A stretch of 64,000 nucleotides of DNA from Meiothermus taiwanensis DSM 14542 (lineage in GTDB: Bacteria > Deinococcota > Deinococci > Deinococcales > Thermaceae): assembly GCA_000482765.1 (NCBI GenBank), contig AXWR01000001.1, forward strand, positions 62,001-126,000, written 5' to 3'. Of this stretch, positions 1-64,000 are shown in pieces (within the stretch, counting starts at the first letter, position 1; each line of letters begins with the position of its first letter). The position numbers were made by a program, and so were the translations under genes. The notes beneath the pieces are model-generated. The model saw only the letters and a list, made by a program, of their open reading frames with translations. It was not told the origin of the DNA and did not search any database.

Positions 1-2522
<2,522 letters not shown>

Positions 2523-2523
2523 T

Positions 2524-3567
2524 CTAGCGGTTGCTTTGCGCCCGCAGGTTTTGCAGAGCCGTGGCCGCCTCGAGGTAGCCAGGCCGGTAGCGCAGGGCCG
2601 CCTGAAAGTCGGCCCTGGCCCCTTCCAGGTTGCCCTGGGCCTGGCGGGCCAGGCCGCGCCAGTAGTAGCTCTCCTCATGGTCGTTGATGCGGCCCAGCAC
2701 GTCGTCGGCCAGGGCGATCACCTCCTGGTAGCGGCCGGTTTTGAAGTAGGCCTCGTAGGGGCCAAACTGGTACCACAACATCCGCCAGGGCCAGTTGTGT
2801 AGCGCGTTGGCCGGGCGGCGGGGGTCGAGGGTGCGGCTCGGCGCAATCTGCCGCGAACGGTCGTAGGCCCGGGCGGCTTCCTGGGCCTGTCCCAGCCGCA
2901 ACAGGGTGCTGCCCAGGTTGAACCAGGCGAAGGCGTTGGAAGGGCTGGCCTGGGTCTCGCGCCGGGCAAGCTCGAGGGCCATCTGTAGCTCAGCGGACTC
3001 GTTCATACGCCGGCCCAGAATGGCCGCCACCTGGGCCTCACGACCTTTGGGGTAGACCACCAGATAGGTGCGGTTGAACACCTGCCACAAAGCGTCCATC
3101 TCGCCATAGCGCAACGTCACCTTGGGGCCGTAGTAGCTATCGAAGGCGTTGAAATGGCCCTGGCTATCGTTGTAGCCCACCAGCAGGCGGTAGTGGCCCA
3201 TCCCGCCATGGTCGGGGGTCACAAACCAGGTCTCGATAATCACCGGAAAGCCCCCGGCCAGAAGGCGCTTGAGCAGGCCCAGGTCGCCGGCCAGCCCCAG
3301 GTGCACGCCGAAGCCCTTCCGGCGGGCAAAGGCCGCCAGCTCCTCGGGGCTTACGTTTTTGTCGTTTTTGTTGGGCTTGAGCACGGGGGCGATCTGGTAC
3401 TGCGTGAGGTTGCTGCCCCAGTAGCTCAGGGCCATCCCCAGGGTGGCCGGGCCGCAGTTGTTGTAGCGCTGATACTCGTGCTTTGCACCCGACAGGAAAA
3501 CCGAGCCGGGCTGGGCCAGGGCCAGGCTTAGGAAAAGCGGGAGGAGGGCGGCTCGAGGTGGGAGCAC
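2524..3567 (-). CDS. Exported C39-like cysteine peptidase with C-terminal TPR repeats
   Basis: I place the start at GTG 3567 because a CATAAT -10 box lies six bases upstream and the protein then opens with a clean signal peptide (VLPPRAALLPLFLSLALA). The mature part has a papain-like C39 fold: YNNCGPATL (Cys38), GGMGHYRLLVGY (His125) and FNAFDSYYG (Asp143), so a full catalytic triad is present. After about residue 190 there are TPR-type helix pairs (AFAWFNLGSTLLRLGQAQEA; ESYYWRGLARQAQGNLEGA). Protein is 347 aa. The family (Peptidase_C39_2) includes secreted peptidases and amidases; the substrate here is unknown. The fusion to TPRs suggests a scaffold or partner outside the membrane. Confidence 0.8.
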   Translation of the reverse strand: MLPPRAALLPLFLSLALAQPGSVFLSGAKHEYQRYNNCGPATLGMALSYWGSNLTQYQIAPVLKPNKNDKNVSPEELAAFARRKGFGVHLGLAGDLGLLKRLLAGGFPVIIETWFVTPDHGGMGHYRLLVGYNDSQGHFNAFDSYYGPKVTLRYGEMDALWQVFNRTYLVVYPKGREAQVAAILGRRMNESAELQMALELARRETQASPSNAFAWFNLGSTLLRLGQAQEAARAYDRSRQIAPSRTLDPRRPANALHNWPWRMLWYQFGPYEAYFKTGRYQEVIALADDVLGRINDHEESYYWRGLARQAQGNLEGARADFQAALRYRPGYLEAATALQNLRAQSNR

Positions 3568-3573
3568 CCGTGT

Positions 3574-3579
3574 ATTATG
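3574..3579 (-). promoter_or_regulatory. -10 element of the C39/TPR gene
   Basis: CATAAT on the minus strand ends six bases before the GTG at 3567. This spacing supports the GTG start and a leaderless transcript. Confidence 0.5.
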
Positions 3580-3630
3580 GCAGACCCCGCTCGCCACACA
3601 TGCAAGCCAGAACACCTAGCCTTGTCCACC

Positions 3631-4113
3631 TCAGCCATGCGCATCCTCAAGCGCACCCAAGGCCCCTTCAGCAGCCCTGGCCAGCTCCTCCTCGCCGGGG
3701 AGTTTCCCCTGCTTAAGCGCGGAAACCAAGAAATTGCTCATTCTGCCGATGGCATCCCGCACCCTGCGCCATTCCTCCAAACCCTTACCCGAAGGGTCGG
3801 GGAAGGACACATGCAGCCGGTGGGTTTTGGCCGGATAGGCCGGGCAGTTTTCGGCGGCCGCGTCGCAGACGGTGAGCACCAGGTCGAAGTTCCAGGGGTC
3901 GGGCAGGTCGAAGAGGGTTTTGGAGGTATGCCCGCCCAGGTCTATGCCCACCTCCTGCATGACTGCCTTGGCCTCGGGTTTTACAAAGGTCTTTTCGGTG
4001 CCCGCCGACCAGACCTCGCAGGGAAAGCCCAGGCGGCTGGCCCAGTAGCGCAGCCAACCTTCGGCCATCTGGCTGCGGGCCGAGTTGTGGGTACAGAGCA
4101 CCAGAATACGCAC
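3631..4113 (-). CDS. arsC: Arsenate reductase, thioredoxin-linked LMW-phosphatase type
   Basis: This 160-aa cytoplasmic enzyme reduces arsenate to arsenite using three cysteines and thioredoxin. The P-loop CTHNSARS starts at Cys7, and TVCDAAAENC supplies Cys83 and Cys90, the same spacing as the Cys10/82/89 triad of the plasmid pI258 enzyme. The acid loop FPDPS is present. All catalytic parts are therefore intact. No arsenite pump or ArsR repressor is adjacent. An ArsN2-type acetyltransferase follows upstream on the same strand, which supports an arsenic role over a protein tyrosine phosphatase role. Confidence 0.92.
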   Translation of the reverse strand: MRILVLCTHNSARSQMAEGWLRYWASRLGFPCEVWSAGTEKTFVKPEAKAVMQEVGIDLGGHTSKTLFDLPDPWNFDLVLTVCDAAAENCPAYPAKTHRLHVSFPDPSGKGLEEWRRVRDAIGRMSNFLVSALKQGKLPGEEELARAAEGALGALEDAHG

Positions 4114-4226
4114 TGTTGAACATTATCGCCCAATTGTCAGGCCCATGTCACAGGGCGGTCAGGCTGAGGGGACAGGCCTGGGCTGGGCCTGCCCAATGGG
4201 CAGGGCCCAGGCAATACGCCAGCCAT

Positions 4227-4248
4227 AAAAGGCCAGAGCGAGGGCCTT
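4227..4248 (-). terminator. Terminator of the ArsN2-type gene
   Basis: On the minus strand AAGGCC and GGCCTT pair around an eight-base loop and are followed by TTTTAT. The stem overlaps the stop codon of the upstream gene. Confidence 0.75.
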
Positions 4249-4696
4249 AGGCTTCGGATGGGGGTGTCAGCGGAAGGGTCATGGCGATGGCGGTATCGGG
4301 GCAGGCACCCTGGAGTTCCTGCGAAGCCTGCAAGGCAGCGGGTAGCTCGGCGCGTGGAACCACAGCAAAACCGAAGCGGATGAAAAAATCCGCGGCGGTC
4401 TCGGTGAGGAGCGAGAGCGAGGTGAGGTTTTTGTAGCGGGCCAGATCCAGCATACCCTCGGTGAGCTTGGCCCCGATCCCCATCCCGCGGTATTCCTCGG
4501 CCACCGCCAGGGAGCGCAAAAGGCCGCTGCCCTGGTGCACCTCGAGGCCTGCGCAGCCCACCACCTTATGGCCCTCGAGGGCCAGCATAAAGTTCAGGAT
4601 GTGCTCTTCCAGGCCCGCTTGCGACAGGCCAGCAGCGGCCAGCAAGGCCCGCACTTCGGGTAGGTCGCTCGAGGTCGCGGTGCAGTAGGTAATCAT
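4247..4696 (-). CDS. arsN2: GNAT acetyltransferase of the ArsN2 type
   Basis: A 149-aa single-domain GNAT protein. The start at ATG 4696 has GGGGGAA just upstream; an earlier in-frame codon would add an unlikely tail. The acetyl-CoA pyrophosphate loop is seen in SLAVAEEYRGMGIGAKL. The C-terminal block with TETAADFFIRFGF, VPRAELP and a CP near the end is the pattern I associate with arsenic-resistance acetyltransferases (ArsN2), and the gene lies next to arsC. The exact substrate is unknown: other ArsN proteins acetylate organoarsenicals such as arsinothricin, but ArsN2 chemistry is less settled. The gene has its own terminator, so it is not simply co-transcribed with arsC. Confidence 0.8.
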   Translation of the reverse strand: MITYCTATSSDLPEVRALLAAAGLSQAGLEEHILNFMLALEGHKVVGCAGLEVHQGSGLLRSLAVAEEYRGMGIGAKLTEGMLDLARYKNLTSLSLLTETAADFFIRFGFAVVPRAELPAALQASQELQGACPDTAIAMTLPLTPPSEA

Positions 4697-4753
4697 GGTT
4701 CCCCCAGGGTATAGCATCAACCATCCGCCCGGCGCATCCAACGCCAGCCCCGC

Positions 4754-5266
4754 CTACCGGTTTTTAGCCTCCCACAGCTTACGGGTGGTAATTACCTGGC
4801 CGGCGTGGTGCTGGGCATGGGCCGCAATGTGATCAAGCACGTACACCGCCTTGACCGGGTGGGGGCCTACCTGAACGGTGCGCATGAGATCCTCGTCCCG
4901 GAGGGCCTGCAAACCTTCCCGCACTCGCTTTAGGTTTTGCGCGAACTCGGCCAGCACCTCCTCCGGGGCCCGTCCGCTGGGGGCCATCTCCTCGGCCGGC
5001 CGGATGCGCAGGGCCTCGGGGATCTCCTGGCCCGTGCCCCGCAACAGCAGACGGTAAGACGATCCGCCGATGTGGCGCACCAGGCCTCCAATGGGGTTGG
5101 CCTGGGGGGCCGGCACCCACCAGAAACCCTCGGGTGTAAGGCCCCCGGCCCATTTCTGTACGGTCTCCTCCACTTCTTCCAGGTTTCGCAGCCAGACCGA
5201 TACCAGCCAGTGCACGCCTTCTATATCGCCGCGCAAAAAGGGAGCCAGCTGTGAGGGTGTTTGCAT
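4754..5266 (-). CDS. DinB-fold protein (DinB_2 / DUF664 type)
   Basis: A 170-aa four-helix-bundle protein of the DinB/YfiT superfamily, whose members are thiol-dependent metal-binding transferases or damage-responsive proteins of mostly unknown activity. Seen are the N-terminal LVSVWLRNLEEVEE helix, IGGLVRHIGGSSYRLL with a metal-type His, and the C-terminal VLDHIAAHAQHHAGQV, giving the usual three-histidine set. ATG 5266 is chosen because a TACAAT -10 box lies eight bases upstream; longer frames run into the divergent gene's promoter. The promoter is back to back with that of the DUF418 gene. Activity cannot be assigned. Confidence 0.82.
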   Translation of the reverse strand: MQTPSQLAPFLRGDIEGVHWLVSVWLRNLEEVEETVQKWAGGLTPEGFWWVPAPQANPIGGLVRHIGGSSYRLLLRGTGQEIPEALRIRPAEEMAPSGRAPEEVLAEFAQNLKRVREGLQALRDEDLMRTVQVGPHPVKAVYVLDHIAAHAQHHAGQVITTRKLWEAKNR

Positions 5267-5274
5267 ACACCCCC

Positions 5275-5280
5275 ATTGTA
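5275..5280 (-). promoter_or_regulatory. -10 element of the DinB-fold gene
   Basis: TACAAT on the minus strand is eight bases from the ATG at 5266. It is only ten bases from the oppositely directed TAGAAT box at 5291, making a compact divergent promoter. Confidence 0.55.
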
Positions 5281-5290
5281 CGCCTTCCCG

Positions 5291-5296
5291 TAGAAT
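5291..5296 (+). promoter_or_regulatory. -10 element of the DUF418 gene
   Basis: TAGAAT followed by exactly six C residues and then the ATG at 5303: a leaderless arrangement. Confidence 0.55.
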
Positions 5297-5302
5297 CCCC
5301 CC

Positions 5303-6388
5303 ATGCAACCCCTGGCCCCAAATCAGCGGGATGTTTTCCTGGACGCCGTGCGGGGGCTGGCCCTGGTGGGCATCCTGGCGGTCAACCTCGAGCACTTCGC
5401 CGGGGTTGGCCTGTATGCCGCTCGGTATGGCAGCTCACCGCCCTACACCCTGGGCCGCGAGATTCTGGCCTTCTTCTTCAGCGGCAAGTTCTACACCATC
5501 TTCGCCATCTTGTTCGGGCTGGGGCTGGCCTTGCAGTACCGGCGTTTTGTCGCGGCCGGCCTGGATGCTCCCGCCCTGCTGCGCCGCCGCCTGGGGTGGC
5601 TCCTGGGGGTGGGGGCGTTGCACGGCCTCTTGCTGTTCGACGGCGACATCCTGGGCACCTATGCCATCCTGGGCTTTTTTACCCTGCGCTACCTGGGACA
5701 AGAACCCCGGCTTTTGGACATCGCCAGGTTCTTGCTGGCAGGGTATGTCCTGTATGGCCTCTTCGTGTTCTTTTTGCGCGATATGGCGCCCGTTCCGGGC
5801 AGCGCCGAGGTATTTGCCAGCGGAAGCTTCTGGGCGGTCAGTGCGGCCCGGCTCGAGACCTGGCTAGCTAGCACGGTGCTGGGCTCGCTCCTCTTCGGGG
5901 CCGAGCTGGTGGGCTTATTTTTACTGGGCATCTACCTGGCCCCGCGCTGGCAGAGCATCGGGCCGGCCACCCTCTGGCGGGTGGTGGCGCTGGGGCTGCT
6001 GGTGGGCATCCCGGTCAACTGGTACAACGCCCAGCACCCCGATCTCCAGCCCCTGCGCGGGCTGGGCGGGCTGGCCTTCGCGCTGGTTTATATGGCCTTG
6101 TTTCGTCTGTTCTGGCCCCGGCTCGGCCTGCTACACCCCCTGCGCTACGCAGGCCGGATGCCCCTCAGCAACTACCTGCTGCAATCGCTCGCCATGAGCC
6201 TATTGTTCTACGGCTATGGGCTGGGGCTGTACGGGCAGGTCAGCCCCATCTGGTTCCCGCTCATAGCGGTGGGCTTTGTGGCGCTCCAAGTGGCCCTGAG
6301 CCGGTGGTGGCTTTGGCGCTTCGGGCAGGGGCCGCTGGAATGGTTGTGGCGCAGGTTCACCTACGGCCCAGCAGCAAGCCCCCAGTAA
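5303..6388 (+). CDS. DUF418 (YeiB-like) integral membrane protein
   Basis: A 361-aa polytopic membrane protein. The N-terminal block RDVFLDAVRGLALVGILAVN and the FFSGKFYTIFAILFGLGLA block are the hallmarks of the YeiB/DUF418 family, related to acyltransferase-3 membrane proteins. About nine to ten hydrophobic segments are visible. The C-terminal DUF418 part includes RYAGRMPLSNYLLQSL. Family members are thought to transfer acyl or other groups to surface molecules, but no substrate is established. Nothing in the neighbourhood fixes its role. Confidence 0.9.
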   Translation: MQPLAPNQRDVFLDAVRGLALVGILAVNLEHFAGVGLYAARYGSSPPYTLGREILAFFFSGKFYTIFAILFGLGLALQYRRFVAAGLDAPALLRRRLGWLLGVGALHGLLLFDGDILGTYAILGFFTLRYLGQEPRLLDIARFLLAGYVLYGLFVFFLRDMAPVPGSAEVFASGSFWAVSAARLETWLASTVLGSLLFGAELVGLFLLGIYLAPRWQSIGPATLWRVVALGLLVGIPVNWYNAQHPDLQPLRGLGGLAFALVYMALFRLFWPRLGLLHPLRYAGRMPLSNYLLQSLAMSLLFYGYGLGLYGQVSPIWFPLIAVGFVALQVALSRWWLWRFGQGPLEWLWRRFTYGPAASPQ

Positions 6389-6396
6389 GCCCACAC

Positions 6397-6735
6397 TCAG
6401 TACTTGCGGCTGGTTTTTACCGCGGTGCCGGAGGCCGTGACCATCAGCATGTTGCCCTGGCCCACGGTCTCGTAGTCTACGTCAATGCCGATGACCGCAT
6501 CAGCCCCGCGGGCGATGGCGGCCTGCTCGAGCTCGGTTAGGGCAATCTCGCGGGCCTTGCGCAGCTCGGCCTCGTAGGCCCCGCTGCGGCCCCCCACGAT
6601 GTCCCGCACCGAGGCCAGAAGGTCGCGGAAGATGTTGGCCCCCACGATGGCCTCGCCAAACACCACATCCAGGTACTCGGTAATCTGGTAGCCCTCGAGC
6701 TGGCTCGAGGTGGTCAGGGTGATCTTGCGTCGCAT
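6397..6735 (-). CDS. YbjQ / UPF0145 family protein
   Basis: A 112-aa protein with the conserved opening [21 protein letters not shown], the segment [12 protein letters not shown] and the closing [13 protein letters not shown]. These proteins form a small pentameric or decameric heavy-metal-binding-like fold with no agreed function. ATG 6735 is preceded by GGGGGAG. It is divergent from lutA, sharing a 32-base promoter region. Confidence 0.88.
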
Positions 6736-6751
6736 GCTCTTCTCCCCCGGC

Positions 6752-6757
6752 TATAAT
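6752..6757 (+). promoter_or_regulatory. -10 element of lutAB
   Basis: Perfect TATAAT ten bases before the lutA ATG. Confidence 0.6.
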
Positions 6758-6767
6758 CTACAGCATC

Positions 6768-7493
6768 ATGCAAGTGGCCCTTTTCGTCACCTGTCTGACC
6801 GACCAGTTTTTCGCCGAGGCGGGGGTGGCGGCGGTGCGGCTTTTGCGCCACCTGGGCTGCACGGTTCACTTTCCCCAGGGCCAGACCTGCTGCGGACAAC
6901 CGGCCTACAACGCGGGCTACTGGGCCGAGGCCCGGCAGGTGGCCGACCATACCCTGGGGGTGCTCGAGGACGCCCCGTACGTGGTGCTGCCTTCGGGCTC
7001 CTGCACCACCATGCTGCGGGCTTTCTACCCCGAGCTGTATCGCGACCGCCCCAAGATGTTCGCCCGGGCCCTGGCTTTGAGCCAGAAAACCTACGAGCTT
7101 TCCGAGTTTATCGTCAAGGTGCTGGGGAAAACTCACCTGGGCTCGGGCCTGACGGGCAAACGCATCGCCTACCACCACGGCTGCCACGCCCTGCGCGAGC
7201 TGGGCCTCAAGCAGGAACCCCTGACGCTTTTGCGCAACGCCGGGGCCGAGGTTGTGGACTGGGCCGCCGCCGAGGAGTGCTGCGGTTTTGGTGGGCTCTT
7301 CTCGGTCAAGCTGCCCGAGGTGGCCCTGGGCATGGCCGACCGCAAGCTCTCCACCCTGCCCAACGGACAGGTGGATCTGCTCACCAGCGGGGACGCCGGC
7401 TGTATGCTGCACCTGATGGGGCGCATGCAGAACCAGAACCTTAACCTGCCCGTGCGCCCGCTGGCCTCGGTGCTGTGGGAGGCGGTGGGATGA
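6768..7493 (+). CDS. lutA: LutA-type (Fe-S)-binding oxidoreductase subunit
   Basis: A 241-aa protein with two CCG cysteine-rich domains: GQTCCGQPAYN near residue 45 and EECCGFGGLFSVK near residue 170, plus SGSCTTML and YHHGCHALRELG. These bind an Fe-S cofactor as in heterodisulfide reductase B and glycolate oxidase GlcF. LutA works with LutB (and usually LutC) to oxidise L-lactate to pyruvate. The stop TGA overlaps the ATG of lutB by two bases (ATGA), indicating translational coupling. Confidence 0.93.
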   Translation: MQVALFVTCLTDQFFAEAGVAAVRLLRHLGCTVHFPQGQTCCGQPAYNAGYWAEARQVADHTLGVLEDAPYVVLPSGSCTTMLRAFYPELYRDRPKMFARALALSQKTYELSEFIVKVLGKTHLGSGLTGKRIAYHHGCHALRELGLKQEPLTLLRNAGAEVVDWAAAEECCGFGGLFSVKLPEVALGMADRKLSTLPNGQVDLLTSGDAGCMLHLMGRMQNQNLNLPVRPLASVLWEAVG

Positions 7494-8884
7494 AGCCAGC
7501 AGCCAACCGGTACCCCCAGGAAGCGGCTCGAGTTTTGCGCGAAGAGCCCCAGGTGCGCGAGTCGGTGACGGGGGCCACGCTCAACTTCGACAGCAAGCGG
7601 CGGCAGGCCTACGCCGAGGTGGACGCCGAAGCCTGGCGGCACTGGGCCGAAGGGGTCAAGAACCATCTTCTGATGCACCTGGATCAGTACCTGGCCCAAG
7701 CGGAAACCAGCCTGCAGCGCAATGGAGTGCAGGTGCACTGGGCCGAGGACGCCGACGACGCCCGGCGCATCGTGGCCGGGATCGCCCGCAAGGGCGGGGT
7801 GCGCAAGGTGGTCAAGGCCAAGAGCATGATCTCGGAGGAGCTGGGCCTCAACCCCATGCTGGAAGGGATGGGCCTCGAGGTGCTCGAGACCGACCTCGGC
7901 GAGTACATCATCCAGCTCCTGAACCAGCCCCCCTCGCACATCGTGGGGCCGGCCATCCACCTGAACCTCGCCCAGATTCGCCAGCTCTTCCACCAGCGCT
8001 TCCAGACCCCCCCCGAGGCCAGCCCCGAGGAGCTGGCCGCCGTGGCTCGTAAGGTCTTGCGGGAGGGTTTTCTAACCGCCGATATGGGCCTCTCGGGGGC
8101 CAACTTTGTGGTGGCCGAGACCGGTACCCTGGCCCTGATCGAAAACGAGGGCAACATAAGGCTTTCTACCTCGGCCCCGCGCATCCACGTGGCTTTGGTG
8201 GGCCTCGAGAAGCTATTGCCCCGCTTTTCCGACCTTGCGATTTTCTTGCAGCTCACCGCCCGCGCCGCCACCGGGCAGCGCCTGGGAACCTTCGTCTCGC
8301 TCATCCAGGGGCCGCGCCGGCCCGGCGAGCCCGACGGCCCCGAGGAGGTGCACGTGGTCTTTGTGGACAACGGGCGCAGCAGCCTGCTGGCCGACCTCGA
8401 GGCCTGGGAAACCCTGCGCTGCGTGCGCTGCGCCGCCTGCCTGAATGCCTGCCCGGTTTACCGCCAGACCGGCGGGCACGCCTACGGCTACGTCTACAGC
8501 GGCCCTATCGGGGCCATTTTGTCGCCGGGGCTGTTGGGGCTGGAAGAGACCAAACCCCTCCCCTATGCCTCCTCGCTGTGCGGGGCCTGCTTTCAGGCCT
8601 GCCCGGTGCGCATCCCCATCCCCAAGCTGCTGCTCACCTGGCGCCACCGCGCAGTAGCGGAGGGCCTGATGCCACGGCTCGAGGCCGCCGCCATCAAAGG
8701 CTATGCCCTGGCCATGACCCAGCCCTGGCTGTACCGCCTGGCCAGCAAGGCCCTGCGCCTGCTGCCCGAAAAAGCCCTGGACAATAGGGTTGTGCCGGTG
8801 GTCAGGGCCTGGGTGGAGGGCCGGGCCGGGCTCAAACCCAGCCCCAAAAGCTTTCAGCAGATGTGGGAGGCCGGAGAGGTCTAG
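7490..8884 (+). CDS. lutB: LutB-type iron-sulfur lactate oxidation subunit
   Basis: A 464-aa protein. The N-terminal LUD domain (about 60-290) carries NFVVAETGTLALIENEGN. A ferredoxin-like region binds two [4Fe-4S] clusters: CVRCAACLNACP and CGACFQACP. A C-terminal DUF3390-type tail follows. The start at 7490 is the ATG overlapping the lutA stop; an upstream alternative would extend into lutA without reason. Length matches B. subtilis LutB. The third subunit, LutC, is not next door: a convergent protease gene begins two bases after the stop. Confidence 0.93.
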   Translation: MKPAANRYPQEAARVLREEPQVRESVTGATLNFDSKRRQAYAEVDAEAWRHWAEGVKNHLLMHLDQYLAQAETSLQRNGVQVHWAEDADDARRIVAGIARKGGVRKVVKAKSMISEELGLNPMLEGMGLEVLETDLGEYIIQLLNQPPSHIVGPAIHLNLAQIRQLFHQRFQTPPEASPEELAAVARKVLREGFLTADMGLSGANFVVAETGTLALIENEGNIRLSTSAPRIHVALVGLEKLLPRFSDLAIFLQLTARAATGQRLGTFVSLIQGPRRPGEPDGPEEVHVVFVDNGRSSLLADLEAWETLRCVRCAACLNACPVYRQTGGHAYGYVYSGPIGAILSPGLLGLEETKPLPYASSLCGACFQACPVRIPIPKLLLTWRHRAVAEGLMPRLEAAAIKGYALAMTQPWLYRLASKALRLLPEKALDNRVVPVVRAWVEGRAGLKPSPKSFQQMWEAGEV

Positions 8885-8886
8885 CC

Positions 8887-11037
8887 CTAGCGCCGGTAAA
8901 GCTGGCGCAGGCTGGGCAGCAGGGAAATCCCCTCCGGGCCTGGCAGTTTCAGGTTTTGCGTCCCCTGCACCACCGAAAGTGGCACTCTGACGTTGCTGGC
9001 GGTAGGGCGTACCAGGAGCAGATCGCCATCGGCATTGGTATAGCCTCCAAGGTAATCCCCCGGCGTGATATCTTGGTCGCCATCCAGATCCTTCCAGGCA
9101 ATCACAACATAATCGCCGCCCGCCAGGTTTTCGATCCGATAGGGTGCGGTCTGGCCTGTCTGAGCAATGGTCACAAACGCCGATTTGTTGGGGTCAATGT
9201 CGTTGCCTGCAACGTACAGGGCAAAAACCACCGTACCCTGCACGCTGGGCGGGGGCGCAGGCGTGCCCACCGTCAGGGCCAGCCCCACCGAGCGGTTGAT
9301 GCTGCCGCTACTGCCGTTGATGGTGAGGTTGTAGGTTCCAGGGGTCGGACTACCGCTCACCTGCAGACGCAGGGTGCTGGTGCCGCCGGTAACGCTGCTG
9401 GGGTTGAACTGCCCGTTTATCCCGACCGGCAGGCCGCTCAAGCTCAGGTTGACGGCATTGCTAAAACCCGCAATGCGTGCGATGCTGACGTTTATATCCA
9501 CGCTGCTACCTGGGGTGGGGCTGAGGGTGGCCGAGGTGGGATTGAGCAGGAGGGTGTAGCTCGGCGTTGCGCTGCCCGCCGCGCTGACGGCTGCTTGCGC
9601 ATTGACCAGGCCCGCGCCACAGTCACTGCTGGAGAGGGTTGGGAAGTCGGCCGGGATCGCATCCGATGGGCGGCCCGTGCAACTGGCCCCACTCAGCGGC
9701 ACCGCCGTGCGCTTGAGGATGTCCAGCGCCTCCGAATAGGTCAGCTCGGAGCGGCGCGCTTTCATCAGGGCCACCAGGCCCGCCACATGCGGAGCGGCCA
9801 TAGAGGTGCCCTGATAGAACTGATAGATGAATTGATTGGCTCCTGTTGCATTATCGTCCTTGAGCGGACTCAGCACCCCGTCTGCGTAGCCATCTGCGTT
9901 ACGGTCAATGGTTATATCCCCACCCGGCGCCATCACGTCGATGCGAGGGCCATAGTTGGAGTAGTAGGCGCGAAAACCCCGGGTCTCGGTCGCCCCCACG
10001 GTAATGACCCCGCTACAACTGGCCGGGGTGAAATCGGAGGCATTTTCGGCACTGTTGCCAGCCGCCACCACAATGATGGGGCGCTGGGGCTGGTTTGAGG
10101 CCTGGTTGATGGTATCCTGCCAGGCCGGCGCACAAGTACCCCGGCCCCCCAGGCTCATATTGACCACCGCCGCCGGGTTGGCATTGTTGGGCACGCCCGA
10201 AACCGGAAGCCCCACTGCCCAGCGAAGGGCCGCAATAATGTCGGCGTCGCTGCCCCCGCCCACGCCCAGGGCCCGGATGTGCAGCAGGCGGGCCCCCCAG
10301 CTGACCCCAGCCACACCCCGGTTGTTGTTGGTGGCCGCCGCGACCGTTCCGGCCACGTGGGTGCCGTGATAACCGGTCAGGGCCTCGGGGGGCACGCCGG
10401 GCGCCACGTTGCCCGTATCTTCGGGATCGTTGTCCCGCCCGTTCCCATCGTTGGCAATCTGCGGGTTGGAGATAAAGTCATATCCCAGGATGGGTTGGGG
10501 AATATCGGGGTGGGCGCCCACGATACCCGAATCTATAACCGCCACCGTCACCACCCGGCTGGTTCCATCCTCGATATCCCAGGCGGCCGGCAGGTTGATG
10601 GCCGGATAATGCCACTGAAAGTTATAGAACGTATCGTTGGGGGTCTTAAAAGCCTGGCGGATGTAGTTGGGCTGGGCGTAGAGCACATCGGCCCGGCGGG
10701 ACAGGGCCTGGACGACCTCGAGGGTCTGAGGCTTGCCGGCAACGCCCCGGAAGAGTGCCATGCCCTGGGTGTCCAGGTCTTCTACCCGCTGTAGCTCCAC
10801 CCCGGCTACCTGGAGGCTCCCCACCGTTTGCAGGCTCACCCCCGGCCGAAACTTGACAATCACCTCTCCGGGCACAAAATCGGTTTCACTGGTCTGGGCA
10901 AAGGGCTTTTGCGAGACCTGGATGGCCCCGGCACCACCCGAAAAAAAGCCCACCTGACCCGAGATGCTGCCAGGGCCCCCATCCCCACAAGCAGCCAACA
11001 TAACAACCAGCAGCATCCACACACGCAACATCTTCAT
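8887..11037 (-). CDS. Secreted subtilisin-family (S8) serine protease lipoprotein
   Basis: A 716-aa extracellular protease. A lipoprotein signal ends in MLAAC (lipidated Cys17). A fervidolysin-like propeptide part (VPGEVIVKFRPG) follows. The catalytic domain has Asp169 in VIDSGI, His224 in HGTHVAG, oxyanion Asn328 in AAGNS and Ser412 in GTSMAAPHVAG, so it should be active. After about residue 495 there is a beta-sandwich (SATLSPTPGSSVDINVSI) and a C-terminal module with DLDGDQDITPGDYLGGY. AGGAGG lies eight bases before the ATG. The domain order resembles other Thermus-group cell-surface subtilases; retention by the lipid anchor is inferred. Confidence 0.94.
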   Translation of the reverse strand: MKMLRVWMLLVVMLAACGDGGPGSISGQVGFFSGGAGAIQVSQKPFAQTSETDFVPGEVIVKFRPGVSLQTVGSLQVAGVELQRVEDLDTQGMALFRGVAGKPQTLEVVQALSRRADVLYAQPNYIRQAFKTPNDTFYNFQWHYPAINLPAAWDIEDGTSRVVTVAVIDSGIVGAHPDIPQPILGYDFISNPQIANDGNGRDNDPEDTGNVAPGVPPEALTGYHGTHVAGTVAAATNNNRGVAGVSWGARLLHIRALGVGGGSDADIIAALRWAVGLPVSGVPNNANPAAVVNMSLGGRGTCAPAWQDTINQASNQPQRPIIVVAAGNSAENASDFTPASCSGVITVGATETRGFRAYYSNYGPRIDVMAPGGDITIDRNADGYADGVLSPLKDDNATGANQFIYQFYQGTSMAAPHVAGLVALMKARRSELTYSEALDILKRTAVPLSGASCTGRPSDAIPADFPTLSSSDCGAGLVNAQAAVSAAGSATPSYTLLLNPTSATLSPTPGSSVDINVSIARIAGFSNAVNLSLSGLPVGINGQFNPSSVTGGTSTLRLQVSGSPTPGTYNLTINGSSGSINRSVGLALTVGTPAPPPSVQGTVVFALYVAGNDIDPNKSAFVTIAQTGQTAPYRIENLAGGDYVVIAWKDLDGDQDITPGDYLGGYTNADGDLLLVRPTASNVRVPLSVVQGTQNLKLPGPEGISLLPSLRQLYRR

Positions 11038-11060
11038 CGGCCCGCCTCCTGAGCTCTAAC

Positions 11061-11119
11061 CACAGTTACATTGCACAACAGCTTTATTGCACACCTGCCG
11101 TTATTTCACCGTTACATTG
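11061..11119. repeat. Direct repeat pair between the protease and trpF genes
   Basis: CACAGTTACATTG (11061-11073) and CACCGTTACATTG (11107-11119) match at 12 of 13 bases, 46 bases apart, in the divergent promoter region. A related TTATTGCAC lies between them. They could be a regulator's sites or promoter parts; nothing decides this. Confidence 0.4.
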
Positions 11120-11177
11120 AGCCCCTCATGTGATTGAGACAATTGAGACAAAGGTAAGGTATGAGACACTAAAACCC

Positions 11178-11804
11178 ATGGTACGTGCCAAGATTTGTGG
11201 GATTACCCGGCTAGAAGATGCCCTGCTGGCCGAGCAGCTCGGGGCCTGGGCCCTGGGCTTTATTCTGGCCCCCGGAACCCCGCGCTACCTCGAGCCCACG
11301 CAAATTCGACCCATCAGCAGCGCCCTGGGGCCTTTTGTCGTTCGGGTCGGGGTTTTTGTGGACACCCCGCCCGAAAAGGTCTTAGAGCAGATGGAGGCCG
11401 CCCGGCTCCAGGTGGCCCAGCTCCACGGCCACGAACCCCCCGAATGGGCCGAGCACATCCGCCGCTTCTACCCGGTTATCAAGGCCTTCAAGCTGAAAGG
11501 CCCGGCCCAGCCCGACTGGCTAGGCTACCCCGCCGACGCCCTCATGGTGGATGGGGTGAATCCCGGAAGCGGGCAGGGCTACCCGCTGGACTGGATCGCG
11601 CCCCTGCGGCAACACCCCCGACTGATTATCGCCGGGGGCCTAAAGCCCGAGAATCTGCCGGCAGCCCTGGAGCTAGCGCCCTATGCCGTGGACGTGAGCA
11701 GCGGGGTGGAGGCCGCCCCCAGGCTCAAAGACCCCCACAAGCTCCGGGCTTTTTTGGCTCAGGTCGCATCTTTCAACGGAATCAGCCGAAACCAGTACAC
11801 ATAG
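11178..11804 (+). CDS. trpF: Phosphoribosylanthranilate isomerase
   Basis: TrpF (208 aa) isomerises N-(5-phosphoribosyl)anthranilate in tryptophan synthesis. The signature AKICGITRLEDALLAEQLG, the FVDTPPEKV strand, QLHGHEPPEW, and the phosphate-binding IIAGGLKPEN and AVDVSSGVE are all present in an eight-fold barrel. ATG 11178 directly before VRAKICG is the natural start. No other trp gene is adjacent, so this gene is detached from any trp operon. Its last 46 bases overlap the 3' end of the opposite-strand gene that follows. Confidence 0.96.
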   Translation: MVRAKICGITRLEDALLAEQLGAWALGFILAPGTPRYLEPTQIRPISSALGPFVVRVGVFVDTPPEKVLEQMEAARLQVAQLHGHEPPEWAEHIRRFYPVIKAFKLKGPAQPDWLGYPADALMVDGVNPGSGQGYPLDWIAPLRQHPRLIIAGGLKPENLPAALELAPYAVDVSSGVEAAPRLKDPHKLRAFLAQVASFNGISRNQYT

Positions 11805-12112
11805 CGGCGCTCGGCTTCTTCCAGCCGATACTCCACGCTTTCTACAAGAAACCAACCGCAGTCGCGCCAGCAGTTGGTTCGCTCACGCCGGTACACCCGC
11901 AGGGGTGTCTGGGCAGCCATAGCCAGAAGCAGAATCCGGTTCCCCCCCGTTGGCTGCTGGTTTCCCGCAAGCCCCTCACCCGGATACAGGATGGAGCCAT
12001 CGGGCAGGAAGCGGTTTTTGTAGCCGGACTCGCCCCGATCCACCAAGAGGCTGTGTGGGCCTATCCCCCGCAGGGTTTTGTGTTTGGCGAGTACTTCTTT
12101 CCAGGTCATCAT
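11759..12112 (-). CDS. Small conserved-looking protein of unknown function, overlapping trpF tail to tail
   Basis: About 117 aa from ATG 12112 (another ATG at 12109; a TTG at 12133 is possible because a GATAAT box lies five bases before it). The central part, LPDGSILYPGEGLAGNQQ followed by GGNRILLLAM and PLRVYRRE, then WFLVESVEYRLEEAERRYVY, looks like a folded beta-rich domain, not random shadow sequence. The pattern reminds me of modified-DNA reader modules (YDG/SRA or McrA sulfur-binding type), but this is an impression only. Codon use is like its neighbours. The 46-base overlap with trpF is unusual but coding character on this strand is better outside the overlap. Confidence 0.62.
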   Translation of the reverse strand: MMTWKEVLAKHKTLRGIGPHSLLVDRGESGYKNRFLPDGSILYPGEGLAGNQQPTGGNRILLLAMAAQTPLRVYRRERTNCWRDCGWFLVESVEYRLEEAERRYVYWFRLIPLKDAT

Positions 12113-12186
12113 GCTTGACACCCAACAGGCCAACCGCTATTATCCTATGTGCCTGTTCGGACGACTCCGACGCAGTGCTACAACCT

Positions 12187-12263
12187 GCTCCGGTGGTGTA
12201 GTTGGTTAACATACCCGCCTGTCACGTGGGAGATCGCGGGTTCAAGTCCCGTCCGGAGCGCCA
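12187..12263 (+). tRNA. tRNA-Asp (anticodon GTC)
   Basis: A seven-base-pair acceptor stem GCTCCGG/CCGGAGC, D-arm GTGTAGTTGGTTAACAT, anticodon stem CCCGC/GTGGG around loop CTGTCAC, T-arm GCGGGTTCAAGTCCCGT, discriminator G and encoded CCA. The G discriminator and GTC anticodon fit aspartate. Confidence 0.97.
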
Positions 12264-12266
12264 AAT

Positions 12267-12303
12267 TTACGCCGAGCGCAAGCAAAAACTGTGCTCGGCG
12301 TAA
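12267..12303 (+). other. Strong hairpin in the tRNA-Asp/tRNA-Phe spacer
   Basis: TTACGCCGAGCGC (12267-12279) pairs with GTGCTCGGCGTAA (12291-12303), 13 pairs with one G-T, around an 11-base A-rich loop. It fills nearly the whole 45-base spacer and has no U-tract on either strand, so it is not a standard terminator. A processing signal in the tRNA precursor is the simplest reading. Confidence 0.7.
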
Positions 12304-12308
12304 ACCAC

Positions 12309-12384
12309 GCCAAGGTAGCTCAGTCGGTAGAGCATGCGACTGAAAATCGCAGTGTCGGCGGTTCGATTCCGCCCCTTGGCACCA
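12309..12384 (+). tRNA. tRNA-Phe (anticodon GAA)
   Basis: Acceptor stem GCCAAGG/CCTTGGC, D-arm TAGCTCAGTCGGTAGAGCA, anticodon stem TGCGA/TCGCA around CTGAAAA (anticodon GAA), T-arm GGCGGTTCGATTCCGCC, discriminator A and encoded CCA. Likely co-transcribed with the tRNA-Asp 45 bases upstream. Confidence 0.97.
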
Positions 12385-12401
12385 GCCCAGGACGCAAATA
12401 G

Positions 12402-12432
12402 CCCGAGGTGTGCACCCTCGGGTTTTGCTTTT
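12402..12432 (+). terminator. Terminator after the tRNA pair
   Basis: CCCGAGG (12402-12408) pairs with CCTCGGG (12416-12422), followed by TTTTGCTTTT. Confidence 0.85.
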
Positions 12433-12550
12433 GACCCCATAGCGCTCAGGAGCCGCATCCAGCCCTCGCCCCCTTGGTTTAGGTTGTTGCAATCATTTGC
12501 ACATCGAACAAGCGCTTCCTCTAGCTAAGATAGACAAGTTGAGGTGGTTC

Positions 12551-13393
12551 ATGGCCCTGACTTCCCCTGCGCGCATTTCGAAACGTTCTCTACGGAAGAA
12601 GTTGCTCGAGCTATTCAGTGCCGCACTCAAGCCCCTGTACTGGTGGTACGAAAAGCGCATCGAGGCCGAAGTGCGGAGGGGGCATATACCCAGGCACCTG
12701 GGCTTGATCTTGGACGGCAACCGCCGCTTCGCCAGGGAGCTGGGCCTGGAGGATCATCAGGGCCACGAGTTTGGGGTGCAGAAGGCCTACGAAGTCTTGG
12801 AGTGGTGCCTCGAGCTCAAGATTCCCACCGTGACCATCTGGGTTTTTTCCACCGACAATTTCAACCGCAGCCAGACCGAGGTCGAAACCCTCATGCAGCT
12901 CTTCGTGCAGGAGGCCAAGCGCATGGCCCACGACCCCCGCATCCACGCCAACGAGGTGCGGGTGCGGGTAATCGGGCGGCACGACCGCTTCCCCCCCAAG
13001 GTGTTGGAGGCCCTGGAAGAACTGGAGAAGGCCACCGAGCACCACAACGGCATGCTCCTGAACATCGCCATGGGCTACGGCGGACGGGAAGAGATTGTAG
13101 ATGCCGTCAAGAGCCTGCTATTGGAAGCAGCCCAGACCGGCAAGTCGCCGGAAGAGCTGGCCGCCGAGCTGGACATGAAGCACATCTCCGAGCGGCTTTA
13201 CACCGCCGGCGTGCCCGACCCCGACTTCATCATCCGCACCTCGGGCGAGATACGGCTATCGGGCTTTTTGCTGTGGCAAGCGGCCTACAGCGAGTACTAT
13301 TTCTTCGATGCCTTCTGGCCCGCCTTCCGCAAGGTGGACTTTCTGCGGGCGGTGCGCGACTATCAGAAGCGGGAACGCAGGTTTGGTAGGTAA
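12551..13393 (+). CDS. uppS: Isoprenyl transferase (cis-prenyl, UppS family)
   Basis: A 280-aa cis-prenyltransferase that condenses isopentenyl diphosphate onto an allylic diphosphate; bacterial members make undecaprenyl diphosphate for cell-wall lipid carriers. Motifs: HLGLILDGNRRFARELGL (catalytic Asp, diphosphate loop), TIWVFSTDNFNRS, MGYGGREEIV, and RTSGEIRLSGFLLWQ with SEYYF. ATG 12551 follows GAGGTGG; a TTG 54 bases upstream lacks a ribosome site. The loop is DGNRRFA, closer to archaeal and short- or mixed-chain enzymes than to the usual DGNGRWA, so chain length is open. The stop codon directly abuts a copy of the dispersed repeat. Confidence 0.9.
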   Translation: MALTSPARISKRSLRKKLLELFSAALKPLYWWYEKRIEAEVRRGHIPRHLGLILDGNRRFARELGLEDHQGHEFGVQKAYEVLEWCLELKIPTVTIWVFSTDNFNRSQTEVETLMQLFVQEAKRMAHDPRIHANEVRVRVIGRHDRFPPKVLEALEELEKATEHHNGMLLNIAMGYGGREEIVDAVKSLLLEAAQTGKSPEELAAELDMKHISERLYTAGVPDPDFIIRTSGEIRLSGFLLWQAAYSEYYFFDAFWPAFRKVDFLRAVRDYQKRERRFGR

Positions 13394-13519
13394 TACCAGA
13401 TTCGGTTAGTTCGTCACCGAATGGTGGCGAACTAACCCGACCGAAGGGAGTGCTCTAGGATTCAAAAAGATAGCCTCTGAAGGTCTTTGCGTTGGAAGAT
13501 TATCTTTTTGAATCCGGTA
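13394..13519 (+). repeat. Dispersed palindromic repeat, copy A (full length, short form)
   Basis: Reference copy: TACCAGATTC (13394) to GAATCCGGTA (ending 13519). Hairpin 1: GGTTAGTTCG (13404-13413) with CGAACTAACC (13428-13437), extended inside by CACC/GGTG around GAAT. Hairpin 2: GGATTCAAAAAGATA (13458-13472) with its perfect 15-base complement at 13501-13515. The copy begins at the base after the uppS stop codon. Confidence 0.85.
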
Positions 13520-13528
13520 TAACCTAGG

Positions 13529-14731
13529 TCAAAACACCAGCAAAACAAGCAAGGCCAGCACGCCCCCCGGTATCAGGCCAAGGGCCACGTATGCCCCCAG
13601 CCCCTTAGCCCCAAACGCCAGGGCGGCTTTGAACACGGTGTTACTAAGCGCAGCAACCAGAATAGCAACGGAAGCCACCGATACCATGAGCTGCTGGTTG
13701 GCGGCCAGCCGGGCCAGGGAGAGCGTGATAGCGTCTACATCAGCCACCCCTGAAAAAGCGCTCACCACAAACACCCCGGCACTGCCAAAAACCTCGAGGC
13801 CCGCCCTCGCCAGCAGTTTGACCAGGGCATACACACCGGCAAAGATCAGCGCGCTTTGGAGCTGCAAGGGATTCTGTACCGGTACACTTTCGGAGATACC
13901 GGAATCATGCCGGGCCAGCCAGGCCGTGACCAGCACCCCCCACAGCAGCCACACGAGCACCGGGAACCAAAGCAGCTGTAAAAGGGCCGGGGCTGTGGCG
14001 CTCCAGACCAGCAAGCGTCCCAACATCATCTGGGAAGCCAGCACCACCCCACCAGCCCAGAGCAGGTTTTTACTGGGGTTGGCCCGGCTTTGGGTCACCA
14101 TCGAGAGGGTGACGGCGGTGGACGAAACCAGCCCCCCCAAAATGGCCGCTACCCACAAGCCTTTGGAGCCCGACAACCGCAAGGCCAGATAGCCCACAAA
14201 GTTGACCCCAGCCACCAGCAAAACCACCTGCCAGATTTCGCGGGGGTTCCAGACCCCATAGGGGCCATAGTTGACATCGGGCAGCAAGGGATAGACCACC
14301 CCCAGCAGCAGGGCCAGCAACACCACCGCTTCCACCTCGCTCCGCTCTATTCCACCCGCGAAGGCGTGCAGCTCGTCGTGGAAGGCCAGAAAGCCCAACA
14401 GCAAAGCCCCGGCAAACAGCGCGGGCAGCACGATCCCCAGGCCGCACAGCACACCCAGCACATACACCACCAGGGCGGCCACCTGGCTGGTAGCATCGCG
14501 GCTATTTTTCAGTGTGTATACCGCCAGGCCAGCCACCCCCAGCAGCCCTGCCGCCGAAAGCCATGGGGCTGGCCCCAGGGCCCCCACCCCACCCAGCAGC
14601 CCCAGCAGGGTGAAGGTACGCACCCCTCCAATGGTCGAACCCTGCCGTTCGACTTTGGCGCGCTCACGCTCGAGGCCCACCGCAAAGCCGATCAGGGTGG
14701 CGGCCAGCAAATGCCATAAAGACTCCTGCAT
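13529..14731 (-). CDS. MgtC/SapB-DUF4010 family membrane protein
   Basis: A 400-aa polytopic membrane protein. The N-terminal MgtC-like part has LLAATLIGFAVGLERERAK and GGVRTFTLLGLLGG; the C-terminal DUF4010 part has GGLVSSTAVTLSM and AFSGVADVDAITLSLARLA. About eleven hydrophobic segments are visible. MgtC relatives modulate Mg2+ or ATPase homeostasis, but the DUF4010 fusions are uncharacterised. It lies 65 bases downstream of the SMR gene on the same strand and may share its transcript. Confidence 0.9.
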   Translation of the reverse strand: MQESLWHLLAATLIGFAVGLERERAKVERQGSTIGGVRTFTLLGLLGGVGALGPAPWLSAAGLLGVAGLAVYTLKNSRDATSQVAALVVYVLGVLCGLGIVLPALFAGALLLGFLAFHDELHAFAGGIERSEVEAVVLLALLLGVVYPLLPDVNYGPYGVWNPREIWQVVLLVAGVNFVGYLALRLSGSKGLWVAAILGGLVSSTAVTLSMVTQSRANPSKNLLWAGGVVLASQMMLGRLLVWSATAPALLQLLWFPVLVWLLWGVLVTAWLARHDSGISESVPVQNPLQLQSALIFAGVYALVKLLARAGLEVFGSAGVFVVSAFSGVADVDAITLSLARLAANQQLMVSVASVAILVAALSNTVFKAALAFGAKGLGAYVALGLIPGGVLALLVLLVF

Positions 14732-14796
14732 CTCTTTACGCTACTACTTTTGCCCAGCGCAATCCTTCAGCAAGGTAGATCAGGGGTAGGGTTATC

Positions 14797-15126
14797 TCAG
14801 TGGTGTAGCCTCGAGGCCAGATTCAGCACCACCACCCCTGCGATGATAAGAAGGATGCCCAGGGCAATAGCGCCGTTCATAGGCTCCTTAAGCACCCACC
14901 AGCCCAGCAGCGCAATCAGAGCAGTGCCCAGCCCCGACCAGATGGCGTAGGCGATATTGAGCGGAATGGTTTTGAGGGAGAGGCTCAGAAAATAAAAGGC
15001 CAGGCCATAGCCCAGCACCACCACCAGCGAAGGCAGCAGTTTGCTAAACCCCTGGGAGGCCTTGAGTGCGGTGGAACCAATCACCTCAGAGACAATCGCA
15101 ACCATGAGTAAAAGCCATCCGTTCAT
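14797..15126 (-). CDS. Small multidrug resistance (SMR) exporter
   Basis: A 109-aa four-helix inner-membrane antiporter of the EmrE/QacE type. The membrane-embedded Glu of helix 1 ([19 protein letters not shown]), the helix 3 motif [17 protein letters not shown] and a short basic end are intact. SMR proteins export quaternary cations or guanidinium by proton exchange as antiparallel dimers. Only one SMR gene is seen, so a homodimer is expected. GGAAGA precedes the ATG. It is divergent from the response-regulator gene. Confidence 0.93.
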
Positions 15127-15153
15127 TCTTCCAGACTACACCGCGCCGCCGTG

Positions 15154-15159
15154 TACAAT
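15154..15159 (+). promoter_or_regulatory. -10 element of the NarL-type regulator gene
   Basis: TACAAT eight bases before the ATG at 15168; leaderless-type spacing. Confidence 0.55.
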
Positions 15160-15167
15160 ACCTGGTA

Positions 15168-15818
15168 ATGATTCGCATCTTGCTTGCCGATGATCACGCC
15201 CTTTTTCGCCAGGGGCTCAAAAGCCTGCTGGAAGCTGAGCCCGACTTTAAGGTCATGGGCGAGGCTAAGGACGGGCGCGAGGCCCTACGCCACGCCCTCG
15301 AGGCCCACCCCGACATCATCCTGATGGACATCCAGATGCCCAACCTCGATGGCGTGCAGGCCACCCAGGAAATCCTCAAGGAATGGCCCCAGGCCAAGGT
15401 GATTATGCTCACCATGTACCGCCAGGACGGCTACGTCTTCGAGGCGGTAAAGGCCGGGGCACGGGGCTACATGCTCAAGGACGCCGACGCCAAGGAACTG
15501 CTGGAAGCCATCCGGCGGGTGTATCAGGGCGAGGTCTTGCTGGATGCCGAGATGGCCGAGCAGATCATCCAAGACTTCAAGGCCAAGCAAGAAACCACCC
15601 CCAAGGCCCACGCCGAGCTTTCCGAGCGCGAGGTGCAGATTTTGCGCCTGGTGGCCCAGGGCTACACCAACCTCGAGATCGCCGCCGAGCTATCGCTCTC
15701 GGAAAAAACCGTGCGCAACCGCCTGTCGGACATCTTTCAGAAACTTCACCTCAACAACCGCACCCAGGCCGCCCTCTACGCCCTGCGCGAGGGGTTGGCA
15801 GAAAAAAGCGACGAGTAG
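15168..15818 (+). CDS. NarL/FixJ-family response regulator
   Basis: A 216-aa two-component regulator. The receiver domain has the acidic pair ADD (8-9), the phospho-acceptor Asp54 in [12 protein letters not shown] and Lys in GYMLKDAD. The C-terminal LuxR-type helix-turn-helix is [34 protein letters not shown] (split by family convention at about 150-205). No histidine kinase is adjacent, so this is an orphan regulator whose partner is elsewhere. The signal is unknown. Confidence 0.95.
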
Positions 15819-15830
15819 GCCCAGGGCCGG

Positions 15831-15836
15831 TATGAT
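15831..15836 (+). promoter_or_regulatory. -10 element of the M20 peptidase gene
   Basis: TATGAT nine bases before the ATG at 15846. Confidence 0.5.
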
Positions 15837-15845
15837 CTGGTTTGC

Positions 15846-16880
15846 ATGAGTGATTTTGCCACCGAAACCACCCGCGATCCCGTCCTGCTGCTGGCAGAAA
15901 TCGCCGAAATTAGCGGCGATGCTGCCCGGGCAGCCTGGGTTGCTCAGCAGCTGCAAGCCCAGGGGCTGCCTCCCCAGACCGACGAACTGGGCAATGTCTG
16001 GGCCGGCCAGGGCCCCATCTTGCTCATAGCCCACATCGACACCGTACTGCCCCCCGCCCCCTTGCGGCGGGAACAGCACCGCTGGTACGGCCCGGCCGTG
16101 GGCGATAACTCGTCGGGGGTAGCGGTCTTGCTGGCCCTGGCCGCTGAGCTGGTGGCCTTGGGCTGTACGGTGGCCTTTAGCGTGGGCGAGGAAGGCTTGG
16201 GTAACCTGCGGGGGGCCCGGCGCCTGGTTAGGCATCTACAGCCGCAGCAGGTGGTGGCGGTGGATGGGTATTTACCCGGTATCGTAAGCCGCTCGGCGGG
16301 CTCCCACCGGCTGCGGGCCCGCTTTATTGGCCCCGGCGGCCACGCCTGGGGCGACCGGGGGGCTCCATCCCCGGTGCCGGCCCTGGGGCAGGCCCTGGCT
16401 CAGATGTACGCCCTCGAGCGCACCAACCACACCAGCCTGAATGTGGGGCGGCTGTGGGGGGGTGAGGCCATCAACGCCATTCCCCAGGAAGTGGGCTTTG
16501 AGCTTGACCTGCGGGCCCTGGACGCAACAGAACTGGCTCAGATGGTGGCCCAGGTGCGCGAAATTCTGATGGAAGCGGCCCGTAAGTTCAATCTACGGAT
16601 GGAGATTGAGGTACTCGGCGAGCGGCCAGCAGGCATGACCGCCACCCGCCCCATGCTGGAGGCCGCCCGTCAGGCCCTGATGGAGATCGGCCTCGAGGCC
16701 CAGTTCACCGCCGGCTCTACCGATGCCTCGGCTGGGGTGGAGGTAGGCCTCCCGGCCATCACCCTGAGCGTCTACCAGGGGGGCGGGGCCCACACCCCCG
16801 AAGAATGGGTGGAGCCCGACTCCCTGCGCTTGGGAGCACGCGCGCTGCGCAGCTTTGTGCGGCAGCTCCTCCAGATATAA
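15846..16880 (+). CDS. M20-family metallopeptidase
   Basis: A 344-aa zinc hydrolase of the M20/M25/M40 clan. Metal and catalytic motifs: LLIAHIDTVLPP (His, Asp), GPAVGDNSSGVAVLL (bridging Asp), FSVGEEGLGNLRGAR (Glu pair), VAVDGY and, near the end, the HTPEEWVEPDSL histidine. The dimerisation insert lies at about 165-275 (FIGPGGHAWGDRG). Members cut dipeptides, N-acyl or carbamoyl amino acids. It does not look like the LysW-linked LysK/ArgE enzymes of Thermus, so I leave the substrate open. Confidence 0.9.
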   Translation: MSDFATETTRDPVLLLAEIAEISGDAARAAWVAQQLQAQGLPPQTDELGNVWAGQGPILLIAHIDTVLPPAPLRREQHRWYGPAVGDNSSGVAVLLALAAELVALGCTVAFSVGEEGLGNLRGARRLVRHLQPQQVVAVDGYLPGIVSRSAGSHRLRARFIGPGGHAWGDRGAPSPVPALGQALAQMYALERTNHTSLNVGRLWGGEAINAIPQEVGFELDLRALDATELAQMVAQVREILMEAARKFNLRMEIEVLGERPAGMTATRPMLEAARQALMEIGLEAQFTAGSTDASAGVEVGLPAITLSVYQGGGAHTPEEWVEPDSLRLGARALRSFVRQLLQI

Positions 16881-16924
16881 CGGCCTCGTAACGTTGATCC
16901 TGCTACCCTCCAGCCTGAGGGGTT

Positions 16925-17137
16925 ATGTCCAACAACCGATCTTTCCTGCTGCAGCTCTGGCAAGACCAGGGAGGTGTCTGGGTGGTGCTCAAGGACGAGG
17001 TCTGCGGGCTGCTTTACCAGTTTGAGAGCCTCGAGGCACTGATCCATTTCCTGGCGCAAACCACGGGGTTTTCGCCACAGGCCCATGCCATTAAGGAAGC
17101 CGCGCGGGGCGCACCCGGAGAAAACAACCCGCAATAG
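16925..17137 (+). CDS. Small protein of unknown function
   Basis: A 70-aa frame opening MSNNRSFLLQLWQDQGGVWV, followed by LKDEVCGLLYQFESLEALIHFL and a charged end. GAGGGG precedes the ATG at good spacing. The pattern of alternating beta and helical residues with a single Cys resembles small ORF products that sit alone in Thermus-group genomes. It occupies an otherwise empty 280-base gap and reads in the direction of its neighbours. No family is recognised. Confidence 0.5.
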   Translation: MSNNRSFLLQLWQDQGGVWVVLKDEVCGLLYQFESLEALIHFLAQTTGFSPQAHAIKEAARGAPGENNPQ

Positions 17138-17149
17138 CCAAGAGTGCGA

Positions 17150-17155
17150 TAGGAT
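17150..17155 (+). promoter_or_regulatory. -10 element of the gene at 17162
   Basis: TAGGAT six bases before GTG 17162, supporting that GTG as a leaderless start. Confidence 0.5.
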
Positions 17156-17161
17156 AGTCGG

Positions 17162-18001
17162 GTGCGTGTGGGTGTTTTGAATAGCTGGCTGTCCAGTCGC
17201 TACCTGCCCTTCTGGGGATCTTACTTGCAAGCATTGGAGGTTGAGGTTGTCCAGCCTGAGGAGGCCTCGGTCAATTTACCGGTTCCCGCACCCATCCGTC
17301 GGGTGCTGGGTCAGGTTTTCAACCTCAAGACTCAAGGGGTCGACTATCTGTTGCTACCGGACGTGCAGCTTGGCGTTGAAGCCCACAAGGGCAGCCCTTC
17401 ACCCTGGCTGGTCGATTTGCAGGCCACCCTGGAAAGGCTGGTACCGGGACTGCCCCCCGCCCTGGTGGTTCCTGCCGAGCGTTCGCCGGAGGTGGCGGGT
17501 CTGGCCGCCACAATTGGGCAGCTCCTGACCCAGAACCCCATGCTGGCCCGGCGGGCCCTGGAACGTACCAAACACCAGCTAGGCTTCACCTTTACCCCTC
17601 CCAAACAGTCCGGAGCCCACCTGATTGGACTGGTAGCCCAGCCCATGCTGCTGGACGACCCCGAGTGGCTGGACGCCCTGCGGGCTGCGCTGGCTGAGCA
17701 GGGGCTGAGCCTCTTCCTGGCCGACAAAGCCCCCGCGGAGCTGCGCCAGGAGGGGGCCCACCTCGAGCTGGGCCTCGAGCTGCCCACCGACCTCGAGGCC
17801 GCCGGTATGCACCGCTACCTCTCGAGGCTGGGCAAGATCAAGGGACTGCTCTACGTGCACGACCCTGAGTACCTGCCCCTGCCCAGCCCCCTGCGCAAAC
17901 TGCTGAAGAAATCCGAACCCCCCAAGCCCTGGCGGGTGGTGGGCCTCGAGGCCCCCTGGCCCCAGGTGGCCGCCGAACTGGCCCAGCGCCTTCGGCTCTG
18001 A
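17162..18001 (+). CDS. Uncharacterised protein, possibly DUF2229-related
   Basis: A 279-aa soluble protein from GTG 17162. The opening MRVGVLNSWLSSRYLPFWGSYLQALEVEVV recalls the start of DUF2229 modules found in 2-hydroxyacyl-CoA dehydratase activators (a strand, a PFW-type motif, then LG-type strand), and LLLPDVQLGVE resembles the following segment. The cysteines typical of that family are missing. The middle has TKHQLGFTFTPPKQSGAHLIGLVAQPMLL. The relation is weak and function unknown. Coding quality (GC-rich third positions, leaderless promoter) supports a real gene. Confidence 0.75.
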   Translation: MRVGVLNSWLSSRYLPFWGSYLQALEVEVVQPEEASVNLPVPAPIRRVLGQVFNLKTQGVDYLLLPDVQLGVEAHKGSPSPWLVDLQATLERLVPGLPPALVVPAERSPEVAGLAATIGQLLTQNPMLARRALERTKHQLGFTFTPPKQSGAHLIGLVAQPMLLDDPEWLDALRAALAEQGLSLFLADKAPAELRQEGAHLELGLELPTDLEAAGMHRYLSRLGKIKGLLYVHDPEYLPLPSPLRKLLKKSEPPKPWRVVGLEAPWPQVAAELAQRLRL

Positions 18002-18046
18002 TGCTTGGTCGAATAAACTACAGTCAGGTTATTGGGGAGGAATAAA

Positions 18047-19864
18047 GTGGTAAAGATGCCCTCATCCGATCATTCTAAGACATCCCCCAGAACTGACCGG
18101 TCAGTTTTCGGCCCGCTCTTCGCCCTGATGCCCTACCTGCGCCGCTACGGCCCCCAGTACCTGTGGGGCATGCTGGCCGGCATTGCCTCGGTGGGGGTGG
18201 CCTCGCTCTCGCCCTACTTCTTGCGCCACGCCATCGATGCCATCCGGGCCGGGGAGGCCTATCTGGTCTGGGTCTGGGCCATTCTGGGCGCGGCGGTGGC
18301 CTCGGCCTTCTTCTCCTGGGCCAACCGGCAGCTCTTGGTGGTGGCCAGCCGCTACATCGAGCACGACCTGCGCATGGATCTGTTCAAAAAGGCCCTCTCG
18401 CTGGACCACTATTTTTACAGCAAAAACCGCATCGGCGACCTGATGAACAAGTTCACCACCGACTTAGGCGCGGTGCGCGAGATGCTGGGCGGCGGTATCA
18501 ACATGGGCAGCCGCCTGCTGATGTTTGTGGTCTTCGCCATTGTGGCCATGTACCTGGTGAGCGTGCCGCTGGCCCTGGCCCTCTCCCTGGTCTTCCCCAT
18601 CATTTTTTTCGTGATGTACTACGTGCTGCGCCTGATTGACCGGCGCTACCGCGAAAGCCAGGAGTCCTTCGACCGGATCTCCACCCGCGCCCAGGAGAAC
18701 TTCTCCGGCATCCGGGTGGTGAAGGGGTTTGCCCTGGAAGACCGCGAGCTTGCAGCCTTCCAGGCCCTCAACAAGGACTACATCGCCAAAAGCCTGGCCC
18801 TGACCCGCGTGGACGGGCCGGTGCGGGCCCTGATGGGCCTGATGATGGGCTTTGCCGCGCTCATCGTGCTGTGGATGGGTGGCGGCATGGTTATCCGGGG
18901 TGAGATGACCGCCGGGCAGTTCGTGCAGTTCAACGCCTACCTGATGATGCTGGGCTGGCCCATTATCGGCCTGGGTTATACCCTCACCATCTTCCAGCGG
19001 GGCTCGACGAGCTACAAGCGTCTGGAGGAGTTCTGGCATGAACCGGCCCGGATTGCTTCTACCCCCCCCTCCCCCGAGCCCGCTCCCCCATCAAAAGAGA
19101 ACGGGGTGGCCGTCGGTTCGGAGCTGGCGGGAGAGATCAAGTTCGAGGGGGTCAGCCTCGAGCTGGGGGGGCGCAAGGTGCTGGACGGCATCACCCTGAC
19201 CATCCCCGAGGGCACCACCCTGGGCATCACCGGGCGCACCGGCAGCGGCAAGAGCCTGCTGGTAAGCCTGGTTCCGCGCATCCTGGATCCCACCTCGGGC
19301 CGCGTCTTGGTGGGGGGCTACGACGTAAAGGAGCTGCCGCTCACCACCCTGCGGGCTTCAATCGGGATGGTGCCGCAGGAGCCTTTCCTCTTTTCCGACA
19401 CCCTGGCCGAGAACATCTGCTTCGGGCTGCCAGCGGTGGACCTCGAGCGGGCCGTCTGGGCCGCCCAGCTGGCCGGGGTACACGACGACATCATGGCTTT
19501 TCCCAAGGGCTACCAGACCTCGCTGGGCGAGCGCGGCGTCACCCTTTCGGGCGGGCAGCGCCAGCGGGTGGCCCTGGCCCGGGCCCTGGCCCGCAGGCCG
19601 AAAATTCTAATCCTCGACGACGCCATGAGCGCGGTGGACACCGAGACCGAGTCGCGCATCCTCTCCGGGCTCAAAAGCGTGCTGGGCCAGCAAACCACCC
19701 TCCTGATCGGCCACCGCACCTCCACCTTGCAGTACGCCGACTGGATTGTGGTGCTGGATCACGGCAGAATCGTGGAGGAAGGCACCCACGAGATGCTGCT
19801 GGCCGCAGGCGGCATCTACGCCGAACTCGACCGCATCCAGCGCCTGCAAGCGGAGGTGGACTAG
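18047..19864 (+). CDS. ABC exporter half-transporter with degenerate ATPase site (TmrB-like)
   Basis: A 605-aa fused membrane/ATPase subunit. GTG 18047 lies six bases after GGGAGGA; an ATG nine bases later is too far. Six membrane helices (about 25-310), then the ATPase: Walker A GRTGSGKS, Q-loop, signature LSGGQRQR, Walker B ILILDDAMSAVD, switch IGHRTST. The residue after the Walker B Asp is Asp525, not the catalytic Glu, so this subunit's own site is non-canonical. That is the feature of TmrB in the Thermus TmrAB multidrug/lipid exporter. The partner with the normal Glu follows 141 bases downstream. A heterodimer is inferred. Confidence 0.92.
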   Translation: MVKMPSSDHSKTSPRTDRSVFGPLFALMPYLRRYGPQYLWGMLAGIASVGVASLSPYFLRHAIDAIRAGEAYLVWVWAILGAAVASAFFSWANRQLLVVASRYIEHDLRMDLFKKALSLDHYFYSKNRIGDLMNKFTTDLGAVREMLGGGINMGSRLLMFVVFAIVAMYLVSVPLALALSLVFPIIFFVMYYVLRLIDRRYRESQESFDRISTRAQENFSGIRVVKGFALEDRELAAFQALNKDYIAKSLALTRVDGPVRALMGLMMGFAALIVLWMGGGMVIRGEMTAGQFVQFNAYLMMLGWPIIGLGYTLTIFQRGSTSYKRLEEFWHEPARIASTPPSPEPAPPSKENGVAVGSELAGEIKFEGVSLELGGRKVLDGITLTIPEGTTLGITGRTGSGKSLLVSLVPRILDPTSGRVLVGGYDVKELPLTTLRASIGMVPQEPFLFSDTLAENICFGLPAVDLERAVWAAQLAGVHDDIMAFPKGYQTSLGERGVTLSGGQRQRVALARALARRPKILILDDAMSAVDTETESRILSGLKSVLGQQTTLLIGHRTSTLQYADWIVVLDHGRIVEEGTHEMLLAAGGIYAELDRIQRLQAEVD

Positions 19865-20005
19865 GAAAGCTTCAGCCCCCTATCTTAGCGGAGCAAACAG
19901 CGCACTCGCACTTCCCGTAGGGGCCCCAGGATGAGGGCAAATTAGCGGTAGAGCACTTGGTAAAGCGGCGATTGACCATCTGTTATCAGCTATCAGCGGA
20001 GCCTT

Positions 20006-21904
20006 ATGCACGAAGAAGAAGCCTTTAAAAAGAGTTTTGATGCCAAGCTGGCCCGGCGCATCCTGAAGTATGTGCGTCCCTACTGGAAGCAGGTGGGGCT
20101 GGCCCTGCTGGCGCTGGTGGTGAGCACCCTCACCGCCGCCTCCACCCCGCTTTTCCTCAAGTACGCCATTGACAACGCCATCGTGCCGCGCGAGGTGCTC
20201 CCCCTGGCCCAGCGCTACGAGACCCTGTTGCTGGTCTGCGCGGTTTTTCTGGCGGTGCGGGTGGTGGACTTTATCGCCAACTACGCGCAAACCTACCTGA
20301 TTAGCTGGGTGGGGCAGCACATCCTCTTCGACCTGCGCTCGGAGATCTTCGCCAAGCTCCAGCGCATGCATCTGGGCTACTTCGACCGCAACCCCGTGGG
20401 CCGTCTGATGACCCGCATCACCTCCGATGTGGACGCCATCAACCAGTTCATCACCGGCGGGCTGGTGGGGCTGATCGCCGACTTCGCCCTGATCATCGGC
20501 CTGATGACCTTCATGCTGGTGCTGGACTGGCGCCTGGCCCTGGTAGCCTTCGCCATCATGCCCATCTTCCTGGCCGTGACCACCTGGATCCGAGGTGGGA
20601 TGCGCGAGGCCTACCGGGCCATGCGGCTGCGGCTGTCGAGGGTTAATGCTTCACTGCAAGAAAACCTGGCCGGCGTCCAGACCACCCAGCTTTTCAACCG
20701 GGAGCCCAAGAACGAAGCGCAGTTCAACCTGCTCTCCAGCGATCTGCGCGGGGCCTGGGTGGAGATCATCAAGTGGTTTGCCCTGTTCTTCCCTTTGGTG
20801 GGCCTCATGGGTGAGGTCACGGTGGCCCTGTTGCTGTGGTACGGGGGCGGGCAGGTCATACAGCAGGCCATTACCCTGGGCTTGCTGGTGGCTTTCACCG
20901 ATTACGTGCGCCAGCTCTTCCAGCCCCTGCAGGATCTTTCCGAGAAGTTCAACATCTTCCAGGCCGCCATGGCCTCGGCGGAGCGCATTTTTGGCCTGCT
21001 GGACACCAAAGAAGAGGTGGCCGACAAGCCGGGGGCGATACCGGTCGAGCGCTTTAGAGGCCAGATTGACTTCGAGGACGTCTGGTTTGCCTATGGCCGG
21101 CGGGGCGAGGCCAAACCCCAGGGAACGGAGCCTGGGGATGAAGGAAAGGAGGTTGAAGCAGCCGGCCTCGAGGTGATCGAGCCCACCACCCCTGAAGAGG
21201 GCGAGTGGGACTGGGTGCTGCGGGGGGTGAGCTTCCGGGTGCGGCCCGGCGAGAAGGTGGCCCTGGTGGGGGCCACCGGCGCGGGCAAGACCAGCGTGAT
21301 TAGCCTGATCGCCCGTTTCTACGACGTGCAGCAGGGTGCGGTCAAGATCGATGGCCTGGACGTGCGGGAGTACCGGCAGCGCGACCTGCGCCGGGCCATT
21401 GGCATCGTGCTGCAAGAGCCTTTTCTGTTCAGCGGCACCATTGCCTCGAACCTGCGGCTGGGCGACGAAAGCATTACCTTAGAGCGCATCGAGGAGGTGT
21501 GTGCCTTTGTGGGGGCCGACGAGTTTATAAAGCGGCTGCCGCAGGGTTACGAGACCGTTCTGCACGAGCGCGGCGGGGGGCTTTCCACGGGGCAGAAGCA
21601 GCTTTTGGCCCTGGCCCGGGCCATCCTGCACAACCCCGACATCCTGCTGATTCTGGACGAGGCCACCGCCAACGTGGACTCCGAGACCGAGCAGAAAATT
21701 CAGGCCGCGCTCGAGCGGGTTATGCAGGGCCGCACCTCGATTGTGATCGCCCACCGGCTCTCGACCATCCGCCATGTGGATCGGATTCTGGTCTTCCGCA
21801 AGGGCAGGCTGCTGGAAGAGGGCAGCCACGACGAGCTACTGAAAAAGGGCGGCTACTATGCCAGGCTCTACGAGCTGCAGTACGTGCATGGCGGCGGGGC
21901 CTGA
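20006..21904 (+). CDS. ABC exporter half-transporter with canonical Walker B (TmrA-like)
   Basis: A 632-aa fused membrane/ATPase subunit with six helices (about 25-315). Walker A GATGAGKTS, Walker B LLILDEATANVD with catalytic Glu552, and switch IAHRLST are canonical, but the signature is LSTGQKQ in place of LSGGQ. Paired with the preceding gene (degenerate Walker B, perfect LSGGQ), this gives one complete and one degenerate ATP site, as in TmrAB and TAP-type heterodimers. About 35 extra residues rich in Glu and Pro sit in the ATPase near the A-loop (after VWFAYGRRGEAK). Substrate may be drugs, peptides or lipids. Confidence 0.92.
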   Translation: MHEEEAFKKSFDAKLARRILKYVRPYWKQVGLALLALVVSTLTAASTPLFLKYAIDNAIVPREVLPLAQRYETLLLVCAVFLAVRVVDFIANYAQTYLISWVGQHILFDLRSEIFAKLQRMHLGYFDRNPVGRLMTRITSDVDAINQFITGGLVGLIADFALIIGLMTFMLVLDWRLALVAFAIMPIFLAVTTWIRGGMREAYRAMRLRLSRVNASLQENLAGVQTTQLFNREPKNEAQFNLLSSDLRGAWVEIIKWFALFFPLVGLMGEVTVALLLWYGGGQVIQQAITLGLLVAFTDYVRQLFQPLQDLSEKFNIFQAAMASAERIFGLLDTKEEVADKPGAIPVERFRGQIDFEDVWFAYGRRGEAKPQGTEPGDEGKEVEAAGLEVIEPTTPEEGEWDWVLRGVSFRVRPGEKVALVGATGAGKTSVISLIARFYDVQQGAVKIDGLDVREYRQRDLRRAIGIVLQEPFLFSGTIASNLRLGDESITLERIEEVCAFVGADEFIKRLPQGYETVLHERGGGLSTGQKQLLALARAILHNPDILLILDEATANVDSETEQKIQAALERVMQGRTSIVIAHRLSTIRHVDRILVFRKGRLLEEGSHDELLKKGGYYARLYELQYVHGGGA

Positions 21905-21914
21905 TTGGGCAGGG

Positions 21915-24560
21915 CTACAGCGCCTCCAGCGCTTCACGCTGGCGCTCGACAAGGGCCAGCAAGCGCGATAGGAGGGCTTTTTCTGCCAAGACCACCAGGC
22001 CTTTTTGCTTCAAGGGCACCAGCACCAGCACCCACTGGGGGAGTGATATAACCGAGAGGCGGGCCGGCTGTCCCGAGAGTTCGTTGGCCAGGTTGATCAG
22101 GTCGTCGAAAACCACCTGAGCACTCTTGGAGGCAAAAGGTAGCCCGCCCGCCACCACCTGCCCCCCTTCAACCAGGGCCACCGCCTCCACACCCCGTATG
22201 CGAAACTGCCTCAGCACCTCAGGCTCGGGGAGGGTGGCGGGCTGGGATGAGGGTGTAGGTGGTGGGCTGGGCGCCTGGAAAACGTCCAGCAAGGACTCGA
22301 GGTCGGCCCCTTTTAGTTCTTGCAAGACGCTCTGGGCTGCCTCGTACTCCTGGGCTAGCTGCGCCTCGAGGCGCTCGGCTTCCTCCAAAGCCCGCCGCAC
22401 CTCGAGCAAACCGCTGGCCCCCAGGCGGGGCAGGCGCTCAGCCGCCGATTGCAGGAAGTCGCACAATGGCTTGAGGCGCAGGGCGGTTTCACCCCCCACC
22501 CCTTTGTGCACACCATAGGCCTCGAGCAAAGCCCCTATACGCGCGCCCAGGTCGGCCCGCAGCGTCTCCTGGGCGCGACGCAGACGGCCCAGGAGCGCGT
22601 GAATCTCGCTCAGGTCGGGTAGTTCACCGGCCTGGAGGTAGGTTCGGGCCTGGGCCACTTTAGCCTCGAGCTCCTCACCCCCCAGCCCCTTCATGCTGCG
22701 GGCCACCGCTTCGTAGCGCGAGAGTTCCTCGGCGATGGAAGCCCGCCGAGCCGCTACCAGATCGTCCAGCGCTCGCTCCAACGGGCTGGGGTCGGCAATA
22801 CGGCCCTGGGCCAGGGCCTCACGGTTGGCCTGCAGGGGTTTCTTGAGTTCGATCAGGGATTCCTTGAGGACGCGCTCGAGGTGCTGGATGCGGGCCTCGA
22901 GGGCCTCCAGCCGGCCCAGCACCACCCCCCGGGCGCGCTCCACCAGGGCCTGCACCGCCGCCTCAAGCTCGGCCAGCGTGCCCAATCCCTGCTCGAGCTG
23001 CTGCAACAGGCGCTTTTTATCAGCCTCGAGGGGCTCGAGGCTTGGCAAAGCCTGCACGCTGGCCCGCAGGCCCATGCGCTTGAGGCTTTCCTCCTCGCGC
23101 TCCCGGGCCAGCTGGGAGAGCAGGTCGGAAAGCTCCTGGCGCAGGGTGCTCAAGGCCGCCTCGGAGATATCCGGGGCAGCCAGGGCCGTCAGGAAAGACT
23201 CCACCTGGGGCCGCCCACGGAAGGGCGACAGGGCATGTTCGGCCTCGCTGCGCAAAGTGGCCAGCGCGGCCTCGAGGCGGGCCTGGCGGGCCTTGTTTTC
23301 GCGGTTGGCCTTCTCTTCGGCCTCGAGGCTCTCCAGGTTGCGCTCCAGCTCGGCCAGCTCATGGGGAATCCCACCGGCCTGCAAGGTTTCCAGGGCCACC
23401 ATCAAGCGCGCCTGCAGGGGGGCGGTTCGCTCCGAGGGCAGCTCGAGGCGGCCCAGGCGGTCGGCCAGCCACTCATAGCGCACCCGGGCCTCGGTTAAGG
23501 CCTCCTGGTGTGCGGTCTTGAGCAGCTCGGCAAAAGCATCCAGACGCTCCCCTAGGGGATTGCCGGCCGATAGCTCGGCCTCCAGTTCGGCCAGCTCACC
23601 AGCCACACTGGCCTGGTTCAGCACAGCCACATAGCGCTCTTTGAGTGACTCCAGCCGGCGGGCGTCCTCGGCCACATCGATCTCGCGGATGCGCGACAGC
23701 TGCTCAGAGGTCAGGGCCTCAAAGTCGAGGTCGATCACCAGGGCTTCGTCGTCGAAGCCGTCGCTGGCCTCCTCCAACACCACCGGCGCTTCGATGGTGG
23801 GGTCTTTGAGCACCACCTGTGGCTCGGTCGGCACGATTTCCTCGATGGTATCCAGGGTAATGGCAGCCTCACCGGTGGGATTCTGCACCACCGAGGACTC
23901 GACCAGCTTGCGCATATCAGCCGCCAGGGCCCGGGCTCGCTCCACCTCAGCGGCGGCCAGGGTTTCCTGGGCGTGGGCCTCCTGGATAATCCGGATCAGG
24001 TTTTCCAGGCGGCGCACCTTGGCCCCACCCACGCTCTGCACTCGAGATAAGCTCATCTCCAGCTCGGCAATATCCCGGGTCTGGCGCAGCAAAGCCGCCT
24101 GGAGCTTCTCCTCGAGCTGGGCCAGCACCTCCTGCCCCTCACGCAACAAAGTGCGCGCCGCAGCAGCCTCGGGATCCTGCTTAATCGCGTTGACCAGACC
24201 ACGCAGGCGCCCAACCTCGGGCCAGTCCAGGTACAGGCTGAAGCGCTTTAGGCCGGCCTCGAGATCCGCCAGCACCCCCTGGGCATGCGCCGACAACCCA
24301 CCGGTAGCGGACTTGGTGCTTTTCTCTCCACCAAGCCCCAGGGTTTTGAGCAGCTCCTCGATATGACTGCGGGCTGCGCTGGGGCTCATTTTGGCCTGAA
24401 GTTCGCGGTACACCAGGCGCTTGAGAATGGTCTCGGCCTCGGATGCGTCGAGCTTATCCGGGCTGGTGCCCAGCCGACGAAGGCCCTCTTCCAGCACCAC
24501 CCGGGCACGATCCCCCAGCACCGGCTCGAGGGACTTACTGAGAGTCTGATACAGCGACAA
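21915..24560 (-). CDS. Large coiled-coil protein with C-terminal Roadblock/LC7-like domain
   Basis: About 881 aa from TTG 24560, chosen because GGGAGG lies six bases upstream; an in-frame ATG at 24584 lacks a ribosome site. Residues 1-75 form a small helical domain (SLYQTLSKSLEPVLGDRARV). Coiled coil runs about 90-225, an acidic linker with VIDLDFEAL about 228-284, then a very long coiled coil to about 755. A proline-rich linker (APSPPPTPSSQP) leads to a last 95 residues (FRIRGVEAVALVEGGQVVAG ... LSVISLPQWVLVLVPL) with the strand-helix pattern of Roadblock/LC7 domains, which bind small GTPases such as MglA. No signal peptide. A polarity, motility or scaffold role is inferred. It may be co-transcribed with the C26 gene 196 bases upstream. 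Confidence 0.8.
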   Translation of the reverse strand: MSLYQTLSKSLEPVLGDRARVVLEEGLRRLGTSPDKLDASEAETILKRLVYRELQAKMSPSAARSHIEELLKTLGLGGEKSTKSATGGLSAHAQGVLADLEAGLKRFSLYLDWPEVGRLRGLVNAIKQDPEAAAARTLLREGQEVLAQLEEKLQAALLRQTRDIAELEMSLSRVQSVGGAKVRRLENLIRIIQEAHAQETLAAAEVERARALAADMRKLVESSVVQNPTGEAAITLDTIEEIVPTEPQVVLKDPTIEAPVVLEEASDGFDDEALVIDLDFEALTSEQLSRIREIDVAEDARRLESLKERYVAVLNQASVAGELAELEAELSAGNPLGERLDAFAELLKTAHQEALTEARVRYEWLADRLGRLELPSERTAPLQARLMVALETLQAGGIPHELAELERNLESLEAEEKANRENKARQARLEAALATLRSEAEHALSPFRGRPQVESFLTALAAPDISEAALSTLRQELSDLLSQLAREREEESLKRMGLRASVQALPSLEPLEADKKRLLQQLEQGLGTLAELEAAVQALVERARGVVLGRLEALEARIQHLERVLKESLIELKKPLQANREALAQGRIADPSPLERALDDLVAARRASIAEELSRYEAVARSMKGLGGEELEAKVAQARTYLQAGELPDLSEIHALLGRLRRAQETLRADLGARIGALLEAYGVHKGVGGETALRLKPLCDFLQSAAERLPRLGASGLLEVRRALEEAERLEAQLAQEYEAAQSVLQELKGADLESLLDVFQAPSPPPTPSSQPATLPEPEVLRQFRIRGVEAVALVEGGQVVAGGLPFASKSAQVVFDDLINLANELSGQPARLSVISLPQWVLVLVPLKQKGLVVLAEKALLSRLLALVERQREALEAL

Positions 24561-24756
24561 GCCTTGACCTCCCGTCAAAACCATACGATACCCGTTCTTC
24601 GCCCAGTGTATCGTGAATCGCGCTGCCAGATGGTTCAAACCAACACCCGGCCAGTCTGTACAGCGGATTTACATCAAGTCCAAGCATCCCGTTAACATTC
24701 TGAAGCAGCCACCGCAGGCCTTTCCCTAGTGGATGTTCGGGGCCACCGCCTCTTGC

Positions 24757-25464
24757 TCAGCGAACCCGCTGGCCGGCAGCAGCCTCGATCAGCAGGTGGA
24801 AAATACCCCATTGCTCAGGCAGCAGCTCGGGGTGCCACTGTACCCCCAGGTAGAACGGATGGTCTTCGAGCACCACCGCCTCCACAATGCCATCGGGCGC
24901 AGCCGCCACCGCCCGCAGGCCGGGCGCCAGGTCTTTAATGGCCTGGTGGTGGTAGGAGTTGACCCGGAAGCGCGGCGCAAACAGCTTGCTGAGAGGGCTT
25001 TGCCCGGTCTGCTCAAGGCCATGCCCCAGCACCGGGGGTTCGGCCTTCTGGCTGTGCTGCACGGTGCGGAAGCCTTGCGCAGGCAGATCCTGGTACAGGC
25101 TACCGCCCAGGGCCACGTTCATGACCTGGATACCGCGGCAGATCCCCAGGGTAGGAATGCCGTGTTGGGCCGTATAACGAGCCACAAAGAGCTCGAGGGT
25201 GTCGCGCTCGAGGCTCACTTCCCCCAGCTCGGGGATGGGTTCTTCGCCAAACTGGGCCGGATCCACATCCACACCCCCTGGCAGCAGCACGCCGTCTAGC
25301 TGGTGCAGCAAAGCGGGCAGCTTGTCGCCCGCCTGGGGCGGTAGGATTACAATGCTGGCACCCTGGCTTTCCAGAGCCCGCACATAGGGCTCGAGCAGGC
25401 CCCAGATTCTGGTGCGAAAAAGACCTTCTGTGTTGCGCGACTGAGAGGTTACGCCAATGAGCAT
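24757..25464 (-). CDS. Peptidase C26 family amidotransferase (gamma-Glu hydrolase, PuuD-like)
   Basis: A 235-aa class I glutamine-amidotransferase-fold hydrolase. Cys109 in LGICRGIQVMN is the nucleophile, with His211 and Glu213 in GVQWHPE; DGVLLPGGVDVDPAQFGE is typical of the gamma-glutamyl-GABA hydrolase branch. Such enzymes release gamma-glutamyl groups in polyamine or glutamyl-peptide breakdown. Its ATG has a TAGGAT box six bases upstream, inside the lysA reading frame. The start codon overlaps the start of the divergent lysA gene by eight bases. Confidence 0.92.
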   Translation of the reverse strand: MLIGVTSQSRNTEGLFRTRIWGLLEPYVRALESQGASIVILPPQAGDKLPALLHQLDGVLLPGGVDVDPAQFGEEPIPELGEVSLERDTLELFVARYTAQHGIPTLGICRGIQVMNVALGGSLYQDLPAQGFRTVQHSQKAEPPVLGHGLEQTGQSPLSKLFAPRFRVNSYHHQAIKDLAPGLRAVAAAPDGIVEAVVLEDHPFYLGVQWHPELLPEQWGIFHLLIEAAAGQRVR

Positions 25465-26638
25465 GCCCCAATCCTACACCGCCCTGCGGCCCGAGTTTAA
25501 AGAGGCCCTGCTGCAAGCCGCCTCTCAGTTTGAGACACCTTTTTACGCCTACGACTGGCCCACCATCCTAAAGCGCCTCGAGCGCCTGCAAAAAGCCTTT
25601 CCGCAGGCCGAGCTGTTCTACGCCATCAAAGCCAACCCTCGCCTGGGCCTGCTCAAGCGCTTCCTGGAACGGGGGGTCTTTGTGGAGGCGGTCAGCCTGG
25701 GTGAGGTGTTGCGGGCCTACAAGGCCGGCTTCCGCCGCAACGAGGTCTTGTTGAACGGGCCGGTTAAAACCCCGGCCATGCTGGAAGAGCTGAACCGCAT
25801 GGGCCTTCCGATTCTGGGCCTCGACTCGCTGGCCGACCTCGAGCGGGCCTCAAGGGTGCTGCCCAGGGCCCGCGTCCTCTTACGGGTCAACCCCGACCTG
25901 CCCATCGTCACCCACGACCACCTGGCCACCGGGCGCGGCCATAGCAAGTTTGGCATCCTGCCCGAGGAAGTGGGGCCGGCCCTGGAACGGGCCCGCCGGA
26001 GCCGCCTCGAGGTGCTGGGCCTGCACATCCACCTGGGCTCAGCCCTGGAGCACCCCGAAGACTACCAGGCGGGCTACAGGGTGATGGACGAGCTGTACCG
26101 CACCCACGGCCCCTTCCAGGTCATGAACCTGGGCGGGGGCTTTGGGCTGGGCCTCGACCTGGATGCGTTGGGAGCACAGGCGACTGCCCTGGCCCACCGA
26201 CACGGCGCGGAGCTGTGGCTCGAGCCGGGCCGCTACCTGGTTGCAGAGGCCGGGGTGCTGGTCACGCGCTGCTGGGGCATCAAGCGCACCCGGCGCAATT
26301 ACCTGTTGATAGACGCCGGAATGAGCCAGCTGATCCGGCCCATGCTCTATGGCGCAGTACACCCGGTGGAGCCGCTGTACCACAACCCCCGACAAGCCAC
26401 CTACGACCTGGCCGGCCCCGCCTGCGAGTCGGGCGATGTGCTGGCCCGCGACCTCACCCTGCCCGAACCCAAGGAGGGCGACCTGCTGGCCGTTTTGCAA
26501 GCTGGAGCCTACGCCGGTAGCATGAGCAGCAACTACCTCGACACCCCCCGCCCCCTCGAGCTGCTGTGGACAGGCCAGGACTGGGAGGTAATCCGCCGGC
26601 GGCAAAGCTGGGAAGCCTTGCTGGAAGACGAACTGTAG
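25457..26638 (+). CDS. lysA: Diaminopimelate decarboxylase-type PLP enzyme
   Basis: A 393-aa fold-III PLP decarboxylase. ELFYAIKANP holds the PLP lysine, GLHIHLGSALE and NLGGGFGLG bind the cofactor, and GPACESGDVLARDLTLP with QAGAYAGSMSSNYL is the motif pair that marks DAP decarboxylase over ornithine decarboxylase. ATG 25457 has AGAGGT seven bases upstream; ATG 25463 is an alternative. Thermus makes lysine by the aminoadipate route, so the presence of a DAP-type enzyme here is notable. It could act on diaminopimelate or on a related carboxylated amine. No other lysine genes are adjacent. Confidence 0.9.
   Translation: MSMPQSYTALRPEFKEALLQAASQFETPFYAYDWPTILKRLERLQKAFPQAELFYAIKANPRLGLLKRFLERGVFVEAVSLGEVLRAYKAGFRRNEVLLNGPVKTPAMLEELNRMGLPILGLDSLADLERASRVLPRARVLLRVNPDLPIVTHDHLATGRGHSKFGILPEEVGPALERARRSRLEVLGLHIHLGSALEHPEDYQAGYRVMDELYRTHGPFQVMNLGGGFGLGLDLDALGAQATALAHRHGAELWLEPGRYLVAEAGVLVTRCWGIKRTRRNYLLIDAGMSQLIRPMLYGAVHPVEPLYHNPRQATYDLAGPACESGDVLARDLTLPEPKEGDLLAVLQAGAYAGSMSSNYLDTPRPLELLWTGQDWEVIRRRQSWEALLEDEL
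25471..25476 (-). promoter_or_regulatory. -10 element of the C26 gene, inside lysA
   Basis: TAGGAT on the minus strand, six bases before ATG 25464. It lies within the first codons of lysA on the other strand. Confidence 0.5.
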
Positions 26639-26651
26639 CCGGTCAAGCAGG

Positions 26652-26675
26652 AGGCCCGGCGCTGGGAGGCCTTTT
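26652..26675 (+). terminator. Weak terminator after lysA
   Basis: AGGCC (26652-26656) pairs with GGCCT (26668-26672) and is followed by TTTAT. The short stem makes this moderate. Confidence 0.5.
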
Positions 26676-26778
26676 ATAGCGGATTCGGTGAGTTTGGCCC
26701 CTTTCGGGGCCAAACCAACCCGACCAACGGGATACGCTTTCTTCGCCGAGCGTAGCGAGGGGTGTGCTCTAGGATTCA
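26675..26778 (+). repeat. Dispersed palindromic repeat, copy B0 (3'-truncated)
   Basis: Starts near GGATTCGG and ends at CTAGGATTC, where the next copy begins. Its hairpin 1 has a different sequence from copy A, GTTTGGCCCC/GGGGCCAAAC, but still pairs perfectly over ten bases. It also carries the optional module GATACGCTTTCTTCGCCGAG shared with copy D. Confidence 0.75.
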
Positions 26779-26903
26779 TACCAGATTCGGTTAGTTCGGC
26801 ACCGAATGGCGACGAACTAACCCGACCGAAGGGAGTGCTCTAGGATTCAAAAAGATAGCCTCTGGAGGTCTTTGCTTTGGAAGATTATCTTTTTGAATTC
26901 GGT
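26779..26903 (+). repeat. Dispersed palindromic repeat, copy B (full length)
   Basis: TACCAGATTC at 26779 to GAATTCGGT near 26903. Nearly identical to copy A over its whole length, including hairpin 2 GGATTCAAAAAGATA and its complement. Fused directly to the end of copy B0. Confidence 0.85.
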
Positions 26904-26973
26904 CAGGCGAACCCAGGGCAATTCCTGGGGAGCAGGAAAGGCATGCAGCCTGCCCTGAGCTCGTACCAGGGGC

Positions 26974-27588
26974 TCAGCGCAGCAACCAGCGCACGTCCGC
27001 TAACACCCGTTCGGTTTCGGCGGCTTTGCCGTTGCCGTATATCAGCCGCAGCTGTCCTTTGGGATCGAGGGCAAAGACGGTGGCGGTATGGTCTACGTTG
27101 TACTCGGTGGCCGATTTGATCTGGGACTTTTGATAAAACACCCCGTAACGCTTGGCCACCTCGGCGATCTGCTCGGGGGTTCCAGTCAGCCCGATAAAGC
27201 TGGGGCTGAAGAAGGTGACGTAGTCCCTTAGCTTTTCCAGGGTGTCTCGTTCGGGATCTACCGAGATGAGCAGAACCTGCACCCGTGCCTGTTCGGCGGG
27301 GGTCAGGGCTTTGTAGACCTTGCTGAGCTCGAGCAAGGTGGTGGGGCAGACATCCGGGCAGTTTATAAAGCCAAAGAAGATCAAAACCACCTTACCCTGA
27401 AAGTCCGACAGGCTCTTGCTCGAGCCGTCGTGCGCGGTCAGGGTGAATTGGTTGGCCTCGAGCGGACGAGCATTCAACAGGCGCGTTCCATAGGGCTGGT
27501 AGGTATCGCGCGATACCAGAAAGGCCGCCCCCGCCAGCAACAAAGGCAGGCCAACCAACAGGATGATCCAAATTGCTCGACGCGGCAT
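26974..27588 (-). CDS. SCO1/SenC family copper chaperone
   Basis: A 204-aa membrane-anchored thioredoxin-fold protein that delivers copper to the CuA site of cytochrome oxidase. Residues 5-25 form an N-terminal signal anchor. The copper ligands are Cys77 and Cys81 in FINCPDVCP and His167 in VDHTATVF. LISVDPERDTLEKLRDYV is the family signature. The soluble domain faces outward. No oxidase genes are in view. The gene lies between repeat copies B and C. Confidence 0.94.
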   Translation of the reverse strand: MPRRAIWIILLVGLPLLLAGAAFLVSRDTYQPYGTRLLNARPLEANQFTLTAHDGSSKSLSDFQGKVVLIFFGFINCPDVCPTTLLELSKVYKALTPAEQARVQVLLISVDPERDTLEKLRDYVTFFSPSFIGLTGTPEQIAEVAKRYGVFYQKSQIKSATEYNVDHTATVFALDPKGQLRLIYGNGKAAETERVLADVRWLLR

Positions 27589-27687
27589 CTACACACTCCT
27601 GGGCTCGAGGGTTCGCAGCCCTCTGCACACCATGCTTAACCCTAGACAACCCAGCCCCAGGCAAATGTCCCTGAACGAACAGTCTGA

Positions 27688-27770
27688 TACCAGATTCAAA
27701 AAGATCATCGTCCAGGGCAAAAACCGTCAGAGGCTATCTTTGAGCACTGACGTTGGTCGGGTTGGTTGAC
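27688..27770 (-). repeat. Dispersed palindromic repeat, copy C (truncated, inverted)
   Basis: On the minus strand it runs from CAACCAACCCGACCAACG through AAAGATAGCCTCTGACGG to GATCTTTTTGAATCTGGTA. The left end with hairpin 1 is missing. It is most like copy E, so the two form a sub-family. Confidence 0.75.
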
Positions 27771-27840
27771 CACCTTCCGATGGGGCATGGCAAGCCAATT
27801 TACATTGGCCCCGCGGCTTTAGGGCAAGATAAGGGCTAGC

Positions 27841-28335
27841 ATGGAGGATCGCACCATCGCTTTTACGCACCCCTTAGTACGCTGGGCCGGGGCCCTTTTG
27901 GTGGCCCCTTTCTTCCTGCAGCTGCTGGGACTGGGCAACACCTTGCTGGGGGGTGGGCTGTGCGGTGAGTTGTTCGGCAACGACACCCCGCTGGGGCTTC
28001 AGGGGGCGGGGTTCTGGTATGCGGTCCTGTTCATGATGCTGCTGGGATTCCAGCTTATGTACGGGGGGTTCTTGCTGCTGGCGCGCCTGCTCGAGATGCC
28101 CACCAGCATGGAGCGGGGAACCTACAAAGGGGGGGTCTGGCTGGTGGGGCTTATCACCCTGCTGTTCGTCCTGACCCGCACCACCGGCCTGCCCTACCCC
28201 AGCCCCCAGGGCCTGGCCTTGGGGGATACCGCCCCGGTAGATGTGCTGAGCCTGATACTGATGGGCTGCTCGTGGGTGGCCGGCTTCCTGCTGTGGCAGC
28301 TGCTCAGACATGGCGAACTTTCCAAAACCCGCTAG
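27841..28335 (+). CDS. Small integral membrane protein of unknown function
   Basis: A 164-aa protein with four hydrophobic segments at about 12-38, 58-85, 98-112 and 135-155 and short charged loops (RLLEMPTSMERGTYKGG). No motif or family is recognised. Its stop codon TAG doubles as part of the -10 box of mazG, so the two genes are closely packed but separately transcribed. Third-position GC and lack of stops support coding. Confidence 0.7.
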   Translation: MEDRTIAFTHPLVRWAGALLVAPFFLQLLGLGNTLLGGGLCGELFGNDTPLGLQGAGFWYAVLFMMLLGFQLMYGGFLLLARLLEMPTSMERGTYKGGVWLVGLITLLFVLTRTTGLPYPSPQGLALGDTAPVDVLSLILMGCSWVAGFLLWQLLRHGELSKTR

Positions 28336-28338
28336 GCT
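28333..28338 (+). promoter_or_regulatory. -10 element of mazG overlapping an upstream stop codon
   Basis: TAGGCT six bases before the mazG ATG. The first three bases are the stop codon of the preceding gene. Confidence 0.45.
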
Positions 28339-28344
28339 GTAAGC

Positions 28345-28935
28345 ATGGAGCGTTTACTCGAGGTCATGCGGCGTCTGCGGGGCCCGGATGGCTGTCCCTG
28401 GGACAAGGAGCAAACCCACCAAAGCCTGCGCCCCTACCTGCTCGAGGAGGCCGCCGAGGCTGTGGATGCCATTGGCAAAGGCGACCCCAGCGAAATCGCC
28501 GAGGAGCTGGGGGATGTGCTGCTGCAGGTGGCCTTTCATTCGGTGATTGCCGAGCAGGCGGGCACCTTTACTTATTCACAGGTGGAGCAGCACATTGTGG
28601 ATAAGCTCATCCGGCGCCACCCCCACGTCTTCGGCGATGTGCAGGCCGACACCCCCGAGGCCGTTAGCGCCAACTGGAAGGCCATCAAGGCCCGGGAGGG
28701 CAAAACCGCCCAGTCTATTTGCGACCAGGTGCCGAGAAGCCTGGGGGCCCTGGCCCGCGCCGCCGAGATGCAGAAAAAAATGGGGTACACCTTTCCCGGA
28801 AAAGACCGGCTGATGGGGGCTCTCGAAGAGGGCAACCTGGCCGAGGCCCTGTGGCTGATGGTGGCCTGGTGCCGGGAGGAAAAAATCAATCCGGAGATTC
28901 TGTTGCGCGAGCGGTGCGAGGAAAGCTGTTTATAA
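28345..28935 (+). CDS. mazG: Nucleoside triphosphate pyrophosphohydrolase MazG
   Basis: A 196-aa all-alpha NTP pyrophosphatase that hydrolyses (d)NTPs to NMPs, cleaning aberrant nucleotides. The opening [30 protein letters not shown] and [18 protein letters not shown] give the EExxE and ExxD metal sites; [10 protein letters not shown] is also conserved. It is shorter than the two-domain E. coli protein (263 aa) but the first catalytic domain is complete and part of the second ([19 protein letters not shown]) remains. Confidence 0.95.
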
Positions 28936-28976
28936 AGCGTCAGATACCACAGATAGCAGCGCAAACCTGGTGCAAA

Positions 28977-29633
28977 ATGGAAGTCCATGACAGCTCCGGC
29001 ACGTTGTTGTCCAGTGTGCTGGACAGACCCATGAGATCGGACTTGCTCAAAGCCATTGTTGCCCGTCCTCCTGCCGCGCTCTCGAGGCCGGAGGGTTTTG
29101 TGGATGCCGCCGTGCTCCTGCCGGTTTGGGAGGGGCAACTTCTGTTCACCGTGCGCAGCGCCCACCTTCCCCACCACGCCGCGCAGATTAGCTTTCCTGG
29201 GGGTCGCTTTGACGATGGTGAGAGCGCCGAGCAGGCCGCCTTGCGCGAGGCCTGGGAAGAAGTGGGGCTGAACCCGGAGCATGTGGAAATCCTGGGACAC
29301 CTCAACCCCACCCTCTCACCCTTTGGCTTCCGGGTATTTCCTTTGCTGGGCCGGATCACCCAGGAACCCCAGCTGACCCCCAACCCTGCAGAAGTAGATA
29401 CCTTGCTCTGGGTACCCATAGAGGAGCTGCTGGCCGCACCCGCTTACGCTGAAGAACGCACCCCCCCGCCGGGCAACCGCCTTCCCAACGGCCTGGGCGG
29501 GGAGTTCTCCGAGATAGAAGGCCAGCTACGGCGCAAGGTCTGGCATTATCCCTGGCGGGGCTACGATATCTGGGGTGTGACCGGGAACATCGTGCACGAT
29601 TTCCTCGAGCGCATCCGTGCGGTGCGCCTGTAG
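28977..29633 (+). CDS. Nudix hydrolase, CoA-pyrophosphatase type
   Basis: About 218 aa from ATG 28977 (ATG 29031 is possible). The Nudix box is [20 protein letters not shown] plus EVGL. The stretch [22 protein letters not shown] before it matches the UPF0035 signature that marks CoA-diphosphatases (Nudt7/NudL). Such enzymes split CoA or acyl-CoA to phosphopantetheine and 3',5'-ADP. The frame is open far upstream inside mazG but that part has no coding character. It converges with the paaX gene. Confidence 0.9.
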
Positions 29634-29644
29634 ATCCCCTGGCC

Positions 29645-30424
29645 TCAGTCCGCGGCCGCCAAACCCTGCTCGAAAACCGGGCGGGCCTGCCGGGAGAGTT
29701 GATTGTACAGCTCGAGGAATTGCGCCTTGGCCTGCTGCCCCAAAAAGCCGGGTGGGGTCAGCTCGGGCGGCAGGCCGGGGTCTAAGAAGAGGTTCTTGCG
29801 GGCCTGGTGAATCATGTGGGTCAGGCGCACAAAGGCCTCCTCGGCGCTTTGGGGCCGCCCCTGCCTTTGCGATAGAAAAGCCCGGTAGCGGGTCTGGGCC
29901 GCCTTCAGGTTGAAGGATTTCTCGATGAGCTCGAGGGGGGGTGTGCTGGAGAAACGCTCGGCCTGGAACAGCTCCACATATTTTTGCAGGCCGTAAAAGC
30001 CCACCAGGTCGCGGGCGGCCTCGAGCGAGCCGTTGGGGCTGATCCAGACGCCCGGCGCCGGCGTACCGAAGCCCAGGAGGATTAGCTCGTTGCGGAAGCG
30101 ATCCCGCACGGTGCGCTTGGTTTCCGGCACGGCGTAGACCAAAATGCGCCACCTGCCATCCCACGGGGCACCGTAGCTATACAGGCGCTCCCGCACCTTC
30201 TCGACCTGCCAGGCCACCCTGGGCGAAAGCCGGTAGTACGCCCGCCGCCCCTCTTTTTCCGGGATAATCCAGCCTCGTTTGACGCTGCGCGAAACCGCGG
30301 CCCGCACTGCAGGTTCGCTGAAATTCAACAGTTCCATCCAGCGGATCAGATCCCCCACCCAGGCCCGGTTTTCGGGGTACAGATACTCCATATAAAGCGT
30401 AAACAAGTAAGAGCGCGCCCGCAT
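29645..30424 (-). CDS. paaX: PaaX-family transcriptional repressor
   Basis: A 259-aa regulator. N-terminal winged helix (about 1-75: YLFTLYMEYLYPENRAWVGD, AVRAAVSRSVKRGWI), central domain with WDGRWRILVYAVPETKRTVRDRF, GFGTPAPGVWISPN, and a C-terminal helical domain with FVRLTHMIHQARKNLFLDPGLPPEL. This is the layout of PaaX, which represses phenylacetate catabolism until phenylacetyl-CoA binds. No paa genes are in the window, so targets are elsewhere. A TATACT box eight bases before the ATG gives a leaderless message. The neighbouring CoA-pyrophosphatase may be coincidence. Confidence 0.92.
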   Translation of the reverse strand: MRARSYLFTLYMEYLYPENRAWVGDLIRWMELLNFSEPAVRAAVSRSVKRGWIIPEKEGRRAYYRLSPRVAWQVEKVRERLYSYGAPWDGRWRILVYAVPETKRTVRDRFRNELILLGFGTPAPGVWISPNGSLEAARDLVGFYGLQKYVELFQAERFSSTPPLELIEKSFNLKAAQTRYRAFLSQRQGRPQSAEEAFVRLTHMIHQARKNLFLDPGLPPELTPPGFLGQQAKAQFLELYNQLSRQARPVFEQGLAAAD

Positions 30425-30432
30425 TGAGGCTC

Positions 30433-30438
30433 AGTATA
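30433..30438 (-). promoter_or_regulatory. -10 element of paaX
   Basis: TATACT on the minus strand, eight bases before ATG 30424. Confidence 0.55.
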
Positions 30439-30483
30439 ATACGGGTTTTTGCATCTTCAGCAGAAAAGCGTTGGTACAGACCC

Positions 30484-31836
30484 CTAATCAGAGGCCGCTG
30501 CCCGGGCCTCGAGCCGAAACCACCGCCCACTTCGATAGCGCCACAAAAACATGCTCACCCGCACCGTCTCCTCGCCCAGAAGCCGCCCCAGAAATATGCC
30601 CCACAATCCCAAACCCAACGGAAACGCCAGCAACCAGGCCAGGGGCAGACCCACCACAAACACTGTTACGAAATCGGAGAGCAGCAAAAAACGGGTATCC
30701 CCCCCGCTGGCCAGGGTACCAAAAAAGATGAAATTGGACACCTTGACCGGCTGGAACAGCGCATTGAGCAGCACAGCCCAGAACCCCCATTCCTGCACCT
30801 GCGGGGTGGTGTTGGGGTAGAGCACCGGAAGGAGAAAAGCGAACAGGGCAAAAACAAAGCCAAAGATGGCGGCCGAAGCCAGTCCAATGTGCCAAATCTG
30901 GCGCGAAACTGCCCAGACGCCGGGGGAGTCGGCCCGCCCAATGGACTGGGCTACCAGAACGGTGGCCGCGTAATGCAGGCCGGCCGAGGCGGTGATGAAG
31001 ACCATCTCGAGGTTGCTCACAATCTGAAACACCGCCAGCTCCGGGGTGCCCAGGCGCTCGAACAGCAGGGCAAACAAAAACACCCCTCCGCTAAAGACCA
31101 CCTCGGTGATGAACAGCGGCAACACCAGCGGCACCGCCTCGCGGAGCAAATCCCGCCCTTGTCCCAGGCTGGGCCAGGCCCAGCGCAACCCCCAGCGGCT
31201 TCCAACGAGCAGCCCAAGCAGCAGCAGTGCCCGGATCCCCTGGGCCACCAGGGTCGCCAGCGCTGCCCCCACCACACCCATCCCCAGCGGATGCACAAAC
31301 AGCCAGGACAACAGCGGTATCAGGGCAATGGCCGGAACGGTCACTAGCATTGGTATGCGCGCCCTGCCAATGCTACGAAAGGCCGCGCTGCTGACCACGC
31401 TTAGGGTAATGAGGGGCAAGGAGAAAGCCACCAGGGTGAGAAAAGGCCCACCGATGGCAGCAATCTCCGGGTTCGACCCAATCAGCTTTAGGAAAGGGGT
31501 GGCCCCCAGCCCCAGCGGCAGGGCCAGCGCCAGCGATACAAGCACAGAAAATCCGACAAAAAAGCTTACGATGCGCCGCACCGCGGCCTCGTCGCCCCGC
31601 CCCCTGGCCCGGCTGGCCAGAATGGCGCACCCCGCACCCAGGGTGTTCAGGCACAGGATGCCAATAAACAGCAGGTTGTTAGCCAGACCCACCGCGGCAA
31701 TGGTGGCGGTACCCAGGGTTCCCACAATCACCTGATTAACCAAACCCAGGGCCAGCTGCGCGGTGGACTCGAGGCTCACCGGAAGGGCAATTCTGAATAT
31801 TTCGCGCCGGGTATCAGCAGTCACAAAGGCCAGCAT
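30484..31836 (-). CDS. MATE-family multidrug efflux protein
   Basis: A 450-aa inner-membrane cation-coupled exporter with about twelve helices in two halves. ATG 31836 places the protein start just before REIFRIALPVSLESTAQLALG, the typical opening; a longer frame would overlap the divergent aminotransferase. TLGTATIAAVGLANNLLF and GAGCAILASRARGRGDEAAVRR are first-half signatures; TEVVFSGGVFLFALLFERLG begins the second half. Substrate is unknown. It shares a 33-base divergent promoter gap with the aminotransferase gene. Confidence 0.92.
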   Translation of the reverse strand: MLAFVTADTRREIFRIALPVSLESTAQLALGLVNQVIVGTLGTATIAAVGLANNLLFIGILCLNTLGAGCAILASRARGRGDEAAVRRIVSFFVGFSVLVSLALALPLGLGATPFLKLIGSNPEIAAIGGPFLTLVAFSLPLITLSVVSSAAFRSIGRARIPMLVTVPAIALIPLLSWLFVHPLGMGVVGAALATLVAQGIRALLLLGLLVGSRWGLRWAWPSLGQGRDLLREAVPLVLPLFITEVVFSGGVFLFALLFERLGTPELAVFQIVSNLEMVFITASAGLHYAATVLVAQSIGRADSPGVWAVSRQIWHIGLASAAIFGFVFALFAFLLPVLYPNTTPQVQEWGFWAVLLNALFQPVKVSNFIFFGTLASGGDTRFLLLSDFVTVFVVGLPLAWLLAFPLGLGLWGIFLGRLLGEETVRVSMFLWRYRSGRWFRLEARAAASD

Positions 31837-31853
31837 ACTACGCAGCAGGAAGG

Positions 31854-31859
31854 TAGAAT
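31854..31859 (+). promoter_or_regulatory. -10 element of the class III aminotransferase gene
   Basis: TAGAAT ten bases before ATG 31870; GGGGAG lies in between. Confidence 0.5.
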
Positions 31860-31869
31860 CGGGGAGATT

Positions 31870-33225
31870 ATGAACCCCTTTGTATTGAACACCGAGCAGC
31901 TCATCGAGCAGGATATCGCCCACCACCTACACCCCGTCACCAACCTGCACCGCCACAAGCGGCAGGGCCCGCTGGTGCTGGTTGAGGGGAAGGGTTCCAA
32001 AGTGCGTGACAGCGAGGGCAGGTGGTACATTGATGGGTTCGCCGGGCTCTGGAATGTGAATGTGGGCTACGGGCGCCAGGAGCTGGTCGAGGCCGCCCGG
32101 CAACAGATGGCCCGGCTGGCCTTTCAGCCCACTTTTTTTGGGCTGGCCACCCCCCCGGTCATCGAGCTGGCCGCCAAGATGCACCAGCTTCTACCGCACC
32201 ACTCCCATTTCCAGTTCACCTCGGGCGGGGCCGAGTCCAACGAGACCGCCATCAAGATTGCCCGCTATTACTGGGCTTTATCGGGCAAGCCCGAAAAAAC
32301 CAAGATCATCTCGCGGCGCATGGCCTACCACGGGATCGCCATGGGGGCGCTGGCCGCCACCGGCGTACCGGCCTACCACGCCGATTTCGGGCCGCTGCCG
32401 CCAGGGTTTTTGTACCTGAGCGCGCCGCTGGCCTACCGCAACAACCCGGGGCTCTCGGAGCCCGGGTTTGTGGCGATGCTGGCCCAGGAGCTCGAGGACT
32501 TAATCCTTCGGGAAGGCCCCGAGACCATCGCGGCCTTCATCGGGGAGCCGGTGCAGGGCGCAGGGGGCGTGGTGCCACCCCCCGAAGGCTACTGGCAGGC
32601 CATTGTCCCCATTCTGAAGAAGTACGAGATCCTGCTGATCGCCGATGAGGTGATTACCGGCTTTGGCCGTACCGGCGAGATGTTTGGCCAGACCACCTAC
32701 GGTTTCCAGGCCGACATCACCAGCTTTGCCAAGGGCATCACCTCGGGGTATGTGCCGCTGGGCGGGGTGGGCATCAGCCCGCAAATTTTCGAACGCATCT
32801 CGGCCCCCGACCGCATGTTCATGCACGGCTTTACCTACTCGGGGCATCCGGTAGCCTGTGCGGTGGCCCTGGCCAACATCGCGATTATCGAGCGCGAGCA
32901 GCTTTGGGTGAACGCCGCCGAGCGGGGTGCGCAGCTTTTGCGGCGGTTGCGCGAGCTCGAGGCCCACCCCCACGTGGGCAATGTGCGCGGCAAGGGCCTG
33001 ATGGCCCTGGTCGAGGTGGTGGAGGATAAGGGCAGCAAAAAACCCTTCGATGCGGCCAGGGGCATTGGGGAACGCTTGATGCAGGTCAGCCGGGAAAAGG
33101 GCGTGATCGTGCGCTGCAACGACACCGGCTTTGCCATCGCCCCGCCCCTGGTCATTACCGAGCAAGAGATCGACGAGCTGGTAAACGCCCTAGCCGAGAC
33201 CCTGGACGAAGTCCTGGGTGCCTAA
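31870..33225 (+). CDS. Class III (omega-amino acid type) aminotransferase
   Basis: A 451-aa fold-I PLP aminotransferase. FTSGGAESNETAIKIAR binds the phosphate, LLIADEVITGFGRTG holds Asp259, and SFAKGITSGYVPLGG holds the PLP lysine, Lys288. The N-terminal HLHPVTNLHRHKRQGPLVLVEG and YIDGFAGLWNVNVGYGR match beta-alanine/amine:pyruvate and putrescine:pyruvate type enzymes. The precise amino donor cannot be read from sequence. Could serve polyamine or beta-amino acid breakdown together with the C26 hydrolase farther upstream, but they are not linked. Confidence 0.93.
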   Translation: MNPFVLNTEQLIEQDIAHHLHPVTNLHRHKRQGPLVLVEGKGSKVRDSEGRWYIDGFAGLWNVNVGYGRQELVEAARQQMARLAFQPTFFGLATPPVIELAAKMHQLLPHHSHFQFTSGGAESNETAIKIARYYWALSGKPEKTKIISRRMAYHGIAMGALAATGVPAYHADFGPLPPGFLYLSAPLAYRNNPGLSEPGFVAMLAQELEDLILREGPETIAAFIGEPVQGAGGVVPPPEGYWQAIVPILKKYEILLIADEVITGFGRTGEMFGQTTYGFQADITSFAKGITSGYVPLGGVGISPQIFERISAPDRMFMHGFTYSGHPVACAVALANIAIIEREQLWVNAAERGAQLLRRLRELEAHPHVGNVRGKGLMALVEVVEDKGSKKPFDAARGIGERLMQVSREKGVIVRCNDTGFAIAPPLVITEQEIDELVNALAETLDEVLGA

Positions 33226-33250
33226 AAAACCTCCCGTAATGGGGGCTCCA

Positions 33251-34462
33251 TCAAACCGGTTCGGCGGTGGGCAGGTCGGCCACAGCGGGCCCCTGCAACA
33301 ACCGGAGCACCTCCCCTGCTAGGTACAAAGAGCCCGTTACCAAAACCGGCCAGCCATCCTGCCGGGCCAACTGAATAGCGTTCTGGAGAGCCTCGAGGGG
33401 GTCTTGGAAGTAGGGCGCTGGGTAGGCCTGCGAGAGTTCCTCCCCCCGCAAAGCGCCCTTGGCCGCATAAGTAAAGCGCACGCTTTTGGCTTTGGGGAGC
33501 AGGGTTTGCAGGATGCTGCGGTAGTCCTTGCGGGGAAAGGCCCCAAACACCAAATGAAAACCCTCGAACTCACCCACCAGGGCCCTGGCTGCAGGGGGGT
33601 TGTGGGCCCCATCCAGCACCACCGGGACACCTTGGTAGGTAAGCTGCTGCATACGGCCTGGATGCTGGGCGCTGGACAGACCGCTGGCAATCACGCTGTC
33701 GCTATAGCCCAGCAAGCGCAACACCGCCGCGGCCAGGCGGGCGTTGTGCTCCTGAAAACGGCCCCGCAAAGAGGGAGGGGCCGGCAGCTCGAAGAGCGGA
33801 CTGCCCTCGCTCAGCACATACATCGGTGCTGCCCGCTCAGCAGCGATGGTGCGGATTACCTCCAGCCCAACCCCCTCGGCCCCGGTCACCACCGGAACCC
33901 CTGTGCGAATGGCCCCTGCCTTATCCCTAGCCACCCCCTCGAGCGTGCCCCCCAGGGTCTCTAGGTGGTCTTCGCCGATGTTGGTCAGCACTGTGACCCG
34001 TACCCCAGGGAGCACGTTGGTGGCATCCAGCGCACCGCCCACCCCTGCCTCGACCGCCGCCAGCTCCACGCCCTGCTGGGCAAAATGCTGAAAAGCCAGG
34101 GCCGTGGTGAGATCGAAAAAAGCCACCGGTTCACGGAACGACTGGCTGCGGGCCCACTCCACAAAACGCAGCACCTCCGCCGCGGGGATCGGGCCCAGAT
34201 GCGTGCGGATGCGCTCGCGAAAGTCCAGCAGATGGGGGCTGGTGGTGGCTCCATAGCGCTGACCAGCGGCTTTGAAGGCCGCCTCGAGGTAGGCCACCAC
34301 GCTGCCTTTGCCGTTGGTGCCAATCACATGAACCGCAGAAAACCCAGCCTCGGGATGGCCCAGGCGTTCCAGCAGCTCTTGGATGCGCGAAAGGCCCCGC
34401 GGCGCCCCGGCGCGGCTTTGAGAAAACAACCATTCCACCGCTTCTGGGTAGGTCACAGGCAT
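33251..34462 (-). CDS. folC: Folylpolyglutamate synthase / dihydrofolate synthase
   Basis: A 403-aa Mur-ligase-family enzyme that adds glutamate to dihydropteroate or tetrahydrofolate using ATP. ATG 34462 opens YPEAVEWLFSQSR, and the P-loop HVIGTNGKGSV, TSPHLLDFRERIR, EAGVGGALDATNVL, the metal motif LTNIGEDHLETLG and the C-domain VVLDGAHNPPAARAL are all present. The frame is open farther upstream but that part runs antisense through the next gene. It is divergent from the 34506 gene. Confidence 0.95.
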   Translation of the reverse strand: MPVTYPEAVEWLFSQSRAGAPRGLSRIQELLERLGHPEAGFSAVHVIGTNGKGSVVAYLEAAFKAAGQRYGATTSPHLLDFRERIRTHLGPIPAAEVLRFVEWARSQSFREPVAFFDLTTALAFQHFAQQGVELAAVEAGVGGALDATNVLPGVRVTVLTNIGEDHLETLGGTLEGVARDKAGAIRTGVPVVTGAEGVGLEVIRTIAAERAAPMYVLSEGSPLFELPAPPSLRGRFQEHNARLAAAVLRLLGYSDSVIASGLSSAQHPGRMQQLTYQGVPVVLDGAHNPPAARALVGEFEGFHLVFGAFPRKDYRSILQTLLPKAKSVRFTYAAKGALRGEELSQAYPAPYFQDPLEALQNAIQLARQDGWPVLVTGSLYLAGEVLRLLQGPAVADLPTAEPV

Positions 34463-34493
34463 CAGTTTAGCGCAGATTTCGGGGTGTTTACAG

Positions 34494-34499
34494 GATAAT
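34494..34499 (+). promoter_or_regulatory. -10 element of the gene at 34506
   Basis: GATAAT six bases before ATG 34506. Confidence 0.5.
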
Positions 34500-34505
34500 A
34501 GGGCC

Positions 34506-35054
34506 ATGGAAGCGCTGCGCGCCCGGTTGGAACTCGAGCTCAGCCAAGTCCTGCTGCACACCTGGATCAGCCGCCAGCTCGCCCGGGTGGACATGCCGGT
34601 TCGGCTGCTACGCTTTCCGCTGGGCCGCCTCCAGCACGGCCAGCTTCGGGATTTCGAACTGGGCCAAAACCACTGCCAGGCCGAGATTGGGTTCGCCAGC
34701 GGCCCGGCCCTGCGCTTCAGGGTGCGGGCGCTGGACTTCCAGCCCGATTCACAGGCCTGGCGACTACAGGTCGAACACCTACATTTTTCGGGGTTTCGGG
34801 GAGGGCCGGTGCTCAACCTGTTGCCGGGCAAGGTGCTGGAGATGATGGCCCAGCAGGCCAACCAGCGGCTGCCCGGTCTGCTGACGGTACACAACAACCT
34901 GGAACTCGAGTTTCGCCTGGAGCCGTTGCTGCAAAAAATCCTCCAAGAAACACCGCTCCAGACCATGGGCCTGGGAAAAACCCCCAGCGTGCGAATCGAG
35001 CACCTCGAGCTGGCTCAAAACCTGCTGCGGCTCACCCTTCGGGCCAGCGGCTGA
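34506..35054 (+). CDS. Uncharacterised protein, DUF2993-like character
   Basis: A 182-aa protein without signal peptide. Alternating strands such as VDMPVRLLRFPLGRLQHGQL and ALRFRVRALDFQPDSQAWRL, then HLHFSGFRGGPVLNLLPGKV, suggest a lipid-binding beta sheet such as in DUF2993 proteins, but the link is weak. The last strand VRIEHLELAQNLLRLTLRASG is typical of repeated beta-strand proteins. Function unknown. A copy of the dispersed repeat follows 15 bases after the stop. Confidence 0.75.
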   Translation: MEALRARLELELSQVLLHTWISRQLARVDMPVRLLRFPLGRLQHGQLRDFELGQNHCQAEIGFASGPALRFRVRALDFQPDSQAWRLQVEHLHFSGFRGGPVLNLLPGKVLEMMAQQANQRLPGLLTVHNNLELEFRLEPLLQKILQETPLQTMGLGKTPSVRIEHLELAQNLLRLTLRASG

Positions 35055-35068
35055 GTCGGGTGGTCTTG

Positions 35069-35258
35069 TACCAGATTCGGTTAGTTCGTCACCGAATGGC
35101 GGCGGCTACCCCGACCGAAGTTATCCGCGTAGCGGAGGGCGATACCGCCCCTTGGAAGGGATACGCTTTCTTCGCCGAGCGTAGCGAGGGGTGTGCTCTA
35201 GGATTCAAAAAGATAGCCTCTGAATGTTTTTTGTTTGAAGATTATCTTTTTTCCGGTA
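35069..35258 (+). repeat. Dispersed palindromic repeat, copy D (long form)
   Basis: TACCAGATTC at 35069 to CCGGTA ending 35258, next to the stop codon of the VWA gene on the other strand. It has an extra inner module of about 70 bases (TTATCCGCGTAGCGGAGGGC and GATACGCTTTCTTCGCCGAG), parts of which occur in copies B0 and G. Hairpin 1 is partly decayed; hairpin 2 keeps GGATTCAAAAAGATA but loses a few bases on the right. Confidence 0.85.
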
Positions 35259-36200
35259 TTAGACAACCTGGCGCCGCAGGTTGGAAAATAGCAGGCTCGA
35301 GGCCAGCAGCACCCCCGCCAGCAACCCAAACATGCCGCTAATCTCGGTGCGCTGGGGCTTCCAGCCCACCGTCCGACCCAGGTTGCGGTAGGCCTGCCGC
35401 AGGGCTTCCGCCGAGTCTGCAGCGTAGTACTGACCCCCGGTGGCCTCAGCAATGGCCCGCAGGGTTTCTTCGTCGAACTGCATCCAGTAGCCGCCCCAGT
35501 ACTGATCGGGGTCGCTGGGGTTGTTGCGGCGGCCCAGCCCGATGGTGTGCACCACCACCCCCATATCCTTGGCAAATGGGACGACCTCGAGCGGGTCTAC
35601 ACCGCTGTTGGTTCGACCATCCGAAAGCAGCACCACCGTGGAGGGCCCTAGGGGCTTGCCGTCTTCGTCTTTGGGGATGGCTTTGAGGCTCTCCAGCAAA
35701 CCATCACCAATGGCCGTTCGACGGGCCATCTGCAACAGCTCGATCTGGTCTATCACCCGCCGGTGATCGGTGGTCGGCTCAACCTCCAGGGTGGCGTAGC
35801 CCGCGAAGCTCACCAGCCCCACCTTGACGCTATCCGGCAGCGACTCCACGAAGTTTTTGGCTTCCCGTTTGGCCGCCTCGAGGCGGGTCGGCTGGATGTC
35901 CTGGGCCCGCATCGAGAGGCTGATATCAATGGTCACGATGACGGTGGCAGTGGGGTCGGGTACCGGCAGCACAGCTTGCGGACGGGCTAGCGCGGCGATG
36001 GCCAGGGCCAGGGCCAGGCCGTACAACCCAGCGCTCAGGTGACGCTTCCAGCGAGGCTCGGATAAACGGGCCAACGGGGCCAGACCGGGGTAGAGCACGT
36101 GGCCGCTCGCGCGCCCCTCCTGCACCCTGCGCTGGTAGGCCCAGGCCAGCAGCGGCAGCAGCAGGAGCAACAGCAGCAGCAGCGGAAACTCAAACCCCAC
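35259..36200 (-). CDS. VWA-domain membrane protein (BatA-like)
   Basis: A 313-aa protein from GTG 36200 with GAGGGGTGA upstream. Two N-terminal membrane segments (about 4-22 and 55-75), a von Willebrand A domain at about 85-280 with the metal site TIDISLSMRAQD, GDGLLESLK and LLSDGRTNSG, and a final membrane segment (GMFGLLAGVLLASSLLF). This is the BatA/aerotolerance layout. The usual MoxR ATPase and DUF58 partners are not adjacent. It probably binds a protein ligand at the outer face of the membrane. Confidence 0.92.
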   Translation of the reverse strand: MGFEFPLLLLLLLLLPLLAWAYQRRVQEGRASGHVLYPGLAPLARLSEPRWKRHLSAGLYGLALALAIAALARPQAVLPVPDPTATVIVTIDISLSMRAQDIQPTRLEAAKREAKNFVESLPDSVKVGLVSFAGYATLEVEPTTDHRRVIDQIELLQMARRTAIGDGLLESLKAIPKDEDGKPLGPSTVVLLSDGRTNSGVDPLEVVPFAKDMGVVVHTIGLGRRNNPSDPDQYWGGYWMQFDEETLRAIAEATGGQYYAADSAEALRQAYRNLGRTVGWKPQRTEISGMFGLLAGVLLASSLLFSNLRRQVV

Positions 36201-36346
36201 GGTTCACCCCTCGAGCAGCGCTTCGACAAATAAGCTACCCCTCGAGTTTGCCGGCTAATGCCCTGCCAGATGGTAGGCCCATTTACGGTTGGTCTTCAAA
36301 AAATATACACAAACCAACAGACCTGGGGTTTCCCGCCAAAGGCACA

Positions 36347-37822
36347 CTACCCATTGGCCATCACCGGCTGGGCTTCAGGCTGGGATGAGGCCGGGGTGCC
36401 CAGCAGGTAGGCCACCACGTCCCGCGCGCTGTACTCGGTGCCAAACTGCCGCACGAAGCGGCCGATGCGCTCGAGGTCGTCGCCGCTGGTGACCAGGGGC
36501 AGCTCGAGGTCGCCATTTTTCTGGAGCTGGCCCATCCCCACCGCCGCCAAAAGGGCGTTGCACAGGCACTTGCGCCCCTCGGTGTGGGCGAGTTGGCCTC
36601 CTTTGGCCAGGTACTGCTCGATGGGTTCGGAAGCGCAGCGGAAGCCGATCTTGCCTTGGGGCGTCTGGTAGGCCTCACGCAGGTAGCCCAGGTCGCAGAC
36701 CCGCGTTCGCCGCTGGTATTCCTCGGGCTGCGACAGGGTGCCCTCGACCTCGGCTACCTTGAAGGGAAACCCGGTGGGCGAGGCTTTGGGATCGGTAAAG
36801 ACCCTGACTTCCCCCCTGGCAGCTTGCTCGAGGATGCCCCGCTTGAGGCCGGCCTCGAAGCCCGACTCCTGGCTATAGGCGAACAGCGTCCCTACCTGAA
36901 TGCCGGCGGCCCCCCGTGCAAGGGCTTCTTGCAAAGCCTCGGGCGAGCCCGTACCACCGGCCAGCCAGAAGGGCAGGCCCAGGGCTTTGATCTGCTCCAA
37001 GTCCACCACCTCCCGCTCGCCGTACACCGGCTGCCCGCGTTCATCAAACACCGGCGCTCCCCTTGGTGGAGCGTTGTGCCCGCCTGCGGTGGGGCCCTCG
37101 ATCACGAAGCCTTGAATGGTGCCCGTTACCTTGCGGGCCAGCAAAGTAGCCAGCGAGTTGGAGGCGATGATGGGCAAAAAGTGGGGGCGCTTGAGGGTTT
37201 GCACACCGCCCAGCACCTCGCGTGGGTTGAAGTGGAGCCGGGGGGCCTCGGTTCCCGTCCAGCCGGTTACGTCAATTTTGAGCGAGGCGGTCTCACCGGC
37301 GGCCAGTTTGTCGAGCACCTCGGGTATCTCGCGGGGAATGCCAGCCCCCATCAAAACGTAGTCCACCCCGGCCAGCATAGCCCCATACAGCGTGCCCAGG
37401 GTGGGCAGCTGCAACTTGGTCAGCAGGTTAATGCCCACCAGGCCCGGGTGCCCCTCCTTGGCCAGAAACACCTCCACATAACCCCCCAGCACGTGCATGA
37501 TCTGCGAGGCGGTATCACCCAGCCGGCTGGGCATGGGCAGGCGCAGGTAGGGCTGGCCTTTGCGGCCTTCGGGCCGGAAGTATTTTTCCAGCACCGGTTT
37601 AACCCAGTGCTGTACAGGAAAGGAAGCCAGCGCGCGGCGCACCAGCCCACCGGGGTCGCCGTCCTGCAAACGCCGCACCAGCACGGTGTCCATGGCGGTT
37701 CCAGAAACCACCCCCAGCTGCCCCAGCAGCGAAACTGTTTTAGCCAGCCGCCAGCTGGAAACGGAAACACCCATCCCACCCTGAATAATGCGCGGTAGGG
37801 CTACAGTAGCAACACTTTGCAC
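36347..37822 (-). CDS. NPD-type FMN oxidoreductase (nitronate monooxygenase/PfaD-like)
   Basis: A 491-aa TIM-barrel flavoprotein. GTG 37822 is chosen for the GGAGGT eight bases upstream; longer frames have no ribosome site. RIIQGGMGVSVSSWRLAK, VIEGPTAGGHNAPPRG and FWLAGGTGSPEALQEALARG with GIQVGTLFAYSQES bind FMN. At about 490 residues it is longer than standard nitronate monooxygenase (about 330). The C-terminal part has a cysteine-bearing CLCNALLAAVGMGQ and LPLVTSGDDLERI, as in long PfaD-like or actinobacterial NPD proteins. Substrate may be a nitronate or an enoyl thioester. Confidence 0.88.
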   Translation of the reverse strand: MQSVATVALPRIIQGGMGVSVSSWRLAKTVSLLGQLGVVSGTAMDTVLVRRLQDGDPGGLVRRALASFPVQHWVKPVLEKYFRPEGRKGQPYLRLPMPSRLGDTASQIMHVLGGYVEVFLAKEGHPGLVGINLLTKLQLPTLGTLYGAMLAGVDYVLMGAGIPREIPEVLDKLAAGETASLKIDVTGWTGTEAPRLHFNPREVLGGVQTLKRPHFLPIIASNSLATLLARKVTGTIQGFVIEGPTAGGHNAPPRGAPVFDERGQPVYGEREVVDLEQIKALGLPFWLAGGTGSPEALQEALARGAAGIQVGTLFAYSQESGFEAGLKRGILEQAARGEVRVFTDPKASPTGFPFKVAEVEGTLSQPEEYQRRTRVCDLGYLREAYQTPQGKIGFRCASEPIEQYLAKGGQLAHTEGRKCLCNALLAAVGMGQLQKNGDLELPLVTSGDDLERIGRFVRQFGTEYSARDVVAYLLGTPASSQPEAQPVMANG

Positions 37823-37953
37823 GTCAACAAACCTCCATATAAAGCACCTCGAGACAACGACAAGATGGCCGATTGTACGGTATGCGTGGGTGAGAACTAC
37901 AGGCACAGGTTCAAAAGCCGCCCGATCTGTACTGGGTACAAAAACTACAGTCA

Positions 37954-38044
37954 TACCAAGATTCGGCTAGCCCGACCAACGGCAGTGCTCAAAGATAGCC
38001 TCTAACGGTCTTTGCCCTGGACGACGATCTTTTTGAATCCGGTA
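37954..38044 (+). repeat. Dispersed palindromic repeat, copy E (deleted form)
   Basis: TACCAAGATTC at 37954 to GAATCCGGTA ending 38044. Hairpin 1 is reduced to GGCTAGCCCGACC and the CTAGGATTCA part is lost, but AAAGATAGCC and GATCTTTTTGAATCC remain. Very like copy C. It lies 24 bases before the UDG gene. Confidence 0.8.
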
Positions 38045-38067
38045 TCAGATGATGTAATGGAGCCTGT

Positions 38068-38733
38068 ATGAGCCTCGAGGCCCTCTACGCCCGACTTACT
38101 ACCTGCCGGGCCTGCCCCCGGCTGGTGGCCTGGCGGGAACAGGTTGGGCGGGAAAAACGCGCAGCATTCCGCAACACCCAGTACTGGGCCAAACCCGTGC
38201 CGGGCTTTGGCGATCCCATGGCCCGGATTTTGATCTTTGGGCTGGCCCCTGGTGCCCACGGCTCCAACCGTACCGGGCGGCCCTTTACCGGGGATGCCTC
38301 CGGTGATTTTCTGTACCCTGCCCTCTACCGGGCTGGGCTGGCCAGCCAGCCCACCTCGAGCCACCCGGGCGATGGTCTGAGGCTCGAGGGGGTCCACATC
38401 ACCGCGGCGGTGCGCTGCGCCCCACCCCAAAACAAGCCCAGCCCGCTCGAGCTGCGCACCTGCGCAAACTGGACAGCCCAGGAACTGGCCCTCCTGCCCC
38501 ATATTCGGGTCTACCTGGCCCTGGGCCAGATCGCCCACCAGGCCCTGCTGGCATACCACGGCCTGCCCAAAGCCCACCACCCCTTCCGGCACGGCAGCGA
38601 GTATCGGGTGGGGGAACGGTTTCTACTCAGCTCCTACCACGTGAGCCGCCAGAACACCAACACCGGCAGGCTAACCACGGCGATGTTCGAGGCCATCCTG
38701 GAGCGGGCCAAAACACTGGCCGAGATCGGGTAA
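38068..38733 (+). CDS. Uracil-DNA glycosylase, family 5 (UdgB)
   Basis: A 221-aa iron-sulfur DNA repair enzyme. Cys13 and Cys16 (CRAC) with Cys117 and Cys132 are placed to bind a [4Fe-4S] cluster. GLAPGAHGSNRTGRPFTGDA is the family 5 motif, and the C-terminal SSYHVSRQNTNTGRLT is the second active-site loop. Family 5 enzymes lack the polar base that family 4 uses and also remove hypoxanthine, xanthine and ethenocytosine, common heat-induced lesions. GGAG lies before the ATG. Confidence 0.95.
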   Translation: MSLEALYARLTTCRACPRLVAWREQVGREKRAAFRNTQYWAKPVPGFGDPMARILIFGLAPGAHGSNRTGRPFTGDASGDFLYPALYRAGLASQPTSSHPGDGLRLEGVHITAAVRCAPPQNKPSPLELRTCANWTAQELALLPHIRVYLALGQIAHQALLAYHGLPKAHHPFRHGSEYRVGERFLLSSYHVSRQNTNTGRLTTAMFEAILERAKTLAEIG

Positions 38734-38744
38734 AAAAAGGCCGT

Positions 38745-39395
38745 CTAGCTTTCCACCTGCTTGCTGTATAGGAAGTCGTAGAGTAACGCTGCCAAACCAG
38801 CCCCCACCAATGGGCCCACCCAGTAGACCCAGTGGGCCGCCCATTCCCCACCGATGATGGCCGGGCCCAGCACCCGCGCGGGGTTCATGGCCGCACCCGA
38901 GACGGCCCCACCGGCCAGGATGTCCATGGTGACCGCCAGGCCAACCGCCAGCCCGGCAAAGCTAAAGTTGTTAAAGACCGCTGAAGCAAAAAAGACCGAG
39001 GCCAGGAAAAAGGTTAGAAAAACCTCCATCATGAGGGCCTGGATGGCGGTGTGGTTCGTGCTGGGGGCCGGGGTTCCGTCCGCCACAGCAGTTCCGCCAT
39101 AGATGGCACCAATGAAGAAGGCTGCCACCAAGCCTCCCAACAACTGCGCCACCCAGTAACCCACCGCACCCACCGGGGTCATGCGCCCGGTGATCAGCAT
39201 TGCAAAGGTCACAGCGGGGTTAAAGTGCCCGCCCGAGATGGTCCCCAAGGCCACCATTGAAAGGCCAATGGCCAGGCCATGGGCCAGGGCAATGGCCATC
39301 CAGTCGCCCCCCTGGGTAGCCGCAATGGCCCCGATCCCCACAAAACACAGGGCAAACACCCCTAAAAACTCTGCCACAAGGGCGCGTAAGTTCAT
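38745..39395 (-). CDS. Aquaporin / glycerol facilitator family channel
   Basis: A 216-aa six-helix MIP-family channel from ATG 39395, preceded by GGGAGGA. Both pore motifs are present: SGGHFNPAVTFAML and SGAAMNPARVLGP. The short loops and Arg after the second NPA (NPAR) are consistent with a water channel more than a glycerol facilitator. It converges with the UDG gene and is divergent from the HD gene. Confidence 0.93.
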   Translation of the reverse strand: MNLRALVAEFLGVFALCFVGIGAIAATQGGDWMAIALAHGLAIGLSMVALGTISGGHFNPAVTFAMLITGRMTPVGAVGYWVAQLLGGLVAAFFIGAIYGGTAVADGTPAPSTNHTAIQALMMEVFLTFFLASVFFASAVFNNFSFAGLAVGLAVTMDILAGGAVSGAAMNPARVLGPAIIGGEWAAHWVYWVGPLVGAGLAALLYDFLYSKQVES

Positions 39396-39479
39396 GCTTT
39401 CCTCCCGCCCATACGTTACCCCAGCCCGCCAACTTCTCACAATTGGCCGAATTTGACAGTCAAGCAGGGCTTGTGTGCG

Positions 39480-39485
39480 TAGGAT
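39480..39485 (+). promoter_or_regulatory. -10 element of the HD-domain gene
   Basis: TAGGAT six bases before GTG 39492. A TTGACA at 39453 lies 21 bases upstream, too far for a standard -35. Confidence 0.45.
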
Positions 39486-39491
39486 AAACCC

Positions 39492-39953
39492 GTGTGGTCG
39501 CGGCTCAAGCGTTTGTATAAAGCCTTCGTCCCAGCCCGGGCCCAGCCGGACGACGACTGGGCACTGGCCGAACTCAGCCTCGAGGAGGCCCATCTATACA
39601 AAGCCATGGATGTGCGGGATCGGGAGCACGCTGTGCGGGTGGCCAAAAGGCTGCTGGAGCGCTACCCGGACGCCCCCAGCTATGCCGTGCGGGCCGCGCT
39701 GCTGCACGACTGCGGCAAAGCCCTGCGGCCCTACCGTCCCCTGGAGCGCATCCTGACCGGGCTCATAAGCCTGGATGTGCCCATTGAGCCCTTACACAAG
39801 GGTCTGCTGGGTGCCTGGCAGATTCGCCAGCACCACCCCGAGTACGGGGCGATGCGCATCCTCGAGCCCCAGGTAGCCCAGATTGTGCGGGAACACCACC
39901 ACCCGGTGAGCCTGTGGGCCCAAAGGCTGCACGAGGTAGACGAAGAGTTCTAA
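39492..39953 (+). CDS. HD-domain phosphohydrolase-like protein
   Basis: A 153-aa protein from GTG 39492. REHAVRVAKRLLERYP gives the first His, ALLHDCGKALRPY the HD pair, and IREHH-like VREHHHPVSLW further metal ligands. This fits the HD superfamily of metal-dependent phosphohydrolases (YqeK/RNase Y-like small forms). Nucleotide substrate unknown. The stop overlaps the stop of the NYN gene on the other strand by three bases. Confidence 0.88.
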   Translation: MWSRLKRLYKAFVPARAQPDDDWALAELSLEEAHLYKAMDVRDREHAVRVAKRLLERYPDAPSYAVRAALLHDCGKALRPYRPLERILTGLISLDVPIEPLHKGLLGAWQIRQHHPEYGAMRILEPQVAQIVREHHHPVSLWAQRLHEVDEEF

Positions 39954-40585
39954 GGGAAAACCACGTTGCGAACGATATCAGAATGCTCGATCAATTCGGC
40001 TTTAGGCCTACTTTCAAGGGGAACCAAAATAACTTGAACACCCTCTCTGCGTGCAAATTTCATCGCAGGTATAAAGTCGCTATCTGCGGTAACGAGGATA
40101 ATTCGATCTACAAGGCGTTTACTTGATAACCAGGCAACATCTAGACCAATATTCATGTCCACACGTTTTTGTGTGAACTTTGGGTGAACCTCTTCTGCTG
40201 TGAGAATAACTGGATTAGGGGGCGAAGAAGCGGCTTCACGCATCAAGCGATCAACCCCATCTTTTGTGATCTGCCATCCATCAAAAGATAGCATTCCTCT
40301 ACGGAAAGCGATGTAATCCTTTTTTACCAGCTCCGCTAGCATTTGCTTTCTTGCTCGGGCCATTTTACTTTGGGCATAGTCGATTTCCTCAGCCGATATA
40401 GGATGCCTGAGCATGCCTTCGAATGGGGGGCAGTCGTAGTAGTAAAAGCGAAATAGCTCTTCATTAGCCTCGAGCGTCTTGAGGCCAAACTCGTAGACGT
40501 CAGCGGCGCTAGGATCTCGTCCCATACGCCTCTTGAGCATAGGCAAGAGAAATCCACCATCCACCAACAATGCTGTTCTTTTCAT
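39950..40585 (-). CDS. NYN-domain (LabA/DUF88-like) putative ribonuclease, low GC
   Basis: A 211-aa PIN-like protein. The acidic active-site set is visible: ALLVDGGFLLP at the N-terminus, VDMNIGLDVAWL in the middle, ILVTADSDFIPAMKFARREG near the end. NYN proteins are Mg2+-dependent nucleases, some in RNA decay and some in defence. ATG 40585 has a TATGCT box nine bases upstream. Base composition is clearly lower than neighbours (48% and 42% GC in two sampled 60-base stretches against about 63%), so recent transfer is likely. No partner gene is adjacent. Confidence 0.9.
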   Translation of the reverse strand: MKRTALLVDGGFLLPMLKRRMGRDPSAADVYEFGLKTLEANEELFRFYYYDCPPFEGMLRHPISAEEIDYAQSKMARARKQMLAELVKKDYIAFRRGMLSFDGWQITKDGVDRLMREAASSPPNPVILTAEEVHPKFTQKRVDMNIGLDVAWLSSKRLVDRIILVTADSDFIPAMKFARREGVQVILVPLESRPKAELIEHSDIVRNVVFP

Positions 40586-40594
40586 AGCTACTAC

Positions 40595-40621
40595 AGCATA
40601 CAAGCACTGACCCCAGTGCTT
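40595..40621 (-). promoter_or_regulatory. Promoter with inverted-repeat operator of the NYN gene
   Basis: TATGCT (40600-40595) is the -10 box. Directly upstream AAGCACTG (40602-40609) and CAGTGCTT (40614-40621) form a perfect eight-base inverted repeat with a four-base gap, well placed for a repressor. Confidence 0.5.
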
Positions 40622-40721
40622 AGATCTTGCCATGCACCGGGGTCTCGATTGCTTGCCCGCCTACGGGCTTATCGGATTCGTGTATATAGGATAGATGTTT
40701 AGGTGCCAAATGTCAATTTGG

Positions 40722-42269
<1,548 letters not shown>

Positions 42270-42367
42270 ACTCACTCCTTTCAGTTAGGTTACAACAGCG
42301 CTTGCACGATACCCGGGATGGATCAGAAGCGGAGTCCCTCAGCGTGCGTACATCGAGCCGGCCACAT

Positions 42368-43291
42368 CTACCCCTGAATCAGGCTGCGCGCCACGAACAA
42401 AAGGTTCTCGGGGCGCTCGGCGATGCGGCGGGAGAAGTAGGGATACCAGTCGGTGCCGTAGGGCACGTAGGCCCGCACGGTATAGCCCTCGGCGGCCAGC
42501 TTTTTCTGCTCGTCGCGGCGCACCCCATAAAGCATTTGAAACTCGAAGCGATCCGGCCCAATGCCCATCTGCGCCGTCCAGCGTTTTATCTCCTGGATGA
42601 TCCGGGGGTCGTGGCTGGCAATGGCCGTGTAGAGACCGCTTTCCAGGGCTTTCTTGCACAGCAGCACAAACTGGGCGTCCACCAGGCGCTTATCCTGGAA
42701 GGCCACCTCGGGGGGTTCTTTGTAGGCACCCTTCACGATGCGCACCGGCGCTTTGAGAGGTATCAGGGCCTGCAGGTCTTGTTCGGTGCGCTTTAGGTAG
42801 CTCTGCAGCACCACCCCCACGTTTTCGAAACCCGCCTCGCGCAACCGCCGGTACATCCGCAGCGTTGCGTCTACACGGGGGCTGTCCTCCATGTCCATGC
42901 GCACGAAGCAGCCCACCTGCCGGGCCTCGCCGAGAATCTCCTCCATCAAGGAAAAAGCTAGGTCTTCGGAGATATCCAGACCTAGCTGGGTGAGCTTGAG
43001 GGCCACATAGCGGGGGTAAGGTCGTTCGCCCAGCGCCTGCACCAGCCGGATAATCTCGCGCTGGAACTGCCGGGCCTGGGCTTCGGAGGTGACCATCTCG
43101 CCCAGCAAGTCCAGGATGGCGTGAATCCGGTCGCGCTCGAGGGCCTCCACTGCCTGCAAGGCCTCCTCGAGGGTATCCCCGGCGATGAAGCGGCGGGCAA
43201 AGTTGCGGCCACGGGTGAGCACCAGTTGCTTGATGCTGGGATTCTGGGCAACGGCCAGCACAAACGAGCGGTAGCTTTGGTTGAAATCCAT
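42368..43291 (-). CDS. putA: Proline dehydrogenase (stand-alone)
   Basis: A 307-aa FAD barrel enzyme oxidising L-proline to P5C and passing electrons to quinone; length equals the well-studied Thermus enzyme. [47 protein letters not shown] and [13 protein letters not shown] are flavin and substrate motifs, and [34 protein letters not shown] closes the site. N-terminal helices assist membrane contact. Ten bases separate it from gntR. Also called fadM or proDH; putA is used here only as the general name. Confidence 0.96.
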
Positions 43292-43301
43292 AGGGGCTCC
43301 T

Positions 43302-43961
43302 CTACTGCCAGGCCTGGGCCTGGAGGCTCTGCATCACCAGGTCGCGAAAGTGGCGCACATGGGCCCGGGCGGCCTCGGCGGCCTCGGCTGGGTTGCGGGC
43401 CTTGAGCGCCGACAAAATGGCCTGGTGCTGCTGGCGGGTTTTGGGGTGCTGGGAAAGGGTTTGCTGAAACGAACGGACGAGGGTGAGGCTCGAGCGCAGG
43501 TCGGCGTAGATGCGGGCCAGGGTTTTGTTGTGGGCCGCTTCGATCAGGGCGGTGTGAAAGTCGAAGTCCACCTGCATCTGCTGGGCATAGGCTTCCTTGG
43601 GCAGGGCATCGAGCGCCTGAAGCAGCCGCTCCAGCCGGTTCAGTTCCTCCTCGGTGGCGTTTTGTGCCGCCAGGGCCGCCGCCTCGCCCTCGAGCAGGGC
43701 CCGCACATCGTAAACCTCGCGCACCTCCTCCGCCGAGAGCACCCGCACCCGCGCCCCCTTCCCCGGCAGCAGCTCCACCAGCCCTTCCTGGGCCAGGCGC
43801 TGCAAGGCTTCGCGCACCGGGGTGCGGCTCACGCCCAGTTCCTGTGCCAGCCCCGGCTCGGAGATGCGCGCCCCCGGCAGCAAGGCCCCCATCAGGATGG
43901 CCCCCCGCAGGTGGGCATAGGCCGCCTCCCGCACCGAGTGAGGTCGCTGAAACTGGGCCAT
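43302..43961 (-). CDS. GntR/FadR-family regulator of the proline operon
   Basis: A 219-aa regulator with an N-terminal winged helix (about 8-75: [40 protein letters not shown]) and a C-terminal all-helical FCD ligand domain ([48 protein letters not shown]) with metal-type histidines. It is the first gene of the proline operon and a perfect 15-base palindrome covers its own promoter, so autorepression and control of proDH-pruA is the likely mode. The ligand may be proline or P5C; not readable from sequence. Confidence 0.92.
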
Positions 43962-43965
43962 AAAG

Positions 43966-43980
43966 TGTATACAGTATACA
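43966..43980 (-). promoter_or_regulatory. Palindromic operator over the gntR promoter
   Basis: TGTATAC-A-GTATACA, a perfect seven-plus-seven palindrome. The -10 box TATACT (43978-43973, minus strand) lies inside it, eleven bases from ATG 43961. The form fits GntR-family operators. Confidence 0.75.
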
Positions 43981-44002
43981 TTCCCTGTTTCGCCGGGTCA
44001 AA

Positions 44003-44028
44003 TCAAAAGGGCGGCCTGCGGGCCGCCC
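44003..44028 (-). terminator. Terminator of metK
   Basis: GGGCGGCC pairs with GGCCGCCC over eight bases around CGCA, followed on the minus strand by TTTTGATTT. Confidence 0.9.
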
Positions 44029-44045
44029 AGAGAGTTTGTGCAGGT

Positions 44046-45221
44046 CTACGGCAAAAGCTTGCGCAGCTCCTCGACCTTGTCGGTGTTCTCCCAGGGGAAG
44101 CCCTCGCGGCCAAAGTGCCCGTAGGCCGAGGTGGGGGTGTAGATGGGGCGCTGCAGGTTCAGGTTCTCGATGATGGCCCGGGGACGGGCATCGAAAACCT
44201 TCTGGGCCGCCTCGGTGATTTTCTCGTCGGGCACAATCCCGGTGCCAAAGGTCTCGACCCGCATCCCCACCGGGCGGGCCTTGCCGATGGCGTAGGCCAG
44301 CTCGATCAGGGCGCGCTTGGCCAGCCCCGCTGCCACGATGTTCTTGGCAATGTAGCGGGCGTAATAGGCCGCCGAGCGGTCTACTTTGGTGGGGTCTTTA
44401 CCGCTGAAGGCCCCGCCCCCGTGGGGAACCGCACCGCCATAGGTATCCACGATAATTTTGCGTCCGGTCAGGCCGGTGTCGCCGTGGGGCCCCCCAATCA
44501 CAAACTTGCCCGAAGGGTTGACCAGGTAGAGGGTCTCTTTGCTCAGGTACTCTTCGGGAATGGCCTTTTCGATCACCTTGGTGCGGATGTCGTGGTGGAT
44601 CTGGTCGGCCTCCACCTCCTCAGAGTGCTGGGCGGAGACCAGGGCCGTACCCACGTAGAGGGGCTTCTGCCCCTCGTAGACCACCGTCACCTGGGCCTTG
44701 CCATCGGGGCGCAGATAGGGGATCTCCCCGGTTTTGCGGGCTTCGGCCAGGCGGCGGGTCAGGCGGTGGGCCAGCGAGATGGGCAGCGGCATCAGCTCGG
44801 GGGTCTCATCGGTGGCGTAGCCGAACATCAGCCCCTGGTCGCCCGCGCCCACCCGGTCAAACTCATCGCGGGATCCCAGCACCCGCCACTCCCAGGACTC
44901 GTTGACCCCGCCTGCAATGTCCGGCGACTGCTCGTCTATAGCGGTGAGCACGGCGCAGGTATCGCCGTCGAAGCCGTATTTGGCCCGGGTATAGCCCACC
45001 TCGAGCACGGTCTGGCGCACCAGGCGGGGAATGTCCACGTAGCTATCGGTGGTGATCTCGCCCGCCACCATCACCAGGCCCGTGGTCACCAGGGTTTCGC
45101 AGGCCACCCGGGCTTTGGGATCCTGGGCCAGAATCGCGTCCAGCACCGCATCTGAGATGCGGTCGGCCAGTTTGTCGGGGTGCCCCTCCGTCACCGATTC
45201 CGAAGTTACCAGTCGTCGCAA
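44046..45221 (-). CDS. metK: S-adenosylmethionine synthetase
   Basis: A 391-aa enzyme making SAM from methionine and ATP. Signatures: [38 protein letters not shown], the P-loop-like [20 protein letters not shown] and [14 protein letters not shown] at the end. The start is TTG 45221, with AAGGAGG just before it, one of few clear TTG starts here. Its own terminator follows. The leader is too short for a SAM riboswitch. Confidence 0.98.
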
Positions 45222-45324
45222 CTTAGTCCTCCTTATAGCAGCGGCCAGGCCGCGTCAACCGAAAGAGTATAGCACCCCATCCTTCCGTTCGACCAAAAAG
45301 CCCGCCCCCCTGTCTTATAGAGGG

Positions 45325-47910
45325 TCAGGCCGAACCCACCCGGCTGGCAATCAGCTCGACAAAAGCCTCCACGATGGCTGCATCGAGGGTCTGCCCAGCC
45401 TGCCGCTGTAGCTCGCCCAGCGCGTCCTCACAGCGCCAGGCGGCTTTATAGGGCCGCGGGTGAATCAGGGCATCGTAAACGTCCACCACAGCAAACAGGC
45501 GGGCCTCGAGGGGAATCTCCTCGCGGGTCAGACCAAAGGGATAGCCGGAGCCATCCACGCGTTCATGGTGGTAACGAACGATATTCCGGGCTGTCTGCGA
45601 CAAGAAGCCCAGGTTTTCTAGCATGCCAAAACCAATATCGCAGTGGCTTTGCATAATGCGCCACTCGGCGTCAGTGAGGGTTCCAGGCTTGAGCAGAATT
45701 GAGTCTGGGATCGCCAGCTTGCCCAGGTCGTGCAGGTAGGCCCCCATGCGCAGCCCCTCGAGGTCGGGAAAGCCCAGACGCTGCCCCAGGGCCACGGTCA
45801 GGGCCACCACCCGGTCGGTGTGACCTTTGGTCTCGAGGTCACGCAGCTCCAGGCCCAGGCCCAGGGCCCGCAAGGCGTCCTCACGGGTACGGGTAATCTC
45901 CTCGAGGTGGGCCGCCCGTTCCAGCGCCCGCTCAAGCCGCCGGGCCACCGCCTCCAAAAGCGCCAGGTGCTCCTCAAAGATGTGGGCCTTGTGGTCAAAG
46001 CTGGCCAGGGTAAGGGCCCCATACGGCTCACCCCGTAAAAACAAAGGAGCGGTTAGCAGGGTTCTTAACTTATAAACCTTCAGCTCCGGCCAAGCCCCTT
46101 CCCAGTCCTGGTAGTCCTCGATGCGCTGCACCTTGCCGCTGGCCAGGGCCTTACCCATAAACCCCTGGCCCAGGGTGACGGGTAGGTTGGAAAAATGCTG
46201 TAAGCGCCCCTCTCCAGCCCGCTCATGCCCCAGAACCAGCCGCATCCAACCGCTGCCCCGGCTCGCATCCTGCAGTTCCAGGCGAAAAAAGCCACCGGCA
46301 GAAAGCCCCGTAAGGTCGATCAGCGTCTCCAGGGCCCGCTGGGCCATACGGGGGGGTTCGTCCAGGGTCTCGAGGTCGGAGGACATCTGCACCAGCCTGC
46401 GGTAGCGCTCGGCCTCCCGGTTGGCGCGCTCGAGGGCCTGCAAGCGCGAAAGCAACACCCCAGCCACCTTAGCCAGCGCTTCCAGCGCATAGCGATCCTG
46501 GGGGTGTATCTGCCCGCCCGCCCCGGCCGTATCCACCGAGAGCACACCCACCATCCGGCCTTCAGGGTCGCCCAGGGGCACCCCCAGGTAGGCCGCGGGA
46601 ACCCGCCGGCCCGAAGCATACACAGCGTTGGGATCACCAGAGGCATCCGGTAAATACAGGGGGCTGCGCTGCTCCATCACCCGCCAGGCCAGCCCTTTAT
46701 TCCGCTTGATTCGGATACCTGCCGCCTTTTCAGCCGCATAGCCCGCCGCTGCCACCACCTCGAGCACATCTGCTTTAGGCCGGTACAACGTGACCAGACT
46801 GGTGGAAGCCCCGGTCTGCTCCAGGGCTTCCCGCACGATAAGCTGTAGCAGTTCTTCGGTGGTTTGCGCGGCCGTTAGGCGTTGGCTGGCCCGGGTCAGG
46901 CTTTGCAACCGAGCCAGCTCGCGCTGCTGGGCCGCCTGTGCCTGCAAGCGGGCCAGCACCTGACCGGCCCCACGGCCGAAGGCCTCGAGCACCGGCACAT
47001 CCTCCGCTTCGAAGGGGGTCTCCGAGTAGGCCACCACCACCCCGAAGCCCTCCCCCTGGGCATCCTGGAGAGGAATGGAAGCCGCGTACTCCTGAGGCCT
47101 GGCCGGTACCGCGAATTTTGGGCCGGTGTCTTCGAGGCGCACCATCTGCACCCGGCGCTCCTCGAGGGCCGCCCAGGAGATCCCCTGGCCTTTGGGAAGC
47201 GAGAAGCCCAGCGCCTCCCTCCAGTTGATGGCGGCCTCCACCCTTAACTCGCTGCCCTCCCGACGCAGCGCCACTGCCCGCTCCGCTCCCAGGATTTCCA
47301 TTACCAGGCGGGGCAGCGCCTGCCAGAGCAGGTTCGCCTCATGAAAAGTAGACAGCACCTCCAGCACCCGGGCCAGGCGCTCTTCGCGCTCGAGGCGGGC
47401 CTGGGTATTCTGACGCTCCTTGAGGGTTTGCAAAACGACGCCCAGGCTAAGAGCCAGCTCCCGGGCCAGCGATACAGCCTCCGGCGGAAAGGGGGTGGCC
47501 TCACAGCGATCCAGGTTGATCCAGGCCTCTACCCGGTTTTGCAGTGGGACGGGAATCTTGAGCAACCAGCACATGCCCTGCAGGCTCTGGCGATCCCGCG
47601 GCAGCAAGCCGCTCCGCTCGGCCTGAATCCGGACGGCTCGGGGCCAGCCCGATAAGGCCTCCTCAAGGCTGCCCCCATACCAGCGAAGCTCATCTTGCAA
47701 GCTCAGGGTATACCCGGGCAGGGGCATATTGTGGCCTCGCATTGCCACAAAGCGGTAGGCGTTTTCCTGGCGCAGCAAAACCGAACCGGCCTGGGCCCCC
47801 GGAATCAAGCGCATGGCCCCCTCGAGAGCGGCCTTGAGCAAATCTTCCAGGGTGGGGCATCCAACCAGCTCACGCAGTAGGGCCAGCATGCCCTGATAAG
47901 AAGCGCCCAT
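45325..47910 (-). CDS. Multi-GAF HD-GYP protein (putative c-di-GMP phosphodiesterase)
   Basis: An 861-aa soluble signal protein. Four GAF-like domains can be traced at about 8-160, 185-335, 350-500 and 520-680, each introduced by a helical linker (LARVLEVLSTFHEANLLWQA; LQSLTRASQRLTAAQTTEEL; MSSDLETLDEPPRMAQRALE). The C-terminal HD-GYP domain (about 690-855) has YLHDLGKLAIPDSILLKPG, HHERVDGSGYPFGL and ARLFAVVDVYDAL. It contains HD, GYP and the GLTREE step, so it should be active on c-di-GMP. No membrane segment or kinase domain. Ligands are unknown. Confidence 0.92.
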   Translation of the reverse strand: MGASYQGMLALLRELVGCPTLEDLLKAALEGAMRLIPGAQAGSVLLRQENAYRFVAMRGHNMPLPGYTLSLQDELRWYGGSLEEALSGWPRAVRIQAERSGLLPRDRQSLQGMCWLLKIPVPLQNRVEAWINLDRCEATPFPPEAVSLARELALSLGVVLQTLKERQNTQARLEREERLARVLEVLSTFHEANLLWQALPRLVMEILGAERAVALRREGSELRVEAAINWREALGFSLPKGQGISWAALEERRVQMVRLEDTGPKFAVPARPQEYAASIPLQDAQGEGFGVVVAYSETPFEAEDVPVLEAFGRGAGQVLARLQAQAAQQRELARLQSLTRASQRLTAAQTTEELLQLIVREALEQTGASTSLVTLYRPKADVLEVVAAAGYAAEKAAGIRIKRNKGLAWRVMEQRSPLYLPDASGDPNAVYASGRRVPAAYLGVPLGDPEGRMVGVLSVDTAGAGGQIHPQDRYALEALAKVAGVLLSRLQALERANREAERYRRLVQMSSDLETLDEPPRMAQRALETLIDLTGLSAGGFFRLELQDASRGSGWMRLVLGHERAGEGRLQHFSNLPVTLGQGFMGKALASGKVQRIEDYQDWEGAWPELKVYKLRTLLTAPLFLRGEPYGALTLASFDHKAHIFEEHLALLEAVARRLERALERAAHLEEITRTREDALRALGLGLELRDLETKGHTDRVVALTVALGQRLGFPDLEGLRMGAYLHDLGKLAIPDSILLKPGTLTDAEWRIMQSHCDIGFGMLENLGFLSQTARNIVRYHHERVDGSGYPFGLTREEIPLEARLFAVVDVYDALIHPRPYKAAWRCEDALGELQRQAGQTLDAAIVEAFVELIASRVGSA

Positions 47911-47911
47911 C

Positions 47912-47957
47912 TTTACACCAGCCTAGGGCTATATCCAACTTACACCAGTTTACACAT
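47912..47957 (-). repeat. Direct repeats upstream of the HD-GYP gene
   Basis: On the minus strand CTGGTGTAA occurs twice (ending near 47940 and 47913, 27 bases apart), with a further GTGTAAA next to the outer one. They flank the likely promoter of the HD-GYP gene and could be regulator sites. Confidence 0.4.
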
Positions 47958-48006
47958 CACAAGCCTGTTAACTCCGGCTTTGGTGCGGCAGACGGGCATG
48001 TTTTTC

Positions 48007-49257
48007 TCAGCGCTGCAAATTCGGCACCCCGTCCAGGCGGTACTGCCACTCGGCTTCAAAGCTGCGCCCCCAGGGGAATTGCAAACCCTCCGGCCGAAGC
48101 TGCCCCAGCCCCAGGCGCGGCATGGGTTCGGTTTGTAGGCGTTCGAAAACATAGCGGGCGGCCTCTTCGGTGAGGGGTTCGGGAAACCGGGCGCGCACCC
48201 ACGGGCGGCCAATCTCCCCCCAAAGGTACTCGAGGTAGGCCTGGGCCAGCACCCGGGCGCGCCGCTCCTCGCACCAGGCCGCCGGATTGCCCGCCCTCTG
48301 ACACAGGGGTGCAGCAAACAACCCCCCCTGGGCCAGGGCCGCACCCAGGTTATTGCCGGGGGTGCCCCAAGATGCGTAGGCGGCCAGGTCGCGGTAGATA
48401 TCCAGGGCTAGCAGGTAACGAACCAGCGAGGCCTCACCCCGGTTGACCCGGGCGATATCAGCCAGCGCAACCGGCGCTTCACGCAAGCCCTGCAACACCG
48501 TCAAAACACCCCGCCGGGGGTCGCCGCCGGTGTACACCACCAGCACCAGATCGGGCCGGCTTTCCACAGCAACCGCCCCTGCCGAAAGCAGCAGCCGCGA
48601 AACGGATTCTTGCAAGGGAATCCCCTCGTAGCGGGTGATCTGCTGAGCCGCCTGGGGCTGGTCGTAGAGCACCCGCACCCGCACCCCTGGATTCAAGGCC
48701 CGCAGCAACAACACCTGCCCCGCCTCGTCGGCCCCGGGCCGCGTGGGAATGGGTAGGGTGGCGGCCTCGGCCACCGCTGGTGAGCCCGGCAAAGCATCGT
48801 CCCAGGGTGCTTCGAGGTACGCAAAACCATCCCCCAAACTGCGCAGCAGTTCCAGGTTTCGCGTCCGGTGGGTGGCATCGGGGTGACGCGGAATCACCCC
48901 AAAAGCCAGCACCTGCCCTCCCGTACGGGCCTGCCAGCGGTACAGTACCTCGAGGCGGCCCCGGGCCTCTTCCAGCGGGAGAGCAGAACTGCGGCTCTGC
49001 ACCAGCCCGCCATACACCAGGGCATCCAGGCTGGCCACCAGGGTACGGCCGGTCTGTTCTTGCAACCAGCCCCAGAGCGCCTCTAGGTTGGCCCCTTGGC
49101 GCCCTTGGTAGAGGGCTCGAGGGGGGCAGCGCACCACCTGCCAGGTGCAGGGCAGCCAGTTGGGGGGTCGGTCGTCAAGGGGCAGATAAAGGGTTCCACT
49201 CGGAAAAGCCCATCCATGCGACACAAGGACAAAAGCAAGCAGCAACGCCCAGCGCAC
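48007..49257 (-). CDS. DUF4127 family exported protein
   Basis: A 416-aa protein from GTG 49257 with an N-terminal signal peptide (RWALLLAFVLVSHGWA). The early motif LYLPLDDRPPNWLPC and LVASLDALVYGGLVQSR, VIPRHPDATHRTRNLELL, VVYTGGDPRR, DIYRDLAAYASWGTPGNN are the conserved blocks of DUF4127. The family is uncharacterised; the DDRP block and several His/Asp residues suggest a metal-dependent hydrolase. It lies next to an exported nucleotidase on the same strand with 146 bases between, so it is probably not in one operon. Confidence 0.85.
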   Translation of the reverse strand: MRWALLLAFVLVSHGWAFPSGTLYLPLDDRPPNWLPCTWQVVRCPPRALYQGRQGANLEALWGWLQEQTGRTLVASLDALVYGGLVQSRSSALPLEEARGRLEVLYRWQARTGGQVLAFGVIPRHPDATHRTRNLELLRSLGDGFAYLEAPWDDALPGSPAVAEAATLPIPTRPGADEAGQVLLLRALNPGVRVRVLYDQPQAAQQITRYEGIPLQESVSRLLLSAGAVAVESRPDLVLVVYTGGDPRRGVLTVLQGLREAPVALADIARVNRGEASLVRYLLALDIYRDLAAYASWGTPGNNLGAALAQGGLFAAPLCQRAGNPAAWCEERRARVLAQAYLEYLWGEIGRPWVRARFPEPLTEEAARYVFERLQTEPMPRLGLGQLRPEGLQFPWGRSFEAEWQYRLDGVPNLQR

Positions 49258-49403
49258 CAGGCCATGGTACGGCAGGTTGGTGAGGAAAATTGCAGGGTCG
49301 AGCCGCCGCCCCTGTCAACACGCTGGAGATGGTCGGCCGCATAAAGGGCGGGCTGGGGTGGATCGCCTCCCCCACCCCAGCGCCCCAACCTTGAATCTAG
49401 GTA

Positions 49404-51071
49404 CTAGACCCCCACCCGCAGAAAGCGATCGGTGTAGAAGGGGCCCTCCCAGCGCTGGCTGCGGGGTTCATTGAGGATGGTGATGCGGTTTTCCAGGCGC
49501 GGCTCCCAGGAAGGCTGGGTGCGCAGGTACTCGATGAGCACCTCGGCATCGCTAAAGCCGGTGTCCACCCGCAAGCCTTTGGCATCCCGCAAAACCGTAA
49601 ATCCGTCGCCCCCACCGGCGATAAAGTTGTTGGTGACAACCCGGTAGGTGGCATTGGGGTCGAGTGGCTGGAAGCCCGTAGGGGTCTGCACCTGAACCTG
49701 GGTTACCCGGCTGCCTGCCGGACGCGAGAGATCGAAGGTGTAGCGAAGGCCGGCCACCCCCGACAAGAAGCGGCCTGCGATCTGCTCCCACTGGGAAGCG
49801 CCGTTTTCTAGCGCGGCCAGAACTTCGCTGCCCCTGAGCTCGAGCACCACCAGGGTGTTGCCGAAGGGCAGCACCTCGTTGACCTGCCCCACCGTAATGT
49901 TCCCCGCTGGAATGGTCGCCCGGATGCCCCCACCGTTCTGCAGCGCGATGGTAGTGCCCGCCTGGCGGGTTTTCCAGAGCATGGCATCGGCAATCAGGTT
50001 GGCCAGGTTGGTCTCGCGGCGGCGCACATCGTTGCGCTCACCGTTGAGCGTAACAGCCGCCCTGGAAATCACCTGGGCCCGCAAGGCTGCGATGGGCAGC
50101 CCGTAAGCCGAAATGGCGTCGAGGGCGAAGCGATCCTCAGGGAGGTCGGTGGTTAGGGGAATCACCTGGCCTTGGTGAGCCACCAGCTCACCCCGCTCAT
50201 CGAAGGTGACCTGTAGGCGACCCACCACCTTGGCCCACTCCCAGGCCTGCACGATCAGTACGTCTTTGTTTTCGGGGTTTTTCACGATGGTGGGGTAGGG
50301 CCCCCCAGGGCGCAGCTCCGGGAAGGGGGTCTGCCCCAGCAGGGTGTGGCTGTGACCCCCCACAATTACCTGAACGCCCGTCACCCGGCGGGCCAGTTCT
50401 TGGTCTTGCAGGTAGCCCAGGTGCGAAAGCACCACAATGTATTTCACGCCCTTAGCCAACAGTTCCACCACGGCCTGCTGGGTGGCCGCAACAGGATCGG
50501 TAAAGCGGACATTGGGGCCAGGGCTGGACATGATGGGGGTATCGGGGGTGGTCAGGCCGATAATCCCCACCCGCTGCCCGCCCACGCTCACCACCGCGTA
50601 GGGCTTGATCCGCCCGGCCAGCTTGGGCTCCCGCGAGACATCGGTGTTGGCCGAGACCACCGGGAAGCGCACCCCGTTCAAAAAGTTGGCCAGTCCATCC
50701 GGCCCCAGGTTGTACTCGTGGTTGCCAGGGGCCAGGGCCCGGATACCCATGCGGTGTAAGAAGTGCCGGTCGGCCAGCCCCTGGTACTGGTTGAAGTAGA
50801 GGGTCCCCTGGAACACATCGCCCGCGTGCAAAAACAGAGGGTTGGTCGCGGTCGCACGTAGGCGGTCAAACAGCGAGATCACCCGGGCAAAACCCCCCAG
50901 GCGCTGGTCTCGCCGCCCCCCCAGGGTAAGGCCGCCAGTGGGCTCGAGGTGGGCGTGGGTATCGTTGATGTGAACGATGGTCATGGTGAAGCTGCCACCC
51001 TGGGCCCGGGTCAACCCGGCCAGTGCCGCTCCACCCAGCAAACCCGCTTTGAGTACTTCTCTACGACGCAT
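49404..51071 (-). CDS. Tat-exported 5'-nucleotidase / 2',3'-cyclic phosphodiesterase type metallophosphatase
   Basis: A 555-aa UshA-family enzyme. The signal MRRREVLKAGLLGGAALAGL has the twin-arginine pattern. The dimetal site is seen in VHINDTHAHL, LHAGDVFQGT, APGNHEYNLG, LSHLGYLQD and GGHSHTLLG; the C-terminal substrate domain has LIADAMLW, ALQNGGGIRATI and TNNFIAGGGDGF. Such enzymes release phosphate and nucleosides from nucleotides outside the membrane. Tat export suggests folding and metal loading in the cytoplasm. Confidence 0.95.
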   Translation of the reverse strand: MRRREVLKAGLLGGAALAGLTRAQGGSFTMTIVHINDTHAHLEPTGGLTLGGRRDQRLGGFARVISLFDRLRATATNPLFLHAGDVFQGTLYFNQYQGLADRHFLHRMGIRALAPGNHEYNLGPDGLANFLNGVRFPVVSANTDVSREPKLAGRIKPYAVVSVGGQRVGIIGLTTPDTPIMSSPGPNVRFTDPVAATQQAVVELLAKGVKYIVVLSHLGYLQDQELARRVTGVQVIVGGHSHTLLGQTPFPELRPGGPYPTIVKNPENKDVLIVQAWEWAKVVGRLQVTFDERGELVAHQGQVIPLTTDLPEDRFALDAISAYGLPIAALRAQVISRAAVTLNGERNDVRRRETNLANLIADAMLWKTRQAGTTIALQNGGGIRATIPAGNITVGQVNEVLPFGNTLVVLELRGSEVLAALENGASQWEQIAGRFLSGVAGLRYTFDLSRPAGSRVTQVQVQTPTGFQPLDPNATYRVVTNNFIAGGGDGFTVLRDAKGLRVDTGFSDAEVLIEYLRTQPSWEPRLENRITILNEPRSQRWEGPFYTDRFLRVGV

Positions 51072-51269
51072 GCTTCCTCCTCTTGTATCGCCAGGTCATT
51101 CTATACCTGCTTCAGGTCAAAACCGAGTCAGCCTCTGGCATATCTAAAATACCAGCCCCTGGCCTCAGGGTATAAAGGGGCTTAATCCCAGCTTCAAGCA
51201 GCCCTCAGACAGACCACATCCCCAGGGCTTAGGCTGCCATATAAACCTAGACGGCTCGAGGAAACCTAT

Positions 51270-52427
51270 ATGCGCTATTTACTGGCTTGCTCAATGGTGG
51301 CCCTGGCTGCTTGCCAGGACGCTCCCACAGGCGAACCTTCCCTTTATCTCAGCCTGCTCGTCCCCTCCGGCCTCGATCAGCCCCTCTATCTGACCCATGC
51401 CGGCGACGGCAGTGGAAACCTGTACGTGGTAGAAAAAGCCGGGCGCATTCGGCTCATCGAAAATGGGGCCCTGCGTGCCCAAGCCTTCCTCGACATCACC
51501 GCAAAAACCGCCAAAGGCGGCGAACAGGGCTTGCTGGGCCTGGCTTTTCACCCCAACTACCGCAACAACGGCTTCTTCTACGTCAACTACACCAACACCG
51601 CTGGCGATACCATCATTGCCCGCTACACAGCCAACCGCAGCAGCAAGGTGGCCGACCCCGGTTCCGAGCAGATCGTCCTCAGCGTAGACCAGCCCTACGA
51701 TAACCACAACGCCGGCTGGCTGGGTTTTGGCCCCGACGGCATGCTCTACATTCCCCTGGGGGATGGGGGCTCAGGTGGTGACCCGCAAAACCACGCCCAG
51801 CGCCTCGAGCCCCAGAGCGGGAATCGGCACCTGCTGGGCAAAGTCTTGCGCATCGACATCAATGGCAGCGAGCAGGGGCGCAACTATCGCATCCCCCCCG
51901 ATAACCCCCGCCTGGGCGGACGGGTTTCGGAAATCTGGGCCTACGGCCTGCGCAACCCTTGGCGGGCCAGCTTCGATAGACAGACCGGCGATCTCTGGAT
52001 CGGCGATGTGGGCCAGAACAGCCAGGAAGAAGTCAACCGGGGCCTAGGCGGTGGCAAAGGGCTTAACTACGGCTGGAAAATCATGGAAGGCACCGACTGC
52101 TACGACAACAGCATCGCCCCCGGCTGCCACAGCAGTGACCTAACCCCACCCGTACATACCTACGGACGCAACGACGGTTACTCCGTGATAGGGGGCTACG
52201 TCTACCGAGGCCGGCGCTTTCCCCGGATGCAGGGCCGCTATTTCTTCACCGACTTTGGCTCGGGCCACCTCTGGAGCCTGCGCCAGGTCAATGGGGCCTG
52301 GGAGCGCAAAACCGAGCTGGCCTCGGCTGGAAGCGCCCTGGCCTCCTTCGGCGAGGATGAGCAGGGTGAACTGTATGTCATAAGCCTAACCGCAGGGCAG
52401 GTCTGGCGACTGGAAGATCGACCCTAA
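51270..52427 (+). CDS. PQQ-type soluble aldose sugar dehydrogenase, lipoprotein copy
   Basis: A 385-aa six-bladed beta-propeller of the sGDH/Asd family. A lipoprotein signal ends in MVALAAC (Cys15). PLYLTHAGDGSGNLYVVEKAG, GGEQGLLGLAFHPNY, YDNHNAGWLGFGPDGMLYIPLGDGG and EIWAYGLRNPWRASFDRQTG are the family blocks, with the NHN and GDGG parts at the active site. It would oxidise aldoses at the outer face of the membrane if PQQ is available. GAGGAAA lies before the ATG. A paralogue follows 82 bases downstream. Confidence 0.92.
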   Translation: MRYLLACSMVALAACQDAPTGEPSLYLSLLVPSGLDQPLYLTHAGDGSGNLYVVEKAGRIRLIENGALRAQAFLDITAKTAKGGEQGLLGLAFHPNYRNNGFFYVNYTNTAGDTIIARYTANRSSKVADPGSEQIVLSVDQPYDNHNAGWLGFGPDGMLYIPLGDGGSGGDPQNHAQRLEPQSGNRHLLGKVLRIDINGSEQGRNYRIPPDNPRLGGRVSEIWAYGLRNPWRASFDRQTGDLWIGDVGQNSQEEVNRGLGGGKGLNYGWKIMEGTDCYDNSIAPGCHSSDLTPPVHTYGRNDGYSVIGGYVYRGRRFPRMQGRYFFTDFGSGHLWSLRQVNGAWERKTELASAGSALASFGEDEQGELYVISLTAGQVWRLEDRP

Positions 52428-52509
52428 AACAGACCCTGCACCCAACCCGGCGGGTCAACTTGTAGCCTGCACACACCGACCTCAGAAAAAGCTTGGCTAC
52501 ACTGCCTTC

Positions 52510-53613
52510 ATGCGACAGATCGTTTGCTTTACCCTGTTGTGGTTCGGCCTGGCTTCTGCGCAATCTATTAACCTGGTTCCAATCGCCAGCAACCTCAGCC
52601 GCCCGCTGTTCCTCACCTATTCCCCGGACGATACCGGACGGCTTTTTATCCTCGAGCAGGGCGGCACCATCCGCATCTGGCAGAACGGGCGGCTGCTCGC
52701 AGAGCCATTCCTGGATATAAGCAACCTGGTCTCTTGCTGCGGTGAACGGGGTCTCTTGGGACTGGCCTTCCATCCCAACTTCCGCCAGAACAATTTGTTC
52801 TTTATCAACTACACCAACCGCAGCGGCGATACCGTAGTTGCCCGCTACCGCGCGAACGGCAACCGCGCCGAGACAAGCTCCGCCCAGATCCTGCTCACCA
52901 TCGAGCAGCCCTATGCCAACCACAACGGCGGCATGATCGCTTTTGGCCCGGACGGCATGCTGTACATCGGCATGGGCGACGGGGGCTCGGCCGGCGACCC
53001 CCTCAACGCCGGCCAGCGGCTCGACACCTTGCTGGGCAAGATCCTGCGCATAGATGTGAACCGTAGCGAGGGCAACCGGGCCTATGCCATCCCCGCTGAC
53101 AACCCCGTTCTGGCCGGGCGCCGCAGCGAGATCTGGTCGTATGGTTGGCGCAACCCCTGGCGCTTCAGCTTCGATCGTCAGACCGGCGATCTGTGGGTCG
53201 CAGATGTCGGGCAGAACGCTGTGGAGGAGGTACACTTTCAACCGGCCAGCAGCAAAGGCGGCGAGAACTACGGCTGGCGCATTATGGAAGGGGATCGGTG
53301 TTTCAATCCCCCGCAAAACTGCAACCGCAACGGTCTGGTAATGCCCGTGTTGACCTACACCCACGAGCAGGGCCGCTCCATCACCGGGGGCTACCGCTAC
53401 CGGGGCAACGCCATGCCGGCCTTCCGTGGGGCTTACTTTTATGCCGACTATGTGAGCGGTCGCATCTGGGCGGCCACCCCCCAGGGCAGCGGCTGGCAGA
53501 GCCGGGAGGTGCTTAAGACCGATCTAAACATCAGTTCTTTTGGCGAAGACGCCGAGGGCGAGCTATATGTGGTAGATCACCGCGGTACTGTCTACCGTAT
53601 GACCCAACGCTAA
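52510..53613 (+). CDS. PQQ-type soluble aldose sugar dehydrogenase, secreted copy
   Basis: A 367-aa paralogue of the preceding gene with a normal signal peptide (MRQIVCFTLLWFGLASA) and no lipid Cys. GERGLLGLAFHPNFRQN, YANHNGGMIAFGPDGMLYIG, MGDGGSAGDP and EIWSYGWRNPWRFSFDRQTG are conserved. SCCGERG adds a CC pair. The two copies differ enough across their length to be an old duplication. Whether they are true PQQ enzymes or related Hhip/YliI-like propellers cannot be decided from sequence alone. Confidence 0.92.
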   Translation: MRQIVCFTLLWFGLASAQSINLVPIASNLSRPLFLTYSPDDTGRLFILEQGGTIRIWQNGRLLAEPFLDISNLVSCCGERGLLGLAFHPNFRQNNLFFINYTNRSGDTVVARYRANGNRAETSSAQILLTIEQPYANHNGGMIAFGPDGMLYIGMGDGGSAGDPLNAGQRLDTLLGKILRIDVNRSEGNRAYAIPADNPVLAGRRSEIWSYGWRNPWRFSFDRQTGDLWVADVGQNAVEEVHFQPASSKGGENYGWRIMEGDRCFNPPQNCNRNGLVMPVLTYTHEQGRSITGGYRYRGNAMPAFRGAYFYADYVSGRIWAATPQGSGWQSREVLKTDLNISSFGEDAEGELYVVDHRGTVYRMTQR

Positions 53614-53634
53614 AAAGCCTCCCGCAGGGGAGGC
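53612..53634 (-). terminator. Terminator of the outer-membrane-like gene
   Basis: GCCTCCC pairs with GGGAGGC around a four-base loop; on the minus strand it is followed by TTTTT. It sits between two convergent genes and may slow both. Confidence 0.8.
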
Positions 53635-53653
53635 CGGTTGGTTTCACCCAGGC

Positions 53654-54403
53654 TCAGGGCAGGTAGTTGCCAGGTGTGCCCAGGGTCTCGGGTTTTTCTG
53701 TCCACTCACCTGCAATGCCCAGCTTCCAGGCACCCGCAGCCCCACTGGGGTTGGCGTAGCCCCCGTAGATCCCCAGCCGCAGCCCACGCAAAACGGTGTA
53801 GTACAGCGAAGCGGTCACATCGTAGCCCAGGCCAAGGCCAAAGGGATAGCGTAGCCCCCCCTCCAGGTAGGCATTGAGGTCGCGCGTGAGTTCCAGCTTC
53901 AAACCGGCATAGGCGTTGGCCGCAGCATTGAGCGAAAGCGACGGCACAACCACCAAAGCGACGTCCAGGCCCGCCCCCCCATACAGCGCCGCCGCATTGG
54001 CGATGCGCTGGGTAATGAAAATTTCTGCACCCGCATCAAAGTCGAAGCTAAACGGGCCAGGCAGAAGAACCTGGTTGGAACCCAGGCGAACGGCCCCTTC
54101 CACATAGCCGCTACTGGACTCGTTCAGCTTGGCAACCCCCACCAGCCCGGCCCGGCTGGCCAACACAAACTGACCGGCGAAAAAACCCGGGCGCAGGCTG
54201 GCTCCCGCCACGATGTTATCCGACAGGTTGAAGCTGTAGTTAAGCGCGGTACCCCGGTAGCTACGGTAAGGGGTTGTAAACTGCCCACCCACCAGGCCAA
54301 CCTCGGGCAAAAACTGTAGGTTGCCCGTAATGGAAAAGCCATCGGCTAAAGCCGCTCCCCCTATACCCAACGAAGCCATTGCTGCCAGCACGATTTTTTT
54401 CAT
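53654..54403 (-). CDS. Putative outer-membrane beta-barrel protein
   Basis: A 249-aa protein from ATG 54403 with AGGAGG upstream. A signal peptide (MKKIVLAAMASLGIGGAALA) is followed by short alternating strands such as ALNYSFNLSDNIVAGASL, LNAYLEGGLRYPFGLGLGYD and LRLGIYGGYANPSG, the pattern of small outer-membrane barrels. No family is recognised. It may be a porin-like or structural outer-membrane protein of the Thermus-type envelope. Confidence 0.75.
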   Translation of the reverse strand: MKKIVLAAMASLGIGGAALADGFSITGNLQFLPEVGLVGGQFTTPYRSYRGTALNYSFNLSDNIVAGASLRPGFFAGQFVLASRAGLVGVAKLNESSSGYVEGAVRLGSNQVLLPGPFSFDFDAGAEIFITQRIANAAALYGGAGLDVALVVVPSLSLNAAANAYAGLKLELTRDLNAYLEGGLRYPFGLGLGYDVTASLYYTVLRGLRLGIYGGYANPSGAAGAWKLGIAGEWTEKPETLGTPGNYLP

Positions 54404-54553
54404 GATGCCTCCTGATGGCAAGAACGCCACAAACGGCCCAATGATAGGGGCTCCACACGCCCTATGCCTGAGAGGGATTACAAATTTTCTTAATCGAATC
54501 AGTGCCCGTCCTATTCGCACATAGAAGGCCCGTCGCCAGCCCCGATCCACCGG

Positions 54554-54559
54554 TATGCT
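54554..54559 (+). promoter_or_regulatory. -10 element of glnA
   Basis: TATGCT six bases before ATG 54566. Confidence 0.5.
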
Positions 54560-54565
54560 GTATAC

Positions 54566-55927
54566 ATGGCACGAACCAAGCAGGACATACTGCAAGAGCT
54601 CAAAGAACAGCAGGTGCGCTTCCTGCGTTTACAGTTCACCGATATCCTGGGCATTAACAAGGTCGTCGAGCTACCGGTGAATCAGTTCGAAAAGGCGCTG
54701 GACGGCGAGATCATGTTCGATGGCTCCTCCATCGAGGGCTTTGGCCGCCGGGAGGTAGAGGAGTCGGATATGTTGCTAAAGCCGGACTACAACACCTTTG
54801 TGGTCTATCCGAGCGACCTCGAGCCCAGCACCAAAGGGGCCGTGGCCCGCCTCATCTGCGACATTGCCTACCCCGATGGCAAACCCTTTGAGGGCGACCC
54901 CCGGCAGGCGCTCAAGCGGCAGATTGAGCGGGCTCAGAAAAAAGGCTTCGACAACCTCTATGTGGGCAGCGAGGTGGAGTTCTTTTTGTTCAACCGCAGC
55001 CCAGAAGGCGGCCCCACCACCCATACCTACGACCGGGCCGGCTACTTCGACCTGGCCCCCACCGACAAAGGCGAGGAGGCCCGCCGGGATATGGTGGACA
55101 TGCTGGTGCGGATGGGTTTGCAGCTCGAGGCCGCCCACCACGAAGGGGCCCCCGGCCAGCACGAGATCGACCTCAAGTACACCGATGCCCTGCAGGCCGC
55201 CGACAACCTGACCACCCTCAAGTTTGTGGTCAAGCGCGTCGCCATCAACCACGGGCTGCACGCCACCTTTATGCCCAAACCCATCGCCGGCATCAACGGC
55301 TCGGGGTTGCATTTCCACCTTTCGCTCTTCAAAAATGGCGAAAATGCCTTTTATGAGCCAAAGGGGAAGCTCGAGGCCTGGCCCCACCAACTTTCCAAAA
55401 CCGCCCTGCAATTTATCGCCGGCCTCTTCGAGCACGCCGAGGGCATGGCCGCCATCACCAACCCGCTGGTCAACTCCTACAAGCGCCTGACCCCCGGCTA
55501 CGAGGCCCCTACCAGCGTGGCCTGGTCGGTCTCACACCGCAGCGCCATGATCCGGGTGCCCAAGCGGCGCGGCGTAGGCACCCGGGCCGAGTTTCGTTTC
55601 CCCGACCCCTCCTGCAACCCCTACCTGGCCCTGGCGGCAATCCTGGGGGCAGGCCTCGAGGGTATCGAGAACAACCTGACCCCCCCGCCGCCCATCGAGC
55701 GCGACGTATACGAGCTTTCGGTGCGCGACCGGCGCAAGTACCGCGTAAGCGAGATGCCCGGAACCCTGCGCGAGGCCCTCGAGGCCCTGCAAAAGAACCG
55801 GGTTATACGGGCTGCGCTGGGTGAGCAAATTTATAAAGATTTCCTACACGCCAAACAGGTGGAATGGAACTCTTACCGAATCGCAGTACACCAGTGGGAG
55901 CTTGACCAGTACTTGGCTGAGTACTAG
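54566..55927 (+). CDS. glnA: Glutamine synthetase, type I
   Basis: A 453-aa dodecameric ligase making glutamine from glutamate, ammonia and ATP. MFDGSSIEGFGR, YVGSEVEFFLFN, GINGSGLHFHLSLFKNG, NSYKRLTPGYEAPTSVAWS and RAEFRFPDPSCNPYLALAA are the nucleotide, metal and glutamate motifs. The adenylylation-site Tyr context of GSI-beta (NLYDLPPEE) is absent, so it is of the GSI-alpha form, as in Gram-positives and Thermus, and is not controlled by adenylylation. It links proline-derived glutamate with nitrogen assimilation. Confidence 0.97.
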   Translation: MARTKQDILQELKEQQVRFLRLQFTDILGINKVVELPVNQFEKALDGEIMFDGSSIEGFGRREVEESDMLLKPDYNTFVVYPSDLEPSTKGAVARLICDIAYPDGKPFEGDPRQALKRQIERAQKKGFDNLYVGSEVEFFLFNRSPEGGPTTHTYDRAGYFDLAPTDKGEEARRDMVDMLVRMGLQLEAAHHEGAPGQHEIDLKYTDALQAADNLTTLKFVVKRVAINHGLHATFMPKPIAGINGSGLHFHLSLFKNGENAFYEPKGKLEAWPHQLSKTALQFIAGLFEHAEGMAAITNPLVNSYKRLTPGYEAPTSVAWSVSHRSAMIRVPKRRGVGTRAEFRFPDPSCNPYLALAAILGAGLEGIENNLTPPPPIERDVYELSVRDRRKYRVSEMPGTLREALEALQKNRVIRAALGEQIYKDFLHAKQVEWNSYRIAVHQWELDQYLAEY

Positions 55928-55978
55928 CACAAAACGGAGGTTTTTGCTGGATTGCTTGTAAGATGAAAGGCTTCATCG

Positions 55979-56076
55979 GTGGTATGCGGCGGTCTTACCG
56001 AAGGGAGTGCTCTAGGATTCAAAAAGATAGCCTCTGGAGGTCTTTGCTTTAGATGATTATCTTTTTGAATCCAGTA
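55979..56076 (+). repeat. Dispersed palindromic repeat, copy F (5'-truncated)
   Basis: Begins inside the region after hairpin 1 (GGTATGCGGCGGTCTTACCG) and runs through GGATTCAAAAAGATA and its complement to CCAGTA near 56076. The right half is nearly identical to copies A and B. Confidence 0.8.
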
Positions 56077-56145
56077 CTACAACCAGCCAATGCCATTCCA
56101 CACGCATCCTGACCTGATTCAAGAATCATACAAAGCACCGGGAGA

Positions 56146-56184
56146 ATCTTGCATTTTTATCCAGGACGATCTTGCATTTTTATC
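56146..56184 (+). promoter_or_regulatory. 16-bp direct repeat upstream of livK
   Basis: ATCTTGCATTTTTATC at 56146-56161 and again at 56169-56184, identical, starting 23 bases apart (about two helix turns). It lies about 50 bases upstream of the -35 box, consistent with an activator or nitrogen/amino-acid regulator site. Confidence 0.6.
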
Positions 56185-56232
56185 AGAGTTGTGTAGGCTC
56201 ATATTGGCTGGTCAGCAGAACATCCCCCTAGA

Positions 56233-56263
56233 TTGACACAACACAGCATGGGTTAGGTAAAAT
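56233..56263 (+). promoter_or_regulatory. livK promoter
   Basis: TTGACA (56233-56238) and TAAAAT (56258-56263) with 19 bases between, followed by a 48-base leader with AGGAGGAA before ATG 56312. Confidence 0.6.
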
Positions 56264-56311
56264 AGGCCAGCCAGCTAAGGCTAAACTTGTTGTTCTTTAG
56301 GAGGAATCGGC

Positions 56312-57472
56312 ATGAAAAAGCTCGCAATTCTAGCACTGGGCGCATTGGCTCTGGGTGCAGCCTCGGCCCAGTCCAATGTGATCAAGATCGCTTCGGTCTC
56401 GCCCCTGTCCGGGCCCCAGTCGGGTCTAGGCACCGCCATCCAGCAGGGCGCTCAGATGGCTATTGAGGACGCCCAGGCCCGCTTCCAGCAGCTTGGCTTC
56501 CAGCTCCAGTTCGCCCCCCAGGACGATCAGGCCAACCCCGATGTGGGTGTGGCTGTGGCCCGGCGTATCGTTAACGACCCCGACCTTTTGGGAATCGTAG
56601 GTCACCTGAACTCAGGTGTGGCCATTCCAGCTTCGGAAATTTATAAAGACACCAACCTGGTGATGGTCTCCCCGGCCAACACCAACCCCCGGGTGACCGA
56701 CCGCGGCTACCTGAGCGTTAACCGCATCTGCGGCCGCGACGATGTGCAGGGCCCGGTGGGCGCCGAGTACGCTGTGAAAGTACTCAAGCGCAACCGCCTG
56801 TTCGTAATCCACGACAAGACCCCCTACGGCCAGGGCCTGGCCGAGGCCTTCGCAGCCCGTGCCAAAGAACTGGGTGCCAACATCGTGGCCCTGGTGGGTA
56901 CCGAGGAAGCCTCCAACTTCCAGCCCCTGATCCTCCAGATGCGCGCCCAGCGCCCCGACCTGGTCTACTACGGCGGTATCTACGACAAGGGCGGCGTGCT
57001 GGTCAAGCAGATGCGGGAGCGCGGCATCACAGCCACCTTCATGGGTGGTGACGGTCTGGACTCCTCCGACCTGGTCAAGATTGCCGGCGCAGCCTCCAAG
57101 GGTGTGCTCTACACCACCACCGCCGGCCCCATCAGCACCCTGCCCAAGGCTGCCGCTTTCGCCCAGCGCTACAAAGCCAAGTTCGGCAAAGACCCCGAGG
57201 CCTACGCGGTGTACGCTTTCGATGCCGCCAACGTGATTCTGAACGCCATCGAAGCTGCCATCAAGGCCAACAACGGCCGTAAACCCACCCGCGAGCAAGT
57301 GGCCCGGGCGGTGCGTGCGGTCAAGATGGACGGCCTTACCGGTCGCATTGAGTTTGACAGCAAGGGTGACCGTAAGCTTTCCGACTACTATGTCGTAGGT
57401 CTGAAAGAGGCCAAGTACCCTGGTGAAGTGCTGCGGGTGATTCAGTTCGCACCCCCGGCTGCTCGCCAGTAA
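56312..57472 (+). CDS. livK: Branched-chain amino acid ABC transporter, substrate-binding protein
   Basis: A 386-aa periplasmic-type binding protein. Signal peptide MKKLAILALGALALGAASAQ, then the Leu/Ile/Val-binding fold with KIASVSPLSGPQSGLGTAIQQGAQMAIED, GIVGHLNSGVAIPASEIY and YAVYAFDAANVILNAIEAA. It captures branched-chain amino acids (or a close relative such as urea or amides) for the LivHMGF importer 440 bases downstream. A strong terminator follows, so the binding protein is made in excess, as is usual. Confidence 0.94.
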   Translation: MKKLAILALGALALGAASAQSNVIKIASVSPLSGPQSGLGTAIQQGAQMAIEDAQARFQQLGFQLQFAPQDDQANPDVGVAVARRIVNDPDLLGIVGHLNSGVAIPASEIYKDTNLVMVSPANTNPRVTDRGYLSVNRICGRDDVQGPVGAEYAVKVLKRNRLFVIHDKTPYGQGLAEAFAARAKELGANIVALVGTEEASNFQPLILQMRAQRPDLVYYGGIYDKGGVLVKQMRERGITATFMGGDGLDSSDLVKIAGAASKGVLYTTTAGPISTLPKAAAFAQRYKAKFGKDPEAYAVYAFDAANVILNAIEAAIKANNGRKPTREQVARAVRAVKMDGLTGRIEFDSKGDRKLSDYYVVGLKEAKYPGEVLRVIQFAPPAARQ

Positions 57473-57491
57473 GGTTGCTTACCCGCCAAAG

Positions 57492-57516
57492 GCCCCCGTT
57501 CACGCGGGGGCTTTTT
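57492..57516 (+). terminator. Terminator of livK
   Basis: GCCCCCG (57492-57498) pairs with CGGGGGC (57505-57511), followed by TTTTT. Confidence 0.92.
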
Positions 57517-57525
57517 GGTTGCTTA

Positions 57526-57639
57526 TACCGGATTCAAAAAGATAATCTTCAAACAAAAAGCATTCAGGGGCGGCTTCGCCCTCCGCTATGCGGACAACTT
57601 CGGTCAGGTTGTCCGGTGCCGAACCAACCGAATCTGGTA
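57526..57639 (-). repeat. Dispersed palindromic repeat, copy G (inverted)
   Basis: On the minus strand it runs from TACCAGATTCGGTTGG to GAATCCGGTA. It carries the TCCGCATAGCGGAGGGCGAA module also seen in copy D, and hairpin 2 in part. Confidence 0.8.
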
Positions 57640-57748
57640 TTACAACCAACCCTTATAGCTTTACGTTGCTTCAGGAAAACCTTCAGGTACGATACACAGA
57701 AACCCCCATGCTCCAGCCGGCGGTTCAAACTTTGTACGGAAATATCAA

Positions 57749-57810
57749 AAAACTGACTCAATGGTCAGTTTTATCCAAATTTCAGCACTGCCAACCTGTT
57801 GTCAGGTTGG
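57749..57810 (+). promoter_or_regulatory. Two perfect hairpins upstream of livH
   Basis: AAAACTGAC/GTCAGTTTT (nine base pairs, six-base gap; 57749-57772) and CCAACCTG/CAGGTTGG (eight base pairs, four-base loop; 57791-57810). Possible operator or attenuator upstream of the livHMGF operon. Confidence 0.5.
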
Positions 57811-57886
57811 TTTGCAGCCTATATACTCTGGCAGGCTAAAGCTGGAAAAGAACGCACGCTTGTATGAGTTTTTATGCGTGTGTTCG

Positions 57887-57892
57887 TATAAT
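57887..57892 (+). promoter_or_regulatory. -10 element of livHMGF
   Basis: Perfect TATAAT; no clear -35 at 17 bases. GGGAGG at 57905 then sets the TTG start at 57916. Confidence 0.55.
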
Positions 57893-57915
57893 CATAAAAG
57901 ACTAGGGAGGTTTAC

Positions 57916-58896
57916 TTGACGGTTGCAGATCTGTTTGCCATCCTACCGCAAACCCTGCTCGAGGGTCTGCTCTTGGGGTTCGTATACGCCATGGTGGCCC
58001 TGGGATACACCATGGTGTATGGGGTGTTGGGGCTGATTAATTTTGCCCACTCCGAGGTGTTCATGATCGGGGCGGTGATCGGCCTCGAGGTCTTCCGCTT
58101 CTGGGGCAATCCCGAATCACCGGTGATCGCCAATCCGTTCTTGCTGCTCTTGGTGGCTCTGATTTTTGCCGCGGTGGGTTCGGGCATCATGGCTGTTTTG
58201 GTCGAGCGCTTCGCCTACCGGCCCCTGCGCAAACGAGGCAGCAAAAACATTCTAGTGCCCATGATCACGGCCATTGGGGTCTCTTTTTTGTTGCAAGACC
58301 TGACCCGTATCTACGCCGCGCTGCGCCACAACGAGTTCAACATGCAGTACCGCACCTACGACGCCTTGAACCAGACCTTTGAGCTGCCCTTCCAGACCAT
58401 CATCCAGGTCAAGGGCATCATCATCATAGTGGTTTCCATCCTGATGCTCATCGGGCTCACCTACCTGGTCAACCGCACCAAGCTGGGCAAGGCCATCCGG
58501 GCTGTCTCCCAAGATATGCAGACGGCCTCCCTGATGGGCATCAACCCCGATGTGATCATCTCGCGCACCTTTTTGATCGGGGGTTCGCTGGGTGGGGTGG
58601 CGGGGGTTTTGTTTGGCCTGCTCTATACCAACGTAACCCCCTACTCCGGGGTGCTGCCAGGGCTCAAAGCCTTTACCTCGGCGGTGCTGGGTGGCATTGG
58701 CAACATCCCGGGGGCTATGGTCGGGGGGCTTATTCTGGGCCAGCTCGAGACCCTTTCGGGCACCTACCTGCCCTTTCTAACCAACGGCAACTTTGGCACC
58801 GAATACAAAGATGTGTTTGCTTTCCTAACCCTGGTGCTGCTGTTGCTGTTCAGACCACAAGGCATCTTTGGTCAGAATGTGAGTGAAAAGGTATGA
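57916..58896 (+). CDS. livH: Branched-chain amino acid ABC transporter permease LivH
   Basis: A 326-aa permease with about eight helices. TTG 57916 has GGGAGG five bases upstream. The opening LLEGLLLGFVYAMVALGYTMVYGVLGLINFAHSEVFMIGA is the LivH signature; IRAVSQDMQTASLMGINPD is the coupling loop that contacts the ATPases. First gene of livHMGF; its stop overlaps livM by four bases. Confidence 0.95.
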   Translation: MTVADLFAILPQTLLEGLLLGFVYAMVALGYTMVYGVLGLINFAHSEVFMIGAVIGLEVFRFWGNPESPVIANPFLLLLVALIFAAVGSGIMAVLVERFAYRPLRKRGSKNILVPMITAIGVSFLLQDLTRIYAALRHNEFNMQYRTYDALNQTFELPFQTIIQVKGIIIIVVSILMLIGLTYLVNRTKLGKAIRAVSQDMQTASLMGINPDVIISRTFLIGGSLGGVAGVLFGLLYTNVTPYSGVLPGLKAFTSAVLGGIGNIPGAMVGGLILGQLETLSGTYLPFLTNGNFGTEYKDVFAFLTLVLLLLFRPQGIFGQNVSEKV

Positions 58897-60326
58897 GCCC
58901 ATTCATGCTTCCTTTTACCGTGGCCTTCACGGCCCTCTCCATGCTCGGGGCCTTTCTAGCACCTGAAAATGGGCTGACCAACCTGGCCATGCTGCTCTCG
59001 GTTGGGCTCGTCAGCCTGGGCCGGCTGCCCACCGCCTGGCGCTCGGGCTTGCTGGCCGCACTGGCCTTGGCCCTGACCCTGCTGCTGCGGCTCAATCCTG
59101 ACGACAAGCTGGCCTTCTACGGCCTGCTGGGCGTGCTGGTCGCAGCCTTTTTGCTCCCCAATTTGAGCCGGTTGGTACGCATCGCCCTGGGCGTAGCCAT
59201 CCTGTTTATTGCCGTGCCCATCGCCGGGCTTACCAACTCGTTCCTGTTCGAACTGGGCATCCAGATCGGGATTTTTGCCGCGCTGGCGCTGGGCCTTAAC
59301 GTGGTGGTTGGACAGGCCGGGCTACTCGACCTGGGGTTTGCGGCCTTTTTCGCCATCGGGGCCTACACCTGGGGCATCTTCGGCTCACCGCAGGCGGCCC
59401 AGTTCATCCCCGGTTACCCCTCCGAGGGCCTGCCCGGCAACTACCTGTACCTGTTTATGGCGCTGGCCGTTATTACGGCGGCCATTACCGGGGTGCTGAT
59501 CGGCTTGCCGGCCCTGCGCTTGCGGGGCGACTACCTGGCCATCGTAACCCTGGGCCTGGGTGAGGTGGTACGGGTTTTCGCCAACAACCTCGATAAGCCC
59601 CTCAACATCACCAATGGCCCCCAGGGCATCACCCCGGTCAACCGACCGGAGGTAGGGCCGCTTGCCGAGTTCCTGCGGGCCATTGGGGCCGAGCGCCTGT
59701 ACGGTCGGCCCATTGACGAATCCATTGCCTATGCGTTTTTCTTCTATCTGCTGGTGCTGCTGGTCATCGGCATTGTGGTGCTGGTAAACATCCGGCTGGC
59801 CAACTCCCGCTTCGGACGGGCCTGGGTGGCCATCCGCGAGGACGAAATTGCCGCCAAGGCCATGGGCATTCCACTGCTGCCTACCAAGCTGCTGGCTTTC
59901 GCCACCGGTGCAGCTTTCTCCGGTGCGATGGGGGCAATTTTCGCCGCCAAGCAGACCTTCGTAAGCCCCGAGTCCTTTACCCTGCAAGCCTCGATTAATA
60001 TCCTGGCTTTCGTGATTCTGGGGGGCATGGGCTCCATCGGTGGCGCGGTGGTGGGTGCGGCAGCGGTCACAGTGCTCAACATCGGCATCCTCAAGGACTT
60101 CTCCGACCTCCTGAACACCTGGCGCCAGACCGGGGTGACCATCCTGGGATACAACATGGCCAACCTACCACCCCAGCTTAACCCTGCCAAGTACGAGCGC
60201 CTGGTCTTCGGTTTGATTCTGATTCTGATGATGATCTTCAGGCCCGAGGGGCTTATACCCGAGCAGAGACACCGGGCCGAGCTACAGGAAGCCCGTCAGG
60301 AAGCCAAGGAAGGCGGTGGCAAATGA
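58893..60326 (+). CDS. livM: Branched-chain amino acid ABC transporter permease LivM
   Basis: A 477-aa permease with about eleven helices. After an extended N-terminal region of extra helices (about 1-105) come the typical LGLNVVVGQAGLLDLGFAAFFAIGAYTWG and the coupling loop AWVAIREDEIAAKAMGI, then AASINILAFVILGGMGSIGG-type end. The extra N-terminal helices make it longer than common LivM (about 300-420). Overlaps livH and livG by ATGA junctions. Confidence 0.95.
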   Translation: MSPFMLPFTVAFTALSMLGAFLAPENGLTNLAMLLSVGLVSLGRLPTAWRSGLLAALALALTLLLRLNPDDKLAFYGLLGVLVAAFLLPNLSRLVRIALGVAILFIAVPIAGLTNSFLFELGIQIGIFAALALGLNVVVGQAGLLDLGFAAFFAIGAYTWGIFGSPQAAQFIPGYPSEGLPGNYLYLFMALAVITAAITGVLIGLPALRLRGDYLAIVTLGLGEVVRVFANNLDKPLNITNGPQGITPVNRPEVGPLAEFLRAIGAERLYGRPIDESIAYAFFFYLLVLLVIGIVVLVNIRLANSRFGRAWVAIREDEIAAKAMGIPLLPTKLLAFATGAAFSGAMGAIFAAKQTFVSPESFTLQASINILAFVILGGMGSIGGAVVGAAAVTVLNIGILKDFSDLLNTWRQTGVTILGYNMANLPPQLNPAKYERLVFGLILILMMIFRPEGLIPEQRHRAELQEARQEAKEGGGK

Positions 60327-61129
60327 GCGAACTGGCCCTGGACGTACAAAACGCCACCAAAAAGTTTGGCGGCTTGGTGGCGGTTAACAACGTGAGCCTG
60401 CAGGTACGCCCTCGAGAAATCTTCTCGGTGATTGGCCCCAACGGGGCCGGCAAGACCACCTTTTTCAACCTGCTGACCGGAATTTACAAGCCCGATACCG
60501 GCAAGGTGCTGTTCTTTGGCAAAGACATTACCGGCTACTCACCCGATCGGGTGGCTCGCACCGGAATTGGTCGCACCTTTCAGAACATCCGGCTGTTCAA
60601 GGCCATGACCGTGCTGGAGAACGTGTTGGTGGGACACCACAGCCTTACACACCAGAGCTACCTGGACGTGCTGCTGCATACGCCGCGTTTCCACGCCTCG
60701 GAGCGGAAGGCGAAAGAGCGGGCCATGGAGCTGCTGGCCTATATGAACCTGGACAAGCGGGCCGAGGAGCTGGCCTCGGGGCTTTCGTATGGTGAGCAGC
60801 GTCGCCTCGAGATTGCCCGGGCCCTGGCCTTGGAGCCCAAGCTGCTCTTTCTGGACGAACCAGCGGCTGGTATGAACGAGCAAGAGACCGAAGACCTCAA
60901 GATGCGCGTACGCAAGCTGCGCGACGACCTGGGCCTGACCATCGTGCTGATCGAGCACGACATGGCCATGGTGATGAGCATCTCGGATCGGATTGCGGTG
61001 CTCGAGTACGGCTCCAAGATTGCCGAGGGGCTGCCGGCCGAGATCCGCAACAACCCCAAGGTAATCGAAGCCTATCTGGGCCGGGGCGCCGCAGGGCAGG
61101 CTGGAGGGGGTGCCCATGCCTCTGCTTGA
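60323..61129 (+). CDS. livG: Branched-chain amino acid ABC transporter ATPase LivG
   Basis: A 268-aa ATPase. Walker A GPNGAGKTT, signature LSYGEQRRLEIARALA, Walker B LLFLDEPAAGMN and switch His in VLIEHDMAMVM. The RVARTGIGRTFQNIRLFK segment after the P-loop is typical of LivG. Start ATG overlaps the livM stop. Confidence 0.96.
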   Translation: MSELALDVQNATKKFGGLVAVNNVSLQVRPREIFSVIGPNGAGKTTFFNLLTGIYKPDTGKVLFFGKDITGYSPDRVARTGIGRTFQNIRLFKAMTVLENVLVGHHSLTHQSYLDVLLHTPRFHASERKAKERAMELLAYMNLDKRAEELASGLSYGEQRRLEIARALALEPKLLFLDEPAAGMNEQETEDLKMRVRKLRDDLGLTIVLIEHDMAMVMSISDRIAVLEYGSKIAEGLPAEIRNNPKVIEAYLGRGAAGQAGGGAHASA

Positions 61130-61829
61130 AGTTAAGGACATCCACACCTACTACGGTCACATCCACGCGCTCAAGGGCGTCTCGCTCACGGTGGAGGAGG
61201 GTGAGATTGTGACCCTGATTGGTGCCAACGGCGCGGGCAAAAGCACCACCCTGCGCACCATCAGCGGAATGAACAAGCCCCGCAAGGGCGAGGTGGTGTA
61301 CCAGGGCAACCCCATCCACAAACTGCCTGCCGACAAGATTGTGGGGCTGGGCATTGGGCACGTGCCCGAAGGACGGCGCATCTTCCCCCGCATGACGGTG
61401 GAGGAGAACCTCGAGATGGGCGGCTTTCTGATCCGCGACCCCAAGGTGCTGCAGGAGCGCAAGGAGCAGGCCTTTACCCTCTTCCCCCGCCTGGCCGAGC
61501 GCCGCAACCAGAAGGGGGGCACGCTTTCGGGTGGCGAGCAGCAGATGCTGGCGATCGGTCGCGCCCTGATGCAAGACCCCAAGCTGCTGCTGATGGACGA
61601 GCCCTCGATGGGCCTGGCCCCGGTGCTGGTGGATTTTATCTTCGAGATCATCCAGAAGCTCAATCAGCAGGGCAAAACCATTCTGCTGGTAGAGCAGAAC
61701 GCCCGCCTGGCCCTGCAGATTGCCCACCGGGGCTACGTTTTGCAGACCGGACAGCTCACCATGAGCGGCCCAGCTAAAGAGCTGGCGGCCCGGCCTGAAA
61801 TCCAGGAAGCCTATCTGGGTGGGCACTAG
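61116..61829 (+). CDS. livF: Branched-chain amino acid ABC transporter ATPase LivF
   Basis: A 237-aa ATPase. Walker A GANGAGKST, VPEGRRIFPRMTVEENLEMG (LivF hallmark), signature LSGGEQQMLAIGRALM, Walker B LLLMDEPSMGLAP and VEQNARLAL with Gln-Asn at the switch position, as usual for LivF. ATG 61116 has GGAGGGGG upstream; the gene overlaps livG by 14 bases. Confidence 0.96.
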   Translation: MPLLEVKDIHTYYGHIHALKGVSLTVEEGEIVTLIGANGAGKSTTLRTISGMNKPRKGEVVYQGNPIHKLPADKIVGLGIGHVPEGRRIFPRMTVEENLEMGGFLIRDPKVLQERKEQAFTLFPRLAERRNQKGGTLSGGEQQMLAIGRALMQDPKLLLMDEPSMGLAPVLVDFIFEIIQKLNQQGKTILLVEQNARLALQIAHRGYVLQTGQLTMSGPAKELAARPEIQEAYLGGH

Positions 61830-61846
61830 CCTTGGAGGAGCGAGTT

Positions 61847-62191
61847 ATGAAAACCAAGCATGCCCAGTCCGCCAGCCTGAAGGGCCTCGAGGTGCCCGGC
61901 GCGGTGCTGCGCCCTTTTGCCGGTGAGCAGCTGATGCTCATGCGGGCCGAGGGCAAAGCAGGCTGGCCCCTGGCCGCCCACGCCCACCCCCACGAGCAGA
62001 TCACCCTGGTGGTCTCGGGGCGGCTGCGGATGCGGGTTGGAGAGGAGTGGCTCGAGCTCGGTGCAGGCGATATAGTGCACGTCCCCTCCAACGTGGAGCA
62101 CGAGGTGCTCTTCCTCGAGGACAGCGTGGTGTTTGACGCCTTTCACCCAGTGCGGCAGGATTTGCTCGAGCGCCTCGAGGCCCCAAAATAG
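61847..62191 (+). CDS. Cupin-domain protein
   Basis: A 114-aa single-domain beta-barrel. HAHPHEQITLVVSGRLRMRV is cupin motif 1 (two His, Glu) and VHVPSNVEHEVLFLED is motif 2 (His). GGAGGAG precedes ATG 61847. It sits 17 bases after livF and is probably in the same transcript. A metal-binding isomerase, dioxygenase or sensor role is possible. Confidence 0.88.
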   Translation: MKTKHAQSASLKGLEVPGAVLRPFAGEQLMLMRAEGKAGWPLAAHAHPHEQITLVVSGRLRMRVGEEWLELGAGDIVHVPSNVEHEVLFLEDSVVFDAFHPVRQDLLERLEAPK

Positions 62192-62196
62192 TCCCC

Positions 62197-62742
62197 ATGC
62201 AGCAGGAGGTCACCACCTACTACCTCGAGATCTGCGCCCCCCATGAGCTACGCCCTAAGCGCGTTGAGATGGAGGGGTTGCTGCTTATCAAAGCCGAAAT
62301 TCCCAGCGCCGAGTTGCAGCATTTTCTGTATCGCAGCGTGGGCGGCAACTGGTACTGGTACGAAAAGGCCGACTGGACGTATAAGCAGTGGCTCGAGTAC
62401 GCGCAAAACCCCCACCTGCACACCTGGATGCTGCTTCTAAAAGGCACGCCAGCGGGTTACTTTCAGCTCGAGGTGCAGCCAGACCACCAGGTGCAGATCG
62501 TGTATTTTGGCCTGCTGCCGCAGTTTGGCGGGATGGGGCTGGGGGGCCACCTCTTGACCTGTGCGCTCGAGGAAGCCTGGCGGCTGGGAGCGAAAAGGGT
62601 CTGGGTGCACACCTGCTCGCTGGATAGCCCAGCCGCCCTGGCCAACTACCAGGCCCGGGGTATGCAGCTCTACAAAACCGAGACCAGGCTGATGGAGATC
62701 CCCGACCAAACCCCCGGCCCCTGGCCCGGGGCTTATGGCTAG
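62197..62742 (+). CDS. GNAT-family N-acetyltransferase
   Basis: A 181-aa acetyltransferase. VYFGLLPQFGGMGLGGHLLTCALEEAW holds the acetyl-CoA loop (with GGMGLGG) and VWVHTCSLDSPAALANYQARGM the C-terminal strand and helix. The N-terminal half (WYWYEKADWTYKQWLEYAQN) recalls small amino-acid or amine acetyltransferases. Six bases after the cupin gene, likely co-transcribed with liv. Its stop overlaps that of the YkvA gene by four bases. Confidence 0.9.
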   Translation: MQQEVTTYYLEICAPHELRPKRVEMEGLLLIKAEIPSAELQHFLYRSVGGNWYWYEKADWTYKQWLEYAQNPHLHTWMLLLKGTPAGYFQLEVQPDHQVQIVYFGLLPQFGGMGLGGHLLTCALEEAWRLGAKRVWVHTCSLDSPAALANYQARGMQLYKTETRLMEIPDQTPGPWPGAYG

Positions 62743-63116
62743 GTGGGCGACAGCTCGCCAAACCACTCAGCTGCCTTGCGCCGGGCCTGCTCCTTGATGG
62801 CAGGGGTGATGTAGGCGGCTACCGTAGCGATGGCCGCCAGTAGAACGCTCAAATCGTCGGTGAAGCCCACCAGCGGGGCCAGGTCGGCCACCAGATCGAA
62901 GGGCAGGATAAAGTAAACCAGCGCGCCCACGATGGTGCGCTTGGCCCAGGCCGGGGTCTCCGGGCGCTTCAGGGTGTAGTAGAGCCAGAGGGCTTTTTCC
63001 ACCACCTCGCGCCCCGCCATGCGAGCGAACCTTCGCAGCTTGCGCCAGAAGGCGGCCTCGCTGTAGCGCTCGGTAGGTTGGATGGGCACGGCCTCGAGCT
63101 TCTGCAATTCTCCCAT
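62739..63116 (-). CDS. YkvA / DUF1232 family membrane protein
   Basis: A 125-aa protein from ATG 63116 with GAGGAGGGG upstream. PAWAKRTIVGALVYFILPFDLVADLAPLVGFTDDLSVLLAAI is the DUF1232 core: a membrane-associated helix pair with the conserved FILPFDLVADLAPLVGFTDD. Function unknown. Some members are in stress or membrane homeostasis. Confidence 0.92.
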   Translation of the reverse strand: MGELQKLEAVPIQPTERYSEAAFWRKLRRFARMAGREVVEKALWLYYTLKRPETPAWAKRTIVGALVYFILPFDLVADLAPLVGFTDDLSVLLAAIATVAAYITPAIKEQARRKAAEWFGELSPT

Positions 63117-63340
63117 AAACCCCTCCTCTAGATGGTAGCAATTCCTCGACCAGATGGATGAGTTGGGTTCAAAAATGTAACCCAAGCTGCAAGATTGAGC
63201 ACCCTTCTTTCCTTATGCTAACCTCGTCTTACAAGCAGCGTTCACCTGCAATCGGATGCCCAAGCAGTTCCCTTTCTTTGGAACCCTGCTAAATCCTGTG
63301 GGCTGACGTTGCAGGCAGCGACTGCAAAGGAGGAATAAGC

Positions 63341-64000
63341 ATGCGAATCCGGTTTTGGCTCACCCTGGGGCTAGCCCTCCTGCTATCCTGGGCTCTGGCC
63401 CAGCCCCGCACCCTGATTATTGCCCAGGGCACCGACCCCACCTCGCTGGACGCCCCCCTGGCCACCGACTCGCCTTCCGGAACAGTGGTGAGTCATGTGG
63501 TGGAAACCCTGTTTGAGTACACCCCCGACGGCAAAATTGTGCCCTTGCTGGTCGAGCGCTACAGCTTTAGCAGCGACCGCAAAACGCTGACCCTGTTCCT
63601 TCGCAAAGGCATCAAGTTCCACGACGGCACCGATTTCAACGCCGAGGCGGTGAAGTTTAACCTCGAGCGCCTGATCTCCCCCGAGCTGGCCTCCTCGTTT
63701 GCCTTCCTGCTGCGCGGCCGGGTGAGCGCCTTCGAGGTAGTGGACAGCCACACCCTGCGCCTGCGCATGCCCGAGCCCTTCGCTCCAGTGCTGGCGCACC
63801 TCTCCCACGGCTCCACCGGGATCCAAAGCCCAGCCGCCATCCGGCGTTTGGGCGCAGGTTACCGCGACAACCCAGTAGGCACCGGCCCCTACAAGTTCGA
63901 CCGTTGGCAGAAAGGGCAGTTTGTGGAGCTGGTGCGCAACGAGGAGTACTGGGGTAAAAAGCCGGCCATCGAGCGCCTGCGCTTCCTGGCTGTACCGGAG
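63341..64000 (+). CDS. ABC transporter substrate-binding protein, family 5 (3'-truncated by window edge)
   Basis: The gene starts at ATG 63341 with AAGGAGGAA eight bases upstream and runs off the right edge (220 residues visible). Signal peptide MRIRFWLTLGLALLLSWALA. The oligopeptide/nickel-binding fold is shown by TLIIAQGTDPTSLDAPLATD, FEYTPDGKIVPLLVERYSFS, LTLFLRKGIKFHDGTDFNAE and GTGPYKFDRWQKGQFVELVR. Ligands of this family are di- and oligopeptides, nickel or sugars. A TTGCAG/CTGCAA inverted repeat lies just upstream of the ribosome site. Confidence 0.94.
   Translation, partial: MRIRFWLTLGLALLLSWALAQPRTLIIAQGTDPTSLDAPLATDSPSGTVVSHVVETLFEYTPDGKIVPLLVERYSFSSDRKTLTLFLRKGIKFHDGTDFNAEAVKFNLERLISPELASSFAFLLRGRVSAFEVVDSHTLRLRMPEPFAPVLAHLSHGSTGIQSPAAIRRLGAGYRDNPVGTGPYKFDRWQKGQFVELVRNEEYWGKKPAIERLRFLAVPE

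What the first reader, a model, noticed from the sequence alone, without database searches (positions are those of the whole stretch)
13394..57639. Dense family of modular palindromic repeats (at least eight copies)
Copies at 13394, 26675, 26779, 27688 (inverted), 35069, 37954, 55979 and 57526 (inverted) share ends TACCAGATTC and GAATCCGGTA, an inner 15-base perfect inverted repeat (GGATTCAAAAAGATA and complement) and optional modules between. All are intergenic, 80-190 bp, and carry no coding frame. Size, terminal inverted repeats and variable orientation fit a MITE or REP-like element moved by an absent transposase. I know of no named family with these ends.
Basis: seen in the sequence. Interest (0 to 1): 0.72.

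Follow-up and report, generated by a model that had tools for sequence, protein, structure and literature searches.

The report
Orphan hopping mini-transposon in Meiothermus
The repeats are copies of a tiny, gene-less jumping DNA element that has recently multiplied and spread between hot-spring bacteria using a still unidentified enzyme, and its near-identical copies also record how DNA hairpins rewrite themselves; it is a new family of a known kind of element.

Summary
The family is real and is a bacterial MITE. All eight window copies are present, some truncated. The window's genome holds 130 exact TACCRGATTCR ends (reversed control 0); 20 of 41 genomes searched have the family, all within one GTDB family. 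Of 210 full-length copies read with flanks, 176 have identical 3-bp flanks, 175 of them TNA, against about 3 by chance: insertion as by a DDE transposase. Relatives lack it at six window sites compared; one copy sits cleanly inside an older one. In genome G009, 77 of 82 full copies keep the duplication, and one G009 copy is identical over 126 bp to Calidithermus copies although other DNA compared is 68-78% identical: recent burst and horizontal transfer. No autonomous partner was found; 86 of 88 exact right ends in G009 were examined. Hairpin 1 covaries strongly, but near-identical copies show loop inversions and paired changes, the signature of DNA template switching, so covariation is not proof of an RNA function. 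New family of a known kind; its enzyme is unknown.

The parts
13394..13519 (+). Full-length copy A (126 bp), duplication TAA at 13391-13393 and 13520-13522; the left TAA is the stop codon of ORF 12497-13393 (uppS-like by reading its translation, recalled)
   Evidence: element absent in 8 of 8 relatives aligned
13404..13437 (+). Hairpin 1 of copy A: arms 13404-13418 and 13423-13437, 4-nt loop
   Evidence: folds; covariation; loop inversions
13458..13515 (+). Hairpin 2 of copy A: arms 13458-13472 and 13501-13515; the 3' arm runs into the right terminal repeat
26677..26778 (+). Older, module-bearing copy interrupted by the next copy
26779..26902 (+). Copy inserted in the older copy; TCA on both sides, right end decayed (GAATTCGG)
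   Evidence: (95% identity)
27688..27760 (-). Partial inverted copy
   Evidence: 94% complementary to the 37954 copy over 79 nt; no recognisable copy in 4 of 4 relatives aligned
35069..35258 (+). Long copy with both internal modules; left flank TTG, right flank TTA (duplication decayed by one base)
   Evidence: absent in 2 of 2 relatives aligned
37954..38044 (+). Short copy lacking hairpin 1, duplication TCA
   Evidence: absent in 3 of 3 relatives aligned
55997..56076 (+). Left-truncated copy with intact hairpin 2
   Evidence: 94% identity to copy A positions 47-126; absent in the 1 relative aligned
57526..57639 (-). Full-length inverted copy with variant interior, duplication TTA
   Evidence: absent in 2 of 2 relatives aligned

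Best explanation
It is a non-autonomous miniature transposable element (MITE) of Meiothermus, Calidithermus and a further genus of the family. The basic unit is 124-127 bp: terminal repeats TACCRGATTC ... GAATCYGGTA, hairpin 1 next to the left end, a linker in which extra modules may sit, and hairpin 2 whose 3' arm is part of the right end. Shown: insertion at TNA (preferred context TS-TNA-SA) with duplication of the 3 bases, nesting, sites without it in relatives, bursts and transfer between genera. Inferred: a DDE transposase supplied in trans recognises the ends, cuts with a 3-nt stagger and pastes copies in; which enzyme is unknown. Inferred from signatures: the arms of hairpin 1 are kept complementary largely by DNA template switching between the arms (arm correction, loop inversion), not necessarily by selection on RNA.
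For: Flanks: 176 of 210 identical 3 bp, 175 TNA, about 3.3 expected; palindromic target context; sites without the element at A, C, D, E, F, G; a nested copy whose removal with one TAA restores an older copy; G009 77 of 82 full copies with intact duplication and 18 identical 125-mers; a 126-mer identical in G009, G002 and G022 at different flanks while 4 HSPs of at least 300 bp between masked G009 and G022 stretches are 67.8-78.4% identical, one of them between transposase loci; avoidance of ORFs, 32 of 116 inside crude ORFs against 90.9 expected; AT-rich, mean G+C 46.8% against 59.2% in flanks. Template switching: the five commonest loop types all occur also as their reverse complement, GAAC 87/GTTC 16 with no GATC or GTAC among 194; 8 inverted-loop sequence types in three burst sets against about 0.002 expected; near-identical copies differing only by a paired change.
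Against: No transposase or autonomous element with these ends was found, so the enzyme is inferred. Relatives' flanks are diverged, so most empty sites do not show a clean single TNA. Arm correction is incomplete: single-side arm changes are common in bursts (5, 7 and 7 in G009-125, G009-156, G013-124), and paired changes in G009 alone are not significant (1 seen, p 0.105, in the 125-bp set; 0 in the 156-bp set). Inverted-loop types may share ancestors. Most sampled copies were chosen by similarity to copy A.
Confidence: 0.88

Rival explanations
1. The element is mobilised by an IS5-family transposase of the IS1031 type, which also duplicates TNA (recalled).
For: IS-like elements with transposase hits and TNA duplications exist in these genomes: GAGGCTGTCGTAAAA/TGA in G002, GAGCCTATCC/TTA in G015 and GAGACTGTC/TAA in G003, the latter with 3 of 16 mismatches, GAGACTGTCGTAAA/TGA in G009 with 2 of 14 mismatches. 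Next to hairpin 2 the element carries a conserved GAGGCTRTC (reverse strand) that resembles those ends.
Against: Their tips are GAG..., the element's tips are TACC...; no transposase locus examined is an element bounded by TACCRGATTC ends (L244 looked so but is an IS inserted into copies). In the 3-contig genome G013, which carries many near-identical copies, PF01609 gave two matches and PF13586 one, none with such ends.
Confidence: 0.35
2. The hairpins are kept by selection for an RNA function (mRNA processing or stability), as proposed for ERIC and Correia/NEMIS repeats.
For: Very stable fold, z -5.8 as RNA; 10 pairs with double changes, 51 such cells against 12.3 in shuffles.
Against: DNA folds as well (z -6.9); near-identical burst copies show loop inversion and paired changes that a DNA mechanism explains; no preference for a gene context beyond avoiding ORFs. 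No expression data.
Confidence: 0.2
3. The loop inversions and swapped hairpins come from gene conversion between copies in opposite orientation, not from template switching within one copy.
For: In G022, copies with identical remainder carry different hairpins, and one copy has a mixed right arm.
Against: Many changes are confined to a 4-nt loop or one base pair, which short intra-hairpin switching explains most simply; not decisive.
Confidence: 0.3
4. The copies are old vertical inheritance, not mobile.
For: 16 of 18 genomes of the genus have a match.
Against: Empty sites, nested copies, target duplications, identical copies at different loci.
Confidence: 0.02

Closest known systems
Bacterial MITEs as a class (RUP, Correia/NEMIS, ERIC; review PMC2229807, passages read)
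   Same: Under 200 bp, no gene, TA at the termini, terminal repeats, target duplication, AT-rich, strong fold.
   Different: RUP targets sites with TA and is attributed to IS630-Spn1 (passage read); here the duplication is 3 bp TNA and no donor IS was found. ERIC is 127 bp with 7-bp terminal repeats in that table; I did not compare sequences, except that the window has no Rfam match besides two tRNAs.
CIR repeats of Caulobacter and Brucella (PMC2229807, passage read)
   Same: Two long inverted repeats forming two arms joined by a linker; TA at the ends.
   Different: The review's table gives CIR no terminal repeats and an unknown duplication; the element here has both. Sequence not compared.
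BOX elements of pneumococcus (PMC3049150, passages read)
   Same: Modular: fixed ends with optional internal modules.
   Different: BOX carries a variable number of tandem boxB; here basic 124-127 bp, one module 155-158 or 164 bp, both 194-196 bp, one 235-bp copy.
REP/REPIN with RAYT transposases (PMC3116915 and PMC2817692, search listings only)
   Same: Many short hairpin-bearing repeats whose enzyme need not be flanked by the repeat (recalled).
   Different: Here there is a 3-bp target duplication, which tyrosine (Y1) transposition is not expected to make (recalled).
Template-switch mutation at inverted repeats (PMC8794818, PMC8604942, passages read)
   Same: Arm homogenisation or multiple compensatory changes, and spacer or loop inversion.
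   Different: Those passages treat RNA genes (mainly rRNA) and yeast protein genes; 'MITE' does not occur in either main text.

Membership tests
MITE | Short, non-coding, multi-copy | tested here: met
   124-127 bp basic unit; 130 exact ends in the own genome
MITE | Terminal inverted repeats | tested here: met
   TACCRGATTC/GAATCYGGTA
MITE | Target site duplication | tested here: met
   176 of 210 identical 3 bp, 175 TNA
MITE | Insertion shown by filled and empty sites | tested here: met
   nested copy
MITE | AT-rich relative to host | tested here: met
   Mean G+C of copies 46.8% against 59.2% in 300-bp flanks; window 63%
MITE | Ends shared with an autonomous IS that can move it | tested here: not met
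   None found: in G009 86 of 88 exact right ends examined, 82 in mini-elements and 4 chance; 12 unpaired left ends; transposase loci; 18 ORF stretches between paired ends or beside odd ends. Usual origin rather than a strict requirement
IS5/IS1031-derived MITE | TNA duplication | tested here: met
   that IS1031 uses TNA is recalled
IS5/IS1031-derived MITE | Terminal repeats like IS1031-type ends (GAG...) | tested here: not met
   Tips are TACC; ends of TNA-duplicating IS in these genomes
REP/REPIN | 20-40 bp palindromes, no target duplication | tested here: not met
   about 125 bp with duplications
BOX (modular repeat) | Optional internal modules between fixed ends | tested here: met
   sequence membership in BOX itself not tested
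Structured RNA families in Rfam | Match at gathering score | tested here: not met
   Only two tRNAs in the window

The most novel reading that the evidence does not exclude
The family is moved by an unlinked, non-IS transposase that is not flanked by the element's ends (a DDE counterpart of the RAYT-REPIN arrangement), and hairpin upkeep by template switching keeps the element mobile. The burst of 82 full copies in one genome would then be a natural replicate experiment for hairpin template switching in a thermophile.
Probability: 0.15. Interest if true: 0.75.

Novelty: new member of a known kind. Interest (0 to 1): 0.5.

Why it matters
It adds an apparently undescribed, recently active MITE family in Deinococcota that crosses genus borders and probably breaks short-read assemblies. 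Its enzyme is missing from what was searched, which makes 'who moves an orphan MITE' a concrete question. Its near-identical copies show loop inversions and paired arm changes, a warning that covariation in palindromic mobile elements can arise from DNA template switching and need not mean a conserved RNA.

Tried and rejected
Parent element: ends 0.35-3.5 kb apart in all loci then held were listed with up to 2 mismatches; for 12 such pairs in Thermaceae sequence plus five odd or unpaired ends I translated the stretch (a sixth interval held no ORF of 60 aa) and scanned 18 of the ORF stretches against Pfam: 13 match ordinary non-transposase families, 5 match nothing, none a transposase. Own-genome PF01609: 7 loci, none bounded by the ends. 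PF01609 in eight related genomes: 134 matches in the tallies, of which 30 loci were fetched and scanned; the single candidate with both ends, L244 in G002, is an IS with ends GAGGCTGTCGTAAAA inserted into copies of the element. Eight further stretches with G009 transposase hits: none bounded by the ends. PF13359 0 of 9 genomes. PF07592 0 of 9, but its control rang nowhere, so this says nothing. PF13586 in five genomes: 21 loci, none bounded by the ends, though copies lie near some. Pattern TNATACCRGATTCY in 27 genomes (own, 16 of the genus, 10 of the order; no sister genera): 7 hits, 4 of them copies of the element, 3 leading into other sequence.

Stop-codon targeting: copy A sits exactly on a stop codon, but 13 of 119 copies do so against about 16 expected (11 against 8.4 for the 81 not inside ORFs): rejected.

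Element in phage records: none. In plasmid records: two Thermaceae plasmids only. Site B (26677-26903) was not resolved in relatives and was left out. From match lengths I first took site C for occupied in some relatives; the alignment does not show a copy there.

Rows dropped: burst copies with more than 8 substitutions were skipped; 16 of 210 copies with more than 2 hairpin mismatches were left out of the loop table; of 45 representatives under 95% identity I aligned 41, leaving out four short or decayed ones (L018, L177, which is the window copy at 57526, L218, L222); only 116 of the 176 copies with identical flanks had enough flank. ORFs there are mechanical, not annotated genes.

Full report
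1. Observation. All eight reported copies are in the window, lie between long ORFs, and belong to a family with 130 exact TACCRGATTCR ends in the 3.02-Mb genome against 0 for the reversed control. BLAST listed 50 matches of copy A although only 40 of 153 candidates were scored. Some window copies are decayed: the one at 26677 is interrupted by the one at 26779, 27688 is partial, and the one reported at 55979 begins at about 55997.

2. Host range. 20 of 41 genomes searched have the family, in three genera of one family; 0 of 16 genomes from other families of the order have it. Contig lengths identify G003 as Meiothermus hypogaeus and G022 as Calidithermus chliarophilus. Plasmids of Meiothermus taiwanensis WR-220 (4 places) and Allomeiothermus silvanus (1) carry it, with no listed feature under either best match (that gene table is incomplete); for WR-220 the surroundings were read. 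Phage records: no match.

3. Anatomy. The basic unit is 124-127 bp. Order: TACCRGATTC; hairpin 1 (15-bp arms, 4-nt loop); a 20-nt linker; hairpin 2 (15-bp arms, about 28-nt loop) whose 3' arm forms the right end; then GGTA. Optional modules sit in the linker: one module gives 155-158 bp or 164 bp, both give 194-196 bp, and one copy has 235 bp. Copies average 46.8% G+C against 59.2% in their flanks. Copy A folds far better than shuffles as RNA (-54 kcal/mol, z -5.8) and as DNA (-31, z -6.9).

4. Mobility. Of 149 full-length copies with flanks, 120 have identical 3-bp flanks, 119 of the form TNA; after adding 61 more copies from G009, 176 of 210, 175 TNA; about 3.3 would be expected by chance. 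The target context is palindromic, TS-TNA-SA. Joined-flank queries and alignments show the site without the element in 8 of 8 relatives for copy A, 2 of 2 for the 35069 copy, 3 of 3 for 37954, 1 of 1 for the copy near 55979, 2 of 2 for 57526, and no recognisable copy in 4 of 4 at 27688. Flanks are diverged, so the clean unit is best seen in L011: removing the inner copy and one TAA restores a continuous older copy.

5. Recent bursts and transfer. In G009, 77 of 82 full copies keep the duplication; most are 125 bp (50) or 156 bp (29), and 18 of the 125-mers are identical. G009 also has one 126-mer of another subtype identical to copies in G002 and in C. chliarophilus (G022) at other flanks. In the stretches fetched, with elements masked, HSPs of at least 300 bp are 67.8-78.4% identical between G009 and G022 (4 HSPs, one between transposase loci) and 72.0-83.8% between G009 and G002 (7 HSPs, three of them in a stretch holding an IS). 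The sample is small, but an identical 126-mer against such divergence means recent horizontal transfer.

6. Who moves it. No element with these ends and a transposase was found. Of the 88 exact right ends of G009, 86 were examined: 21 belong to copies, and of 65 newly fetched 61 have a left end within 60-330 nt and 4 are chance matches within other sequence; 2 at contig ends were not fetched. (The 61 copies added are a slightly different set: two come from the left-end stretches.) Of 95 exact left ends, 12 that I could not pair by coordinates, by eye, were fetched; they are diverged or truncated copies, a short palindrome, or other sequence. ORFs between paired ends elsewhere are ordinary genes where Pfam knows them. 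Transposase families searched are listed under tried and rejected. Only exact ends were traced in G009, so a donor with more divergent ends is not excluded. The TNA duplication points to a DDE enzyme of the IS5/IS1031 type (recalled), and such IS-like elements exist in these genomes, but their tips differ.

7. Hairpin evolution. On 41 copies chosen to be less than 95% identical, 97.3% of cells pair; 10 pairs have double changes (shuffles 4.8 +- 1.3, 0 of 500), with 51 double-change cells (12.3 +- 3.4); slid controls give covariation scores of 0.010-0.078 against 0.149. Nine of the ten covarying pairs are in hairpin 1. Before reading this as RNA selection: the loop of hairpin 1 occurs in both orientations (GAAC 87/GTTC 16, GAAT 50/ATTC 2, GGAT 16/ATCC 1, GGAA 7/TTCC 1, GTAT 3/ATAC 1 of 194), for GAAC/GTTC also among copies identical elsewhere, and without GATC or GTAC. 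In the G009-125, G009-156 and G022-124 sets there are 4, 2 and 2 inverted-loop types where about 0.0016, 0.00035 and 0.00005 are expected under independent substitution. G009 L414 differs from 18 identical copies only by G-C to T-A at one pair, and G013 L294 from the commonest G013 type (4 of 17) only by T-A to G-C; L285 shows the one-sided intermediate. Compensated pairs per set against expectation: G013-124 2 against 0.0044 (possibly one shared event), G000-126 2 against 0.062, G022-126 1 against 0.013, G009-125 1 against 0.11 (p 0.105), G009-156 0. Arm homogenisation and spacer inversion are described for polymerase template switching (PMC8604942, PMC8794818, passages). Conversion between inverted copies is a rival: in G022 some copies with identical remainder carry different hairpins.

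8. Literature. Ten searches of the open library: no paper holds Meiothermus together with 'miniature inverted-repeat'; Meiothermus with MITE, transposase and inverted repeat gives only PMC6352166, whose passages concern Thermus IS elements; Meiothermus with repetitive and palindromic gives two Thermus genome papers that I did not read. The main text of the MITE review PMC10969869 does not contain Deinococcus, Thermus or Meiothermus. Subscription papers and ISfinder were not available, so 'undescribed' is provisional.

9. Verdict. An ordinary kind of element, well supported, in a family I found no name for, with an unusually clean record of recent amplification, transfer and hairpin rewriting, and with no known enzyme.

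Noticed in passing
L244 1130-2040 (G002:C1 about 2994000-2995000): An IS with ends GAGGCTGTCGTAAAA and TGA duplication has inserted into copies of the element, so the element can serve as a landing site for IS.
   Followed up: partly
Next to hairpin 2, alignment A1 columns 76-85: A conserved GATAGCCTC (reverse GAGGCTATC) resembles the ends of IS1031-like elements of the same genomes; could be a transposase site or chance.
   Followed up: no
L433 3270-3314 (G009:C25): A roughly 45-bp palindrome made of two left ends, with unequal flanks (TTA/TGA), probably a deletion fusion of two inverted copies.
   Followed up: no
L465 (plasmid pMtWR-220, NZ_CP021131.1): Four places of the family on a 271-kb Meiothermus taiwanensis plasmid; the best one has no listed feature and lies between a VWA-domain gene and a hypothetical gene.
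   Followed up: partly
window 51517-53217: Diverged direct repeats about 1.2 kb apart (73-79% identity) in two neighbouring ORFs, apparently a tandem gene duplication.
   Followed up: no
G003 contigs C24, C25, C30 and C15, C28: Right ends of the element lie at 167 bp (three contigs) and about 346 bp (two contigs) from contig starts, so the family probably breaks short-read assemblies.
   Followed up: no
L361 (G000:C7 about 21000-22500): The window's genome has an SbcC-like gene (SbcC_Walker_B), half of the hairpin nuclease that would act on such palindromes.
   Followed up: no
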